From positions 1 through 64,000 of the forward strand of contig CAJNDS010002489.1 of the NCBI GenBank assembly GCA_905221605.1: DNA of 64,000 nucleotides, in the 5' to 3' direction. Positions within the stretch are counted from its first letter, which is position 1. Each line of letters opens with the position of its first letter. The notes under the pieces were generated by a model, which saw only the letters and a program-made list of their open reading frames with translations, had not been told where the DNA came from and made no database searches. The position numbers were made by a program, and so were the translations under genes. This DNA comes from Symbiodinium natans. Taxonomy: Eukaryota > Sar > Dinophyceae > Suessiales > Symbiodiniaceae. Of the stretch, positions 1-64,000 are shown piece after piece.

Positions 1-29
1 AAAAAAAAAAAACGAAAAAAAAAAAAAAA

Positions 30-97
<68 letters not shown>

Positions 98-100
98 ACA
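1..100. repeat. poly(A)-rich tract at window edge
   Basis: The first ~96 bases are almost pure A with single C interruptions. This could be a retroposed poly(A) tail, a microsatellite or an assembly edge artefact. Nothing coding is visible in it. Confidence 0.8.
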
Positions 101-2385
101 AAAAACAAAGAAAGCAACCGAGAATCCTATAGCCCATTATTATGGAAGAATCTTTTTTCCTCCCCCCAAAGTCATTCCCTTAGCGACGATTCGTGGACGA
201 TGGGTGGAAAAAAAAAAAAATTGATCGATATTTCCAATTCCCCTTATTTTCGAAACTTTTCTATCCAATTTCCCCATCTTACATTCCATTTCTATTATGA
301 AATTTGAACCTGGATATTCGAAAAATCATTAAATGGTAAATATATTTTGCTACCCAATCTCGATCTTTTTCGTCCTCATTCGTCCGATTTCTTTTTTTTA
401 TTTTTGTTTTTTTTTTTTGCTTAATTCTAAGAGATATGATAATTCCGAATGCCATCCCTCTTTCGAGATACGAATCTTCCCTCACGATTCCCCAATGAAT
501 ATATATCCAATTTGAATTATAATATAATATATTATATTATCAATTTTTTTAATTATTAATTAAAAATTATATCATAAATTATTATTATTATTTGCAGAAA
601 TTTATTCTCCCATATTCCCGGACATCCCCCGATAGATATATTCTCTTCATATATATCCCATTTCCATCATTTTCGAATCGGATCAACGAATCTTTCTTGA
701 AAAGACGATCCTCTATCGAGATCCATTATGATTTATTTAGATTTATATTTAAATATTATCGGGTGACCCATCTCGCTGAAGATGATATGAAAAGAAATAT
801 TAGAAGATCCATTCATGAATATAAAAGATAATTTATCTCGGATATCTTGAATCAATTTATCATTTCTTTTGCAGGGGACTTCTCCATCAATAAGGACGTC
901 GCCGGCAATCGTGAAACCCTTTCATTAATCATCCATAAAAGATTTCTCGTATTCAATCGTAGATCCTCTATCCTTCCCAATAATCGTAAGATATGGGGAG
1001 CTTTTAATTTATTGTAGATCCTGCAATCATTTATCCCATATTTTTCCTTCTATTTTCTTCTTTTCTCTGATATTCTTTGAATTATATCATTAATAGAATA
1101 CAAGATTTTCCTCTCTCTCTCTTTTCCTCTCTCTCTCTTGCTCTTTCTCTCTTCGATCTATTATTCGATCTCGAATCAATCTAGATTTTAATATTCTCCA
1201 TAATTTTCATTATTCCTATATTGCCATAAATCAATCAAGATGATATTTGGATTAGGAATATCCATAACCCAATTATGATGATATCTATGATCTATATATT
1301 TTCTAGATTCGAATATTCGAAATATATTCATTTCTTTTTTCTAATCCATTCTAAGAAGAAATTTTCTATGAATTCAAATTTTATTATGCCCATGATATTA
1401 TCTATCCTAATGAGAAAAGAATATCCATGATCCAAATATGATGATATCCTAATATTCGATTCCGAGAAAATTATATTTTCTTGATAGAAATGAATAATTT
1501 TATTTATCTTTACAACCTTTAAATATATTAAGAATAGAAAAATATCATGTCTCATCATTAATAATTAGGATCTAAATATAACCATTCCCATTTATTAATA
1601 AGATCATATTTCCATAGATTCCTTCTAGATCCAACAAAAGCATTTAAAGAAATTAATTATAACCATTTTTATTTATGATCAGAATCAAATCCCATTCGTA
1701 ATATGAATAAAATGAATGAAATAGATAGAAAGAAGAGAAATATCAAATGGTCAGAATCAATTTTGAAAAAAAAATTCCAAAATAATCTGAAATCTATCGA
1801 GATTAAATATTACTCAAAGATTAAGAAATCAGAATTGCAATGAAATAGAAATCATTTTAAAGAAGAAAATATCTATAATCCACAACGAATATATTATTAA
1901 AAGAAGAATTCATCTCAAATTTCATCTAATTTGTCTTCGAATCCATGAACTTTTAAATTAATAATCAAATATCCCCAAAAAAATCGAATCATTCCCATCA
2001 ATTGCCCTCTTCTTATCTGAATTATCAGTTACTATATTTATATTGCGTTATTTAATGATTGCTCATTTTATATTCCGAGATAACGTAGATGTTCCCTCCA
2101 TTAATATTTCCATTTTTCTTCTTGAGATATCATCGTAAGAATCGAATCTGATGAAAGTGTGATAATGATATTTGCGTTTGATTTCTATGAATATTTGATC
2201 ATTTCTTCGATGGTAGGTATCTCTCGAAATTGATAATGGGATCCATCATTATTCTATCTCTCCATCTTCCTTCCAGATGTTTGGGATGGATGAGATTGAA
2301 ATCTCGATTCATTCCTTTAATTGAAAATATTTTTTTATATATAGAGAAATGAGGAGTATATTTTCCCCGTATGTCTGCAGGGGAC
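101..2385. other. AT-rich block of foreign-looking composition
   Basis: This stretch is strongly AT-rich, rich in GATATC/ATATTC-like words and T/A homopolymers, and lacks the CCCTAAA-type repeats found almost everywhere else in the window. The change to GC-rich sequence is abrupt near 2385-2395. The word TGCAGGGGAC occurs at about 870 and again at 2376, each preceded by AT- or T-rich sequence like a splice acceptor, so the block could be long AT-rich introns with a tiny exon between them. A horizontally acquired or mis-assembled segment is equally possible. ORFs here are short and none is recognised. Confidence 0.6.
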
Positions 2386-2607
2386 ATTCGCGCGTGGCTC
2401 TGGATTCATCAATGGTTTTGGGTTCCCGACGCCTGGCACTTCCCACCGGCTCGCTGGGACGTCGAAGCTCAGTTGATCTGAGTTGCGTCCCTTAAGGAAG
2501 CCACCCGAAGAGATACTAAAGAAACCTGGGCACATAAGTGGCCAACTGCTTTCGCTCAGTGCCCAAGGCTCCAGGAAAACGATGTGGATAATAAATCTGC
2601 AAGGGAT

Positions 2608-3084
2608 CTAGCGAGAAGCTTTTGCCTTGGCTTTGGCAGCCCCTGGTCTCCGCACCACGTCAGTGCCCGTGGTGAACTTTCTCAGGAACTCATCACGGAC
2701 CTTGGGATCCGCCATGTCCTCCATCTGCACTAGGACCGTCTTGTCTGCAAAGCGGCGCTCGGGGAATGCTTCCTTCAGGCAGCTCAGGCGACGATTGTCC
2801 AAGCTCCAAGCCATGTCCATGTACTCGACGACACGCATAGGAGGAAGCTCGTCAGCACACATGCCCTTGCGAAGCTTGTCCACTGTTTCTTGCAAAGTGC
2901 GGCCGTCGCGAAAGTGTGCCGCAATGCTGTTTTGAGTAAAGCGGATGGTGTGCAGCAGCAACCGCCTCCGCCGAGTCTCAAATAACCGGCGCTGGGTGGT
3001 GTGGCATGATGCAGAAGTGGTTTCCACGGTGGCTTCGTCCTGCACGTGACAAAGAAGTCTTAAGAGACTGACCGAGAACGGCAA
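2608..3084 (-). CDS. ParB/sulfiredoxin-like domain protein, C-terminal exon
   Basis: This is an open frame of about 158 codons. From roughly residue 47 it carries IRFTQNSIAAHFRDG, then a Leu-rich helix, then LPPMRVVEY and SLDNRRLSCLKEAF. That order (a 'TQ-SI' start, 'PP-x-RV' and 'DNRRL') is what I know from ParB/sulfiredoxin-like nuclease-fold domains that are frequent in dinoflagellate and plant genomes. The C-terminus is basic and Ala/Lys-rich (AKAKAKASR) before TAG. The part before residue ~30 may be intronic: a pyrimidine/CAG acceptor-like site lies near 3044. Upstream exons probably lie in copy 1 of the tandem unit (3.1-4.14 kb), because the first bases of this exon are duplicated with each unit while the domain itself is not. 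Biochemical role unknown. Family call is by motif recall only. Confidence 0.5.
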   Translation of the reverse strand: MPFSVSLLRLLCHVQDEATVETTSASCHTTQRRLFETRRRRLLLHTIRFTQNSIAAHFRDGRTLQETVDKLRKGMCADELPPMRVVEYMDMAWSLDNRRLSCLKEAFPERRFADKTVLVQMEDMADPKVRDEFLRKFTTGTDVVRRPGAAKAKAKASR

Positions 3085-3165
3085 CGAAGAGTTCTTTCAG
3101 AGATCATGCTGCCACATGCTTTCTGCCCATGAACAGCGTGGACCAGACTGTAGACGGTTCGAAGC

Positions 3166-3469
3166 TCAACATCTAAGGAAACGGGCTAGCTTCATCCGAT
3201 AGAAGCACAGCTGATCTGAAGAGGGCATCCAACCGGTTGTCTCCATTCTCATCGCGTGCTTGCCTGCGGAATCAAAATGGACCGTGTATGTGATTGCGCT
3301 GGTCCTCTGCAGGCAATGAGACCAACGCCGATTCCACCATGGCCAGGGCAAGGTATGTGGAATCATCTGCGCCGTTCATCATAAAAGAATCACCCTGGTC
3401 GACGAAGCCAGCCTTGATGCTCGCGGCATGCAAGGCTTCAACAACAAGACCCTGCCACGTCTCACACAA
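3166..3469 (-). CDS. hypothetical exon(s) in tandem unit copy 1
   Basis: The minus frame from 3469 reads CETWQGLVVEALHAASIKA, then a GDSFMMNGADDSTY segment and SLPAEDQ. After an acceptor-like TTCCGCAG near 3266, another frame reads NGDNRLDALFRSAVLLSDE. Both peptides are conserved in copies 2 and 3 with amino-acid-changing and silent differences, which supports real coding. The mix of small, acidic and hydrophobic residues gives no recognisable family. The exact exon joins are not resolved. Confidence 0.4.
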
Positions 3470-3476
3470 CGTGTCA

Positions 3477-3614
3477 GTAATGCGTCAGTTATATCATGAG
3501 TATTATTGCCTATTGCTATGACTATGTATATTGTGTGACTCGGATTATTATTGTACAGTATTGTTATTTTGCTATTGTATCTGTATAGTGGGATAGTGGT
3601 ATAGTAGCATGTCA
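3477..3614. mobile_element. 138-bp AT-rich insertion with GTCA duplication
   Basis: Copies 2 and 3 of the tandem unit read continuously through this point (ACGTGTCACATCC at about 4662). Copy 1 has 138 extra bases bounded by the direct repeat GTCA (3473-3476 and 3611-3614). The insert is AT-rich and rich in TATTATTG/TATAGTG words. A 4-bp duplication around an insertion absent from paralogues is a direct footprint of transposition, probably of an introner-size element. Confidence 0.65.
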
Positions 3615-3657
3615 CATGCTCGCCATGCACGTGCGGCTAACGCGGCTTAAACTAACC

Positions 3658-3846
3658 CTACTTCGGCCCAGCAGCATGCTCCAAAAGCTGAAAGCACGGG
3701 ACATCCAGCTTTGACTCCAGAACAAGCAGTCTCTTCGTGAGCGTGCAATTTGTGGGCTCCTCTCCAGGTTGCGCGTGCTTCAGGAGAAGTGCCCGGAGGT
3801 TCCACAATCGAGCTCGTCGCGTGGACAGCGGATCCGGGGAAGCCAT
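3658..3846 (-). CDS. hypothetical exon, tandem unit copy 1
   Basis: The conserved peptide contains MASPDPLSTRRARLWNLRALL, KHAQPGEE and a C-terminal LESKLDVPCFQLLEHAAGPK. It is basic and helical-looking. The same frame is open and longer in copies 2 and 3, where it starts MRHQRRRLFFNSPAGIDKAL. No family recognised. It lies between the signal-peptide-like exon (3898-4140) and the 3166-3469 exon, in the order expected of one minus-strand gene. Confidence 0.4.
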   Translation of the reverse strand: MASPDPLSTRRARLWNLRALLLKHAQPGEEPTNCTLTKRLLVLESKLDVPCFQLLEHAAGPK

Positions 3847-3897
3847 GATGTCGTCCAGCGCTTTGTCTATGCCTGATGGACTATTAAAAACAGCCTT

Positions 3898-4140
3898 CTA
3901 CGCTGATGCCTCATGCCTTGCTTTCATGTGGAGCAAATGTGGCTTGAAACTTGAATGTGCAAAGCATGCTGTTCCTGCAGTGGTTGAAGGTGGAGGTGAC
4001 ACTGGCGGGGAAACATCTTCGTCGTCAGCAGCAAGGGCCGTCCACGATGCCGTGCTCTCTGTCTCTGCACCTGCAGTTTGCACAGATGTCAAGCAACTAG
4101 CCAAACATGGTGGCAATCCAATCGCGAGCACCAGAAGCAC
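3898..4140 (-). CDS. signal-peptide-bearing N-terminal exon, copy 1
   Basis: The frame starts MLLVLAIGLPPCLASCLTSV, a classical short hydrophobic signal peptide with a plausible cleavage after LAS or TAG. It is followed by an acidic, Ser/Pro-rich stretch (DDEDVSPPVSPPPS). It is conserved in all three tandem copies, including the start codon, so this is the likely first exon of a secreted or membrane-targeted protein. Mature function unknown. Confidence 0.45.
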   Translation of the reverse strand: MLLVLAIGLPPCLASCLTSVQTAGAETESTASWTALAADDEDVSPPVSPPPSTTAGTACFAHSSFKPHLLHMKARHEASA

Positions 4141-4200
4141 CTAGACACGCAGACCCTGGGCCTGTCTGTGCGTATCGCCCCAGCCGAGGCTCAACCAACT

Positions 4201-5256
4201 GGCGCTGGGTGGTGTGGCATGATGCAGAAGTGGAGGCCGCGTGGGCTCCGTCCTGACCGAGAACGGCCACTTAGATGGGTTCCAGGATTCTGCGCAGGAA
4301 CATGCTTTCTGCCCACGCTGTATCAGACTGCAGACGGTTCGAACCTCAACATCTAAGGAAACGGGCTAGCGGCTAGCTTTATCCGATAGAAGCACAGCTG
4401 ATCTGAAGAGGGCACCCAACTGGTTGTCTTTACTCTCGTCGCGTGCTTGCCTGCGGGAAAATGGACCGTGTGTGTGCTTGCGCTTGATTTGCTGGTCCTC
4501 TGGAGGCAGTGAGACCAACGCTGCGTCCACCATGCCCAGGACGTAGTATGTGGAATCATCTGCGCCGTTCATCATAAAAGAATCGCCCTGGTCGACGAAG
4601 CCAGCCTTGGTGCTCGCTGCATACAAGGCTTCAACAACAAGACCCTGCCACATCTCACACAACGTGTCACATCCTCGCCATAGACGTGCGGCTAACGCGG
4701 CTCAAGCTAGCCCCACTTCGGCCCAGCAGCATGCTCCAAAAGCTGAAAGCACGGGACATCCAGCTTTGACTCCAGAACAAGCAGTCTCTTCGTGAGCGTA
4801 CAATTTGTGGCCTCCTCTCCAGGTTGCGCGTGCTTCAGGAGAAGTGCCCGGAGGTTCCTCAATCGAGCTCGTCGCGTGGACAACGGTTCCGGGGAAGCCA
4901 TGATGTCGTCCAGCGCTTTGTCTATGCCTGCCGGACTATTAAAAAATAGCCTTCTACGCTGATGCCTCATGCCTTGCTTTCATGTGGAGCAAGTGTGGCT
5001 TGAAACTTGAATGTGCAAAGCATGCTGTTCCTGCAGTCGTTGAAGGTGGAGGTGACACTGGCGGGGAAACATCTTCGTCGTCAGCAGAAAGGACCGTCCA
5101 CCATGCCGTGCTCTCTGTCTCTGCACCTGCAGTTTGCACAGATGTCAAGCAACTAGCCAAACATGGTGGCAATCCAATCGCGAGCACCAGAAGCACCTAG
5201 ACACGCAGACCCTGGGCCTGTCTGTGCGTATCGCCCCAGCCGAGGCTCAACCAACT
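4201..5256 (-). repeat. tandem unit copy 2 (1056 bp)
   Basis: This copy is nearly identical to copy 3 with an exact 1056-bp register (for example 4366, 4707 and 4954 correspond to 5422, 5763 and 6010). One visible difference is CATGCCCAGG against CATGCGCAGG at 4531/5587. It contains the same three coding pieces as copy 1 (5196-4954, 4970-4707, 4662-4366, minus strand), but the ParB-like 3' exon is absent. It is therefore a duplicated 5' part of a gene. Confidence 0.9.
4366..5196 (-). pseudogene. partial gene duplicate in copy 2
   Basis: Minus-strand order: signal-peptide exon (5196-4954, MLLVLAIGLPPCLAS...), basic exon (4970-4707, ending LEHAAGPKWG) and acidic exon (4662-4366, CEMWQGLVVEALYAA...LLSDKASR). 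All frames are intact, but the C-terminal ParB-like exon present beside copy 1 is missing. The copy is either a truncated gene that ends early or repeated internal exons of a larger gene. No functional call. Confidence 0.35.
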
Positions 5257-6262
5257 GGCGCTGGGTGGTGTGGCATGATGCAGAAGTGGAGGCCGCGTGG
5301 GCTCCGTCCTGACCGAGAACGGCCACTTAGATGGGTTCCAGGATTCTGCGCAGGAACATGCTTTCTGCCCACGCTGTATCAGACTGCAGACGGTTCGAAC
5401 CTCAACATCTAAGGAAACGGGCTAGCGGCTAGCTTTATCCGATAGAAGCACAGCTGATCTGAAGAGGGCACCCAACTGGTTGTCTTTACTCTCGTCGCGT
5501 GCTTGCCTGCGGGAAAATGGACCGTGTGTGTGCTTGCGCTTGATTTGCTGGTCCTCTGGAGGCAGTGAGACCAACGCTGCGTCCACCATGCGCAGGACGT
5601 AGTATGTGGAATCATCTGCGCCGTTCATCATAAAAGAATCGCCCTGGTCGACGAAGCCAGCCTTGGTGCTCGCTGCATACAAGGCTTCAACAACAAGACC
5701 CTGCCACATCTCACACAACGTGTCACATCCTCGCCATAGACGTGCGGCTAACGCGGCTCAAGCTAGCCCCACTTCGGCCCAGCAGCATGCTCCAAAAGCT
5801 GAAAGCACGGGACATCCAGCTTTGACTCCAGAACAAGCAGTCTCTTCGTGAGCGTACAATTTGTGGCCTCCTCTCCAGGTTGCGCGTGCTTCAGGAGAAG
5901 TGCCCGGAGGTTCCTCAATCGAGCTCGTCGCGTGGACAACGGTTCCGGGGAAGCCATGATGTCGTCCAGCGCTTTGTCTATGCCTGCCGGACTATTAAAA
6001 AATAGCCTTCTACGCTGATGCCTCATGCCTTGCTTTCATGTGGAGCAAGTGTGGCTTGAAACTTGAATGTGCAAAGCATGCTGTTCCTGCAGTCGTTGAA
6101 GGTGGAGGTGACACTGGCGGGGAAACATCTTCGTCGTCAGCAGAAAGGACCGTCCACCATGCCGTGCTCTCTGTCTCTGCACCTGCAGTTTGCACAGATG
6201 TCAAGCAACTAGCCAAACATGGTGGCAATCCAATCGCGAGCACAAGAAGCACCTAGACACGC
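5257..6262 (-). repeat. tandem unit copy 3 (truncated at distal end)
   Basis: Homology with copies 1 and 2 runs from 5257 until about 6262, where copy 3 continues as CGCATCCCCCCGGG instead of CGCAGACCCTGGG. Homology is lost there and an unrelated Ala/Pro-rich frame begins. Near-identity with copy 2 indicates a very recent duplication, or a collapsed or expanded assembly. Confidence 0.85.
5422..6252 (-). pseudogene. partial gene duplicate in copy 3
   Basis: The same three exon-like frames as in copy 2 sit at 6252-6010, 6026-5763 and 5718-5422. They differ by few bases and remain open. Without the downstream ParB-like exon this copy is presumably non-functional or encodes a short secreted product. 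Its upstream side joins directly to the Ala/Pro-rich frame at 6201-6740. Confidence 0.35.
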
Positions 6263-6740
6263 ATCCCCCCGGGCCTGTCTGTGCGGGCGGTGATGTCGGG
6301 TATGGGCTACGCACCGCCTCGCCTTGGCCCGCCTGTGCGGGCTGTGACGGCGGGTGTGGTCTGCCAGTTCCGGGTCGGGGCTGGGCAGAAGCGAAGGGTG
6401 TTGCAACCGGGGCTTGGGCAGCCTGAGCAGGTGACTGGCCCAGGGCTGAAGCCAAACTTGATCCTGCTGTGGCACCAAGCGCTGCCACTGTGGCTAGCAT
6501 CGCTGTCCCTCTTGCGTAGGAATCTGGGCTAGCCTCGCGATACACACGGCGCCGGCGGTCATCGGATCTGGGAGCAGCAGCCGCCAGCACGGCAGCAACA
6601 CCCAGTGCTGCACCTGCTGAGGCAGCTGCTGCTTGATACAAGACCGAGGAAGGCGAGGAAGCGCTGCCCTGCTGTGCCACGGATGAACGAACAGGAATTC
6701 CCAATTCACACATGTCGGTGTAGCTGCGCACATGCTCCAA
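6201..6740 (-). CDS. hypothetical Ala/Pro-rich ORF
   Basis: This is a 179-codon open frame whose first Met-type codon is TTG. The middle is very Ala-rich (AAAASAGAALGVAAVLAAAA, which could form a membrane helix) and is followed by Arg-rich and Pro/Gln-rich segments with PPSQPAQAG and SPYPTSPPAQTG. The last ~20 codons overlap the end of tandem copy 3 and are probably not original. The absence of stops may simply reflect GC-rich composition, so coding status is uncertain. Confidence 0.3.
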   Translation of the reverse strand: MEHVRSYTDMCELGIPVRSSVAQQGSASSPSSVLYQAAAASAGAALGVAAVLAAAAPRSDDRRRRVYREASPDSYARGTAMLATVAALGATAGSSLASALGQSPAQAAQAPVATPFASAQPRPGTGRPHPPSQPAQAGQGEAVRSPYPTSPPAQTGPGGCVSRCFLCSRLDCHHVWLVA

Positions 6741-6743
6741 GTA

Positions 6744-7145
6744 CTATGACCCAGATCCCGGGTTCACGCAACCGATCTTTACATTGTTGAGATCAAAGAA
6801 GCCCTGAGGTTTAGGGATGGGAATCCATGCTTGATCCATCTCCCCATTTTCTGGATGACAAAACAAGAAAGTGCCTGTGAGCCGGGTATGTGCGCACAGG
6901 CACAAACCGTGCTTCACGTTCAAGATCTTGAAAGCATGGCCCGAGTGCGTGAGCGACGGAATGATCCACAACTGCCCATCACCATTCGCATTTCCAGGCG
7001 CTAGGAGAGTCAAAGACCCTGACCAACTGTACCCCTCTCCATCTGAATGAAGGCATTGGCACTGCTGCTCATCTCTGTACCACAGGCGAAAAACTGCATT
7101 TTGCTCGAAGGCATCCAGCAGTGACATCCGGGCCATGGCTGGCAC
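6744..7145 (-). CDS. beta-trefoil (R-type lectin-like) fragment
   Basis: The 133-codon frame contains two Q-x-W units, GQLWIIP (about residue 58) and DQAWIPI (about residue 106). Each follows a hydrophobic-Gly segment (FKILNVKHGLCLCA between them). Spaced QxW motifs are the hallmark of the beta-trefoil carbohydrate-binding fold found in many lectins and glycosidase accessory domains. Only about two of the usual three lobes are visible, so this is a partial domain or one exon of a larger gene. A stop follows CVNPGSGS. No catalytic domain is seen next to it. The call rests on motif spacing only. Confidence 0.4.
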   Translation of the reverse strand: MPAMARMSLLDAFEQNAVFRLWYRDEQQCQCLHSDGEGYSWSGSLTLLAPGNANGDGQLWIIPSLTHSGHAFKILNVKHGLCLCAHTRLTGTFLFCHPENGEMDQAWIPIPKPQGFFDLNNVKIGCVNPGSGS

Positions 7146-8750
7146 AATGCTAAGTGTATTGGCACCACGAACGCGGTGCTAATCGATGAGCTTCCAAGAG
7201 ATCACACCTTCCCGGGGAGTACACTGAAGGTGCCCGTGCAAACCATCAGTCTTTCAACCATGTTAACTTGAGGGGCAGGCCGAGGCCAACGAAAGCTAGC
7301 CCTGAATGTTGCGTGGCTTCCTTCTAGCTAAGGCTCCTTTAAACATACCTGCACCGTACACCCCGACAACAATGCACACAAGACCTCGCCACCAGACTCC
7401 GCAACACCCCCCGCCCCTCCCACACACACCACTCACCACACCAGACCACCCCTTGGACCTGTCTGTCACCTGGGTGTTGGGCTGAAAGTGCAAAGCGTGC
7501 GTGATCACAATCCTTCTTCACTCCGTCCACGCAACCACGGACCACTGACACCACTACCGCAATCCCACACCACCACCAGCACCACACCCTTTTGCATCGC
7601 CATGTGTGGCGTTGTGGTCCGTTTTTGGACAATCTCTGCGCTTGTCTGCGAAACCGCAAAGAATGTCCAAAACAGGTGGTTTCAAGCAGCAAAGCTGAAT
7701 AGCAAGCAAACACCCAGCAACAACATGACATCGTCATCTTTGGCTAGTATCTGGTGAGGTAACCCAGCGTCTAAGCGTTCGGGCATCCCCCCCCTCCACG
7801 ACCCCCCTCAACCCATGCCCACCCCTCTCCCTGCTCCCCCTTTGGTTCAAACCCAATATTCTGGGGATGAAAGTAGAACACTGCAGCTGACGACGTGGGG
7901 GTTTCCCAAACCCAGGAACATCGGACAAAGCTCTTGTAAGTGGAACGACTTTGTTCGCACCAGGATCGCGTTCGGGTCTTGTGCGAGACACCGGCATCCG
8001 GCAGAATATAGTACATCGACACATCTCCAGGTTACACTGGCGGAGGGCATGTCAGGATCCAACCCGACATGCGCCACGTGCGCATGTGGGCCCTGCGGAG
8101 GGGGTTGAGGAACACCTAGTTGAGTCCGAAGTCCACATGCAATGCACTTCAAAAAAGTCCCCTCAAATACATCCAGGGCTAAAACCCGCAAGGCCTCAAA
8201 AAATCCCTGAAGATGGAATGGACCTGGAGAATCCATGAGCTTTGAGTCCTTGGTTTAGGGCATTTTTTTGGGCTGAAGTCTTACGTCCTGGATCGCTCAA
8301 CCCCTCTCTCGCCAGTGTGAGCACCAACTAAAGGAAGTTGGATAGCTACACGGCCACAGCAGCTTGGGAGAAGGGGAATTGAAGGTGTTGAGTAAGAGTC
8401 GTCCCCTTGAGGGCCTTATAAAGCAGCCTTAAACAAAAGAAACACCTTGGGACTTCGCGGGTAGGTTTGAGGATGCCACCGATGAGATGAGAAAACCCTG
8501 CCAGCTTCTCTCGCCTTAAGTTCTTATTCTCGAGCATTACAACGGCCCGAAACCCGAATAAAACCAAAGACTGCTTCGTGCCATGTACGCGCTTGTCTTT
8601 TCAGGGGCGGGCTTGGAGCTAGACCGACTTGCTCTGGTCCCCTTCTCCCTGCGACACGGCTAAGCACCCGGCCATGTGCGTATGTGCATGAAAAAAGCAC
8701 GGCTCTGCTCCGACATGGGGTGCGCAAAACCAAAAGCGCCGTGCTGCTAG
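7146..8750. other. intergenic, no gene supported
   Basis: This is mixed unique sequence with a C-rich, CA-rich low-complexity stretch (7360-7580) and G/C homopolymers near 7785. Several overlapping ORFs exist on both strands but none has recognisable content or consistent codon use. I see no gene. Confidence 0.5.
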
Positions 8751-8751
8751 A

Positions 8752-8847
8752 CGTTCCCCTTATACTAACAGCTCCTTACTAGGGATTATAATACCCCCTA
8801 GTATGATCCCTATCAAGGAGCTCTTAGTATAAAAGGGGAACATCCCA
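8752..8847. mobile_element. MITE family A (GTTCCCCTTATACTAACAG)
   Basis: The imperfect palindrome starts GTTCCCCTTATACTAACAG and ends with its complement, ...AGTATAAAAGGGGAACATCCCA. The centre is GGGATTATAATACCCCCTA facing a matching complement. It is a member of the commonest hairpin family in the window. Confidence 0.85.
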
Positions 8848-8929
8848 GCTGCCCGATGTTATCAGCTGACAGTGTTTTTGCATCCCCCGAGGTCGTAGCA
8901 GGGACAAAGGGATGAGACCCTAAGCTCTG

Positions 8930-9147
8930 AAAACCTGAAACCCGAAAACCTGAAAACCTAAAACCCTGAAACCCTAGAACCCTAAAACCCTGAAACCCTA
9001 GAACCCTAAAACCCTGAAACCCTAGAACCCTAAAACCCTGAAACCCTAGAACCCTAAGACCCTGAAACCCTAGAACCCTAAAACCCTGAAACCCTAAAAC
9101 CCTAAAACCCTGAAACCCTAGAACCCTAAAACCCTGAAACCCGAAAA
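8930..9147. repeat. 24-bp higher-order telomere-like satellite
   Basis: The array has a 24-bp period made of three 8-mers, CCCTAGAA, CCCTAAAA and CCCTGAAA, in fixed order. CTAG recurs at 8974, 8998, 9022 and 9046. It degenerates at both ends. Confidence 0.85.
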
Positions 9148-9719
9148 GTGAGTCCTCACGGGGCGAAGCTGCAGCGGGGCATCTCAGCCCATGCGGGCCC
9201 AGGGTCTTTGAGCTACAAGGCTCTTTTCAAGATATGGTTGAAAATATGGTTTAGGGTTTAGGGTTTAGGCCTCTTTTTTCTTCTCGGCAATGCAGAGCAC
9301 CCACTCCGGTTCTGACCATCCTAGCCTTAGAGAAAAGCCCCCAGTTCTTCGAAAAGTCTGCCCGACACACCCACACACACACACAGACTTCCCCAAAGCT
9401 GACCCGACCCCGCAGCCCCGGCAGGTTTCACAGGGCCCTCGATCCGCCAAAGAACCCTAAGACTCTAAACCCTAAAAGAAAGAGCAGCGGGTTTCCATTA
9501 CTTCCTGCGAAAAAGGTAGCGGCCGTCAAAAAAAAGGCAAGTTTCACCCGGAAGAGACACATGAAACACCAACGCAAGTGGCACAAAACATTAGCAGCTT
9601 AGAACTTCGCTTGGGGCTGCTCAACTCCTTCCAACACCCATCATACAGTTTCAATAATTTCTGAGGGCTTTGGGCAGCTTAGATTAGGTTTGCCAGGACT
9701 CAAAACCGTTAGCCCTTTG

Positions 9720-10010
9720 GTCTTAAACCCTAAACCCCTAAAACCCCTTACTGAAGCCTAAGCCCCTAAAGCCTAAACTCCGCCGCTGCTTGCCAGGAGG
9801 CGCCTTCAACCCTTTAACGCCCTTTGACCGAACCTGGTAGCTGTTTCGGGCTAAACCCTAAAACCCTAAAACCCTAAAACCCTAAAACCCTAAAACCCTA
9901 AAACCCTAAAACCCTAAAACCCTCAAACCCTAAAACTTTAAAACCCTAAACCCCTAAAACCCTAAAACCCTAACACCCTAAAACATCCTAAAACCCTAAA
10001 ACCCTAAAGG
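9720..10010. repeat. CCCTAAAA (8-mer) telomere-like arrays
   Basis: A run of 8-mers CCCTAAAA dominates 9851-10008, with a looser patch at 9720-9780. The 8-bp register differs from the 7-bp TTTAGGG arrays elsewhere. Confidence 0.85.
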
Positions 10011-13000
10011 GTTCACGGTTCAGGGGATTTCGTGCGATCCTAAGTGCCACAAGGGGCCCGAGCCTTGTAAGCCCCTGAAAGCCAGGAACTTTCAAGCTGG
10101 CGTTTAGGGGTTTAGGGTTTAGGGTTTACTCGCTGAGATTGATGGCTTGGGGTTTCACACGGAAACGCGCTGACGCCCCAAAACCATCGCGAACAACGCC
10201 AACACGCGAGCGTCGCGAACACAGCGAACAGGGCATCGGAGAGTTTAGGGTTAAGCCCTTTTAGGTTTTCGGACGAAATCCTTTCAAAACATGATCCCCT
10301 GAAACCCAAGAGCCCGGGATATATATATATATATATATATGAACCATCCCAAAATCCTGAGAGCTCTAGACCCTGCACTCCTGCAAACTGAAATGCGTTC
10401 CGCTGCGGCTGTCCTTCGCAAGCGTCGCTTTAAGCGCACGAACGACAATTTAAAATAGAGAGTCGGGGACTTTTAGTCTCCAAGAGCTCGCGTGGGCGTA
10501 GATGCGGTCTAGGGCTTTTGGGTTCATGGAAGCAGCTATGGTCCTGGACCTCTTGTGGAAAAATTCTCTAGCTCAAGCCCGTCGTGCGAGCGAAGCAGCA
10601 CCGAAGTGCAGCAGCTACGGGCGTCTCCCGGCATGCTGTGTTGGGGCTTAGGGTAGCTTTAGGGATCAGGGTTCAGGGTGTAGTTAAGGGGCTGTTGAAC
10701 TGGTAGCCCCTACACCCAAAACACCAGCACCCATGGCCGCGGCCCTTCGGATCGAGAATGTGAGCGCCGAAGCTTCAAATGCATGGGCGTGGGCTACTGG
10801 GCATGACATTCCAGACGTTTGTGCCAAAACTCTAAACCCTAAATCCTCTCCCTCTCTCTCTCTCTCCCAGGCATTCGAAACGTAAACCCTTAAACCCAAA
10901 AAAACTTTACATAAACTTTGCGGCTACAGGTTCGAGGGCTCTTGGAGTTTGGAGCCAGGGCCTTTTTTGAACGTCCGGCGCCCCGAGCAGGAGCCTTATG
11001 ACTTAGGTTGTCTAGGGTTGCCTGGTTACAGGGATGCAACAAAAGCTTAGGATTTGGGGTTTAGGGTTTGGGGGTTTTTGGCACACGCATTGCTGGACGA
11101 ACCAGAATGAAGGAGCAATGTTTGCTTGCCATCTTGCAAGCAGCATCCTTTTGCCCAGCTCCATGAAGTGCTAGATGGCTGCCAACACCCTGAACCCTGA
11201 ACCCTAAACCCTAAACCCTAAGCCCCAAGCCCTAAACTTATTAAACCCTAAACACTAAACCCTGTTTTAACCTAGGACTGCTGAGGCTCCCTAAACCCCA
11301 AACCCCAAACCCCAAACCCTAAACCCTGAACCCCAAATCCTAAACCCTAAACCCTGACCCGTGACCAGGGCGTAAGTGGCATCTAAGGTGTGCATGCCGT
11401 ACAACCTCTGTTGGGAATGAAAGATTTACCAGCTCTCCATACCTACTCTTTGCTTCAGAACCCCCCCCCCCCCAAAAAAAAAAAAAAAAAAAACGAAAAA
11501 AAATCAGCTTGCGCCACCCTAAACCCTAAACCCTAAACCCTAGACCCTAGACCCTAAACCCAGGCCCCACGCCCAAAGCTGTAGCCTCCCTTCAGATCGA
11601 CTGCGACTCTGCTGGGCGAAGCAGCATTGAGAAAGGGCTCCTCGCAGAGGGTTTCAAAGCAGGTCATAGGACTCTGAAGGCTTTTAGGGCCTTTTGACGT
11701 GCTTGGGTTGGATTCGGGCTTAGGGTTTGGGTTGCCACCCGCCTGGCTGACCCCTTACCGGAGCCACTCTGCAGGGAACAGTCGAGGCAACGTTGAGACA
11801 AAAGACTCTTGACTCTCAATCCCCGGCTGCCTCCTAAACCCTCGTGACCTATCGATAAGCGCAAACACGGAATGTTTACCCTAGAATGTTGCTCATGCTA
11901 AAGATACTTTGAAGGATACTTGAAGAAGCGTGCCGGCTTCTAGGCATGCTGCAAACGAATCCAAACTGAAGACTCGATGCACCAGCAGCGCATGCACGCA
12001 TCCATTTGCCAAGTATGAAGGGCACCTTTTGAATCAGCCACCGTAACACGGAAGTGAACGGTTTCGAGCAGCAGACAGTGACTCTGAAGTCGTCCGGATG
12101 CTGTCGCACCTTTTCTTGCAGCTGGCTTCGTCATGCCGCCCAGACAGCACCACACCCTAAACATCGCTAGACCCTCTTCTATGCCATTGATGCCCTTTGA
12201 ATGCATAAGCCCAAAGCCTTAAATCCTACTCTGAACAAAAAACGCTAAACCCTGCACTACACCTAAACCCTAAATCTTCCCCTTTTTGAACCCGCGCTAC
12301 GTAACTAACCCTAGAATCGACGGCAACGCAGGATTTGTATGTAGGCGGACAGTGCTCGATGTTGGCTCAAGGTCCAGGAACTCCGGCCCCAGGGCTTTTG
12401 ATTCCTACACCTTGTATGTTGTAGAGGTGCCTGTTAGTTGAATGCAGTGTTGCCCAATCCCCTCCGCCCCCCCAAGGTATTCCTGCCCCCCCCCCCCCCC
12501 CGCCGGGTGGTTTCTTCTTGGGGTGAGTGGGTGGGGGGTTCGGTTTTGGGGCTTAGGGTATAGACTGTTGACAAGGTGATGGAACCCTACATGTTGGCGC
12601 GTCCGGACCCCCGCCCCCCCTCCGGGCTGCAACCACACTGCTCTCCTCTGCCCTACCCCCGGCTGTAGCCAGCTGCCATGCGCGGGCACGGCGCAGAGCC
12701 GCCAGACCTAAGGAGCGAAGGCGACGAGATTCTCAAAGATTCGGGTTTGTCGCCGTTTTTTGGCCAGGTGCCCCTGTCGGACGCACTGCAGGGTTGCAAC
12801 TGGGAAAGCTCATGCCAGTGCCTTTCATTATAGCAGAAAATCAGCACCTTTACTGCACCTTCGTCGAGCGATCGCCGGTCTGCTTCAGACCCGACACAAG
12901 CTTAGACAAACTCCAGACACAACAAGAACGGCCAAAGAGACCTCAACGAAACAGTTCTCTCGCGCCCGGTGCTTCCTGTCGGAGAGCTTGACCTCCGTAT

Positions 13001-15290
13001 ATACCCCCCACAGCACTATCATCGCAAAAGTGCCAACACAGTCCAACACAGTGCTACAAGCAATCCCAAGATTTCAGCCTCACCGACGATCCACATTGCT
13101 TGTCCACCGATTAACGTCCCTGGAATGTCTACGCGATGGCCCAATAAACACACAGTCAATTAGCTAGAGAGAGCTTCCGGAGAGACCCACCAGTACGTGC
13201 AATAAGCATCCTGCTCCTTGCCTATCCCTAGAGATGCGTAGCCCAGGTGGGAAGACTGGGATTCTCAGCCCCGATCCGCCACTGCCCCTTCAAGTCATCC
13301 AACGTAATCATAAAACGAGTTAACTCAGTTTTCAGTTCCACCTATATCAAAACAGTGCTCACCATGAGTGAAGGGCCCGAAGTCTGCCCCTAACCGATAG
13401 TTTGTGTACATGTGTCTGTTTTCCAACTCGTAGCTTATACATGTGTCTCTACCCCCATCTGCCCCGACTCTTCCAGATCCCAAACGGAACATGATCCAGT
13501 TCGACTCAAATAGGGTTTAGGGTTCAGGGTTTAGCGAGGTAGCGGACACCGATCCTACATGATAGTTACGAGGGCGGTGGCCTCATAATTCGGAGCGGAC
13601 TTCTGTCAGAATGTTCGAGGAATGTCGGCGGCAGCGAGTGGGGGTTTTGCACATAGCTTGATGCCTGCGATTGGGCCCACAAGAGTCCAGGTTGCTGCCC
13701 AGGAGCTTCATCTTACGTAGTAGATAAAATCCTTTCCTCATTTTTGGTAACCTCACCTAAGCTCCTTAGCCTTAGCAGCACCCGACGATTTGGGCCTGCG
13801 GTTTCGGTTGTGGGGGGAGGGGGGTGGAGGGTTGCAGTCGAGTGAGGGGGACGGACTATGCAACCCTGCGCTCTGTGGTCCGGAACTGGGAGTCTAGGGT
13901 TCTCAGTAGGGCTGGCCTAAGCCTAAACCCGAAACAGGTTCTAAAGCGTTCGTTCGGAAAATGGAGCCCTAGGCACTCAGACTTCGTGAGAACTTTGCGG
14001 ATGTTTGAAGAGTCCAACGCAAATGCAGTCTTTAGCCTCTGCCTAGCAGGCTCGTGGAGGTAGGGTTTAGGGTTTACGGTGAAGGTTTGTCTTTGCCACC
14101 CACCTAGCTGACCACTCTCGGACGTGCAAGGCACATAGTGGGAAAAGATGTCGAGTGCCACACAACTCAGCAGAGAAAACTCACACGAAAGCAGAGAACA
14201 GGACACCAGGCAAACGACCTGGGGTGGGTGGTTTAAGGTTCGGTTTGTTCGTGGCTTGATACTTGAAGCCTCGAGGATTACCTATGTATATTTCCATGCA
14301 GGGGTACTAGCTAGACCTAGACGTCGGATAGCTGGATTTGTAGCCCTAATACTAAACCAAGTTTAACAAACACACATAAGCCTGCTTCTCTCTACCCATG
14401 CCCCATGACCTTCAGAATGGCATGAACGAAGTCGTGTAGCCTGGGGCCTGTATTCATAGCCGAGCGACCGGATCACGATAACTGTGATGTCGTCAATGGA
14501 GCCCTCGAAAGACTCCTGGGGGACAACCCTAAACACTAAGCTTCAGCCCTAAACCCAGGGTGGCTTTCCCGGGCGTTCATGCCCAACGGAGCGGATTAAG
14601 GAGTGTATCCATGCATGCGTGGGGCACTTTTACAGAAACCGCATGCATGCAGCGCTGGGAGTTCCTGCAACACGGAGCATGCTATTTCAGGGAAGCTAAA
14701 CGGCACCATCAACGTAGAGCAACATCCCAGGCCTACCGAACAGCCCAAACCCTACACCCTAAGCCCCGTACCCTAAATCCTAAACCCTTTTTGCACAGGC
14801 TTGTCCCAGCGCGTCTGGTCGAGCTCATCGCCTAAACCCTAAACCCTAAAACCGTAGACCCTAAATCCTAAACCTCTCTTGCTATATATACATACGTAAA
14901 CCCTAATGGACACCAGGAAGTGCTCACGACCAATTCTGACATTCGGCAAGATGATGCAGTTGGCACCGTGATGGGCAAACACCTTGATGACATGGGTTAC
15001 CTGGTCACACCAGTTCCTCAAAACATGGGGGCTCGTCTCCAAAGCCTTGAGCTCAAGCCCAAGCGTAGTACTCCCTCCACCCTCCAAAGCCAACCGACAA
15101 ACCGACTTTACGGAACTTCCCCAACCTCCTTTAAATCTACAGAAAGGCGCACTCCCGTGCCCTAAACCCTAAACCCTAAACCCCAAACCCTAAACCCTAA
15201 ACCCCCCCCCAATTCTCCAACAATGCCCGTGCTCTGCCCGGCTCCTGTTGCTGCCATCGACTCTGAGCCTGGCCCGCTGGAAGAATTAAG
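10011..15290. other. intergenic with scattered short CCCTAAA patches; no gene supported
   Basis: Unique sequence is interspersed with short telomere-like patches (for example 10110-10130, 11187-11360, 11517-11560, 14760-14875, 15162-15205), a (TA)n microsatellite at 10320-10340, a C/A homopolymer junction at 11461-11494 and a C-run at 12486-12500. ORFs such as 12760-13167 (plus) and 11940-12206 (minus) are open but show no recognisable motif. Confidence 0.5.
11449..11505. mobile_element. MITE family E fragment (half element)
   Basis: TTGCTTCAGAACCCCCC followed by a long A-run matches the left half of the family E elements at 26088 and 37204. The right half is absent. Confidence 0.5.
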
Positions 15291-15293
15291 GGT

Positions 15294-15505
15294 AGGGTTT
15301 AGGGTTTAGGGTTTAGGGTTTAGGGTTTAGGGTTCAGGGTTCAGGGTTCAGGGTTCAGGGTTCAGGGTTCAGGGTTCAGGGTTCAGGGTTCAGGGTTCAG
15401 GGTTTAGGGTTTAGGGTTCAGGGTTCAGGCTTTAGGGTTCAGGGTTCAGGGTTTAGGGTTCAGGGTTCAGGGTTCAGGGTTAGGGTTCAGGGTTCAGGTT
15501 TTAGG
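15294..15505. repeat. TTTAGGG / TTCAGGG array
   Basis: More than 25 tandem 7-mers. The first block is TTTAGGG and the later block is mostly the variant TTCAGGG. It abuts the hairpin element at 15515. Confidence 0.9.
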
Positions 15506-15514
15506 AATTGCTGG

Positions 15515-15587
15515 CTGGTTCTTAGTAGGGAATCCCTTAAAGGGTATGTATAGGGTCCTAATTCCCTCATTCCATACTAAGAACCAG
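15515..15587. mobile_element. short hairpin element (CTGGTTCTTAGTA termini)
   Basis: This 73-bp element has perfect 13-bp terminal inverted repeats, CTGGTTCTTAGTA and TACTAAGAACCAG. It sits at the edge of the TTCAGGG array. A relative lies at 29568-29672. Confidence 0.75.
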
Positions 15588-15589
15588 GT

Positions 15590-17500
15590 TTTTTTTAGGG
15601 TTTAGGGTTCAGGGTCTTCGGGTTCAGGGTTTAGAGTTCGGGGGTTGCAGGTAGTTATTAGCGACTGATTAGACACTAAGCTCCTCCACTATGATTTGGT
15701 CGTCCAGTCTCTCCGGAATCAATTGTTGTCGGGCTGACACATTTTATCTGCTCGCTAGAGGTGGTATCTTTGCTGGATTGCGTGAAGTGCTTAAAATCAT
15801 TCTCCCTTGCGAAAGAGAAAAAGGCCTTTGACTAATGCATGCCGCTCCATGCCACATGCAATATGAGGGTCACAGGCCCATGTATAAGTCAAAGAATATC
15901 CTTGAACCTAAGCCCGAAGCATTTACAGGGGACCTATGTACCTACGGCCACGAAAATAGGCAACAAGACACATTGCTCTCTGATATTGGTCGTGCTGAAA
16001 ACAAGTATGCCCGTGGCCCGTAGCCCTACTTCCACAACCCCTCAACCTGAAACGCAAAAAAGCAAACACACACACATCCAACGCTGTGGACTTTGGGCTA
16101 GCGACAACTAAAGCATCAGCTTCTGCACGTCATTGGCCGTGCGCCCCTTTCTTCCTGTCGCGGCTTGAATTCGGCGACTTTATTGGCACCAGCACCATGC
16201 TGCACTGTCGTGCAGGCCTCCCTGGGATCACGACATTACGCCGCGTGATCATGCGGCTCTGCCGCGGCCGTCCCTCGTAATGTTCTACTTCTTCGGCTGC
16301 CTCTGTTAAGCCTGGCTGCCTCTGCCCCACGTCTGTCCCACAGCGCATCACATCTGTTCGGGCAATCAGGTTTATGCGAGATCCTAAACCCAAAAGAGGA
16401 ATAAGGGCACCAGCGTACTACTTTGAACCATGGCCCTGAACCCTATAAACCCCTAAGCTACTGTTGCATCCAGGCCTCTTCGACCCCTAAGCTACTTTTC
16501 CAACCCCTATTCCTAAGCTACCAGAATCCTTAACCCTAACCCTAAAACCACCCTCAAACCCTCCCCAAAGGCGACCTTGGACGCCAGCCGTTCGGCGGCG
16601 CGCTGGGCATCGTCGGCGGCAAACTTTGAGACGATGGTGACCTTGGTGATTTTACCTAAAATCCCTTTTTTGAAGCATGCACTAAAGTCGGCGCCAGCAC
16701 ACTGAGTGATTAATCCCGAAACCCTAAATCCTACACTGCCCTGTCGCCCTAAACTGAAGGCTGAAGGCTGGGTCCGATTCGTGCTCTGAATGAAGGGCTT
16801 TGCGCTGATGTCCGTGGTTCAGGGCTTGAGCCTCATGACTACGCCGTACAGACTGTCACTTGCAATGCCTGAGCCCCGAAAACCTTCGCCCAAATATGCG
16901 CAAGTCCAAGCCCTCACTAAACCCTACCCTAAACCCTAAACCCTAAACCCCAAACCCTAAACCACCCGAACTCCCAAACCGGCCAAGGCCGCAGCCGCCT
17001 CTTTCGGAGTCAGCACGTCCCAAACCTGGAAGCTCAGCGGCGGGGTTGGGTTTAGGGTTTAGGGTTTAGGGTGTAGGGTTTCTCCCTGAAGATCCACCAA
17101 AATGGGCAATTTTGGTCTCATACTCCCTATAAAGGGCGCTTTTGTAGGGGTTCTAGGCTGGAATGGCCCACCCGAAACCCTAGACCCAAAACCCTTATAA
17201 TCCTCATCATCCACTCTACAAAGCCTTGTTTTAGGGGTTCTGGGGTAGAACGGACCATCCTGGCACGTTGCAACTCAAAGTAGCTCGAAGGTTTTTTGGC
17301 CGCTTTCGCGCAGTCTGTGCCGGCATTTTTGCCAGGCCATCTTTCCCCGCTTTGCCTCGACAGTCGCCACTCTTCCGCCACTTCGTGGCCGAGTGGCAGC
17401 ACTGCGCCTGATACTAACTAGCAACTTTGCATTTACACACTTTCTCTCACACACATATATATATGTTATAAACGAATATATGTACATGTTTGCATTTCTT
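15590..17500. other. intergenic 3' of the cNBD gene; no gene supported
   Basis: Unique sequence with small CCCTAAA/TTTAGGG patches (16508-16545, 16916-16965, 17046-17085) and a short AT microsatellite at 17455-17485. The 16086-16280 and 17127-17402 ORFs have no recognisable content. Confidence 0.5.
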
Positions 17501-17585
17501 CAGAATATCGCGAACATACTGCGACGAGGACTTCTTAACATCGAGCCCCAGAGTCCACAAACATCCTTCATCCTTCCTCCCTTTC

Positions 17586-20500
17586 TTACTCGGCCAGGGG
17601 CGTGTAGAGCAGTCCGAACGCGTCCTGGCAGTCCAGCCAGCTCTCGTGCGACATGGGCTTTTCAGACATCTGTGGGAGGTCGCCAAGTACACTGAGGCGA
17701 GATGAGTGAGAATACTTGATCGTCATCTTGCGCATGGCCAATGAGCTGACGTCACTTCCACGCCGAGTTGTCCCAGAGCGAGCCAACCTTAGTTGTCCAG
17801 CAACCTGGGGGAACTAAAGGTTAACCTTTGGGATTATAACGGGATTCTATTACCCCAAAAAGGTTAAAGGTTGCCCACTCTACTACTAGGCAACTCTTCT
17901 GTGACACTCTCGCCGTCACTTTCCTCAGGGACCACAATCTTCTCAGGAGGCCGTACAACCAGCATGGGCAGCCTCAGGTGCGGAACAGCTGCTTTTCGAC
18001 CATTGAAGCAATCCTTGGTAGCCCAGTAACCATACTATATAGTAAGGGCACCTTTTTTTGGGTTGGTTACTTTGAAAAGGAACCTTGAACCCAAAAAAGT
18101 GAAAAAGGGTACCACTGGGCTACCAAGAATCCCAAAGCTCAAAGCTCTCAGATACATTCTCTGTCGCTATGTGTGGGACATCGACTTTGCAGCTTTTGAT
18201 GGGCTCTTGGCCCCCGCGAGCGCGTATGCAATGCCTCTGCACCGCCTGTGTCTCTCTCTCCTTGATCTTCCGCCAGCGATATTTTCTGGTGGTTTCCAAA
18301 GCTTGCCTGTTCGCAAGGGCCAGCTGCTCTTCCGTGAAGCTCTGTATCCACAGCCTGTGCTCCGCATGGTTCTTTAGGACGTCAAGCCAATCTTTCCTTG
18401 TGAGCTTCTGCACTGTGCAAGCAGTCTGGGCTTCGATGGTGGCAAAGCGCTTCACAGGGGCCGACTGCAAGATCGAGGGTACTCCTAACGTGCAGCCTCC
18501 GGAAAGATCTTTCAGCTTCCGCCCATCAACGTAGAGGGTCACGACGGAGGCTGAGCTAATGATGATCATGCTGTCTGCAGGATCTCCTTGACGGATGATG
18601 GTCTCTCCGACAAAGAACACCTGAGCATTGCATTTCGTGCGCAGGGTATTGAGGAAAGACTTGGAGAAGTCCTTGAAGAAGGGGTGCTCTTCCAAGGGCT
18701 CGGGAGCGAGCTCCTTGAAGCGCCTCTCAGCGATTTCGCGGAAACATTGCCGGGCATCAGGATGCTCTTCCAGCAGTGTCAGGATGGCTGAGATCGGGAT
18801 CTCGATGAGCTTGCCTTGCTGGCCCAGTAGCCATAAGATACTAAGGGCACCCTTCTGTTTTTTTTTTGGGGGTTGGTTACTTTGTAAGGGGGCCCAGAAC
18901 CCCAACAAAAAGGGCAAAGGGTACCACTGGGCCAGCAAGTTGCAGAAGCTGAGAGCTTTGATGGTGGCCAGGCGGCGCTGCATTCCAGCGAAGCCGTAGG
19001 CCCCACTGATGCCACCCACCAGGTAGCCTTACTTCTCCAAGGGGGAAAAGAAGGTTAGACTTTATTTTCCTACAAAAAATAAGGAAACCAACAAGTTTAA
19101 AGTCCAACTGTTGGGTAAGCAAGTCGCTGTCCCTCACCTCCCCCGTCCGATCGGGGCATCCCCTCAGTGCCGGCTTCGTCTGGCGATGCACTTTGGCAGA
19201 CCCGGTTTCGATGATGAGTGCGTGATCCACGTGATCCCCTTCCTCTACAATGGCCTCACCAGGGAGGCAAAACCTCACCTGCATGAAGGGTGCCACGGCT
19301 TCAATGAAGGCATCAGAGCAACCTGCAAACGGCTCATGCCGCCTGAGGACATTCAGGGAACTCCACCAGCTTAGGCCATGTCTTTTCTCCAAGCGCTCTT
19401 GGAACAGCACCACTCGCATCAAGAACGCCCGTGCGTTCTCAGGGTTGGCGGTCAGCAAAGACTTGCTCTGCTCGAAGTTCACGCAGTAAACTTCACTGAG
19501 CTCCTCTGCCACCGTTTCGACATAGCCCGATCGGTCAAAGCCGCATATGATCCTATACTCCCCTTAGAACCTCAAGAAAATTATATTTTTCAATATCCTC
19601 TTGGGTTTTACAAAACAACAACGAAAAATAATTCCCAAGGGGGATATAGGATCAGGGGGGCTTCCAGGGCCTCATCCACGGCCCTCAACCGGCCACGTGT
19701 CAGCACGACAAGGAAATCTGCATTTGGGCCGTCCAAGTTCCGAAAGAGATGCTGGCCCGGGATCAACTTGAAGCATTCCATATGCGTGATGAGCTCTTGC
19801 AGGAAGCTCTCTCCCAGATCGTCACAGAAGGGGCAATACCAGAACAAGCCCCCCCCGCGACCTCCGTTGGCTGCGTCCCTCAAAGGCCGCTGGAAAGCTG
19901 CTTGCCGGCTTCCGTAGCCGCCGTGCTTTCGAGAGTTCATGCGGTGTGCCTCAGCAACCATCACTGCTGTCTCATGCGGATGCCGGCTGAGGAGGCCAAG
20001 CAGCTTTGGTTGCGAGATGCGGAGAATCTGGCAAACTTCCTTGGCCTTGACTCGCCGTGGAGGCTCTGCGGCTGTGCGATCTCCAAGCCAGTTTACACTA
20101 CTTAAAACCTCTGGAGCCTGCACCTTATGCCGCTTTTCATTTTGGCCGTGCCCATCCATGAATAGCACCAATCCAGTTGTGGGATCCTCTGCCGAGATGA
20201 TATCGCTGCCGTGAAAGCACAGCGCAGACTCCGCGGTCTGCGCAAGATCCGACAGAAACTGCTTGGAACACTTGGAGAAGATCTCCAGGCTGTGAAGCCT
20301 GTGGATGCCACATCTTTGCCACTCACAGTACTCCGCATTTGCCAGGAGATCGAAACGCTTCTTCTCACGCGGGGCACGCGCGACCGCTTCTCTGAAGTCC
20401 TCCACTCTCAGGGATAGGATGATGCAGTCGGTCAGTGCCACGACTTGCCTGTAAAGTGCCCTTTCCTTAGCTGTCCAGTACCTAGGGGAACTAAAGGTTA

Positions 20501-21802
20501 ACCTTTGGGAGTATAAGGGGTTACCCCAAAAAGGTTAAAGGTTACCTACTCCACTACGAAGTTTCACTTTCTGTATATCCAAGGACAGCCGGCTCATTGA
20601 ACAACAAGCAGTAGGGACCGGCCTTTGCCTGAACGGTGCCTGATTCCGGTTCGAGATTTGCGAGGGTATCCGGTAAGTCATACATCTCCTCCTTCTCGTT
20701 CCCCTCGCTATCACTACCAGAGCTTGAGGAGCTCGAACTTGAAAGATCGGAGTTCTCCTCTTCATCAGACAACGTGCTGCTGCACTCGTCAGACTCTTCG
20801 AGTGTAGGATAGTCGAAGCCGGACATGGACTGTGTTGCAGCAAAGTCTTTCAGCTGTTGCAATGTTCTGGGTGACATCAAGTCCGGGCCGCTCAGCCGCC
20901 TCTGACTCTGCGCGCGCTTCTCCTCTTCGAGCTCATCGGAGAACTCCGTGCTGCCAATGGACACGTGCATCGTTTTTCTCCGCCTTCGTAGTCCAGTAAC
21001 CATGTTGTCATAAGGGTGTCCTTCTTGGGGTTCTTTATATGGGGAACCTTGAACCCAAAAAAGTGAAAAAGGTTACCGCTGGGCTACCAAGCCGCTGAAA
21101 AACCGATTCGGTATCGGTTCGAACTATTGGGCTTCCAGGCAGCGCATTGTGCGCGCGGAAGGCTTCCTTGCTCACACTTTCCACCAGAACACTTCCCACA
21201 AGCACTGCTTTGAGATACTGCCTGGAGGTTGAGGGGGACCATATCAAGCTGTGGGCCCTGGAATGCCGTATGGACACTTTCTTCAGAAGCTGCTTGGGGA
21301 AGTTCTGCCCACAATGAGAAAGCAGCAGCAACTTAGAGGCTCGTGGCCACAGGATGCGCCTCTCCTGCTGGTCGACGAACTCATCCATTAAGGGCCCAGC
21401 AGAGGCATGGATCTTGATTGTCTGCCGCAGATCTGCGGAGGGTAGGCACCATGCGATGACTGGGACTTGCAAGACTCGGATGGTGAAGGGCTGCCGGTCG
21501 CATCTGCTGAAGGCCACGGAGTCACCAAACACGCTACCGTTCTCCAAAGTGCACAATGTCTGGCCGCTCTCGACAACCTCCACAGATCCGCGTGTCAAGA
21601 TCCAGAGGTTGGAAAGGTCCGTTGCGAGCGAACCCTCATTCAAGATTACACGGCCTGCAGTCGTAAACACCAGCCGCTTGGATGCACGCGAGATACCCAA
21701 AATCACCTCCTTGCGCAAGCCTCGACAAAGAGGGTGGGCAGACAGGACCTCGAAGCTGTCTGTGTCAATCTCAGCAAACGCAGGCTCCTGGAGATCTTCC
21801 AT
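17586..21802 (-). CDS. multi-domain cyclic-nucleotide-binding-like protein, 8 exons, 1149 aa
   Basis: Reconstructed exons on the minus strand: 21802-21096, 20983-20566, 20465-19654, 19552-19128, 19027-18944, 18814-18132, 18013-17895, 17787-17586. The sum is 3450 bp, exactly in frame from ATG (21802, first Met after an upstream stop) to TAA (17586-17588). About six tandem cNBD-like beta-roll domains are visible, near residues 17-130, 150-400 (split by an acidic Ser-rich insert around 298-340), 425-560, 595-720, 735-850 and 860-985. Domain 5 shows PGEAIVEEGDHVD and, only after splicing, GGISGAYGF..QRRLATIKA, which resembles a phosphate-binding cassette. Domain 6 shows GETIIRQGDPADS. The Glu normally found in the cassette (FGE-A) is not conserved in either, so true cAMP/cGMP binding is doubtful. 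No kinase, channel or transmembrane segment is seen, so it is probably a scaffold, regulatory subunit or sensor. All seven introns are introners. Confidence 0.85.
17788..17894 (-). mobile_element. introner, cNBD gene intron 7 (GT-AG, TSD GTTG)
   Basis: The intron (107 bp) reads GTTG CCTAGTAG...CAACTAAG, followed by the second GTTG in the next exon. The core AACTAAAGGTTAACCTTTGG and its counterpart CCCCAAAAAGGTTAAAGGTT form the hairpin. It is near-identical in core to intron 2 of the same gene. Splicing joins GAA-GA to GTTGGC in frame (TEELARSG). Confidence 0.85.
18014..18131 (-). mobile_element. introner, cNBD gene intron 6 (GA-AG, TSD GATT)
   Basis: The 118-bp intron has perfect terminal repeats CTTGGTAGCCCAGT/ACTGGGCTACCAAG between two GATT copies. 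Excision joins FELW to DCFNGRK in frame. It belongs to the same family as introns 1 and 5 and aquaporin intron 3. Confidence 0.88.
18815..18943 (-). mobile_element. introner, cNBD gene intron 5 (GC-AG, TSD GCAA)
   Basis: The 129-bp intron has termini CTTGCTGGCCCAGT/ACTGGGCCAGCAAG between GCAA copies. The element itself has no in-frame stop, but excision restores KALSFC-KLIEIPIS at the end of domain 5, as expected of a cNBD helix. Confidence 0.85.
19028..19127 (-). mobile_element. introner, cNBD gene intron 4 (GC-AG, TSD GCGAC/GCTAC)
   Basis: This 100-bp intron lies between an imperfect duplication (GCGAC left, GCTAC right). The termini TTGCTTAC.../...GTAAG and the AT-rich core resemble aquaporin intron 4. 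Excision gives VRDS-YLVGGISGAYG, rebuilding the domain 5 cassette. Confidence 0.8.
19553..19653 (-). mobile_element. introner, cNBD gene intron 3 (GA-AG, TSD GATC)
   Basis: The 101-bp intron has termini CTATATCCCCCTTGG and CTAAGGGGAGTATAG between GATC copies. Excision joins EAPL to IICGFDRSG in frame. A related copy lies between genes at about 50241-50375 (shared CTTGGGTTTTA..AAAACAA core). Confidence 0.85.
20466..20565 (-). mobile_element. introner, cNBD gene intron 2 (GA-AG, TSD GAAA)
   Basis: The 100-bp intron starts GAAA-CTTCGTAGTGG and ends CAGCTAAG, followed by the second GAAA. Excision joins YTES to ERALYRQVV in frame. Its core is nearly identical to that of intron 7. Confidence 0.87.
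20984..21095 (-). mobile_element. introner, cNBD gene intron 1 (GC-AG, TSD GCGG)
   Basis: The 112-bp intron has termini CTTGGTAGCCCAG.../...CTGGACTACGAAG between GCGG copies. Excision joins SVFQ to RRKTMHV in frame. Confidence 0.88.
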
Positions 21803-21880
21803 GGAGGACAGGGGTCGTATTAACCATCCAGCTCCCCTTCCGGCGGTCTCTCCTCAAATCCCTGCTTTGGCAACTGCGGC

Positions 21881-21971
21881 TTAGGGTTTAGGGTTTAGGG
21901 TTTAGGGTTTAGGGTTTAGGGTTTAGGGTTTAGGGTTTCGGGTTTCGGGTTTCGGGTTTAGGGTTTAGGGC
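21881..21971. repeat. TTTAGGG array just upstream of the cNBD gene
   Basis: About 13 tandem 7-mers, including three TTTCGGG variants, start 78 bp upstream of the cNBD start codon, within the probable promoter or 5' UTR. Confidence 0.9.
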
Positions 21972-22129
21972 CTAGGGTTTGCAATGCTCGGGCGGGATCT
22001 GCTCCACATAAACGAGCTGCCTGGGGTTCTGCTTCGGACGCATTCGGAATGCATGCACAGCTACTGAGCCCGACCATGTAGAGATTCGGGGTTTTGGGCG
22101 CCCTCTGTGGAGAGTCATGGGGCAGCTAT

Positions 22130-22218
22130 TTGGGATACTAACAGCTCCTTGATAGGGATTATGATAGGGGTACTATAATCCCTGTTAAGGACTGTTAGTA
22201 GAAGGGGGAACATCCCAA
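22130..22218. mobile_element. MITE family A
   Basis: TTGGGATACTAACAGCTCCTT faces AAGGACTGTTAGTAGAAGGG and GGGAACATCCCAA. The left end has lost the GTTCCCCC segment. Confidence 0.8.
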
Positions 22219-22225
22219 GGTAGTT

Positions 22226-22649
22226 CTATGTAATTGCACGAATGCTTTGCGTCAGGTTCATCTTGACTTTTTTACACTGGACCCCTTGCAAAGGAATTTT
22301 GTGAACCCCGGAACCTCCAAGTAGAGTTGAAGAGCTTTGGGGTCGGCAACCTTCGTGCTGCAATGAAGAAAGCAGCGGCCTGAACAAAAATGCGCATCCC
22401 GAGCTAAGCTGCGTTGGCAGTCGATCAAAAGGACCGAGAATAAGAACATCATAAGAGTTATTCTGAAGTGCCTCTGTCCATTTCAGCCTGTTCAATGGAA
22501 GAGGCCTTGAGAAAATTGGGACTGGAACGTCGCAAGCATGGCTGCAATTCATCAGCCAGGTACACCTTGCCAAACCGAAACATGGTACGGTATAGATGCT
22601 CTGGACTCTGGGCCAACATGGGAGAGCAGAACCGCCTGAACACTTCCAA
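22226..22649 (-). CDS. possible hypothetical coding remnant
   Basis: Two overlapping minus frames give plausible peptides (MFRFGKVYLADELQPCLRR at 22649-22458 and NNSYDVLILGPFDRL nearby at 22573-22226). Neither is recognised, and a frameshift or intron would be needed to join them. It could be a decayed gene or chance. Confidence 0.2.
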
Positions 22650-22700
22650 ACAGTGCCCCCAGCCCCTGAACGTTCTAGGATTCTAGGCCCTTGGGCGCCG

Positions 22701-22838
22701 CCCTAAACCCTAAATACCCTAAATACCCTAAATACCCCAAATACCCTAAATACCCTAAATACCCTAAATACCCTAAATACCCTAAATGCCCTAAATGCCC
22801 TAAATGCCCTAAATACCCTAAATACCCTAAACCCTGAC
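22701..22838. repeat. CCCTAAATA (9-mer) satellite
   Basis: More than ten tandem 9-mers CCCTAAATA or CCCTAAATG. The long ORF reading FRVFRVFRAF across it is an artefact of the repeat. Confidence 0.9.
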
Positions 22839-23265
22839 CCTTCCAGGCCCCTTGGGCGCCACAGTGCAGATTGAGGCACGCCGTCGGAGCACATGATGAT
22901 CAGATGCTCTTGTTCGTCCTCGCGCAAGTTTAGGGTTTAGGGTTTAGGGGTTAGGGCTTAGGGTTTAGGGTTTAGGGCTCAGGAGAATTATTTCAGGCAT
23001 GGCGAGAAATTCTGAACGAGCCTGAGGCCTTTCTTACTCTAGACCACAGCCGCATAATGCTACTGCAGTCTCATGTCACAAAGCCAAGTGAGCCAAGAGC
23101 CACATAAACCCTTTCGCGTAAGCCCTAGACCCTAAACCCTAAGCCCTTTTGCAACTGGACTGCGGACAACTGCCAGGAAATTATACTACCCCCACTCAGC
23201 CTCGGCGTTTTGGGAAACCCTATCCCCAGACGGACAAAGCACCTAGGGTTCCTCCCGCAGGTCTT

Positions 23266-23303
23266 GAGTTTAGGGTTTAGGGTTTAGGGTTTAGGGTTTA
23301 GGG
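23266..23303. repeat. TTTAGGG array
   Basis: Five tandem TTTAGGG units lie directly against the left end of a family B MITE. Confidence 0.9.
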
Positions 23304-23420
23304 CTACTTGGAGGTTCATGGGTACTTGTGGGAAGGGTTATGAGTAGGGGTACCTAGAGTTAGAACCGTATTCAGGGTACTTTTAACCCTGCTTACAAGT
23401 ACCCATGCATCTTCAAGTAC
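23304..23420. mobile_element. MITE family B (CTACTTGGAGGTTCATGGGTA)
   Basis: The left end CTACTTGGAGGTTCATGGGT faces ACAAGTACCCATGCATCTTC. The interior holds the GGGTTATGAGTAGG and complementary AACCCTGCTTACA arms. Confidence 0.8.
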
Positions 23421-23469
23421 ATCAAGGCTCATTCCAATCCCTCGCAACGATTTCGCGTAGTGGATCTAT

Positions 23470-23570
23470 GGGATTCCCAAAATCTGGGTACCCGCTTTAT
23501 ACACCCAAATAGAATCGAGTCCCCCTCAAAGGGACACCCAAGACGGGTACCCCCCAATTCGGAAACCCCC
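23470..23570. mobile_element. MITE family C
   Basis: GGGATTCCCAAAATCTGGGTAC faces GGGTACCCCCCAATTCGG, with an internal TTTATACACCCAAATAGAAT core shared with 51300, 52001 and 35281. Confidence 0.7.
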
Positions 23571-23648
23571 ATATCCGGGCTTGGGGTAAAGACGTGGGAT
23601 CTTTAGAACGCACCACCTGTCAGAGTAGGGAGCGATGAACTTCTGAAC

Positions 23649-23750
23649 TTGGGATGTTCCCTCACTAGCAGCTTCTCAAGAGGGATTATAGTCCCCCCCC
23701 CTATTAGAATCACTATGAAGGAGCTGCTGGTATTAGGGGGAACATCCCAA
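23649..23750. mobile_element. MITE family A
   Basis: The termini TTGGGATGTTCCC and GGGGGAACATCCCAA are well preserved and the internal arms are diverged. Confidence 0.85.
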
Positions 23751-24270
23751 TTCTAAACTCTGAACTCCCCGGAGGCGCCTGCAGCAAGCAGTCGTCAACA
23801 AACTCAGGCTCTGATGACATTCCGTACCTCGGCCGAGAGGAACTGGTCTTGGTCTCAGGTTTGCAACGGGGAGCACACAACATGGGTGACTCTTCTGCGT
23901 CACTGTTGGGGCGTGCCACTTTGCGACTACTTGTGGCTATGCTTATACATGTCTTGGTGCTGGCGAGTTCTCCTGAGCTACATGGGTGTTCGCGCGTTGT
24001 GGCATTCAGAGATGTGTAAACTCCGCTTTTCAACGCCTGTTTTGCATGGCCTCTAGTAGACAGTTTTGGGACTTCACACAGTGACACGGGGCCGTTTCCA
24101 TCCTTTTCTCTTGTCTCTGCTGACAAAGTCCGGTGAACAAACGCCGAATAACATGTTAGTGGTTGCACTTGTGGCCGACCAATGAATAGTAGTACAATTA
24201 TTATCGGAGGCGTGGCGTGCAAACTTCTGGTGCTTGGACACATCAAGGATCCAAAATGGAATCGGCTCAC
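23751..24270 (-). CDS. doubtful hypothetical ORF
   Basis: The minus frame 24270-23713 is open for 185 codons, but its last 12 lie in the family A MITE. The middle is Ser/Thr/Lys-rich with no recognised domain. It sits just 3' of the better-supported frame at 24295-25014. Confidence 0.2.
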
Positions 24271-24294
24271 TCGATTCCTTCAAGCCAACAAGTC

Positions 24295-25014
24295 TCAGTA
24301 CTGGCATCTTCCACAATAGCCACAGTCTTTGTCGCATGCGGTGAAATCACGCTGCTCGCCCCGAAATGCAAAGACCATGTCGCCTTGCCCTGTCATGTAA
24401 TATCCATCCTCAGGTGTGAACATGTCCTCTGAAGAATCTTCTCGGCCGTGCAGGGACTCCTCTGAGTCATGTTCATCTGAGGTACCATCCCACCCAAACA
24501 CGTCAGCACCATCGTCAAAGGGATCATCGTAGCCTGAAATCCCATCAGCAAGCGTCAGCTCAAAGACATCCGGGAATGCGCGCACCAAGCTCGCTTGCAT
24601 GTCGTACCGAGCCGTCGTCATCTCCAAGTCGGGACCAGGCTGGCATCGGGCATGTATATCTGAGAAACGATCTTTTCCAGGCACTTGGAGAGGATCCCAG
24701 AAGAGCTTCCAACATGGGCCTCTCTCTCCATGCCATGAGTGCCGGTCACATGAGTAGGAAAATGTCGCAAAAATGTTGGATTCTGCAGCATCTGACTCTG
24801 AAGATGCCCACACAACGCTCTCGTACTGATCGGGATTTTGTTGGACCTTCATCTTGATCTCACGCAGCATCGAATGATACTTTTCGAGGTCAAGCGATGC
24901 AACAGAATCACTTTTGATGTAGAAAGCCCAATGTCCGCCCATGACGCTTGGTAGGGCTTGTTGCCACCTGCTGAATGCTTTGAGGGCAAAACCTGTGGCC
25001 TGCGGATCAAGCAA
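24295..25014 (-). CDS. hypothetical acidic protein, probably terminal exon
   Basis: This 239-codon frame has protein-like composition. It starts with an aromatic/basic segment (ALKAFSRWQQALPSVMGGHW, KYHSMLREIKMKVQQNPD), then a Trp-rich segment (WKLFWDPLQVPGKDRF), a strongly acidic stretch (GYDDPFDDGADVFGWDG, DEHDSEESLHGREDSSED) and a Cys cluster at the C-terminus (CDKDCGYCGRC). The first codons overlap a conventional-looking acceptor (CTTGATCCGCAG before GCCACAGG, near 25000), so the true exon probably begins there and the gene continues upstream. No family recognised. The CxxxCxxCxxC tail could bind metal. Confidence 0.45.
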   Translation of the reverse strand: MLDPQATGFALKAFSRWQQALPSVMGGHWAFYIKSDSVASLDLEKYHSMLREIKMKVQQNPDQYESVVWASSESDAAESNIFATFSYSCDRHSWHGERGPCWKLFWDPLQVPGKDRFSDIHARCQPGPDLEMTTARYDMQASLVRAFPDVFELTLADGISGYDDPFDDGADVFGWDGTSDEHDSEESLHGREDSSEDMFTPEDGYYMTGQGDMVFAFRGEQRDFTACDKDCGYCGRCQY

Positions 25015-25888
25015 GAAGAAAGTATGGAATGAAACACAAACACTTCTTCACTGCAGACTTCTCCCATGACGTTAGACTGCATCTGGCATGCTTCAGCCCA
25101 TCAGCATCTTGGCTTGCTAACTTTATGATCTGCCCCCATCCTGTGTTTGTAGCCCAAGAGGTGTGCGTGAAAGCTCAAGCTCTCAGTCAACTCCCGCAAG
25201 CAAACTACAATGTACTGTCAGACTATGACCGTCTACATGCATCTATCGGGAATGAAAGGCGGCTTTCTTGCCTCACTGCATTGGCAGGAATCAAAGAATG
25301 AAGCTAGAAACATTGCCTCTTTGCAGCTAGTTTCAGGGTTTATGGTTTAGGACCACCCCCAACCATCCAAAATCTGAGCATGGTACATGTGAGCATCTAT
25401 GTCGCCGAAGGCCCGCGACATCGCCACGTCGCCGGAGGGTACTCTCCTGGACGAAGTTAAGTGTAGGGATTTAGGTTGCGTCAGCAACCTCTTCGGGGCG
25501 ATAAAGCCCACCAGAAGGGCTTTTGTGGAGTGGCATGGAGGTCGGAACCAAACCCGAGACCTTGCTCTAGGCTCGACAGCGACGCTTTCAACTCGGATGA
25601 GGCTGCGACAGGCGGGAAGGTGAACCGTCTTCGCCTGGAATTACCTGCAAGATTGGAAAGATTCCTGTGCTCCAAGGCCCGAAATGCCCCAAGACTACTG
25701 CTTGCAACCCATCCTGAAACCCCTCAATTCTGAACACCCACGGTGATAAGACAGCTGTGCTGGGCTTTTCAGGCGGATGTTATACTGGCTTCTTTCATGA
25801 GACCTTTTTTCGCATGCACTGCTACAACTCTCCCCGTCCTCAACGCAAAGCCCTGCCGCTACGACAACACGGACGAACAAAGCTATGG

Positions 25889-25980
25889 TTTGGGATGTTC
25901 CGCCTTTTACTAGCAGCCCTTAATCGGGATTATAGTACCCCCAAGACAAGTCCTTGTTAAGGACGAGGAAAATGTCCAAT
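25889..25980. mobile_element. MITE family A, degenerate
   Basis: The left end TTGGGATGTTCC and GGGATTATAGTACCCCCA are clear. The right end is decayed to GGAAAATGTCCAA. Confidence 0.65.
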
Positions 25981-26087
25981 CGATGGTCACGTAACATGCC
26001 CGCATGAAGTTGACGCCGCAACGCAAGATCAGCCCCACAGCTCCTGAAGACTAATCTGAACCGCCAATCTACTGACCCAGTATTTGC

Positions 26088-26195
26088 CTAAGAACCCCCC
26101 CCCCAAAAAAAAATATAATAATAATAATAAAGATGACAATCCTCCAAAGAATACTCTTTTGGGGGTTCTGAGGCAAATAGTAGCGACAGGTTCTG
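26088..26195. mobile_element. MITE family E
   Basis: The termini TATTTGCCTAAGAACCCCCC and GGGGGTTCTGAGGCAAATA are inverted repeats. The A-rich left interior contains (AAT)n. A second copy is at 37204. Confidence 0.8.
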
Positions 26196-26305
26196 CGGAT
26201 GCAGGAGAAGGAAACCTCGAGGACAAGCGGTTTCCCGAGACCCCAGCTTTGAGAAGCTGAGGAATTGTCCGCCCTTTCCCAAGTCTCCAGTTCCACCCTA
26301 ATACC

Positions 26306-26428
26306 CTACTTGGAGGTTCATGGGTACTTATAATTATAAGTGGGGTTATAAGTAGGGCAACTATACAAAGGACCTTACTTCGGGCACTTATATCCCGACT
26401 TATAACTACCCTTGAACCTCCAAATAAG
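26306..26428. mobile_element. MITE family B
   Basis: CTACTTGGAGGTTCATGGGT faces CCCTTGAACCTCCAAATAAG. The internal GGGTTATAAGTAGGG and CCGACTTATAACTACC arms are well preserved. Confidence 0.85.
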
Positions 26429-27098
26429 GGTTTAGGGTTTAGGGTTAAGCCCTTTCTTTTTTCTCAACCCTAAGCACCTGATGTCCTCCTTGGAGGGAGG
26501 AACGTGGGTGGCCGAGGAATGGAAGCAATGGGAATGAATCGTGGTCTAGCCCTGATGCCTCAGCAGGCATGGCCTTCTTCGTAGTGGATGCAGCTGGGTG
26601 GTTTCGAACTTGATGGCTACATTTAGATTCTTACGTGTCTGCGCAAGGGGCCCTGATCACAAATGCTCTCTCTCGCTAAACACTGACCGCATGATCTCGA
26701 GAAAACACTCGAAACTTACCTTCCTCTCCCGCACTCCAAGATCCAAATACACCCTAAGCCTTCAGCAAAAGAACCTTACATCACATCCCGCGCCTGGTAT
26801 GGTAAACGCGCAGGACCTAAGACCATCTCCAAAAGCTCAGCCCTGAACCTGCAACCCCAAAACTTAAACCCTAGCCCCAAGCCTGAGGGTTTAGGGTTTG
26901 GGGTTGAACTCCTGGATCCTTGGCTTCATGTCCGGGCCTTTCCCCTGGAGCTGGCGATTCTCGCCAGCTCATCCTCCGCAAAGGGTTTAGGGTTTAGGGT
27001 TGGTGTGGCATTCCGTGGGTCTCATAGATGTTTGCTGTTGAGGTCGTGCTTCCCTACCCCGAAACGATCCAGCCTGCAAGCAGCTGCCAAGATTCTGT

Positions 27099-27180
27099 GG
27101 GGTAACTATACATATAACTGGCTTTAACCATATTTAGGGTACTTGCAACCATACTTATAACTGCGCATGAACCTTCACGC
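27099..27180. mobile_element. MITE family B, partial
   Basis: Only the right portion remains (ACCATACTTATAACTGCGCA, TGAACCTTCACG). The left terminus is lost. Confidence 0.5.
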
Positions 27181-27279
27181 ATGAGAGTCTCATGAGGTCG
27201 AGTGCCTGGACTCAGCTTGACAAGGGCTGCCAGCTCCGAGGCTCTCATGTTCAAGGTAGCTTGAACAACTCTAGGGACT

Positions 27280-27370
27280 AATATAGGTGTCGGAATAAGT
27301 ACTAATAGCATTCCCTCTATAACTCGACTATAAGAACCCCCCCAAACCCTATTCTAAGTATTCAGGCCCT
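27280..27370 (-). mobile_element. MITE family D, reverse orientation
   Basis: The complement of GCCTGAATAATTGGAATAGG-type sequence: CCAAACCCTATTCTAAGTAT, with CGGAATAAGTACTAATAGC at the other end. Confidence 0.6.
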
Positions 27371-28177
27371 ATAGTACTTCCAGAGGGGCCAGGACTTTGG
27401 TTGCAAAAAGCAGCCTCTGACTTCATCGGGCGTGCCTTGGAAACACAGAGATCATGTCATAGCACGCTCCCTCTCCCTCTACTCTCTACTCGCATCCTTG
27501 AGCGAAGAACCTGAAGCCGAAACGATAGCTAAGCGGTGCAGGTTTGAAACTTATGCAATTCGGGGCGCATGGTGACACACGATCTCGCCTGTCTGTCCGG
27601 TCGGTGGGTAGAGGTCACCATGACGACCTGCATCCACCCGAGCGCACACCGATTTCGGAAGAGTAGATCAAGGGCGCTTGATGGGCTGAACAATGTGTTA
27701 CACTACTCTCCATGCCAAGAGCGGCTTGGAGAATGTGATCGAGCTGCACGCAGTAGTGGAAACCGCTGGACCTCTGTAGGAGCATTACACGCTGCAGCAG
27801 AAGCGCCAACAACAGTCGCAACCCCAGCCGGAAGAGTTTCAGATGTCATCAGCTTGGCAGCACGTTGCCGAGCATCGAAAACTTAACACCTGGCTAAAGA
27901 CACGGCTGTTGACAGAGCCTGAAACTCCGCCTGGCGGAACCTTTCGCACAACCGAGACCTACAGCAGCCTCCAAGCACAGACACCTCCAACCTGAGACCA
28001 GCTTTTAAAACTCTTATGTCAAACTTTCAGTTCCTCCGCTACACAACCTGTCAGTTGCGCCCGCCCAGAAATCCGTTTACCTTTGGAAATGCCTCGGAGC
28101 AGGTCGGGCCTGAAACAAGGAATCCATGTCGGCTCGCCTTGCGTACCTGGAGCACTTTTTTTCTTGCCACCGGCCAA

Positions 28178-28262
28178 GCAAACCAGGTTTGAGCCTGGGT
28201 TGAACCTGGGTTCAACCCAGGTTGAACCTGGCTGGGTTGAACCTGGGTTGAAGCCAGGTTTA
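28178..28262. repeat. palindromic minisatellite GGTTGAACCTGG
   Basis: About eight overlapping copies of a 10-11 bp unit TTGAACCTGGG or its complement (CCCAGGTTCAA), giving a perfect long palindrome around 28201-28230. Confidence 0.8.
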
Positions 28263-28344
28263 CATTTCGGGATGAGGGAGTTGAAAGGAAAAGACTTCTG
28301 GGCCACCCATCACCAAAGAACCTATTCACCACAAAGTACTAACT

Positions 28345-28446
28345 AGGTCCACGGTTCGTATTCCGCCGTGGTACGGAAGACACACAAGTACAAAGTTCCA
28401 TGTTAAGATATGTTTTTTGTGTGGGAATTCATGAACCGTGGGCCAA
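28345..28446. mobile_element. hairpin element (CCACGGTTC termini)
   Basis: GGTCCACGGTTCGTATTCC faces GGGAATTCATGAACCGTGGG across ~100 bp. It is MITE-like and occurs once in the window. Confidence 0.6.
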
Positions 28447-28862
28447 CTACCTCAAGGGAACATCCGGGCCTCCCACGAAGACTGAGGCCCACACCACAGA
28501 GCATCATTGCTGCACATTAGGACTTAGGGTTTAGGGGAGGGTCTAATATTGCTGCTGCATAATTTGAGGGAGGGAACGGGTTTTTTGGAAGACAGGTTAA
28601 GCGACTGATCCAGATGTCCATGGCCCACACAACTGGGGGATCTAGACAGAGCCGCAGACGGTAGAGTCTGCCATTGGCTGGTTGTCCATACAGGCGTTTG
28701 GTCATTTGCTACAGTAGGCGGCCGGAAAGCAACTCTACACGACTGCTTCTTTGTTGCTCGGTGGCTCAGCTCTTCTCCCAGAGCGGGCGAGAATAAAAAG
28801 ACTCCGTGCATTAGCCTAGCTGAGTTTCTACCCAGCATCTCTAAACTGGCGCACACGGTCGA

Positions 28863-28956
28863 GGGTAAACCCTAAACCCTTTTTGCATCCGGACTCCCTA
28901 AACCCTAAACCCTAAACCCTAAACCCTAAACCCTAAACCCTAAACCCTAAACCCTG
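28863..28956. repeat. CCCTAAA array
   Basis: Tandem 7-mers CCCTAAA, uninterrupted over 28896-28956. Confidence 0.9.
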
Positions 28957-29469
28957 TGGTGGCGCACACGACGATCGAGTCCCCGATGAAGGCCGCACTC
29001 ATGCGCCACGCACCTATGGAGACACCAAATAGTGGATTCCCTTATACTAAGGGCGCCTACTATAAGGAACCCTAATTTGGGAAACCCCCCACATCAGTTT
29101 TGTTGCTCAGTTTGCTCCTGTCTGGCTGGGCTGGGGTCTAGGCTTGGGCTCTGAGTATGGCCACTGGCGTTTAGGAGGGGAGAGCTCGACGTCAGCGCAA
29201 TGAACAGCGGAGGTCACCAGCAAGCCCTTGCGGTTTGAGAGTTCAAGGTGGCGCAGGGCTTGGGGTGCCATTGGCTCAGGGCTCCAATCTTCCAAACAAA
29301 CAGAGAATCCAATTCCCTAAAGCCCTAAAATCCCGAGATTCAGGGTAGGGCAGCCGAAGGCACTAAACCCCAACCGTAAACCCTAAACCCTGACGAGTCC
29401 CTGCGGAGTTGGGCGTAGGCGTGTGCAGTGCGAGTAGCCAAAAACCCTCCGCAGATCGGAAGATGGGCT

Positions 29470-29570
29470 TACATGAAGGTTCATGGGTAGCTCTAAGCAG
29501 GGTGTTTAATGCCCTGAAAAAGGTTATGAGCATTTCCGAATACCCACGAACTTTGCAGTGTACTTCCTGG
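29470..29570. mobile_element. MITE family B, degenerate
   Basis: ACATGAAGGTTCATGGGTAG and AATACCCACGAACTTTGCAG, with the central CCCTGAAAAAGGTTATGAGC. Confidence 0.6.
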
Positions 29571-29672
29571 TCTTATTAGGGACTGAGGGAATTGGTAGTA
29601 AGGACCATCCCTTAAGAGGCAATCTAAAGGATACAACATACCTAAATCATTGATTCTCTACAAAGAACCAGT
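29568..29672. mobile_element. hairpin element, relative of 15515 element
   Basis: CTGGTCTTATTAGGGACTGA faces TACAAAGAACCAG, about 105 bp. The interior is diverged. Confidence 0.45.
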
Positions 29673-30103
29673 ACGTGTAGGGGAGGAACCCTAAACCCGA
29701 AACCCGAAACCCTGAGTATTGAGGAAGTCGAGACAGCCTGCCCCATCCGGAGAGAGGAGAACCATAGAGGCAGTGGTCCCTGACTCGAGTGCCTAGATGC
29801 ACAAGTCTGGGTTCAGGGTTTAGGGTTTAGGGTTCAGGGTTTAGGAGTTCAGAGTTCAGGGTTTAGGAGTTCAGGGGTTTAGGGTTTTGTGCCTGCCAAG
29901 CAGCCCAGTCAGGGTTCGGGGTTTAGGAGCTGAGGGACTAGGTGATTAGGCTTTAAGGTTCAGGGTTCGTTTAGGGTTTAGGGTTGAGTTTAACAAAAAG
30001 CACTGGAAGCGTCGGACTCTACAAAAATCATGCAGGTTGCTGGCAACTTGGAGACTCAAAAACCCTGCTTGAACCAGGGTTTTCAGGTTTTAGGCTGCAG
30101 GGC

Positions 30104-30224
30104 TACTAGGTTTGTGGGCAAGCTTTTATCAGCGCCCTATATAAGATTATAAGCCATTATAGCTATAGCTACCCTGCTTATAACCCCACTTAGAAGAAAA
30201 ACCTACCCATGAACCTCCAAGTGC
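30104..30224. mobile_element. MITE family B, right half well preserved
   Basis: ATAGCTACCCTGCTTATAAC, CCACTTAGAAG and CCCATGAACCTCCAAGTG are clear. The left end is decayed. Confidence 0.6.
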
Positions 30225-30776
30225 ACCACTCCCTCTCCCTCTCCTTCTCCCTCTCACGTGCTCGAACTTGAATCCCACCAACCCCCGAGATCATTGATCT
30301 CCTACAAAGTTAGGCGGCCAGGTCTTGCTGAGGGCGTGTCATGCTTGGGGTGCGCAACACTAGGGCGACAATGATGTGATGTGGGATGCAGGTTTCAGTG
30401 GGTTTCTTTAGCTCCAAAGACCCTGAAACCCCTTAACCCTTCAACCCCTAAGGCCTCAACAAAGGCACCTGGTGGCTTTTGTGTGGTTGCTAGGCCCTCA
30501 GCCCAAGGCCTTTTTTACCTGCAAGAAGCTTCGTAATTTAGATCAGCCCCCCTCAGTCCTCAACGCCTCCCAGCAACTCTAAACCCTGTAACCCTCAACC
30601 CAGGAACCCTAAACCCTAAACCCTAAGCCCTAAACCCTAAAGCTCCTTTCTCTTCCCCTCCCCCCCCCCTCCCCCGCAGGTTCTGAGCGGTCCTTGTCAG
30701 GAAGCTGCTCCTGGAGTTGTGCCTGTGCTTGGGTTTAGGCTTTTGGTTTTAGGGTTTATAGAAATTGTATAATATA

Positions 30777-30873
30777 GGGGCCTTAATGATTACAATAGGG
30801 TTTTGGGTGTTGTTATAGTGTAATTATAAACGGACCATAAGGGAATTCTGTTAGTAATTATTCTGCCCCCTAG
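30777..30873 (+). mobile_element. MITE family D
   Basis: GGGGCCTTAATGATTACAAT, then AGGGTTTTGGGTG, and an inverted GTAATTATTCTGCCCCC end. Confidence 0.75.
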
Positions 30874-30887
30874 TAGGGTTTGGGTCC

Positions 30888-31252
30888 CAATAACGTTTGG
30901 AACGTTTGAACGAAAGTTTTGAACAAAACGTTTCGAGCGAAAGCTTATTTGTAGAACCTAAGTCAAAACCCTAAACCCTAAACCCTAAACCCTAACCTCC
31001 CGGCCCTGGCCTCCTCTGGGGCTGTTTGGAAGGCCTTTCGGGCTGGACGCTTTAACCAACTTCCCATGGCCTTTCCTTCAGATGGGACGGCTTAAGTAAA
31101 TTGAGCCTCAGTTTGGGTCCCAAGAACGTTCTGAACGAACCGCTTGGAACGAACGATTTGAACGAAGCGTTTTGAACGAAAGTCCCATTTAGAACCCCTA
31201 GGTTATAGTTTTTGGGGCCTCCTGGCCCTGGCCTCCTGGGACTCTTTGGGGT
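30888..31252. repeat. direct duplication of a GAACGAA-rich ~145-bp segment
   Basis: 30888-31037 and 31111-31252 both start GTTTGGGTCCCAA-AACGTT, carry runs of GAACG/GAACGAA and end with GGCCCTGGCCTCCT-TGGG. In the first copy a CCCTAAA array (30967-30995) has replaced the middle. Confidence 0.75.
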
Positions 31253-33250
31253 GACGGAATTTTGTACTTCTGCAAAATCGTCGATTCCGAGCAGCACCGA
31301 AAAACTGCTTTTATTTTTATTTTCTTCTGGTATTCATCTACTTTGTGTTGGGTGTCAATGCTGTTCTGGAACGCTGTTGGGTCATAATCATCAAACAGAT
31401 ACCTTTCTTGATCGTTGCCAACTTTGAGATGATAGGTTCTGTAACGCTTGACTGAAATCCAGTTATCATCAACTGCAGCAGTCGGGGAAAATAAAGATGC
31501 GTTCAAAACAGTTCTTGTATACAAGCAAACCAGGTTGATTGTCTGCATTCATACGATTTTGGGGCTCAGGTTCAATTGAAGATATTCTATCACTCGCTGT
31601 TTCGCAGAGATGTTATTTCATTTAGTATACTGGGCAAGTATTTGGAAACGATAAAGGAGTTTGAAGAAGTTGCGAAGATTATCATATAAGATCCCAAGCT
31701 TAAAGTGTTGCGCTCTGTCACTTGAAATATTTAAAACAGTTCTTCTACATTTGAAAAATATCCAGAGTATTATAAATGGGAAGAAGGAAGAAAACACAAA
31801 ATGAACAGATAAGCACCGCATCATACCCATCGAAAATTTTGATGCTTCGGGTGATGAAACTTACGATGGTAGTATGCAACAAATCAAATGTCCAAACTGT
31901 CATGAGTCATGATGCCATTCCCTAAACCCTAAACCCTAAGCCTTAAAGCCTAAACCCTGAACCCTGAACCCTAAACCCTAAACCAATGCAGTTGAAATAC
32001 ATAACACAAAGGGGCAAGATGTGCATGTGTTCCGCGCACATTTATAGTTAGTTGAGGAAACAAAAAATTGAATGTAGATAGGCGTGATCATGGCGACATC
32101 AAGATTGAAAATGATACTCACTTTATAACTTTTGGTTTTAATAAAACTGAAGGTGAACCAACAGCACAAGAGAGGACTGACACAGGTGCAGTCATCAAGA
32201 AACTGTTTGACAAGCAGCTTTTTTTTTTTTTTTCTCTCTCTCTCTCTCGCTCCTTTTTCGATCGTCATATGACAGGTGTATAGTCTAGTCACACTGCCCA
32301 GACACTTGAAAGTGAGAGACCCCGTGCGGAAACAGTCAATACCTTTGCTCACGTGTGAGGAACAGGTTCACAAGCGCACCACAAGAGTGTAGGACTAACA
32401 TTAATTGTAGTTTCGATAAATCTCAAGAAGATTGATATATTACTTGGTAGTATATGAATCGCTTTGCGAATTCAAAACGCCTTTTCAGAATCCCGCATTA
32501 GGAAAGAAGTGTATACGACATTGATATAATGCCCATGAAAGTAAGCAAGATATTGGTTGCTTTTGATGCGTACAATGAGCCAGATGTCAATATCGTTGGA
32601 GAATGTTATCGTCGTAAGCAAATCAAAGATATAAATTGTTTCAAGCGAACGTACTGTGGCATTAAACACTCTTCCAATTATGTTAAATACACTTTGACTT
32701 GTTCCAATGCTTATATAAGCCTGTCAAATCAGAAAATGCAAAAGTGTTAACAGTTTAAAGAACTAGAAGTTATTGTGTAATGGATGATCAAACTTTTGAA
32801 GAAATTGCATGTCAAGAAACCGATGTCTTGAATGGCAAAGGCAACTATGAATACATTCTTGTTTTTGAGACAGAGTTTGAATGCTCACAAATAAGTATGC
32901 ACTAGTAATGAAAATAGACACAGTCATACTGAGACTGGAAAAACACAAGTGCACATCTCCAGCAGACGCCGAGTATACAAACATTCTACATCAAAAGATA
33001 CATGATTTAGACGGATATTTCAAGGTAAAACAAAAAATCTAGGATGAGGAGAAAAATAAACGACAGAGAACATTGTCGTTGTAACATTTGCCCTTCTTGC
33101 TTCTTTACTCGGATGTGGTCACGACATTTTAACAAGCCACTGCATTTGAAACCAACAACAGCATGGTAACTAATGCAATTCATGTATTGCCTGTATATAT
33201 ATATATATATGCTTATGAATTATAATTACAGTAGAGTTACAACCCTTAAC
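31250..33250. other. AT-rich island of unknown origin
   Basis: Two kilobases of AT-rich DNA with a small CCCTAAA patch at 31920-31985. Short frames look more protein-like than chance but belong to no family I know: minus 31548-31198 (RYLFDDYDPTAFQNSIDT), plus 32068-32283 (DIKIENDTHFITFGFNKTEG) and plus 32529-32750 (KILVAFDAYNEPDVNIVGE). All are broken after 50-75 codons. No clear terminal repeats. Candidate decayed mobile element, viral insertion or gene remnant. Confidence 0.45.
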
Positions 33251-33317
33251 CCCACACCCTGAACCCAATAATTTTGGGCTATGGCACCATGCGTAGTCAT
33301 GGGGTTTCGTAGAAACT

Positions 33318-33660
33318 TTACCTAGGTAGGGAGTAGGGCGTTGGGATTGAGATTTTAGGTGCTGATCTTGCGTTGGGAACTTCGGAAACTTGGGTGGAGA
33401 CCTTGGGTAGGGAACATGGGTGGGGAACTTGGGTGGAGATCTTGGGATAAGTTGTTTCCTCTTGATGTGCCCTGGGGCTGTTCCGGGGGGTACAGGATAC
33501 CCAAGCGGGAATGCTCTCCTCGAACTTAGGTTTCCCCAAAATACCAGCGATTTTCACCACCACGGCTGTAAAAGCTGGCCAAGTGGGGGGCCTGGTGGCA
33601 GGCTCCGGGGTTTGCTCCACTGTCTTGGTGAGTTTTGGTAGCTGCGCAGTTTATGGTCGC
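33318..33660. other. low-complexity GGGTGGGGAAC region
   Basis: Imperfect repeats of AACTTGGGTGGAGA-type words. The minus frame reads repeated KISTQVP-like peptides, most likely repeat-driven rather than a gene. Confidence 0.5.
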
Positions 33661-33667
33661 TTGTAGG

Positions 33668-33880
33668 GCCCTAAACCCTAAACCCTAAACCTTAAACCCT
33701 TAACCCTAAAGCCTAACCTGAAGCCCTGACCAAAAGAACCGGAAGCATCCGAACCCTAAAATTAACCCTAAACCCTAAACCCTAAACCCTAAACCCTAAA
33801 CCCTAAACCCTAAACCCTAAACCCTAAACCCTGAACCCTGAACCCTGAACCCTAAACCCTAATCCTAAACCCTGAGCCCT
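33668..33880. repeat. CCCTAAA array
   Basis: Long block of 7-mers CCCTAAA with some CCCTGAA variants, interrupted at 33720-33755. Confidence 0.9.
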
Positions 33881-33976
33881 AAACTAGACCTCGCGCAAAA
33901 CGGTGTCGCAGGCAGATGCTGCCGCTGACATCAACCCTGCATCCGACCTGTACTTCCACATCGTCTCTGTATACCC

Positions 33977-34129
33977 TTGGGATGTTCCCCCTTATGCTAA
34001 CAGTCCTTCTTAGGGACTATAATGGGGGGGGGTACTATAATCCCCATGAAGGACTGTTGGTATAGAGTGGGGGGTACTATAATCATTAGGGACTGTTAGT
34101 ATAGGGGGGAGGGGAACATACATCCCAAG
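33977..34129. mobile_element. MITE family A with internal duplication
   Basis: The termini TTGGGATGTTCCCCC and GGGGAACATACATCCCAA enclose two right arms (GGACTGTTGGTATAGAG and GGACTGTTAGTATAGGG), so the right half has been duplicated inside the element. The length is 153 bp instead of ~100. Confidence 0.85.
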
Positions 34130-34679
34130 TATACCCCTTCATTTTGGTGTGGGTCCAGGTCCACCTGGACCTCTTCGAACGCGCTCTTGACGCAGCTCCT
34201 GCGCGGGAGCTGACATCTGAACTACACCAACCACGGAGGTGGTTGCACTCAGCTTTCTTAAGACTCAGCCCCTTAGATATAAACCCTTCAAGTCCCGAAG
34301 TCCCGAGAGCCCTTAACCCCAACAACAGCTTTGCCATGATAAAACTGATTCTGATGGTTTGGGGGATTAGAGTGTTGTTTTCTTTGTGCATAGGGTGCCT
34401 GGACGTAGGCACTTGGCTTAGGTTGGTTGAATTCGTCATGGCAGACGCCGGGCCTGAAATCTCCAGAACTTCAATCAAGTCCACTCGCCGGGGGCTTGCA
34501 GACTTGAGCCCGGGCGTTAGAAGCCAAGCCCTCAACTTTCCAGGCCTCTACCCTAGGTGTAGGGTTTAGGGCCGAAATCACGCTGCAGGCTTATACCCTG
34601 AACTTTGCCGGCTTTGTTTCGGTGCTTAGTAGGGAAGGAAAGGGCATGATTACAGATGCGATCATGACGACCTGGCGAG

Positions 34680-34755
34680 TCATGGGTGATGAGTTTAGGG
34701 TTTAGGGTTTAGGTAGGGTTTAGGGTTTAGGGTTTCGCGTTTAGGGTTCAGGGTT
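34680..34755. repeat. TTTAGGG patch
   Basis: Two short TTTAGGG blocks precede a partial family B element. Confidence 0.8.
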
Positions 34756-34818
34756 AGAAGTACCTTAAACCAGGAGATGCCCAATTCTATCTCTGGTTAC
34801 CCTACTTGAACCTCCAAG
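34756..34818. mobile_element. MITE family B, right-end fragment
   Basis: GGTTACCCTACTTGAACCTCC remains of the right arm. Confidence 0.4.
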
Positions 34819-35280
34819 GCTTAGGAGACCCTAAGCCCCAAGCCTTGAACTCCTACCAACCAGCAACCAACAGGGTTTAGGGTTTAGGGTTTAGGGTGTA
34901 GGTGTAGATTCTGGCACCTGTGGTCTTAGGATGCCTACCTTTCTTTGACCCTAGACTCTCGTCCTCATGAGCTCTGAACCCCAAAGCCGAAGCCCCGAAC
35001 CCTTTTTCTACCAAGACTCTCTGACCTGCGACTCTAAACCTAAAACCCGAAAACCCTAAAACCTAGACACCCTAAACCCTAAACACCCTAAACCCGGCCT
35101 CCAGTCCGCCAGGTTCTCTGGCTTCAGGCGCTTTAGCACTGCTTTGGGGAGATGCTCCTTGCCCAAGGGCTTTTGCGGGTTAGGGGTTTAGGGTTCGGGT
35201 GGCCATGAATGTGTGCTGTTCTATTTTATTTGTTTATTTATTTTTTGGGCGGGGGGTTCTTTCTTTTTTTGTGGGGGGGG

Positions 35281-35380
35281 GGGTTTCCGAAAATACGGGT
35301 GCCTTTTTTTCTGGGCCCCTTCAAAGGGATTCGATTGTATCTGGGGTCCGGAAGGGGCACCCCTATTTTGGAGAACGCCC
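35281..35380. mobile_element. MITE family C
   Basis: GGGTTTCCGAAAATACGGGT faces CACCCCTATTTTGGAGAAC, with the internal CCTTCAAAGGGATTCGATTG. Confidence 0.75.
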
Positions 35381-36041
35381 AAATCTAGAGTTGGGCTATT
35401 GGGCTGTGGCATTGGTCAGGGCCTTGATCGTGCATGAGTTGTTCTTGCAGCCCAGGAAATGTCGCGTGTATACAACATGGGATTGTGGAGCTTGCGCCCA
35501 GGACCGCGGAACCCACGGGGCTAGACATACAACTTACTGTCGCCCTCAACCGAGCCCCACGAAGTCGAGAAGGGTCCTGAACAAAGTGCGAGACGAAATG
35601 CCCTTCGCTGCCATGACCGTCGGCAACCTGCGTACTCGAGGTTCTTGGGCAGACAGAACAATACCCCAGGAGAAGAACACCACCTACAACTATACCTATC
35701 CTGAGTTAAACCCACCAGCTATAGCTTCTTGAAAACCCAAACCCTAACCCCCACCCCCTACTGACCTTCGAACCACTCATGACTCTGAAGGGCGAAGAGG
35801 CATCGAGGATGTGGCGAAGCTGGCGTGTGAAATTTACCATGCTACTCAAAACCCCTAGAGCAATGCAAAACGTGCGTTTGTCCAATCCAAGTGCCTCAGT
35901 CCTACCTTTGGCTCCAACAATGGGGCACGCCCTCAATCATCCAACTCTCCACTACACAGTGACGTCTGGCGTTCGTTACCAGTCATTTCAGACACGTGAT
36001 CTATGTGCTGGCCCCCCTTAAATGGAGTCTCATTCAACACA

Positions 36042-36298
36042 GTCTACAACACACACACACACACACACACACACATGCACTTCAGCTGAAGTTTGCATGT
36101 CCCAGGGCCTAGGGTCATACATACATAGGGCAAGTTTACCTATACAACTTCACTTGCTGCCGTGTGGCCCCACAAAGCAGCCAGTCGGGAGTTTGCAGGA
36201 CGAAGAAATCGTCCTCCAAGCACGGCCCCTAAACCTGAACCCACGCTTAGGGTGTACGGCCGCAACACTTATGGGGGGGGGGGGGGGGGGGGGGGGGG
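36042..36298. repeat. (AC)n and poly(G) microsatellites
   Basis: The (AC)n run is at 36046-36074 and an uninterrupted G-run of about 28 bases at 36271-36298. No gene lies between them. Confidence 0.9.
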
Positions 36299-36862
36299 CA
36301 GACAAAGTAGTCTAGGGGAACTTCGACGGATTTGAGAAACTGGTCATGATCAAAGGTGGTTGCCCGCGGAGCTTTCAAAATAGTGGGCAAAAGCAAATCT
36401 GCCCGTGACCGACCCACGCGACCTATGCTCGAGGGTACTGCTCCTAACCCTGAACCCTTCAGCTGTAGCCCTAAACCCTAAACCCTAAACCCTAACCCCT
36501 AGACCCGATTGGAGCTGCCTGCAGGGCCGAAGGTTTGCACAACTGCAGAAATTTCCTCTACAGCCTTTTGCATCCAGCCTACGTCTGCTGGGAAAGCGGT
36601 TCTTGGCTAGCCTTAAACCCTAAACCCTAAACCCTACACCCTTTTTTTTTTATAACCCTAAACCCTAAACCCTAAAAGCCTAATCTCTGCTGAACTGCAA
36701 ACCCTTCGCCTGCAACCCTGAAGGCCGGCTCCCACGATGGTCTGAAAATGTCATATTTCTACTTGTGATTCATGAAGGTTTAGAGTCTTAGTAAACCCTA
36801 AACAAACCCTAAACCCTTAACCCTAAACCCTAAACCCTAAAGGGTTGCGGGTTTAGGGTTTC

Positions 36863-36965
36863 GGGGCCTGAATAATTAGAATAGGGTTTTGGGGGTTATT
36901 CTAGTATCATTCATAAAGGGATTCTACGGGAATAGTATTAGGATCTATTCCAACCCCTGCATTAT
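36863..36965 (+). mobile_element. MITE family D
   Basis: GGGCCTGAATAATTAGAATA, GGGTTTTGGGGGTTATTCTA and an inverted GGATCTATTCCAACCCC end. Confidence 0.8.
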
Positions 36966-37203
36966 TCAAATTATTCCGAATCATCTGCTACGATTGCTGT
37001 CATTACTATCTACTGCTCTCGCAAGTGTGACGACTGCTACTAGCAAGCTATTCTTACAGTTCTTAGTCATCAGAACACAGTAAAAACTATCATGAAGATT
37101 GACTGCTTCTAGGTTTGTGCTACTATTGCGAGCGTGCGTCCAAGGCAGAGGTTTCGCGACTGTTCGTCCCGAGCCCGCTTAAAGGCAACTGGCAATGTCA
37201 TCC

Positions 37204-37305
37204 TCGAACCTGCGAATTGCTGAAGAACCCCCCCCCCACCCAAAAAAAAACATAAAAGTCTTCCTTATAAGGGTAGTATAGTTTTGGGGGCTCTTAAGCA
37301 AATAG
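37204..37305. mobile_element. MITE family E
   Basis: GCTGAAGAACCCCCCC and GGGGGCTCTTAAGCAAATAG termini with an A-rich left interior, matching 26088-26195. Confidence 0.75.
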
Positions 37306-37510
37306 TAGGAACCGACGGCCAGCCAAACCATCAGTCACTCCAAACCCATGGCCCTGAAGCTTCGAGCCCGCAAGGCTGATGGCCAAGAACCTAACACCCC
37401 TGTTTAAGGTTTAGGGTTTAGGGTTTAGGGCCAAGCCCGAAACTGCATTTGTAGGCTGGTCTCGTAGTGCATGATTGGAGACTGCCCCAAGGACCGCCAA
37501 CCCTACTACA

Positions 37511-37610
37511 GGGGCCTGAATAATTGGAATAGGGTTTTGGTGGGTTATGGCAGTATATTTATAAAGGGACCATAACGGAAGAGTAGTAGTAATTATTCCG
37601 ATCCCCATAT
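37511..37610 (+). mobile_element. MITE family D
   Basis: GGGGCCTGAATAATTGGAAT and AGTAATTATTCCGATCCCC ends. The internal ATAAAGGGACCATAACGG is shared with 30777 and 60716. Confidence 0.8.
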
Positions 37611-38664
37611 TAAGCCAAAAAGCCCTAGAACTCAGTCCGTGATGGTGGGCCTGGTTAGGTGAGCCCGGCTTCTGTCCACGCTGGCAGTGCACACCAAGGT
37701 TATGTGGAAGGTCCTGAAGTTCCGGCAGTTTCGGCTTGGGGTCTGGGTTGGCCATGACGATGAGAAACCTGAAGTCCTCAAGTTTCATAGGCCCCCTAAA
37801 CCCTAGACAAGTCTGTGAGTATTGTAAGGTCCTAGTCCAGAAGCCCTGTGCACGTCTGCTTCTTTTGCCGTGAGCCAGAAACTAAGGCCGTCCCTAGGCC
37901 TTTTTGGTTGCTGCAGTCATTGCACGCGCACACGCAACACATGAGTTTGAGGGAGCAGATCACCATGCCTTGGAACCCCAAGTGTCCCTGAACCCCTTCG
38001 CAGCACGAAGGTGGCACGCTGAGGCTTGGACTCCGAGCTTACCTGGTGGGTGGGCAGTGGTGGAATGCATGCGACTCTATAGACCCTGTCCTATTACCCC
38101 CCCAATCATCCTAGGAGACCGGGGGACCCTTGTAGTGTGTCGATAGGCTTTGCGCTTGCAGGCTTCGGGGGACCGCAAGGCAAACAACAAAATGTCACTC
38201 ATGAAAGCTCTTGCCCTTTCTTGGTATTTCTACTCTAGTGCTACTATATCCTGCTCGACTGGAAAGGTGAGATGCCCGGAACGAAGCTGAGACCGATAGT
38301 AAGAGGCTGCGGCAATGATAGTCACAATGCTTGTCCTGTAAGTTAGGGAGTTAGTATTTCGCAAGTTAAACATTTAGAGCCAGCAAAACTTTCACAGAAA
38401 TGATTTTTCAGTTTAAGCAACCCTAAGCTCTAGCCCAAGCCCCCAACCAACTAATCCAGAGATTGTCTGGATGAGACGGGGAAGGATCACGTGCAGTATT
38501 TTGGAGCACAAGCCAAAAGAAACCCAAAAACTAAACTCGAAGAGCAGCTTTGCAAGCGCGGCACTAATGTTTGCATGGTGGATCGTCTTCCCGCTGAAGA
38601 ATGGCTGGAAGGTATCCTGCCCAGGCGTCTGCGGCATGGATGGGTCTGATCTACGGATCCCTCA

Positions 38665-38752
38665 TAATCCAAAGATTCCGAAACATCATCCTCTTAAACC
38701 CAATAAGGGAAAATATATTAAATATCCCAAATACCTACCTAGTGAAAGAAAT
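38665..38752. mobile_element. intergenic relative of aquaporin introner 1
   Basis: ATTCCGAAACATCATCCTCTT, AACCCAATAAGGGAAAATAT and ATATCCCAAATACCTACCTA match the intron at 63701-63804 with substitutions. It lies outside any recognised gene. Confidence 0.6.
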
Positions 38753-39732
38753 AGAAGAATAAACATCAAACCGATTGCGCTCCAGCCTAGGCATGGAACA
38801 CTAGAACCATGAAAAAGGCCCCGACCGTTTGACGACGCCTCATTCACCTGTAGACAGAACTTCGCCCTGCAATACCTTGAATTGAGGGCGCATGAAATTT
38901 GGGATCCTCTTTTCACCGGGGCTTAGGACCCAAGTCTTGCAGCTTGACGGCGCCTGCTCCGTCACCTGGCCACAGAGAGACCTTGGAGTGAACCCTATTG
39001 CTGCCAGCTGTATGACCAAGGAGATGATGTTCCATGAGCAGCTGTTACAGCAATCTTAGCTGCAGAGCTGTACGTGGCCTCTTTAAGACGACGCTTTGAC
39101 GAGTGCAGGCCTCATACACGAGGAGCTGCAGGTTTATGTCTAAGGAGCTCCAGACTGAACACCGTCTTGGACAGGATACTGGCAGCAAAAACGCATAAAA
39201 GTACTGCTCTTGCATAAGATTACCACAGATCCGCCTGAGTTCCTAGAACCCCAAAGGCCCCAATGTTCCATTGCGTCTCTGACCTATCAGCATTACATAC
39301 TGCAGCCTGCAAGCACCCATCACATAGCTGAACGTACTGGAGGGTTCCGAAATCAAGTCGGTGTCACTCCTCCACCACAAATCGCAAAGGGCACAGGTTC
39401 TTTTAGGTCAGATGCCGCACACTAGCAGCAGGCCGGCACATTTGCGGTAGTCTAGACTCTAGAGGGGATGGCTTGGGGCTTAGGGCGAGCTGGAGGGGGT
39501 CCCAGATTCAGCCCTAAAAATCCACATCCATCGCTCCGAACAGTTTAGCCCTTACAGTACAAGCTTACATCCCAAAAGTGAAACCAAAAGCTGATCGGTT
39601 TGCCCTACACCCTAAACCCGAGGCCTTACAAGCCCTGCACCCTACACCCTGCACTCTGGGGGCCCAGCACCACGTGTTCCGCATCCCGCGGAGAGACGCA
39701 GGCAGATGCGGGATGAGCCCTGTAGTGGCTTG

Positions 39733-39847
39733 TTACTTGAAGGTTCATGGGTAGCGGCAAGAAGGGTTGCAAGTACGGCAAATAAGGTTACAACTAAAGT
39801 TATCCCACTTATAACGCTACTTGTAACTACCAGTAAACCTCCACGTG
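39733..39847. mobile_element. MITE family B
   Basis: TTACTTGAAGGTTCATGGGT faces ACTACCAGTAAACCTCCACG. The internal GGTTGCAAGTACGG and ATAACGCTACTTGTAAC arms pair. Confidence 0.75.
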
Positions 39848-40146
39848 ATGGTTTTAGGGGTAGACGGCCCTGAAACATGCAGCACCCTTGACACAACTCA
39901 CCAGGGGGGCATTATGTTTAAAACATGTTTGGACAAAGAAAGGCTTGTTTCCGCGTTGTCCCGTTTTAAGTAGGCTTCAAAGACCATCGCCACGTAGAAA
40001 CATACATATATATATATATATATATATTCACCAATGTCACCCTTCCGCTTGGAGCAGATGTGCAGAGGTCATTTTTGCGAGGATGCTGTGTTAGGGCCAC
40101 GGAGCCCTACTTGTAACCTACCCCTTACAACTAACATAGGGCCATT

Positions 40147-40248
40147 GGGGCCTTGATATTAGAATAGGGTTTTGAGGGGTTTATTCTAGTACAATTACAA
40201 AGGCACCATCATGGAATACTTTTCGTAATTGTTCGACCCCCCCATATT
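40147..40248 (+). mobile_element. MITE family D
   Basis: GGGGCCTTGATATTAGAATA, GGGTTTTGAGGGGTTTATTC and CGTAATTGTTCGACCCCCC. Confidence 0.75.
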
Positions 40249-40872
40249 TAATAGCAATCACCATGAACCCTTCCACCCTCCCATCTGCGTCTTTGGAAAG
40301 CATACCCAGGCCCCTTGGATGCCTGAGTTTGCAGTATCGGCCCGAGTCTTGATCTCTCAAACCCAAAACATCCGGACCACATTGGGCCCCGGAAAAACAC
40401 CCGCACAAACCTCCCTCAGTCCTAAACCCTAAACCCTTTTGAGCCTGGAAGCTGCTTCGTGCCAGGATTTAAACCCTGAACCAAAAAAACCCCAAACCCG
40501 CAACCCAGTAGTTGAGATCGGCGCTGCTCCTCACACTGCCTGGGAGTTGTCACTTACCCAGCTTGGTGCGCCCTTCTTGCCCGATCTGCATGTGCCTTTC
40601 CGTGAACGAATGCCACTAAGCAACCTACCTACCGCGTTTACTATGGCAGGTCTTCGCTGGCAGCAGAAAGGTATGCTGGGGGGCAGCTCGCTTTCCATCC
40701 CCCTATCCTTGGTCCCACAAAGTGACAGAGAACGAGGCGCCTGAGCCTGGGGTTTCGGGTTTAGGGTTTAGGTCTTGGCAGCCCTTGGAAGTCTTCGAAC
40801 CTTCAACCCTCAAAGCCCTTCGAATCTTCGACTAATCGCCACAGGGAAAACCTTAAGCTTGCTCTTTTAACA

Positions 40873-40975
40873 GGGGTTTCTGATGGTAGGGGTACGCTTT
40901 TTTGGGGAGGATTCTTTGCGTTCGGGGTGTAAACGGGTATCCCTCTGTTCTTGATAGCATAAGGGGGAACCAGAA
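40873..40975. mobile_element. MITE family C, diverged
   Basis: GGGGTTTCTGATGGTAGGGG and GGTATCCCTCTGTTCTTGAT. The arms pair only partly. Confidence 0.45.
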
Positions 40976-41063
40976 TCTGGCGATGAAAGTCCAAGACTCC
41001 AAATCTTACCCCCGAAGCGTTCAGTATCTACACCCAGGAGTAACTTACAAATACCAGGGGTGA

Positions 41064-41121
41064 GTAAGGGAACCTAAACCCTGAAAAAAGGGAATAAGGG
41101 CCTTTTCTGGGTCCTAGGTAT
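41064..41121. mobile_element. intergenic fragment related to aquaporin introner 2
   Basis: CCTGAAAAAAGGGAATAAGG and GCCTTTTCTGGGTCCTAGG match CCTAGAAAAAGGGGAATAAG and GCCTACTCTGGGTCCTGG of the intron at 62398-62522. Only one half is present. Confidence 0.55.
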
Positions 41122-41219
41122 ACTTGCTTCTGCATGCGCCCTTGGATCCCTAAACCGCATCTAAAACCTACGAAAGCCCTGAAACTTTAACGCCCTCACA
41201 CCTCCTAAAGCCCTCTAAC

Positions 41220-41323
41220 TTGGGATGTTCCCCGTATACTAATACAGTCTTAAAGAAGGATTATAATAGGGGATACTAGAATCCCTATGAAGGACTATTA
41301 TAGCAGAGGGGGGAGCATCCCAA
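41220..41323. mobile_element. MITE family A
   Basis: TTGGGATGTTCCCCGTATAC and GGGGGGAGCATCCCAA termini with CAGTCTTAAAGAAGGATTAT arms. Confidence 0.85.
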
Positions 41324-41343
41324 CCTCAAACCTTCTCAAAGGC

Positions 41344-41515
41344 CTACTTGGAGGTTCGGGGTACTTGGTAACCCAATTATAAGAGTAGCTATAACCCACA
41401 TCTAAGCCCCTTAAGGTAGCCGAATAGGGTTCTAATTGGGTTGTGACCCTAAACCCTAAACCCTAAACCCGAAACCCTATAGTTGGGTTACTAAGTACCC
41501 TGAACCTCCAAGTAT
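41344..41515. mobile_element. MITE family B with nested CCCTAAA repeats
   Basis: The termini CTACTTGGAGGTTCGGGGTA and TACCCTGAACCTCCAAGTA are matched, but the element is ~170 bp because a CCCTAAA array (41445-41477) sits inside the right arm. Confidence 0.85.
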
Positions 41516-42929
41516 GCTCCGGGGATCCGACCCTGGCTCCGGGCTCTCGAGCAATCCTTGAGTGCAGGGGGACAGGGTTTAGGGTTCAGGGTTCAGGGTT
41601 CAGGGTTGAGGGTTGAGGGTTTATATAGGGCTTCGTGTCAATGGAGTTTAGGGGTCAGGATTTAGCTTTACAGTGTAAGGCGTGCCTACAGGTTGAATGT
41701 ATTCACAAAGGAAGCCGGAACTACGATGGAACTACAGTTCCTGTACTCGCTGCATGTTACAGGACGCCCATTCACATAGAATCGGCTCCGATTTCAGGGC
41801 TGAGTGAAAGCTTACTCTTTGTGGTTCGGGTGCCTTAACCCCGAAACCCTAGACCTTTCTCTATAAGCATTGAACCGCAAAACGATGTAGGGCTTACAGG
41901 GCTTATAAGGGCTTACAGTTAGAAGGATTTAGTTTGTTTTGGGTTCGCCCTTGGCGCCACAATGATCTGAACCCAATAATGGGGCCTGGCCACCAACACC
42001 ACCTCATAATTCTGAATGGGGAGTCCCCCCTTTATGTGGTCAATTTCTCTAAATCATGGTCCCTGACCATATTTTGGAGAACTGACCCTGTGAAGATGGC
42101 TTGAGACCTGACCCCACAAAAACCCTCTTCCGGAGCCCTTTGAGCCCGCAGTTGCCAATGGACCCCTAATCCCTCAGGATGTAAGGCTTAGTTTCCCAGG
42201 CTCAACAAAAAACCGGCTCTAAGCCCTAAACCGGCAAGGGAACTGAGACCCGCCAACCCGCCAAGACTTGTGAACAAAGGCGCACAAAGGAGATCACAGC
42301 CCTCTAAAACCTATGGGCCAAACAAGGGCTTTAGGGTTAGGGCAGTTTACGGTTTAGGGCCTCGTTCTCTTGTGCAGGAGGTCTCCTCACCACTGCCTGC
42401 GGTTCTCTAAATCATGAACTTCTTTGGGGGGAACCTCTTCTGCAACTGGCCCGAGCCGGATCCAAACACCGCAGTCGTCACGACTGAGGCCCGCGCACAG
42501 CCCCCCCCATCTTCAAGATGCAGATCAACCCGAGGCAATGTAGCCATGAGTAAACCCTAAACCCCAATAAACCCTAAACCCTAATGAACGATAATCAACC
42601 CTAACAAACCCTAAGAGGCCCTAATAAACCCTAATAAACCCGAACCACTAAACCCCAATAAACCTTAACTCCCCCCCACACCATGCCGAGACCAGAAACC
42701 CTAAACCCTAAACCCTAAACCCTAAAAGAGGCCCTGGCGGCTGATCTTCTTCTCGATGGTCATCTTGTGGCTTGGAAATCGGCCAGGCCGCCTCCGTACT
42801 TGGCAGGGTTTAGGGTAGTTCTACGTTTAGGGGTTTAGGGCTTTAGGGGTTTAGGGCTTTAGGGGTTTGGGGGTTTAGGGTTTTTGGGGGTTTAGGGGGT
42901 GTAGGGTTTAGGGGGTGTAGTGTTTAGGG

Positions 42930-43045
42930 CTACTTGGCGGTTCATGGGCAGTCATACATAGTGTTATATGTATCCTCAATCGGCTTCTAACTATAGTTAC
43001 CCTCCTTGTTATAACCCTACTTATAACTACCCATGAACCTCCAAG
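42930..43045. mobile_element. MITE family B
   Basis: CTACTTGGCGGTTCATGGGC faces ACTACCCATGAACCTCCAAG. The internal arms are present. Confidence 0.85.
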
Positions 43046-44439
43046 CCGGGCCCTAAGCCCTAAACTTTTGGGGGGGTTTAGGAACCTAGGGGTGGTCATG
43101 GCTGGACAGGTTTGGGGTTTAGGAATTTAGGGGTGGTCATGGGGGTCTAACCTCTTTCAGGTTTCAGAGTTTCGGGGTTTCAGAGCTGAAGGTTTTGGGC
43201 CTTCGGTCTCAGGGTGACGCTTTTGGCGCCCCTCTGGATTCTAGGGTCGAAAGCCCAACGACATAAACCATGCAAATGCACAAGAACATGTAGATGTATT
43301 TATGGGAATTCCTATATATATATATATGTATATATGCGTGTGCTTATTTCTAATTTTGTACATATTGAGTTCAAGACATTTGAGCACAAACCCAATTCTC
43401 GAACATGCATTTGCATTCTTTACGGGCTCCGAAACTTTAGACTCTGTTGCTTGATGCTGCTGGTCGGATTCGCGCACTTTCCCTGCAGATTGCGCTTCGG
43501 GATGTGAATGCACTCTGTACTTTTGCCCACAGTAGTTCTCTAATTAGGGCCCAAAGAGGGGTCCTGCTTTTTGTAGCCCTTATAAAAAAGGACCCCCAAA
43601 ATAACCTCCACATGCCAAGCACCAGTGAATGTCGTTTGTACGACCCGGGGCCTTCGAACAATTGGCAGGGACTCTGATGAAGCTCCCGAAGACTCGGCGG
43701 GACGAGTGTCCTCAGCATCAAGCATCGGTCTCTTCCCAGAGAGATTTAGGCTTTAGGGTTTAGGGTTCTCATTGTGACCACCAAGTATGGCCATGTATGA
43801 CTCAGAATTGGGCAATCCCGAAGTTGGGTTTTCTTGAGACCCGGATTCCTGGGTCCACTTCCCCTTTTCTATACACCAGGAACTGCATCCGTGCCGCGGC
43901 ACCCAAATCGCAAGGCCTGGAATGTGTAGTACTCCCTCGAAACCCAGCTGAACTCTCAGAGGCTGAGGCAGGCGACCCCGGTTACATTTACATGCTTGAC
44001 CAGATTCCGGGTTCAGGGCTTTGGGTTTCAAGGGCTTACAGGCGCTCACAGCGTTTAGGGCTTTCAGGGTGTATAAGGGCTGAGGAGTTGCAACATCTGG
44101 GCCGAGGCTTGGGGGGGGGGGAACCTTGCTCTTCAACCCTAAACCCTAAACCCACTGCCCAGTGCGGCCAGAGGTGCCGAAGAAGCCCGGACCGAAGAGT
44201 TAGACTGGGGCATACTCAGGCTGTGGGTCCTCAGGCATGGGTGTCAGGGTTTAGGGTTTAAGGTTTCGGGTGTAAAGGGTAAAGGGTTTAGGGTTTTTCG
44301 CTCCCGCATAGCCGGCCGAACCGCAAAGCAGGGTTTGTAGTCTAATCATTAGAACTCTAATGTTCTCCTTGGAGCTTCGGTTTTAGGGTTTCGGGTTTGG
44401 GCTTGTATCGGGAATTCTGTTGAGGATGAGTCTTTGGAG

Positions 44440-44500
44440 GACTTTTCCCCCCCCCCCCCCCCCCCCCCCCTCCCACCCACCCCCACCCCCCACCCCTACA
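44440..44500. repeat. poly(C) tract (~28 bases) and C-rich flank
   Basis: The C homopolymer at 44447-44470 is followed by CCCACC-rich sequence. The minus-strand reading is a poly-Gly ORF of no significance. Confidence 0.9.
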
Positions 44501-44809
44501 CCCCTACCACCACCCGCAACCCCAACTTGCACAGCAACTACGTCCAAATACAAACAAAGAACAGAACCAGAGAAGAGAGAGAGACAGCCATGAAACAGAG
44601 AGTCAACCGGAGCACGAAACAAAGAGAGACAAGGGGGAACGACATCAACACTGCGGAAGGATGTAGCAGAGAACTAGAAGAGTTAAATGTTTTCCAACAG
44701 ACAGTAAGGCAACAGCGGGCAAGAGAAAGAAGCAGGCTGAAATGAACGGCAGGCGGGGAGATGGATGATTCAGCAAAACCCCCGCCCCCTTTCAGCACTA
44801 CGCATATAG

Positions 44810-44910
44810 GGGTCTACCAAAACAGGGCAACCCTAAAATACCCCTCCGAATAGTAGGATACCCTTATCATAAGGACCCCAATAAGGTACCCCTCATTCCG
44901 GAAGGCCCCC
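44810..44910. mobile_element. MITE family C
   Basis: GGGGTCTACCAAAACAGGG faces CCTCATTCCGGAAGGCCCCC, with internal ACCCCTCCGAATAGTAGG. Confidence 0.65.
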
Positions 44911-45042
44911 GTATTATCTCTGGTGAAACTTGTCGTCAACGTGCTGCACTACCTAGTGACTCTTTTAAACGAATGATTCCGAGCTACTGGAGCTAGAGGG
45001 CGAAAACCTGAGCCAGAACCCTACACCCTTACGGAGCCAGAC

Positions 45043-45143
45043 GGGGGTCTCCGAAAATAGGGGCACCCTTTTGGGGTTCCTATACTAAGGATTATAGTAT
45101 TTTCTGGGGTGTATCAGGCGTACCGCTATATTGGGAAGCCCCC
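45043..45143. mobile_element. MITE family C
   Basis: GGGGGTCTCCGAAAATAGGG and TATATTGGGAAGCCCCC. The middle is TACTAAGGATTATAGTAT, recalling family A. Confidence 0.65.
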
Positions 45144-45689
45144 AGATGGTGATGACAAGTTGCATCATCATGGGCCGGGCCCCGTGATGCGGGCTCGACG
45201 ATGGGCGGTCGGACTGACAGGAAGATGCTTTTTCTCCCAGGGGCCCAATACACCTTGCCTGTCCCCTTACCTCTCTGTGGAATGCTGTCAAGAGCTCCTG
45301 GGGGTTGAGCCCTAAACCTTAAACCCTTTTGCAACAGGCTTCGCACTTCTCCCGGGTCGAAACCCTACACCCGAAACCCTAAACACCAAACCCTGAACCC
45401 CAAACCCGTAACCCTGCCTTAAGTCGCCAAATCTCGGAACTCCCTCCCTGCCCACCGAGCCTTTGCAGAGCCCAGGCGAGGAAGGCTGAGGCTGTGGGTC
45501 CTCGTTTCAGAATTTTGGGTTTAGGGTTTAGGGTTTAGGGTTTTGGGGTTTATGGGCCTATGGGCTTCTGGGCTTAGGGTTGCAGGGTTTAGGGTTTAGG
45601 GGGTTGAGTGTCCTAGCTGACTGTGCTGCACGCCAGGCGCTTAAGTAAGGTTCTTACATGGGCGCAAGAAGTGTGCTCGGAATATACAC

Positions 45690-45923
45690 ATGGTGGACAG
45701 GCAGAATGGAATCGCCAGATGGAGCGCATGCTGCCTCGAACCACCGCACGTCCAAACCACAAGGCCAGTCTTCAAAGCCCTTTTGGACAGGCTGCTAGAG
45801 CTTCAGCGACCCAACCGCACATGTGGCAGCGAAGACAGGAAAGAAACGACAGACGGCCTAAAGCAGCTTGGTCTCGCAACCCACAAAACGGAGGAGACTG
45901 TGAAGTATAGTGAACGATCGTAG
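45690..45923 (+). CDS. doubtful hypothetical ORF
   Basis: The 77-codon plus frame includes VFKALLDRLLELQRPNRTC and KQLGLATHKTEETVKYSERS. It looks protein-like, but it is short, unrecognised and overlapped by another open frame. Possible exon. Confidence 0.2.
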   Translation: MVDRQNGIARWSACCLEPPHVQTTRPVFKALLDRLLELQRPNRTCGSEDRKETTDGLKQLGLATHKTEETVKYSERS

Positions 45924-45987
45924 CTTGAAATCATGTTCTTCGAGCTGAACCTGCCAACTCTCATACATATCATGCCCCCAGACATAT

Positions 45988-46092
45988 GGGATTTACGGAA
46001 ATCAGGCGTCCATAATATCGACCCCCACATAGTAGGATTTTTTACCAAAATAATGACCCCCCGTCAGGTACCCCTCAATTCGGAAAACCCCC
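45988..46092. mobile_element. MITE family C
   Basis: GGGATTTACGGAAATCAGGC faces CCTCAATTCGGAAAACCCCC. Confidence 0.65.
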
Positions 46093-46190
46093 GAGGTGGC
46101 AACAAAGAACTCGTCGCCATTCCGAAGTCGGGTCCCGATACCCTAAAACCTGAAACCCTAGACCCATAAACGTATGCCAAGCAGTCTTTG

Positions 46191-46331
46191 TTAGGGTTCA
46201 GGGTTCAGGGTTCAGGGTTCAGGGTTTAGGGTTCAGGGTTTAGGGTTTAGGGTTTCAGGGTTCAGGGTTTAGGGTTTAGGGTTCAGGGGTTCAGGGTTCA
46301 GGGTTTAGGGTTTAGGGTTTAGGGTTTAGGG
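46191..46331. repeat. TTCAGGG/TTTAGGG array
   Basis: About 20 mixed 7-mers, with TTCAGGG predominant on the left and TTTAGGG on the right. Confidence 0.9.
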
Positions 46332-46638
46332 ACGATTGCCACTTCGGAAGAGGGCCGCGGCTTGCAAAGGGCCAGTGCAAAGCATAGAGCGCGCATAAGG
46401 TCACATATCAAGGAAGCGACATACTTTGCTTACTAGCTAAGGCTGTCGTGAACCCTGCCAGTAACTCTTGATTACTCCTCCCTAAACCCTAAACCCCAAA
46501 CCCCAAAACCCAAAACCCTAAACCGAGCAACCGAAGCTCTCAAACAACAACAAAAAGCAAAACGCTCAGCCCCAAAGGATGCAGATCCAACCCTTTGCTT
46601 GCATTGGCTTCTTAAGGGCCCTGGCAACCTCTATCCTC

Positions 46639-46703
46639 GAACCCTAAACCCTAAACCCTAAACCCTAAACCCTAAACCCTAAACCCTAAACCCTAAACCC
46701 TAC
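46639..46703. repeat. CCCTAAA array
   Basis: Nine tandem perfect 7-mers. Confidence 0.9.
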
Positions 46704-47085
46704 TTGAAGCCAGGTCGCAATGGGGGAGGATTTCGCGGAATCAGCCCACCTTCCCAAGCGTTGAATTGGGCTTTCCCAAAGACTTCTCGATTTCTCTCTT
46801 GGGGCTCACCAGCGTGTCATACCGACGCAGGTTTAGGGATTAAGGGTTCTGAACCCTAAACCCTAAACCTCCTAGCGGATGTCCAAGGATTGGGGTTTGG
46901 ATTTCTTGGGATTTTTGCAGGTTTCAAGTTGTGGTAGGTTGATGTGCCGTTGCCCTGTTGACTCCCGAAAACCTCCGAGATTGAATGAACTGTAACTTTC
47001 TGATGCTATTTCGGGCAGCTGTTGGGAATCGGAAGGGTTTAGATCATTCAAGTCTTTTTGACCTAAACTTTCGAAACGCTAGACC

Positions 47086-47186
47086 TTGGGATGTTGATTC
47101 CTTATACGAACAGTCCTTAATAGGGATTATCGTACCCCTACTATAATCAGTATTAAGGAGCTGTTAGTATAGGGGGGAACATCCCA
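47086..47186. mobile_element. MITE family A
   Basis: TTGGGATGTTGATTCCTTAT and AGTATAGGGGGGAACATCCCA termini, with the arms GTCCTTAATAGGGATTAT and TCAGTATTAAGGAGCTGT. Confidence 0.85.
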
Positions 47187-47520
47187 TGCTGAACCCTACA
47201 CCTCTGACCAAGTTGGGCTTGAGGCTCGAATCTTCAGAAGCCGAACAACAAAACCGCAGAAAGTTCCTAGCTGGGGTCTATAAACCCTCTAAACCCTATG
47301 GACCCCAAAAACCCGGTTCAGACTTTACTTTGCTATTATCCCGGGCGGTTACGAAGTCTATTTAATAAGAAGCCCAGGGAACAGAATCAAAGGTGAAAAA
47401 GCCCTCGTGTTCGCTACCTCCATCACATAGAGTTCGTACCACCTTGAATCCATCCCACCTGTCAGTGTTGCCCATGAATCCGCCCTTGAGACCCTATCCT
47501 TTAACTTTAGTACCCAAGCC

Positions 47521-47612
47521 TTAAACCCTAACCCTAAACCCTAAACCCTAAACTCTAAACCCTAAACCCTAAACCCTAAACCCTAAACCCAAAAACCCCA
47601 AATCCCAAACCC
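47521..47612. repeat. CCCTAAA array
   Basis: Twelve or so tandem 7-mers with minor variants. Confidence 0.9.
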
Positions 47613-47680
47613 TAGGCATGGGCACCGCCCTGCCAGGGTGCCTGTGTTGTCGCTGGGTTCCTCTGCCTGGCCAGCTGTGC

Positions 47681-47872
47681 TTTGGAGGCTCATGGGTAGT
47701 CATAAGTAGGGTAACTAGAGTGATAAGTGGGGGTTTAGGGTTTAGGGTTTAGGTTTAGGGTTTAGGGTTTAGGGTTTAGGGTTTAGGGTTTAGGGTTTAG
47801 GGTTTAGGGTTTAGGGTTAAAACCTTCTTTCGGGTGCCTATAACCGCACATATACCCATGAACCTTCAAGTG
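47681..47872. mobile_element. MITE family B with nested TTTAGGG array
   Basis: The termini TTTGGAGGCTCATGGGTAG and CCCATGAACCTTCAAGT bracket the element. A run of at least 12 TTTAGGG units (47731-47818) sits exactly in its centre, between the two arms, at the hairpin loop. Confidence 0.88.
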
Positions 47873-47984
47873 GGCCTTCTGATGTTGTCGATGCTTGATG
47901 GCTCAAAAAGACGAGGCTTCAAAGTTTTAATCCGGGTGTAGAGCACCTCCCGAACCCTTCTCGACAGCCCCTTCTTCTGTAAGG

Positions 47985-48105
47985 TAAACCCTAAACCCTT
48001 AAACCCTTAAGCCCTTAAGCCCTTAAGCCCTTAAGCCCTTAAACCCTTCAACCCTTAAACCCTTAAACCCTAAATAAAACCCTTAACCCCAAACCCTAAA
48101 CCTCG
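47985..48105. repeat. CCCTTAAG/CCCTTAAA (8-mer) array
   Basis: Tandem 8-mers CCCTTAAG then CCCTTAAA, a further telomere-like variant, 65 bp from the 1.9-kb element. Confidence 0.85.
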
Positions 48106-48359
48106 CGTTTAGGCTTCAGGGTCTAAGGATGCTGGAGGCTTCCGAAGTCCACCTTTAGAGTTTGAGACCGGGACGCTGTGGGAGTGCACTTTTTTCCATT
48201 TATTGAAAGACATTTTAAAAACACTCTCGCAACGTACCCGTATTGTATATAAACAAAATCACGAGACATGCATAACATGCAAGTACGCCAACACAAAGCA
48301 GCGATACAGTGTATGTCCTGACCTGAGTTACTGTCCCCGTTTTCTAAATAAATGGGCCA

Positions 48360-49085
48360 ACTTTATTAAAAACAACAATAGGAATCCTCCATTTAAATCC
48401 ATAGGAACCCTATTTTAAATTAATCGGCGCCGTAAAGTCAATAGGAAGCCTCTGAATATGAATTGGAGGCCCCTCAAAATTAAGGAGAATCCTCGTAGAA
48501 TTAACAAGAACCCTGTTAAACTGAAGAGGAACCCTACTACAATTAACACGAATCAATCGGACCCCTATAAAAAAAATGTGAACCCCTAGAAAAATAATAA
48601 GAATCCTACGAAAATGAACATGAGCCTAAATCGATAGGAATCCCTTTAAAGTGAATGAGATCCTTATTAATATTAAAACGAATCCCATTAGCATGAATAA
48701 GAATCTGACAACAAAAGGATAGGAATCTTATTACATGAGTAGGGGCCTTTTTAAAGTAATTAGGAACCCTATGAAACTTTATTGGAATCCTATGAAAATA
48801 AATAGGAATCCTCTATTAAATTATCGGAACCGGAAAACAGGTAATAGGAAGGACGCCTATTAAAATGAATAGGAACCCTTGACAAATCAAAAAGAACCGG
48901 GTTATAATTCACAGGAATCCCATTAGGACGAGAATGAATCTTACTAAAATGAATAGGAACCAATAGGCCTGAAAAACAATAGGATCCTTTAACAAGAACT
49001 ATACCTTTGCGAATCCCAGTAACATGAATAAGACCGCTGTTTAAATTGATAGGAACCGTATTAAATTGGTAGGAGCCTTAGGGCG
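48360..49085. repeat. degenerate ~30-bp tandem repeat, ATAGGAACCCTATTAAAATG-like
   Basis: More than 20 imperfect copies of a unit resembling AATAGGAATCCTATTAAAAT fill the left half of the TIR element. Each copy contains a short inverted AGGA..TCCT or AGGG/CCCT core. Confidence 0.75.
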
Positions 49086-49538
49086 TGATGTCTTAAAATA
49101 TGTTGCTAAGGTACAGTGTTTAGTATAGATATTAGGGTTTGCTTATTGGGGGATGATTGCTTGAAATATCCTAGCTAAGGTATAGTTTTTCAGGATAGAT
49201 GTCATGTCTTGCGTATTGGGCCGTGATTGACTATATGGAAATTTGGGTACTCTCGAGATTTTGCTGGATTCGATTTTTTTTGGTAATGCGGTGTGCTTGA
49301 TTGTCCATGTTAGCGCGTTTGTCACGTACAAAAGGACACTCAGAAATAAACAACACACACACAACACAAATAACAGAAACAACTGTACAAACAAAAAACG
49401 TACAAAAGGAAATAACACCAAAGAACCTAAAGAAGGCCCAACAAAAACACCCTTCAGAAGATACCGAAAAACCGTACAAAAGGAAATGATACAGAAACAT
49501 CTCCAATAATACACAAAAATCCTCCAAAAACCAAAAAA

Positions 49539-49539
<1 letters not shown>

Positions 49540-49593
<54 letters not shown>
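49540..49593. repeat. poly(A) tract
   Basis: About 52 consecutive A between CAAAAAACC-type sequence, inside the TIR element. Confidence 0.9.
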
Positions 49594-49595
<2 letters not shown>

Positions 49596-49603
49596 AAAAA
49601 AAA

Positions 49604-49932
49604 CAATCCTGAGAGACTCTTCCCAGGGGTCCGGCTCCCCAACATCCCTCAGGATTGTTTTTTTTTGGTTTTCTTGCACAAAAATCCTCCAAAAACCAAA
49701 AAAACCAAGAAAACCAAAAAAACCCAAAAAAACCCAAAAAACCAATCCTGCGAGACTCTTCCCAGGGGTCCGGCTCCCCAACAGAGTCCCTCAGGATTGG
49801 TTTTTTTGTTTTTTTTGGTTTTTTTTGTTTTCTTACACAAGAACCCCCAAAAAACCAAAAAAAACAAACAAGAAACAATCCTGAGAGACTCTTCCCAGGG
49901 GTCCGGCTCCCCAACAGAGTCCCTCAGGATTG
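49604..49932. repeat. three hairpin repeats CAATCCTG...CAGGATTG
   Basis: Copies at 49604-49657, 49743-49799 and 49876-49932 (start spacing 139 and 133 bp) each begin CAATCCTGMGAGACTCTTCC, carry CAGGGGTCCGGCTCCCC and end CCCTCAGGATTG, so each folds on itself. The separating DNA is A-rich to the left and T-rich to the right of each, extending the stems. Confidence 0.85.
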
Positions 49933-50240
49933 TTTTCTTGTTTTCTTGGTTCTTTTATTTTTGGTTTTTGTGGGGATTTGTTGTGTGTGTTTTTTGTTTT
50001 TTTCACGCTTTTCGTGTGTTTTTAGGTTGTTTTTAGGATTTGCATGTTTTTTTTTACGGAAAAAGTGCACTCCCACAGCGTCCCATTTTCTAGAGTTTAG
50101 GGTTTAGGGTTTAGGGTTTAGGGGAAGAAGAGGTCTACAGCTCACACTCGGCACCTGTCTGCCTAGGGCTTATGAGCCCCGGCGTCTTAGAGTAGAGTCC
50201 TTTTTGTGAGCCTAAACCCAAAAAAGCATTCAACATCTGA

Positions 50241-50375
50241 AGCTATGATCCCCTTACCTTAGAACCCTTACAAGAAATTCCCCCCGGGGCTTTATTACAA
50301 AATAGTAATGTCTGAATGTTCCCTTGGGTTTTATAGAAAACAAAATCAAAATAATTCTGAGGGGGCTATGGGAAA
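50241..50375. mobile_element. intergenic relative of cNBD introner 3
   Basis: GATCCCCTTACCTTAGAAC, CCCTTGGGTTTTATAGAAAAC, AAAATAATTCTGAGGGGG and TATGGG correspond in order to the intron at 19553-19653. It lies between genes and is slightly longer. Confidence 0.65.
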
Positions 50376-50515
50376 GCCTCTCCTCAACTGGCACAAGCAT
50401 GCTGTGCCTCGTTGAGCAGAATCGTCGGCAGCGCCTTCGCTGTGGGACAAGGCCCGACGCTTGTCTAGAGGGTCTGGAGTTTAGAGGGTGGGGCTCAGGT
50501 GCAAACGCTGCACTT

Positions 50516-50567
50516 TTAAACCCTAAACCCTAAACCCTAAACCCTAAACCCTAAACCCCAAACCCTG
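50516..50567. repeat. CCCTAAA array
   Basis: Seven tandem 7-mers. Confidence 0.9.
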
Positions 50568-50698
50568 ATGCAAACAAAAACAAGCTCTCAAGGGTGCCTC
50601 GGTCTGAGCGCGGCCGCGCGTCTGTCCCTGCTGTGGCGTCCTGCGAGTGTCTTTTGACTCAAATGTGGGGGGGGGGGGGTTTACGACAGTCAGGGACC

Positions 50699-50894
50699 CC
50701 TACTTGAAGGTTCATGGGTACCGGGGTTTAGGGTTTAGGGTTTAGGGTTTAGGGTTTAGGGTTGAGGGCTACTTGAAGGTTCATGGGTAGTTATAGGTAG
50801 GGTGATAAGTGCCCTAAGTAAGGTTATAACCAGTTATAACTATTGTTACCCTACTCATAACCCCAACTTATTGCTACCCATGAACCTCCAAGTA
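50699..50894. mobile_element. MITE family B with duplicated left end and TTTAGGG insert
   Basis: The left end CTACTTGAAGGTTCATGGGTA occurs twice (50700 and 50769). A TTTAGGG block (50725-50766) lies between the copies. The second copy continues into a complete element ending ACCCATGAACCTCCAAGTA. Confidence 0.85.
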
Positions 50895-51299
50895 ACTTAG
50901 ACCCCCAAGTTGTATGATCATCTTACAATACCCCCCCCCCCCCCCATGTTGTTTCGAAATGGTCCTTTTTCTTCTGAAAGGGGGTGCTTCAATTGGTCTT
51001 AAGGGCACTGCTGGACTTCGCCCATCTTCTCGAGGCTGAGTTCTGGATTCCAAACGAGTACTGCGGGGATAACTCACACAGGGCTTTGGAGATCACTCGC
51101 CATCGCCGAGGTGCTGTCATGAGCCCGCTTTCATCATGAAACCCTAGAGACAAGCTTGAGCCAGCCCTACCATGCCCAAATATCATTGAACAAAATGCAG
51201 CCGTTTATCAGTGTAGTTGGCACGGGCAGAATCGTCCCAAGCAGAGCCCCCACGCACAGTCCCAAGCCTAGACGCCGTGGCTCTGGACCCACACACTGG

Positions 51300-51396
51300 G
51301 ATCTGTTTTGGGGTCCCCTTTTATATCCCAAATAGTATAGAATCCCCTTCAAGGGACCCCCGCAAAAAGGGTACCCCTGTTTTCGGAAACCCCCCC
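51300..51396. mobile_element. MITE family C
   Basis: GTTTTGGGGTCCCCTTTTAT, CAAATAGTATAGAATCCCC and GTACCCCTGTTTTCGGAAAC. Confidence 0.75.
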
Positions 51397-51504
51397 AGCT
51401 CCAAGCCTTTTCGCGCGATCTTTGTGTTCTGCCCTTTGCAGTCGATCTCTGCCCTGGCTGCGGCTTCTGCTGACGCGCGCGCCGAGCTCAGCGGAGCTTT
51501 GGGG

Positions 51505-51611
51505 CTCACCTTGAGGTTCATGCGAAGTTATACGTAGGGTTATAGTACCCTGAAAAAGGTTATAACCAGTTAGAATTATGACCCTATAACTACCCATGAA
51601 CCTCCAAGTAG
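51505..51611. mobile_element. MITE family B
   Basis: CACCTTGAGGTTCATGCGAA faces ACTACCCATGAACCTCCAAG. It contains CCCTGAAAAAGGTTATAACC. Confidence 0.8.
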
Positions 51612-51765
51612 TTAGGCTCAGATTTGGAGGCTTCGGGCTTAGAGAGGTTCAATAGAAGGGTGGATGACTTGCGAAACACGACTTATCTTGCGTAGTGAAG
51701 CGAAGATGTTTATGTATACTGGTGAGCTAAACCCTAAACCCTAGCAGGCTTGCAGAACGTCCTCG

Positions 51766-51832
51766 CCAAACCCTAAACCCTAAACCCTAAACCCTAAACC
51801 CTAAACCCTAAACCCTAAACCCTAAACCCTTA
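51766..51832. repeat. CCCTAAA array
   Basis: Nine tandem 7-mers. Confidence 0.9.
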
Positions 51833-52000
51833 GAGCTCAGCATGAAGCCGACGCCACATCTCTTACAGCCTCTCAGCAGCAGCTGGTGTTTTGGCGCCGC
51901 TCCACGCTCCCCCCCTGCACAGGCTGTGTTAGGGGTACCCTTTTTGGGTTTAGGGTTTAGGGTTTAGGTTTAGCATTTAGGGGTGTAGGATTTAGGGCTG

Positions 52001-52114
52001 TGTTAGGGGTACCCTTTTTGGGGTTCCGTTTAGGGGATTCCATGGGGTCCCTTTTGGGGGATTCCATTCTATTTGGGGTATAAAAAGGGGTGCCCCTATT
52101 TTGGGAAATACCCA
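52001..52114. mobile_element. MITE family C
   Basis: GGGGTACCCTTTTTGGGGTT faces AAAAAGGGGTGCCCCTATTT. Its first ~24 bp (GCTGTGTTAGGGGTACCCTT) are also present at 51927, separated by a TTTAGGG patch. Confidence 0.8.
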
Positions 52115-52441
52115 TAGAAGCATCCGGAGATTCAGTTTTGCTAGGGATGAGGCTTGTCAGGCCCCTCATCTTCATGATTTGCGCTTTCTGGTGGCCAAGG
52201 AGTAGAATCTTGCACGTCGCCATCGACCCTAAACCCTACACACCCCCAACTTGCCCTAAACCCTAAAGCCTTCTTTGGGCTTAGCCTGGAGCCCCCCCCC
52301 CCTCCCCCCCCCACCCCCCTTCCCAAACCCAATTTTGGGCCAACTAAGGGGAAATCTGATGACCCTTCGAGCCCACAAAGTGTGAATCCTATGGCTATCA
52401 AATATGACCATCTCGGGTCCTCTTTCAGACATAGCTTTCAT

Positions 52442-52480
52442 CCCGATTAAGGACTGTTAGTATAAGGGGGAACACCAACT
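52442..52480. mobile_element. MITE family A, right half only
   Basis: CCCGATTAAGGACTGTTAGT and ATAAGGGGGAACACCAA. The left half is absent. Confidence 0.6.
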
Positions 52481-52535
52481 CCTAATTGCAGGGTTCTTAA
52501 GGTAGGGAGTTTCTTGGGGGGGGGGGGTAGGTACG

Positions 52536-52575
52536 TGGGGAACCTTGGGGAACCTTGGGGAACCTTGGGGAGGCC
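52536..52575. repeat. GGGGAACCTT tandem repeat
   Basis: Four 10-11 bp copies of GGGGAACCTTG. Confidence 0.85.
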
Positions 52576-53026
52576 CAGGGAGCAGTGGGGAGTGTCGGGC
52601 AACCTTGGGTTAAAGGACCCTGTAACCCAGACCCTCCAGCCCCAAACCGCCAACACTCCAAACCCCCTCCCTCTACACTCCAAACCCTAAACCGCGAAAC
52701 TCTCAAACCTGAAGCTCCAAACCCTAAAGCCCTAAACTTTAAATCTAAAAGCCCTGAAGCCTAAACCCCCTTTGCATCCCTGAAGCCCTAAAACCTGGTT
52801 TTCAACCCTCGCCCCCGAAAGCAAAAAAAAACCCTAAGCAAACCGGGTCTCGCGCCTCAAACCCTAAACAAACCCTACAAAAAACCTAAGAAACCCTAAA
52901 CAAAACCCTTAGAATGTACTGCTTTTTTGCGCCTCTGGCTCCTTCTCGGTCTGGAAGGCCGAGGGCACCACCGAGTCGACCATACTCTGCCTAGGGCTTT
53001 AGTGAAGTGGGGGGCTTTCCGAGGGG

Positions 53027-53114
53027 TTCAGGGTTTAGGGTTTAGGGTTCAGGGTTCAGGGTTCAGGGTTTAGGGTTAAGGGTTTAGGGTTAAGGGTTTA
53101 GGGTTTAGGGTTTC
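53027..53114. repeat. TTTAGGG/TTCAGGG/TTAAGGG array
   Basis: Twelve mixed 7-mers including a TTAAGGG variant. Confidence 0.9.
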
Positions 53115-53960
53115 GGCCTGAAGCCCTGGAAAGATTGACCATTGCGTGTCCCTCCAAGTGGCCGCCCCTCATGGCATCCAGGGCCCATGGAAGCCAAGCA
53201 AACGATCCACTGACCGACACGGACTCAGGAACCCTAAACAATACGCCGCGCACCGCACCCCAAACTGAAAGCCGAGGATTACACGAAATGAAAGACCTGC
53301 ACACATGGCAGGTGCTGGATAGAGAGGGGGATTTCACTAAATGACATGTTGCGTTTGGAACTATCTTGCCTGCCTATCGGCGTCTTTCAGCATAACACGC
53401 TTGCCAGTAGGGTTTGGGAGTTGTAGGGTCAGTGGCCGTAGCCCTATTAATTGAGGCAACGTGGGGGCCGTGGGGGTATCAGCATATTTGGGAAGACAAG
53501 GCCCGTAGCAAAAACAAAAGCAGCAGAAAAAATGCGCTGCGGGATGCTGCCACGGCTTGTTCACAGGGTCCACGTACTGAATCCTTGATGGTGGGTCATT
53601 GGGCTTTCGGCTTAATGTGTAGGGTGTGGGCCTGGTAGATGGGAGCTGCCGTGCGCGATTGCCTGTAGACAAAAATCACCTGAGGGCCCTGAAGCGAGGA
53701 GACTCTTGGGGTTTTTGCCACCTGCCTAGCAGCCTCGTAACCACACTGGTCTAGGGTTTAGTTCATGGTGCTTGGTTGCAACGGCCAAGCTAGCATCGGC
53801 AGGCTTCGTATCCGACGGCATCGACATCGAGTCCCACCTCCTTTACCGCAGCCCCGAAGCCAAAAGACTCCACATCAACATACGTCAAAACTCCTGCGCT
53901 GCTTGCCGTCTTTGTGTAGATCAACTCTGTCGAACTGTGCTGGGGGGGCACAATGGACCC

Positions 53961-54086
53961 CTACTCGGAGGTTCATGGGTAGTTATAAGTGGATTTTTCA
54001 GTGCCCTAGGTAAAGTTATCAAGTATAGTTAGCTTGGTTACCTTTCTTATAACCCCGCTTATAACTTCCCATAAACCTCCAAGTAG
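53961..54086. mobile_element. MITE family B
   Basis: CTACTCGGAGGTTCATGGGT faces TTCCCATAAACCTCCAAGTAG. The interior arms are preserved. A CCCTAAA block follows directly (54087-54126). Confidence 0.88.
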
Positions 54087-54793
54087 CCCTAAACCCTAAA
54101 CCCTAAACCCTAAACCCTAAACCCTCCTCATAGCCCCACTTGCACCTCCAAGTAAAGAGCAGGAGTGAGACATCTCAGAAGCCCAGTCGCTCCATGGCCT
54201 CCTGCATCGTGGCGCAGCAAGAGCACCACATCCAAGTGCAGCAGTCCTCTTGTGCGGGTTTAGGGTTTACGGTTTAGGGTTTAGAGTTTAGGGTTCAGGG
54301 TTTGGGGTTGCTCACACGGCCCCCAGCACCGCCCCCTAAAGGACCACCAACACACTCAAGGCCCTAAATGAAGGAGCCCCGTGTGATGCCTGTCAAAGCT
54401 GAAGCAAATGTGGCTGACAGAGCCGTGGCCTTGTTCGGTTACAGACACATGCGTGCAACGCGTGTCGAATTTCAAATGCTCTGGCCTTTCTGATTTGTTG
54501 GCCTGCCCCTCTTGTGAGCATTTAAGAGGGGCTTTCATGTGGGGACCTGCCAAAATCTGCTGTCTGATTGTTGCTGGGACCCAGTCCTCGGTGTAGGTCC
54601 TCCAAGTGCCTTAGTGTGTTTTTTTTTAACAGGAGTTGTCGAGTCTTGAAAGCTTGGCGGAAACCTGCCCTTGAACTCATCTGGGAGAGGCACAGGACGC
54701 TTTGCTCTGGCCTCTTGAACAAAAAAGTAACCCCGAAGTCAAGTAGCAATCAATACTTGCATAGTTCATGCCTCGTGCCGTATCAGTGGCTTC

Positions 54794-55316
54794 ATGGGCT
54801 TGCAAGAGTGCCTTATTATCATCATACCTGAAATTAGGAGACTACTATACAGTATGGGGCCCGAACCGAACGCAGACTGCATTGGGTTCTTGTTCAGGAA
54901 CAGAGATGGAGCGCAAAGTGGGACCGCCCCGGGAGGCATGTGCAGAGGCGCCTCGGCCCTGACCCACAGGGTTAGCGAGCAGCCTTGCAGTGCAAGGGCT
55001 GGCGCAAGATGATATACAACTCTTGTCAACGATGGGAAGTGGTGCCCGCACCTGCAACAAGCCGGGGCGAAGGTTGGGCATTCCTTGCAAGCCCCGTTCA
55101 GGCCATTGCTTGCGAGGACAGGGTTGCGACAACGGAAGCCACCTGGCCCACAGCCACGCATGTCAGCGAGGAGCCTTCATCAGCCAAAACGGCTATGGGG
55201 CAGGGTTCTGTAGCCCTCGCAGCCCTCTGAGCCTGGAGCCCAGGGTGGTGCTTGGTAAATCCTCAACTCTCGCCCCGTACGCATTGTCAATGCCATCGCC
55301 GGCAACGCCAACTTAA
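54794..55316 (+). CDS. possible Cys-rich hypothetical protein (two overlapping frames)
   Basis: 54794-55012 reads CLIIIIPEIRRLLYSMGPEP. 54990-55316 is Cys- and Gly-rich (ARTCNKPGRRLGIPCKPRSG, CLRGQGCDNG, ACQRGAF). This is one of the few long stretches without telomere or MITE repeats. The minus strand is also open over much of it, so direction and coding status are unresolved. Confidence 0.25.
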
Positions 55317-55428
55317 GATTTCTTCTGTGGCTGAGGAAGGAGGAGCGCACTGATACGCCTTCATGTTTCATGGATCTGGTTGTCTCAGTTATGGACCCGC
55401 TCGTGTGCCGAACTTATCTCCTCATGGC

Positions 55429-55754
55429 TTATCTTAGACGGGGCAGCTGCAGGGTATACCACCTGCCACACCCCGTTGCCGAAATATCCTTTGCGAAAGC
55501 TGTTGACGCTACATGCCTAGATGCCTTCTGCTTGGCAAGGCGCCGTGCGGCATGCCATAGATCCGTCGGATGAGCTGGCGATGGTTTGCAGCCATGAACA
55601 TGTAGATGAGAGCGGTCACATAGAAAGAGGCCTGCTGGCGGGAACCAGGCCGGGTACAAAGTCTTACGCCCATAAACTTGAAACATCCTCTCCATGGCAT
55701 CCCGAATACAAGCTCTGGTCTCACGGTGAGTCTATGGATGTCTAGGGCACACAA
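55429..55754 (-). CDS. possible hypothetical coding remnant
   Basis: Minus frame 55754-55509 includes ASFYVTALIYMFMAANHRQL followed by IRRIYGMPHG, a possible membrane segment with basic flank. An overlapping frame (55695-55429) is also open. Unrecognised. Confidence 0.2.
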
Positions 55755-56772
55755 CTAACCCAAGAATCTTTTATGGTGACAACATCAAAACATTTCCTAA
55801 GTCTGCGCTTTAAGGAACTCTACGAAGGTGAATTAGGACATCATGCCGGCAGCCTTTAAACACAGGCTCGTTGCGTATGAAGCCGTAGAGGAACCAAGGG
55901 TTCAGGGCCTATAGGGCTTGTTGCAGCAAAGTTCTGGACCTGAGCCCACAACAAATTCGATCATACCGCACTGCCACACATCGGCAAACAGTTCGGGACA
56001 CCATGCCAGGCTCTCAAACTATTCAGGTTTCCCCCAAAAACCTTCAATAAGTGTTAGGAAAGCCGGAGACTGCGCAAACCAAGCTGCAGCGGTGAGGGCA
56101 TTCAGGAATGTCACGAGGAACACGCCTGCACGGTGCAAATCGTCGCAAGCCCTGTTGAAGCTGGAAGTTGGCTTTAGCTTGGGAAGGCAAAGGGGTCAGG
56201 ATTCGCGGGGGTACGTATCAAGTGGTTGAAGGTGACTGCCGTTCTCGAGGCAAAGTGAGAGGCTTGAACCACAAGCTCAAATCCAATTCGATCCTGGGCT
56301 TCTGAGCTGCTTGTCCTTGGGTTCTTATCTACCAGATCTTGCGGCAAGGCGACCCCAAACCCTAAACTCTTCTTGTCTGTGAGCTTTCATGCCACTGATC
56401 AACCGCTGACTCGGAACCCAACGTTTCGCGCTTCGAGGGCACCCCAGAAAGCCGAGATCCAAAGCTCAGGGTTGAGTTGCTTCTTGCTTTTGGTGGCGTA
56501 GGGTTTAGGGTTTAGGGCTTAGGGTTTAGGGGTGAGGGTTTAGGGCAAACCTTTTGAGGAATTAATGCCTGGCAATTCATGCATGGCAGCTCTCGGGGGT
56601 TTAGAGCTTTTGGTTCAGGGTTGTAGTGTTGAGTGTTTAGGGTTTCGAGTTGCTGATTCTTTGCTGGAGACCTGAACCCTAAAATGCCTGTCCAGAAGGG
56701 CAAGAAGTTAATCTTCGCCGAGCTCGCAGTGTCTGCCCAACGCACCGGCGAGCACCTGCACTATAGGCTCTA

Positions 56773-56795
56773 GTTGGGATGTTCCCCCATATGCT
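56773..56795. mobile_element. MITE family A, left-end fragment
   Basis: TTGGGATGTTCCCCCATATG only. Confidence 0.5.
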
Positions 56796-57009
56796 TCAGG
56801 GAGCACACCACCTAAGCCTCCTGAAAGATAAACCCTCAAGACACATGTTCTGAAGTCAAAGGTTTAGGGTTTAGGGTTTAGGATCTAGGGTTAGGGTTTA
56901 GGGTTTAAGGCTCCCGAGAACATGCAAGCAACCCCACGAGGTCCCTCACCCTAAGCCCCAAAACCTGACCCTTGAGGTATCGAGGTCCCTCTCCAATCCG
57001 AAGCCCGCT

Positions 57010-57135
57010 GAAACCCTAAACCCTAAACCCTATAAACCCTAAACCCCCTAAACCCTGTAATCCTATAAACCCTAAACCCTAAACCCTAAACCCTAAACCC
57101 TAAACCCTAAACCCAAAACCCAAAACCCAAAACCC
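57010..57135. repeat. CCCTAAA array grading to CCCAAAA
   Basis: Fourteen or so 7-mers, ending in four ACCCAAA units. Confidence 0.9.
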
Positions 57136-57327
57136 AAGGCACAGGCAGGAGAAGAAGGGGATGCGCATGTCCCGCATGATCCTTAGCTTTAGAGGTTTTA
57201 GGGTTTAGGGTTTACTCGGCGCTATCTGGGAGTCTGAGCAACTGAGAGGGTTTAGGGTTGAGGGTTTAGATTGAGGCGCTATGGTGCGAGTTTAGCTGCT
57301 TTTGGCGCGTGGTTTAAGAAGGGTTGT

Positions 57328-57422
57328 TTGGGATGTTCCCCCTGAAACTAACAGGGATTATAGTATAATCCCCTATGACAGTCCCTATTCAGGACTTGTT
57401 AGTACAAGGGCGGACATCCCAA
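57328..57422. mobile_element. MITE family A
   Basis: TTGGGATGTTCCCCCTGAAA and AAGGGCGGACATCCCAA. The centre is rearranged. Confidence 0.8.
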
Positions 57423-57430
57423 AGGGTTGT

Positions 57431-57544
57431 GCTTGAAGGTTCATGGGCGGTTCATGGGTAGTTAAGTAGGGTTGTTAGTACCCTAGAAAAGCAGTTGCAA
57501 CTGGAGTTGCCCCACCTGTAACCCCACTTATAACCTCTAAGTAG
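57431..57544. mobile_element. MITE family B
   Basis: GCTTGAAGGTTCATGGGCGG, then a second GGTTCATGGGTAGTTAAG, and ACCCCACTTATAACCTCTAAG. The left end is partly duplicated and the right terminal ACCCATGA is missing. Confidence 0.75.
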
Positions 57545-58117
57545 AAGAGGTTGGGGTTTTGAGCATTGTACTGAAAAGGGTGCCCCTATCTTCGGAAGCC
57601 CCCTCATTTGGAGCGCCTTTCGTAACACCTGGAAGGCCGTGCGCCCATGGAAACCGGTCCATTCGTTCCAGGGTGCCCTGTGCTCAGCTTGTCTAGGGGA
57701 TCCGACGTATGGGCCCTTAATTTCGGTCTTTTGTTATGTAACTCGTCTGTACACTACTAAGGATCAAACCTTAGATTCTCAACAGGAATTGTAGGGTTTA
57801 GGGCCCGTTTAGGGTTTGGGGGGTTTAGGGTTTAGGGTTGAACCTGCTGTGGCTTGGGACCTGGGTGCTTGACAGAGTTCTCCTTCGATGGCGCATCTTT
57901 ATCGAAGTTGCACATCCTCAGACAGGGATGCTCGGATGCTCAAACAGCCAAACAGAAAGTTCCAAGACCCACGTAAATCAGCACATGAAAGGAGCGGAAG
58001 GCATAGTCTCAGCCTGCAGGGGAAGGAAAATCAGAAAGCACAACCCCTGTGCTTCTACGTGATCAGGCCCATCATCAACACTAAACCCTATACCCCTTCC
58101 CCCTCTGTCGACTGTAC

Positions 58118-58180
58118 CCTAAACCCTAAACCCTAAACCCCTAAACCCTAAACCCCTAAACCCTAAACCCCTAAACCCTA
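58118..58180. repeat. CCCTAAA / CCCCTAAA alternating array
   Basis: 7-mers and 8-mers alternate (CCCTAAA, CCCCTAAA), giving a 15-bp higher-order period. Confidence 0.85.
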
Positions 58181-58538
58181 CTGCCCCTTCTACTTAGGGC
58201 ATCCGCAGCGTCACAGCAAAATCAAGCAAGGCACTCCCACAAGCTGAAAGTGAAGCCCTCCCGGGTGACCGCCGGCTTGTTCTTCAGCACAGGGTAGGGA
58301 TAGTGGCACCAGGTCCTCAGACTGGCTAAGGGCTTTAGGGAGTTCTAAACCGAACTAGGGAGGGACTTTTCGGGTACTGCCGGGTCAAGGGGAGAACATG
58401 GTTTAGGGTGTAGGGTTTAGGGTTCAGGGCCCAAGGGTGAAAAGCAAGCTCCACTACGTTAGCTTCCGCAATTATGCTATATACACATTTACATGTTATG
58501 TATGTACTTGTGCACATACATAATCGGCATGACTGATA

Positions 58539-58643
58539 TGGGGGTTTACGATATCAGGGCTACGTTATTGGGGTCAATTGATAAGGTGCTACTATTTGGG
58601 GGTCTACAGTAAAAAGAGGGTCCCCTGTCATCGTAAACCCCCC
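58539..58643. mobile_element. MITE family C-like, perfect ends
   Basis: GGGGGTTTACGATATCAGGG faces CATCGTAAACCCCCC. The interior GGGTCAATTGATAAGGTGCT is unique. Confidence 0.75.
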
Positions 58644-58733
58644 ATGTGAATGAAGGCCTTTCTTGCTCAAATTCTCAGAGCCTCGAAGACCTTCGAAGCC
58701 ACTGCTGCTTTCGGGCCTGTCTTGTGTTTGCTC

Positions 58734-58833
58734 TTGGGGTGTTCCCCATCTTCTAACAGTCCTTCGTAGGGATGATAATAGGGGGTACTATAATCCCTAT
58801 TAAGGACTGTTAGTTTAAGGGGGAATGTCCCAA
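58734..58833. mobile_element. MITE family A, well preserved
   Basis: TTGGGGTGTTCCCCATCTTC and TTTAAGGGGGAATGTCCCAA, with the arms AACAGTCCTTCGTAGGGATG and AATCCCTATTAAGGACTGTT. Confidence 0.9.
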
Positions 58834-59110
58834 GTTTGCTCTTTCGATGGCTGAACCTTTGCCTGGCCCGAGGGTCACATAAAGGTATGCCGCAAGCATC
58901 ACCAGGACAAAGTAGACCTGCGCCGTGAAGCTAGCTATGGATGAGGGCGGAGGCTTCCGGCTTCAGTCTTCAGCCTTCGCATTATTCTAACATCGGGTAG
59001 TTGAGATTCAGCACCCTTGGGAGGTTCACGGTGCCTTGCAGCTGGCTGAGTACATGCCCCTTCCTGCCCGAAACCCGGAAGCAAACGGCTGGATGGTACT
59101 AGAATCGTCA

Positions 59111-59220
59111 CTATACTTGAGGGTTCATGGGTAGCTATAGGTAGGATTGTTCGTGCCCTAAAAATGTTTTGACCGGCTCCAGATATAGTTGCCTTACTTA
59201 CAACCCCACTCATAACTACC
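59111..59220. mobile_element. MITE family B
   Basis: CTATACTTGAGGGTTCATGG and AACCCCACTCATAACTACCC. The right terminus is replaced by a CCCTAAA patch. Confidence 0.75.
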
Positions 59221-59488
59221 CTAAACCCTAAACCCTACACCCTAAACCCTAAGCCCTGAACCCCCAAACGGGATATGAGCCCTTTGAGTGCTGGAAGCGT
59301 GCCGCTCCGCCCAGAAGCTGGTCTTTCAAGGCGTCGAGGCCTGGGGAGCACAGGGTTCAGAGGTTTAGGGTTTAGGGTTTAGGGTTTAGGGTGGCCCTTA
59401 AATTATTAAACCCTCCGAAAACCATTCCGAAATTAGCGGCTTCAGAGGTTTAGGGTTTAGGGTTTTTCGGACCTACGGGTTTCTTGGG

Positions 59489-59583
59489 ATGGCCCTGAAA
59501 AAGCCTCTGAGAAATATTCCTGAATATGAACCTCTTACACCCAAGAAGGGGAAAATATGAAATGTCCCAAGGGCCTGCCTAGG
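59489..59583. mobile_element. intergenic copy of aquaporin introner 1
   Basis: ATGGCCCTGAAAAAGCCTCT, GAGAAATATTCCTGAATATG, CACCCAAGAAGGGGAAAATA and GAAATGTCCCAAGGGCCTG follow the intron at 63701-63804 almost base for base. It is not in a recognised gene. Confidence 0.8.
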
Positions 59584-59873
59584 AGATGTTTCACGCTCGC
59601 ACAAGGCAGGCAAGGCTTTAGGCTTTAGGGTTCAGGGTTCAGGGGTTCAGGGTTCCAGGGTTTCAGGGTGTGGGCTTACCTACAGTCGACGGCGCACGCT
59701 CACAGTGAACACAGCTTCTTGCCTCAAGTCTTGCGACCTATCGTATAAAGAGATCTGGTGGAACGCAGTGGAGGTAGTGTAGCACTACCATGTTGCAGGG
59801 GTGAAGCAGTCAGAAACAGTTGACCAAAGCGTCTTTCACCATTGCCCACAGGAACCCCCAGCTGCACAGCCTA

Positions 59874-59982
59874 CCCAGAGAGCCCAATACCCCTTAATTA
59901 AAGAATATACCTTAAATTATAAAGGGACCCTTATTGTGATTTAAGGAATATTCCTTAATTAAGGGGTATTGGGCTCTTTGGG
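59874..59982. mobile_element. near-perfect hairpin element (AGAGCCCAATACCCCTTAATT)
   Basis: CCCAGAGAGCCCAATACCCC and TTAATTAAAGAATA face TATTCCTTAATTAA and GGGGTATTGGGCTCTTTGGG. The stem is about 35 bp around an AT-rich centre. It is the best-preserved single-copy palindrome of the window. Confidence 0.85.
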
Positions 59983-60715
59983 TATGTGCCAGAGACTCAA
60001 ATTGACCTACTGGGAGGTTCAAGGGTAATTTGCACCTGGACCACTGGATAGAAGTCGGGTAACTCTTGGGACGGCTAGGTTACATAGCCTAGAATGGCTG
60101 GAACCGCTGGACGACCCACTGTCCCCGCAGATTTTCGGCCTGGGCTTACGGTTCAGGGTTTAGTGTTGTTGAGGCTTCTGCGCTTCTGGGGAATGTCAAT
60201 TATTGGATGAAATGGCGCCATCTTATTGCAAATAAAAGTAAGAACGGAAGGACTCGATCCACGAACGCACGCACTGGCTCTTCGGAAGACGTCCAACTTG
60301 CTAGCATCGACTTTTTTCTCTGTGGGCACTTGAGTCCCGCGAACCTTTGGCACCCCACCCGCCCTTGGCACCCCACCCGCCCTAAACCTTTGTTTCTCCT
60401 AAACCTTAAGCCAAAAACTCTTAACCTTAACTAACCTTTCGGGGCAAGAAAGATTCTGGTAGAGCCCCCGAAGACTATGAGTGAACTAGAGTCGGGGCAC
60501 TGAATTCTGCCACACTCTTCCCAGCGATGCCCAGCAGAGAGTAAGAAGACTTGGCAACTCCTGCATGGCTGACATGGCAGAGGGAGTCTTGCCCATGCCC
60601 CGGGTACGACTGCAAAAATTCGTCTTGCGGGTTTAGGGTTTAGGGTTTAGGGTATGTGGATCCGACTCCACGCCAAGATGCAGCCTGCAGCCAGCCAAAC
60701 AGCTTGAAGCAACTC

Positions 60716-60805
60716 AGGTATAGACTTACTAATAGTACTCCCTTATGGTCCCTAAATATAAATATACAATAATAACCCCCAAAACCTATTCTAATTGTTA
60801 CTCTC
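60716..60805 (-). mobile_element. MITE family D, reverse orientation
   Basis: TACTAATAGTACTCCCTTAT, GGTCCCTAAATATAAATATA and CCCCAAAACCTATTCTAATT are the complement of the elements at 36863 and 37511. Confidence 0.75.
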
Positions 60806-60955
60806 AACCCTACAAACCCCAAGACACCTGAACGCAGACTTCACGGTGCCTGCGAGGTCGGCAGCGATCTTGGCCCGGTGTAAGGATGCCTGCTGATCCT
60901 GGAGCTCTGCCTGGGCAGGGCAGGTCTCTACTCCCCGTAGAGTAATCATAAGCCT

Positions 60956-61780
60956 TGACATTTAGGGTTTAGGGTTTAGGGTTTAGGGCTTAGGGTTTCA
61001 AATCTTTCCGTGGGCTTTACATAAGCAGACAAAAACCAAACATGATTCTTCAAGGATGCGCGGAAGCTGGGATGTAGGGTTGCAGCTAAACCCTAAACAC
61101 CCAAGCATCCGAAGCCTGCCTGATGCAACTACCGGCACCTCATCTACAGGTCCCATGCCTCCCATGCCCGGTATATTCCCACCCTATCCTTCTAAACCCT
61201 AAACCCTAAACCCTAAACCCTCAACCCTAAACCCCTAAACCCCATACCTACTTCATTCCTAGCAGTTTCCCCTTTTGGGGTTCCTGTGGAGGTTCCCTTG
61301 CCATCCGATCCTGCGCCCTCAGCTTGCCAGCTTTCTCCGCCAGCAGCTCTTTGGACTGGCGCTGGACCAGCCTTGCCCGTTAGAGCGAGGGTTTAAGAAG
61401 GTTTAGGGTTAGGGTTTAGGGTTTAAGGTTTAGGGCTTTAGACACTTCGTGCCATGTGGGGAGGGCCGGCGGCCAGCTGAGCTAAATTATGGTGCTGTCT
61501 TTTCGGTACCCTATACCCCAAACCCGAAACTCCCCCAAAAAAGGCCGAGCTGTTGATCCAAGCTTCTTCTCCAAGGCGGCCTCCTGAGAGCGATCTGGGG
61601 GTTTGTGTTTAGGGGTTTGGGGCTTGGGGTTTTTGGGCTTAGGGGTTTGGGGCTTAGGGCTGCTGATCATATGGCTTGGCTCGGACATGCGACAGGAACC
61701 TTGCTCCCTTTTCTTTCGCCATCTCTCCAGCAGCATCCTTGATAAACTCAGCAGGCGCCAGTTCTCAGAGGAGCCATGCA
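60956..61780. other. 3' flank of the aquaporin gene; no further gene supported
   Basis: TTTAGGG/CCCTAAA patches (60960-61000, 61190-61245, 61385-61440) and a GGGGTTTGGGGCTTGGGG-like stretch (61610-61660) separate the aquaporin stop from unique filler. Confidence 0.6.
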
Positions 61781-63961
61781 TCACGCAGCAGCTTCCACGT
61801 CCATGGCCTCCTTCTGATGCGTGTCCTTCTCCAATCCCTTCGCACCATCATCCTTGTCCTCGCCATCCTCTTACTTCCCAAACACCCACAGGGTGAAAAG
61901 ATCAAAATTTCAGAATAAGGCTACCTTATAAGAGGCCAAAAGTTGAAAAGTTGGGTTTGAGCCACCAAGTCCTTGGCCACTTCAATGAACTCGCCGCGGT
62001 GCGTCATCCGGAAGAGGCATGCGGCCAGCAGGCCGCCGAAAAGCTCTGAAAAGAGCAGGGCGACCCAACTTCCCACGGGACCCATACCTTGGTAGTCCCG
62101 TAACCATATTCTAAGAAGGGTTTAGCTAGGGTTTAGGGTTTAGGGTTTAGGGTTTAGCGTTTAGGGTTTAGGGTTTAGGGTGTAGGGTTTAGGGTTTAGG
62201 GTACCCTTTCTTGGGGTTGGAGCTACTTTATGAGGAAACCTGGAACCCAAAAAAGGGGTAACACAAGTGTACCAATGGGCCACCAAGATGCCCCCCTTGC
62301 CCGGGTTCACCACGTTCCCGATCATGAGGCCGAGGACCACCGAGGGATTCAGCTCACCTCCCGAGACGGAGCCCACGGCAAAGCTCCCGCCGGTGACCTA
62401 AAGTGACCCAAGGGTTCACCTAGGAACAAAGAAAGGGTACCCCTTTTTGGTTTAAAGGGGCCTCTAAGAGAACCCAAGCCCTAGAAAAAGGGGAATAAGG
62501 GCCTACTCTGGGTCCTGGTGACCGTGGAGGCGATGATGAGTCCAAAGAGGTCTTTGGCATGGGGCTCCCGTACGGTGGCGATGCAGAGGACGACATAGCC
62601 CAGAATCATCGTGACGATCATTTCCGCGATGGAGGCCTGCACCAAGTCGAAGCCACTTCCCGGGACGAGCTTGATCGACTTGTCCGCAACGGCGGAGCCC
62701 ATGTGGTAAGCGGCATAAACCAATCCTGCAAGCAGTCCCCCGGCAATCTGAGCCAGGATGTAGCCTGCAGCATCATGTCGCGAGATCTTCTCACGGCCGC
62801 CAGCGAGAACTGCTAGGGTGACCGCTGGGTTGAGATGGGCACCGGAGACATTTCCCAGGGAGTAGATCATGCACATGAGGGCAGCAGCGGCGGAGTAGGC
62901 CGTGGCACGAGATCCGCTGACGATGTTCAGGCCGACCGTGACAACCAGCATAAAGGTCCCAAATGCTTCAGCCAAACAGCGTGTCTTGAGGTCTGGCTGG
63001 TCGCCAGCGGACTTCCCAAACTCTTCTGGCCGCAGTAGACGGTAAGCTCCAGCAGCCACGGCAGCACCGGCGAGCTCGGCACCAAACCAGACCAAGGCCC
63101 AGTGTGGGTCCTTACCACTGCCCAGGCCCAAAGTGACCGAGACCGCCGGATTGAGAGCAGCCCCCGAGATGCGCCCCACAGCATGGCCTCCCGCCAAGAC
63201 CACGAAGCCGATGGCCAGGCCATAGAACTGGTTCGGCGTGTTCCTCTTTGCCACGGCGCAGCAGAGCACAACGAACACAAGCATGGCGGTGTAGAGCAGC
63301 TCACCCCCGGCGGCGTAGCCTGCGTTGAAGGGAGGCACAGGGGCCACCACTGCCAGGTGCGGTGCGCAGACGATCTTGTAGACGGCCGCGGCGAGAAAGG
63401 CCCCCATGAACTGGAAGAGCCAGTACTTCATCATGCCTCCAAAGGACTTCTTCCCCAACAGGGCCATGGCGAACGTCACCGCCGGGTTGAGATGCCCACC
63501 CGAGATCGGCCCCGTGGCATAGATCATGACCATCAGTACCGAGGCGATGGATGTTGCGCCCCATGGCGACGGAGTCGGTGAGGTGACCACGCATCCGACA
63601 GTGAACACCAGGGCAAAGGTGCCAAGAGCTTCTGCAAAGAGAGGTGCCAACCCTCTGAGGAAAGCATTCAAGATGATCTTCATGTACTCGTCGGCGTTGC
63701 CTCGGATGGCCCTTAAAACCCTCTGAAAAATATTCCTCAACATGATCCTCTTTAACCCAATAAGGGAAAAAATTAAAATGTCCCGAGAGGGCCTACCGAG
63801 TTGCGCATCACCTCATTAAGGACCTCCTCGGGAGAGAGGCGAGGAGCGTCGCTGCGGCTCCCTTCACGGCCCTGAGCCGATGTCGAGCCATAGGCAGCAT
63901 CCGCCTGGCCTTCCAACAACACGCGATCCGGAGCTTCAACGGACTCTGCAGAGGCAGCCAT
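61781..63961 (-). CDS. tandem (double) aquaporin-like MIP channel, 5 exons, 547 aa
   Basis: Reconstructed exons on the minus strand: 63961-63805, 63700-62523, 62397-62292, 62087-61972, 61867-61781. The sum is 1644 bp, in frame from ATG to TGA. After a ~55-residue polar N-terminus come two consecutive major-intrinsic-protein domains, about 12 membrane segments in all. There are four half-helix boxes: SGGHLNPAVTF (NPA near 124), SGAALNPAVSV (236), SGAHLNPAVTL (343) and SGGELNPSVVL (NPS near 462; visible only after intron 2 is removed). The tail is charged (GEDKDDGAKGLEKDTHQKEA). The position after the second box of each domain, usually the selectivity-filter Arg (NPAR), is Val in both, so the pore is unlikely to be a strict water aquaporin. 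Glycerol, other small solutes or an unknown substrate are possible. No in-frame stop upstream of the ATG lies within the window, so the N-terminus could extend further. Confidence 0.87.
61868..61971 (-). mobile_element. introner, aquaporin intron 4 (GA-AG)
   Basis: The 104-bp intron begins GACTTGGTGGCTCAAACCC and ends GGGAAGTAAGAG. The flanking duplication is weak (GACT against GATG). The AT-rich interior with an internal AAGGTAGCCTTATT palindrome resembles cNBD intron 4. Excision gives VAK-DGEDKDD in frame to a TGA. Without it the frame stops after LFNFWPLIR. Confidence 0.7.
62088..62291 (-). mobile_element. introner, aquaporin intron 3 (GC-AG) enlarged by TTTAGGG repeats
   Basis: The element has CTTGGTGGCCCATTGG and GGGACTACCAAG termini, between GCAT and the diverged GTAT. 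The normal size for this family is ~112-129 bp; this one is 204 bp because a TTTAGGG array (62116-62202 on the plus strand) sits within it. Excision joins NPGKGG to MGPVGSWVALL. Confidence 0.83.
62116..62202. repeat. TTTAGGG array nested in an intron
   Basis: About eleven 7-mers, with TTTAGCG and TGTAGGG variants, lie inside the introner of aquaporin intron 3. Confidence 0.9.
62398..62522 (-). mobile_element. introner, aquaporin intron 2 (GT-AG, TSD GTCACC)
   Basis: The 125-bp intron lies between GTCACC copies. It starts GTCACCAGGACCCAGAGTAG and ends GGGTCACTTTAG. Excision joins LIIAST to VTGGSFAVGSVSGG, uniting the last helix with the fourth NPA-type box. Confidence 0.88.
63701..63804 (-). 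mobile_element. introner, aquaporin intron 1 (GC-AG, TSD GCAAC)
   Basis: The 104-bp intron has termini CTCGGTAGGCCC and GGGCCATCCGAG (12-bp near-perfect inverted repeats) between GCAA(C) copies. Excision joins LNEVM to RNADEYMKI in frame. Copies outside genes lie at 59489-59583 and 38665-38752. Confidence 0.9.
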
Positions 63962-64000
63962 TGTGAATCGAGTTTCAGTCAGCTTCGTGGGTCTTCGAAG

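Follow-up and report, generated by a model that had tools for sequence, protein, structure and literature searches.

The introns of two genes in this stretch of the Symbiodinium natans genome start with GC or GA as well as GT, are bordered by short direct repeats and appear to follow a single splice-site rule. What produced these introns, and does the rule belong to an inserting element or to the exons that received it? The window, i.e. the whole stretch of 64,000 nt analysed here (contig CAJNDS010002489.1), holds the following two genes.

17586..21802, minus strand: cyclic-nucleotide-binding gene (cNBD), three cNMP_binding stretches, 8 exons, 1149 aa
61781..63961, minus strand: aquaporin gene, three MIP stretches, 5 exons, 547 aa

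Ten other ORFs of the window gave no match in Pfam. Coding-like segments are also present at 2428-7205 on the minus strand, with a partial recurrence of about 1.06 kb (for instance 4710-4940 and 5766-5996), and the two long ORFs within this region were without a Pfam match.

When one target copy and the adjoining element are excised from each of the 11 introns, coding sequences of 3450 nt (cNBD) and 1644 nt (aquaporin) remain, with one stop each. A first-pass annotation had given these exon sums, the intron coordinates and a donor tally of GT 2, GC 5 and GA 4; all were re-derived here from the sequence. The introns are listed in the order of transcription (TSD, target-site duplication; TIR, terminal inverted repeat).

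20984..21095, minus strand: cNBD intron 1, TSD GCGG and 108-bp element of family F1, CTTGGTAGCCCAG...CTACGAAG; donor GC, acceptor AG|GCGG
20466..20565, minus strand: cNBD intron 2, TSD GAAA and 96-bp element of family F2; donor GA
19553..19653, minus strand: cNBD intron 3, TSD GATC and 97-bp element, CTATATCCCC...GGAGTATAG; donor GA
19028..19127, minus strand: cNBD intron 4, diverged TSD GCGA/GCTA and 96-bp element; donor GC
18815..18943, minus strand: cNBD intron 5, TSD GCAA and 125-bp F1-like element; donor GC
18014..18131, minus strand: cNBD intron 6, TSD GATT and 114-bp F1 element; donor GA
17788..17894, minus strand: cNBD intron 7, TSD GTTG and 103-bp F2 element; donor GT
63701..63804, minus strand: aquaporin intron 1, TSD GCAA and 100-bp element, CTCGGTAGG...CCATCCGAG; donor GC
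62398..62522, minus strand: aquaporin intron 2, repeat GTCACC, TSD probably GTCA, 121-bp diverged element with weak TIR (6/24); donor GT
62088..62291, minus strand: aquaporin intron 3, diverged TSD GCAT/GTAT and 200-bp F1-like element with internal CCCTAAA array; donor GC
61870..61973, minus strand: aquaporin intron 4, perfect TSD AGGA and 100-bp element; splice register shifted by +2, i.e. intron 61868-61971; donor GA

Telomere-like CCCTAAA arrays, as inside aquaporin intron 3, recur in the window, for example at 8930-9147, 15294-15498 and 33669-33884.

All 11 elements start with CT or CC, end with AG and are flanked by a duplication of about 4 bp, which is exact in nine introns and carries one mismatch in two. 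At least 10 of the 24 terminal bases match as an inverted repeat in ten introns, the exception being aquaporin intron 2. The earlier reading of every intron as a target copy plus an inverted-repeat element thus stands for the duplications throughout and for clear inverted termini in 10 of 11. Two of the duplications had been taken as GCAAC and GTCACC. These repeats are present, but are better described as the 4-bp duplications GCAA and GTCA extended by some additional matches, since this lets the element begin with C and end with AG like the others. One might suppose that these are ordinary old introns with border repeats arisen by chance, and the weak termini of aquaporin intron 2 would suit this idea. 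However, exact direct repeats of at least 4 nt border 9 of the 11 introns, compared with 4.6% of mismatched pairs, in which the 5' and 3' ends were taken from different introns, and thousands of copies of family F1 exist genome-wide. We give chance practically no credence.

When the window was scanned strictly for elements of the form CT/CC..AG/GG flanked by an exact TSD, nine were returned, five of which are known introns; about one is expected by chance. Outside both genes, at 946-1104, there is a candidate element of the CT..AG type whose ATTT duplication is exact; it may itself be due to chance. Small elements of other kinds may be present as well. At 49552-49956 there are about three copies of a unit of 133–139 bp that contains long A runs and has the inverted termini AATCCTGAG...CTCAGGATT, possibly a small mobile element, and an inverted repeat read by eye at 22136-22200, TACTAACAG...CTGTTAGTA, may represent a different one.

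The duplications make several splice registers equivalent at each intron, and in 11 out of 11 exactly one of these registers reads G[TCA]..AG and is followed by a G. In the coding sequences of the two genes, about 23% of 4-mers are permissive in this sense; therefore, 11 out of 11 would arise by chance with a probability of about 1e-7. In ten introns the 3' splice site lies in the element and the 5' splice site comes from the 4-bp TSD. Aquaporin intron 4 is different. Its duplication had been placed as a weak GACT/GATG, which is a misplacement: a perfect AGGA is found two bases upstream, the mRNA being unchanged, and hence the target contributes the acceptor AG as well as the donor GA. The claims that every target starts with G and that the right end of the element always provides the acceptor AG consequently hold for ten introns each and fail at this one, and the rule has to be worded as the existence of one G[TCA]..AG|G register.

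The inverted termini suggest a further possibility, namely that a terminal hairpin brings the exons together and that excision proceeds partly outside normal splice-site recognition, as has been suggested for Amoebophrya. The predicted RNA fold pairs both termini in 8 of the 11 introns. Yet cNBD introns 2, 4 and 7 are without terminal pairs, z is below -2 in only 5 of 11, and each intron does possess one ordinary G[TCA]..AG register, all of which makes such a route very improbable. Ordinary splicing at the register described above is our preferred reading.

A GT within the element, 8 nt past the start of the TSD, is available in 7 of the 11 introns, and it had been argued that such a nearby donor breaks the frame in most introns. 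By hand count this is so in six of the seven. At aquaporin intron 4 the internal GT combined with an AGAG acceptor adds 6 nt in frame, so that frame by itself does not decide against it there. In the closest orthologs these junctions are free of additional residues, the nearest case being P0002, an ortholog with two more residues slightly downstream of aquaporin intron 4, and the internal GT was rejected as donor. For the aquaporin the nearest homologs come from Symbiodinium species at 84–90% identity, and for cNBD, with the C-terminal half as query, likewise from Symbiodinium species at 81–82%. Among the homolog sources are transcripts (P0007) and contigs barely longer than a transcript (P0122, P0123). 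In alignments with the three closest orthologs per gene the junction itself is free of gaps in 11 out of 11 introns; at cNBD intron 1 a gap lies two residues upstream of the junction, and more distant homologs show gaps near cNBD introns 1, 6 and 7 and aquaporin intron 4. Judged by frame and orthologs, the spliceosome would be expected to use the 11 predicted junctions.

Does the element itself ask for G? The target bases were surveyed genome-wide for family F1 alone, with exact matches to its left-end 16-mer CTTGGTAGCCCAGTGG as probe, in an assembly of 759 Mb in 2543 contigs. There are 2867 such copies; the exact left end of family F2 has only 4. The first target base is other than G in 1911 of the 2867 F1 copies, and G is followed by T, C or A in 865, which by difference leaves GG at 91 of the 956 G-first copies. 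That G-first targets form a strict and striking new grammar is therefore not upheld: by target it describes 10 of 11 window introns, and two thirds of the genomic F1 copies break it. Two sets of copies were examined individually. The first is unselected and consists of 97 copies read at the first 100 places of the listing, from which three on contig C47 were left out; the second comprises 52 copies at chosen places (40 GH-first and 10 non-G requested). In the first set, with right ends defined by the TIR alone, 3 or 4 of the 4 duplicated bases agree in 51 out of 73 copies, against 5.2 expected by shuffling.

Flanks were called coding-like at a codon score above 6, with a codon model trained on the two window genes only. 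From the 149 sampled copies the 102 with a clear duplication were kept and the 47 without one excluded from the main count, the right ends having partly been chosen by duplication. Among the copies kept, 36 of the 50 that are G-first have coding-like flanks, but only 7 of the 52 with a non-G target do (p=1.8e-9). The unselected copies with a clear duplication behave similarly (13 of 19 versus 7 of 46, p=5.5e-5), and when all 97 unselected copies are counted, G comes first in 14 of the 22 with coding-like flanks versus 13 of the remaining 75.

At the 36 coding-like G-first copies the donors are GA in 13, GT in 12 and GC in 11, where 23 of the 36 belong to the set picked without GG. These near-equal numbers suggest that any G[TCA] is acceptable to the splicing machinery. 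GG targets are absent from the 24 window introns and unselected coding-like copies taken together, compared with a share of 27% GG among GN in exons (p=4.5e-4); the second set, having been picked without GG, provides no test of this exclusion. Neither does the genome-wide share of GG add anything, as it resembles the frequency of G at the second base of non-G copies (10 of 100 listed).

Further support for coding flanks comes from domain searches. Of 20 ORFs submitted to Pfam, nine at G-type copies gave matches running across the joined junction. The Pfam cut-off was passed by RCC1, Ras, the small chain of ribonucleotide reductase, PPR (two) and ankyrin; EF-hand, LRR and SLOG fell short of it. 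Eight other G-type ORFs were either unmatched or had weak hits to unrelated families, and no match was returned for the three non-G ORFs. F1 copies thus occur at unrelated loci: besides the window genes, these include ORFs for RCC1, Ras, ribonucleotide reductase, PPR and ankyrin. A frame test with 75-nt flanks covered 11 G-first copies whose flanks are clear on both sides: joining at the target keeps only 8 of them in frame (p=0.009), use of the internal GT donor 3. Of the three copies that fail at the target join, L100 conflicts with its own RCC1 match. As for the seven coding-like non-G copies, L033 and L057 are G-first with an offset of 1 nt, L012 has a poor right end, and L085, L113, L114 and L127 meet stops within 50 codons read to either side. 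Exons here being short, these seven can be called noncoding only presumptively.

These counts bear on the idea that the transposase itself favours G-first targets, the grammar then being an insertion rule. G in 10 of the 11 window targets would be explained in this way, but the large non-G majority of F1 copies would not, nor would the 6 G-first cases among 45 unselected low-score copies with a clear duplication. Moreover, given inverted-repeat ends, one would look for the mirror position as well, a C as fourth base, which is filled in only 1 of the 11 window targets. A preference of the transposase is therefore extremely unlikely. Since targets of many kinds occur in the survey and G-first targets prevail in coding-like flanks, the element lands broadly, and G-first is what exons show. 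The G rule is probably a filter imposed by splicing on exon insertions and no preference of the element.

We consider the following explanation, from the anatomy to the exon filter, very probable as a whole. The introns would be introners, short non-autonomous MITE-like DNA transposons running from CT.. or CC.. to ..AG, presumably moved by a transposase and producing a 4-bp target duplication. On insertion into an exon, the right end of the element would provide the AG of the 3' splice site, and the upstream target copy would act as 5' splice site if it reads G and then T, C or A; alternatively, with AGG followed by T, C or A, the target would provide the AG too. The downstream target copy would rebuild the exon, which leaves the mRNA unchanged and places a G after the AG. 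The transposon itself would require no G. Exon insertions at other targets could not be spliced and would be purged by selection, while noncoding copies may keep any target. GC and GA donors, the G after AG and the duplicated intron borders would then share a single cause, namely a transposon sampling exons under a filter set by splicing.

A pattern that this explanation does not by itself contain is the orientation of the copies. Adjacent listed F1 copies point in the same direction in 71 of 82 pairs, and adjacent non-G copies alone in 64 of 72. Of 44 non-G copies with a GH-first copy at most 200 kb away, 41 have the direction of the nearest one (contigs C1-C80, 99 of 100 listed GH places used). 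Beyond 300 kb the agreement between neighbours is only 2 of 6. The p-values of such neighbour tests presuppose independent copies, an assumption that copies of the same cluster violate. The element's own strand scores higher at 32 of the 36 coding-like G-first copies, and all four F1-type introns of the window are sense. Weaker than the neighbour test is one that takes the sense strand from coding segments within 3-kb loci, applied to 41 copies of which some gave no call: with a score difference above 15, 9 of 9 G-first and 12 of 18 non-G copies are sense (p=0.24), and at any difference 9 of 11 G-first copies. Dinoflagellate genes tend toward co-oriented blocks (PMC7789003; PMC4083563), and orientation shifts per 10 genes have been given as 0.15–0.93 on average for Amoebophrya and 2.32 for S. 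microadriaticum (PMC7789003). F1 copies are thus likely to lie sense to transcription even at targets unable to splice.

A single orientation is what one would expect if the introns had spread by reverse splicing into RNA followed by reverse transcription, a route proposed for the introners of Micromonas, which are reported in sense only (PMC3879977), and the non-G copies with their neighbours' direction would fit. Against this stand the 4-bp duplications and inverted termini, present even at targets without a G donor, which are marks of staggered DNA cuts; we regard reverse splicing as very improbable. Under DNA transposition, the preferred reading, the co-orientation of non-G copies with G-first neighbours over tens to hundreds of kb means that insertion may follow the direction of transcription or replication. 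It is conceivable, though we put it forward only tentatively and with some doubt, that the element inserts directionally, perhaps coupled to one of these directions within co-oriented gene clusters; if so, a DNA transposon with terminal inverted repeats would pick its strand at insertion. Directional insertion and later selection are inseparable on these data. A partial search turned up no report on the orientation of noncoding introner copies.

How do these introns compare with known systems? In Amoebophrya, introner elements likewise carry inverted repeats and direct border repeats of 3–5 nt, but the splice dinucleotides are described as highly variable (PMC7789003), in contrast to G[TCA]..AG|G at all 11 window introns. 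Micromonas introner elements are reported in sense orientation only (PMC3879977, PMC4815162), and F1 copies are co-oriented too. The former are confined to transcribed regions according to PMC3879977, with some intergenic copies in Table 2 of PMC4815162, whereas here copies without a G donor are co-oriented with their neighbours as well. Non-canonical splice sites of Symbiodiniaceae, with GT, GC or GA donors and AG followed by G, have been published (PMC4083563, PMC10666404); for S. natans, Table 2 of PMC10666404 gives donors of GT 23.6, GC 58 and GA 18.4%, and an AGG acceptor in 97.1%. The window introns have the same donors and the same AG|G, which we read as imprints of target duplication. 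For the dinoflagellate genomes of Roy et al. (2023, Curr Biol), a review (PMC11453091) reports recently active introner families in four of five, and that work may already contain the G rule. For Symbiodinium microadriaticum, introners with a 4-bp TSD and TIR, a 3' splice site in the element and a 5' splice site from the TSD have been described (Gozashti et al. 2022, PNAS, PMC9860276, legend of Fig. 2B), and GC and GA donors are reported there for introner families. Going by that legend, there is no anatomical difference from the window introns. The first-pass view of transposon-like introners with target-derived donors is supported here, and the mechanism was already known in the same genus. 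As far as we can see, what this study adds to that publication is the comparison of coding with noncoding targets in the genome survey, the AGGA duplication of aquaporin intron 4 and the way in which copies are oriented.
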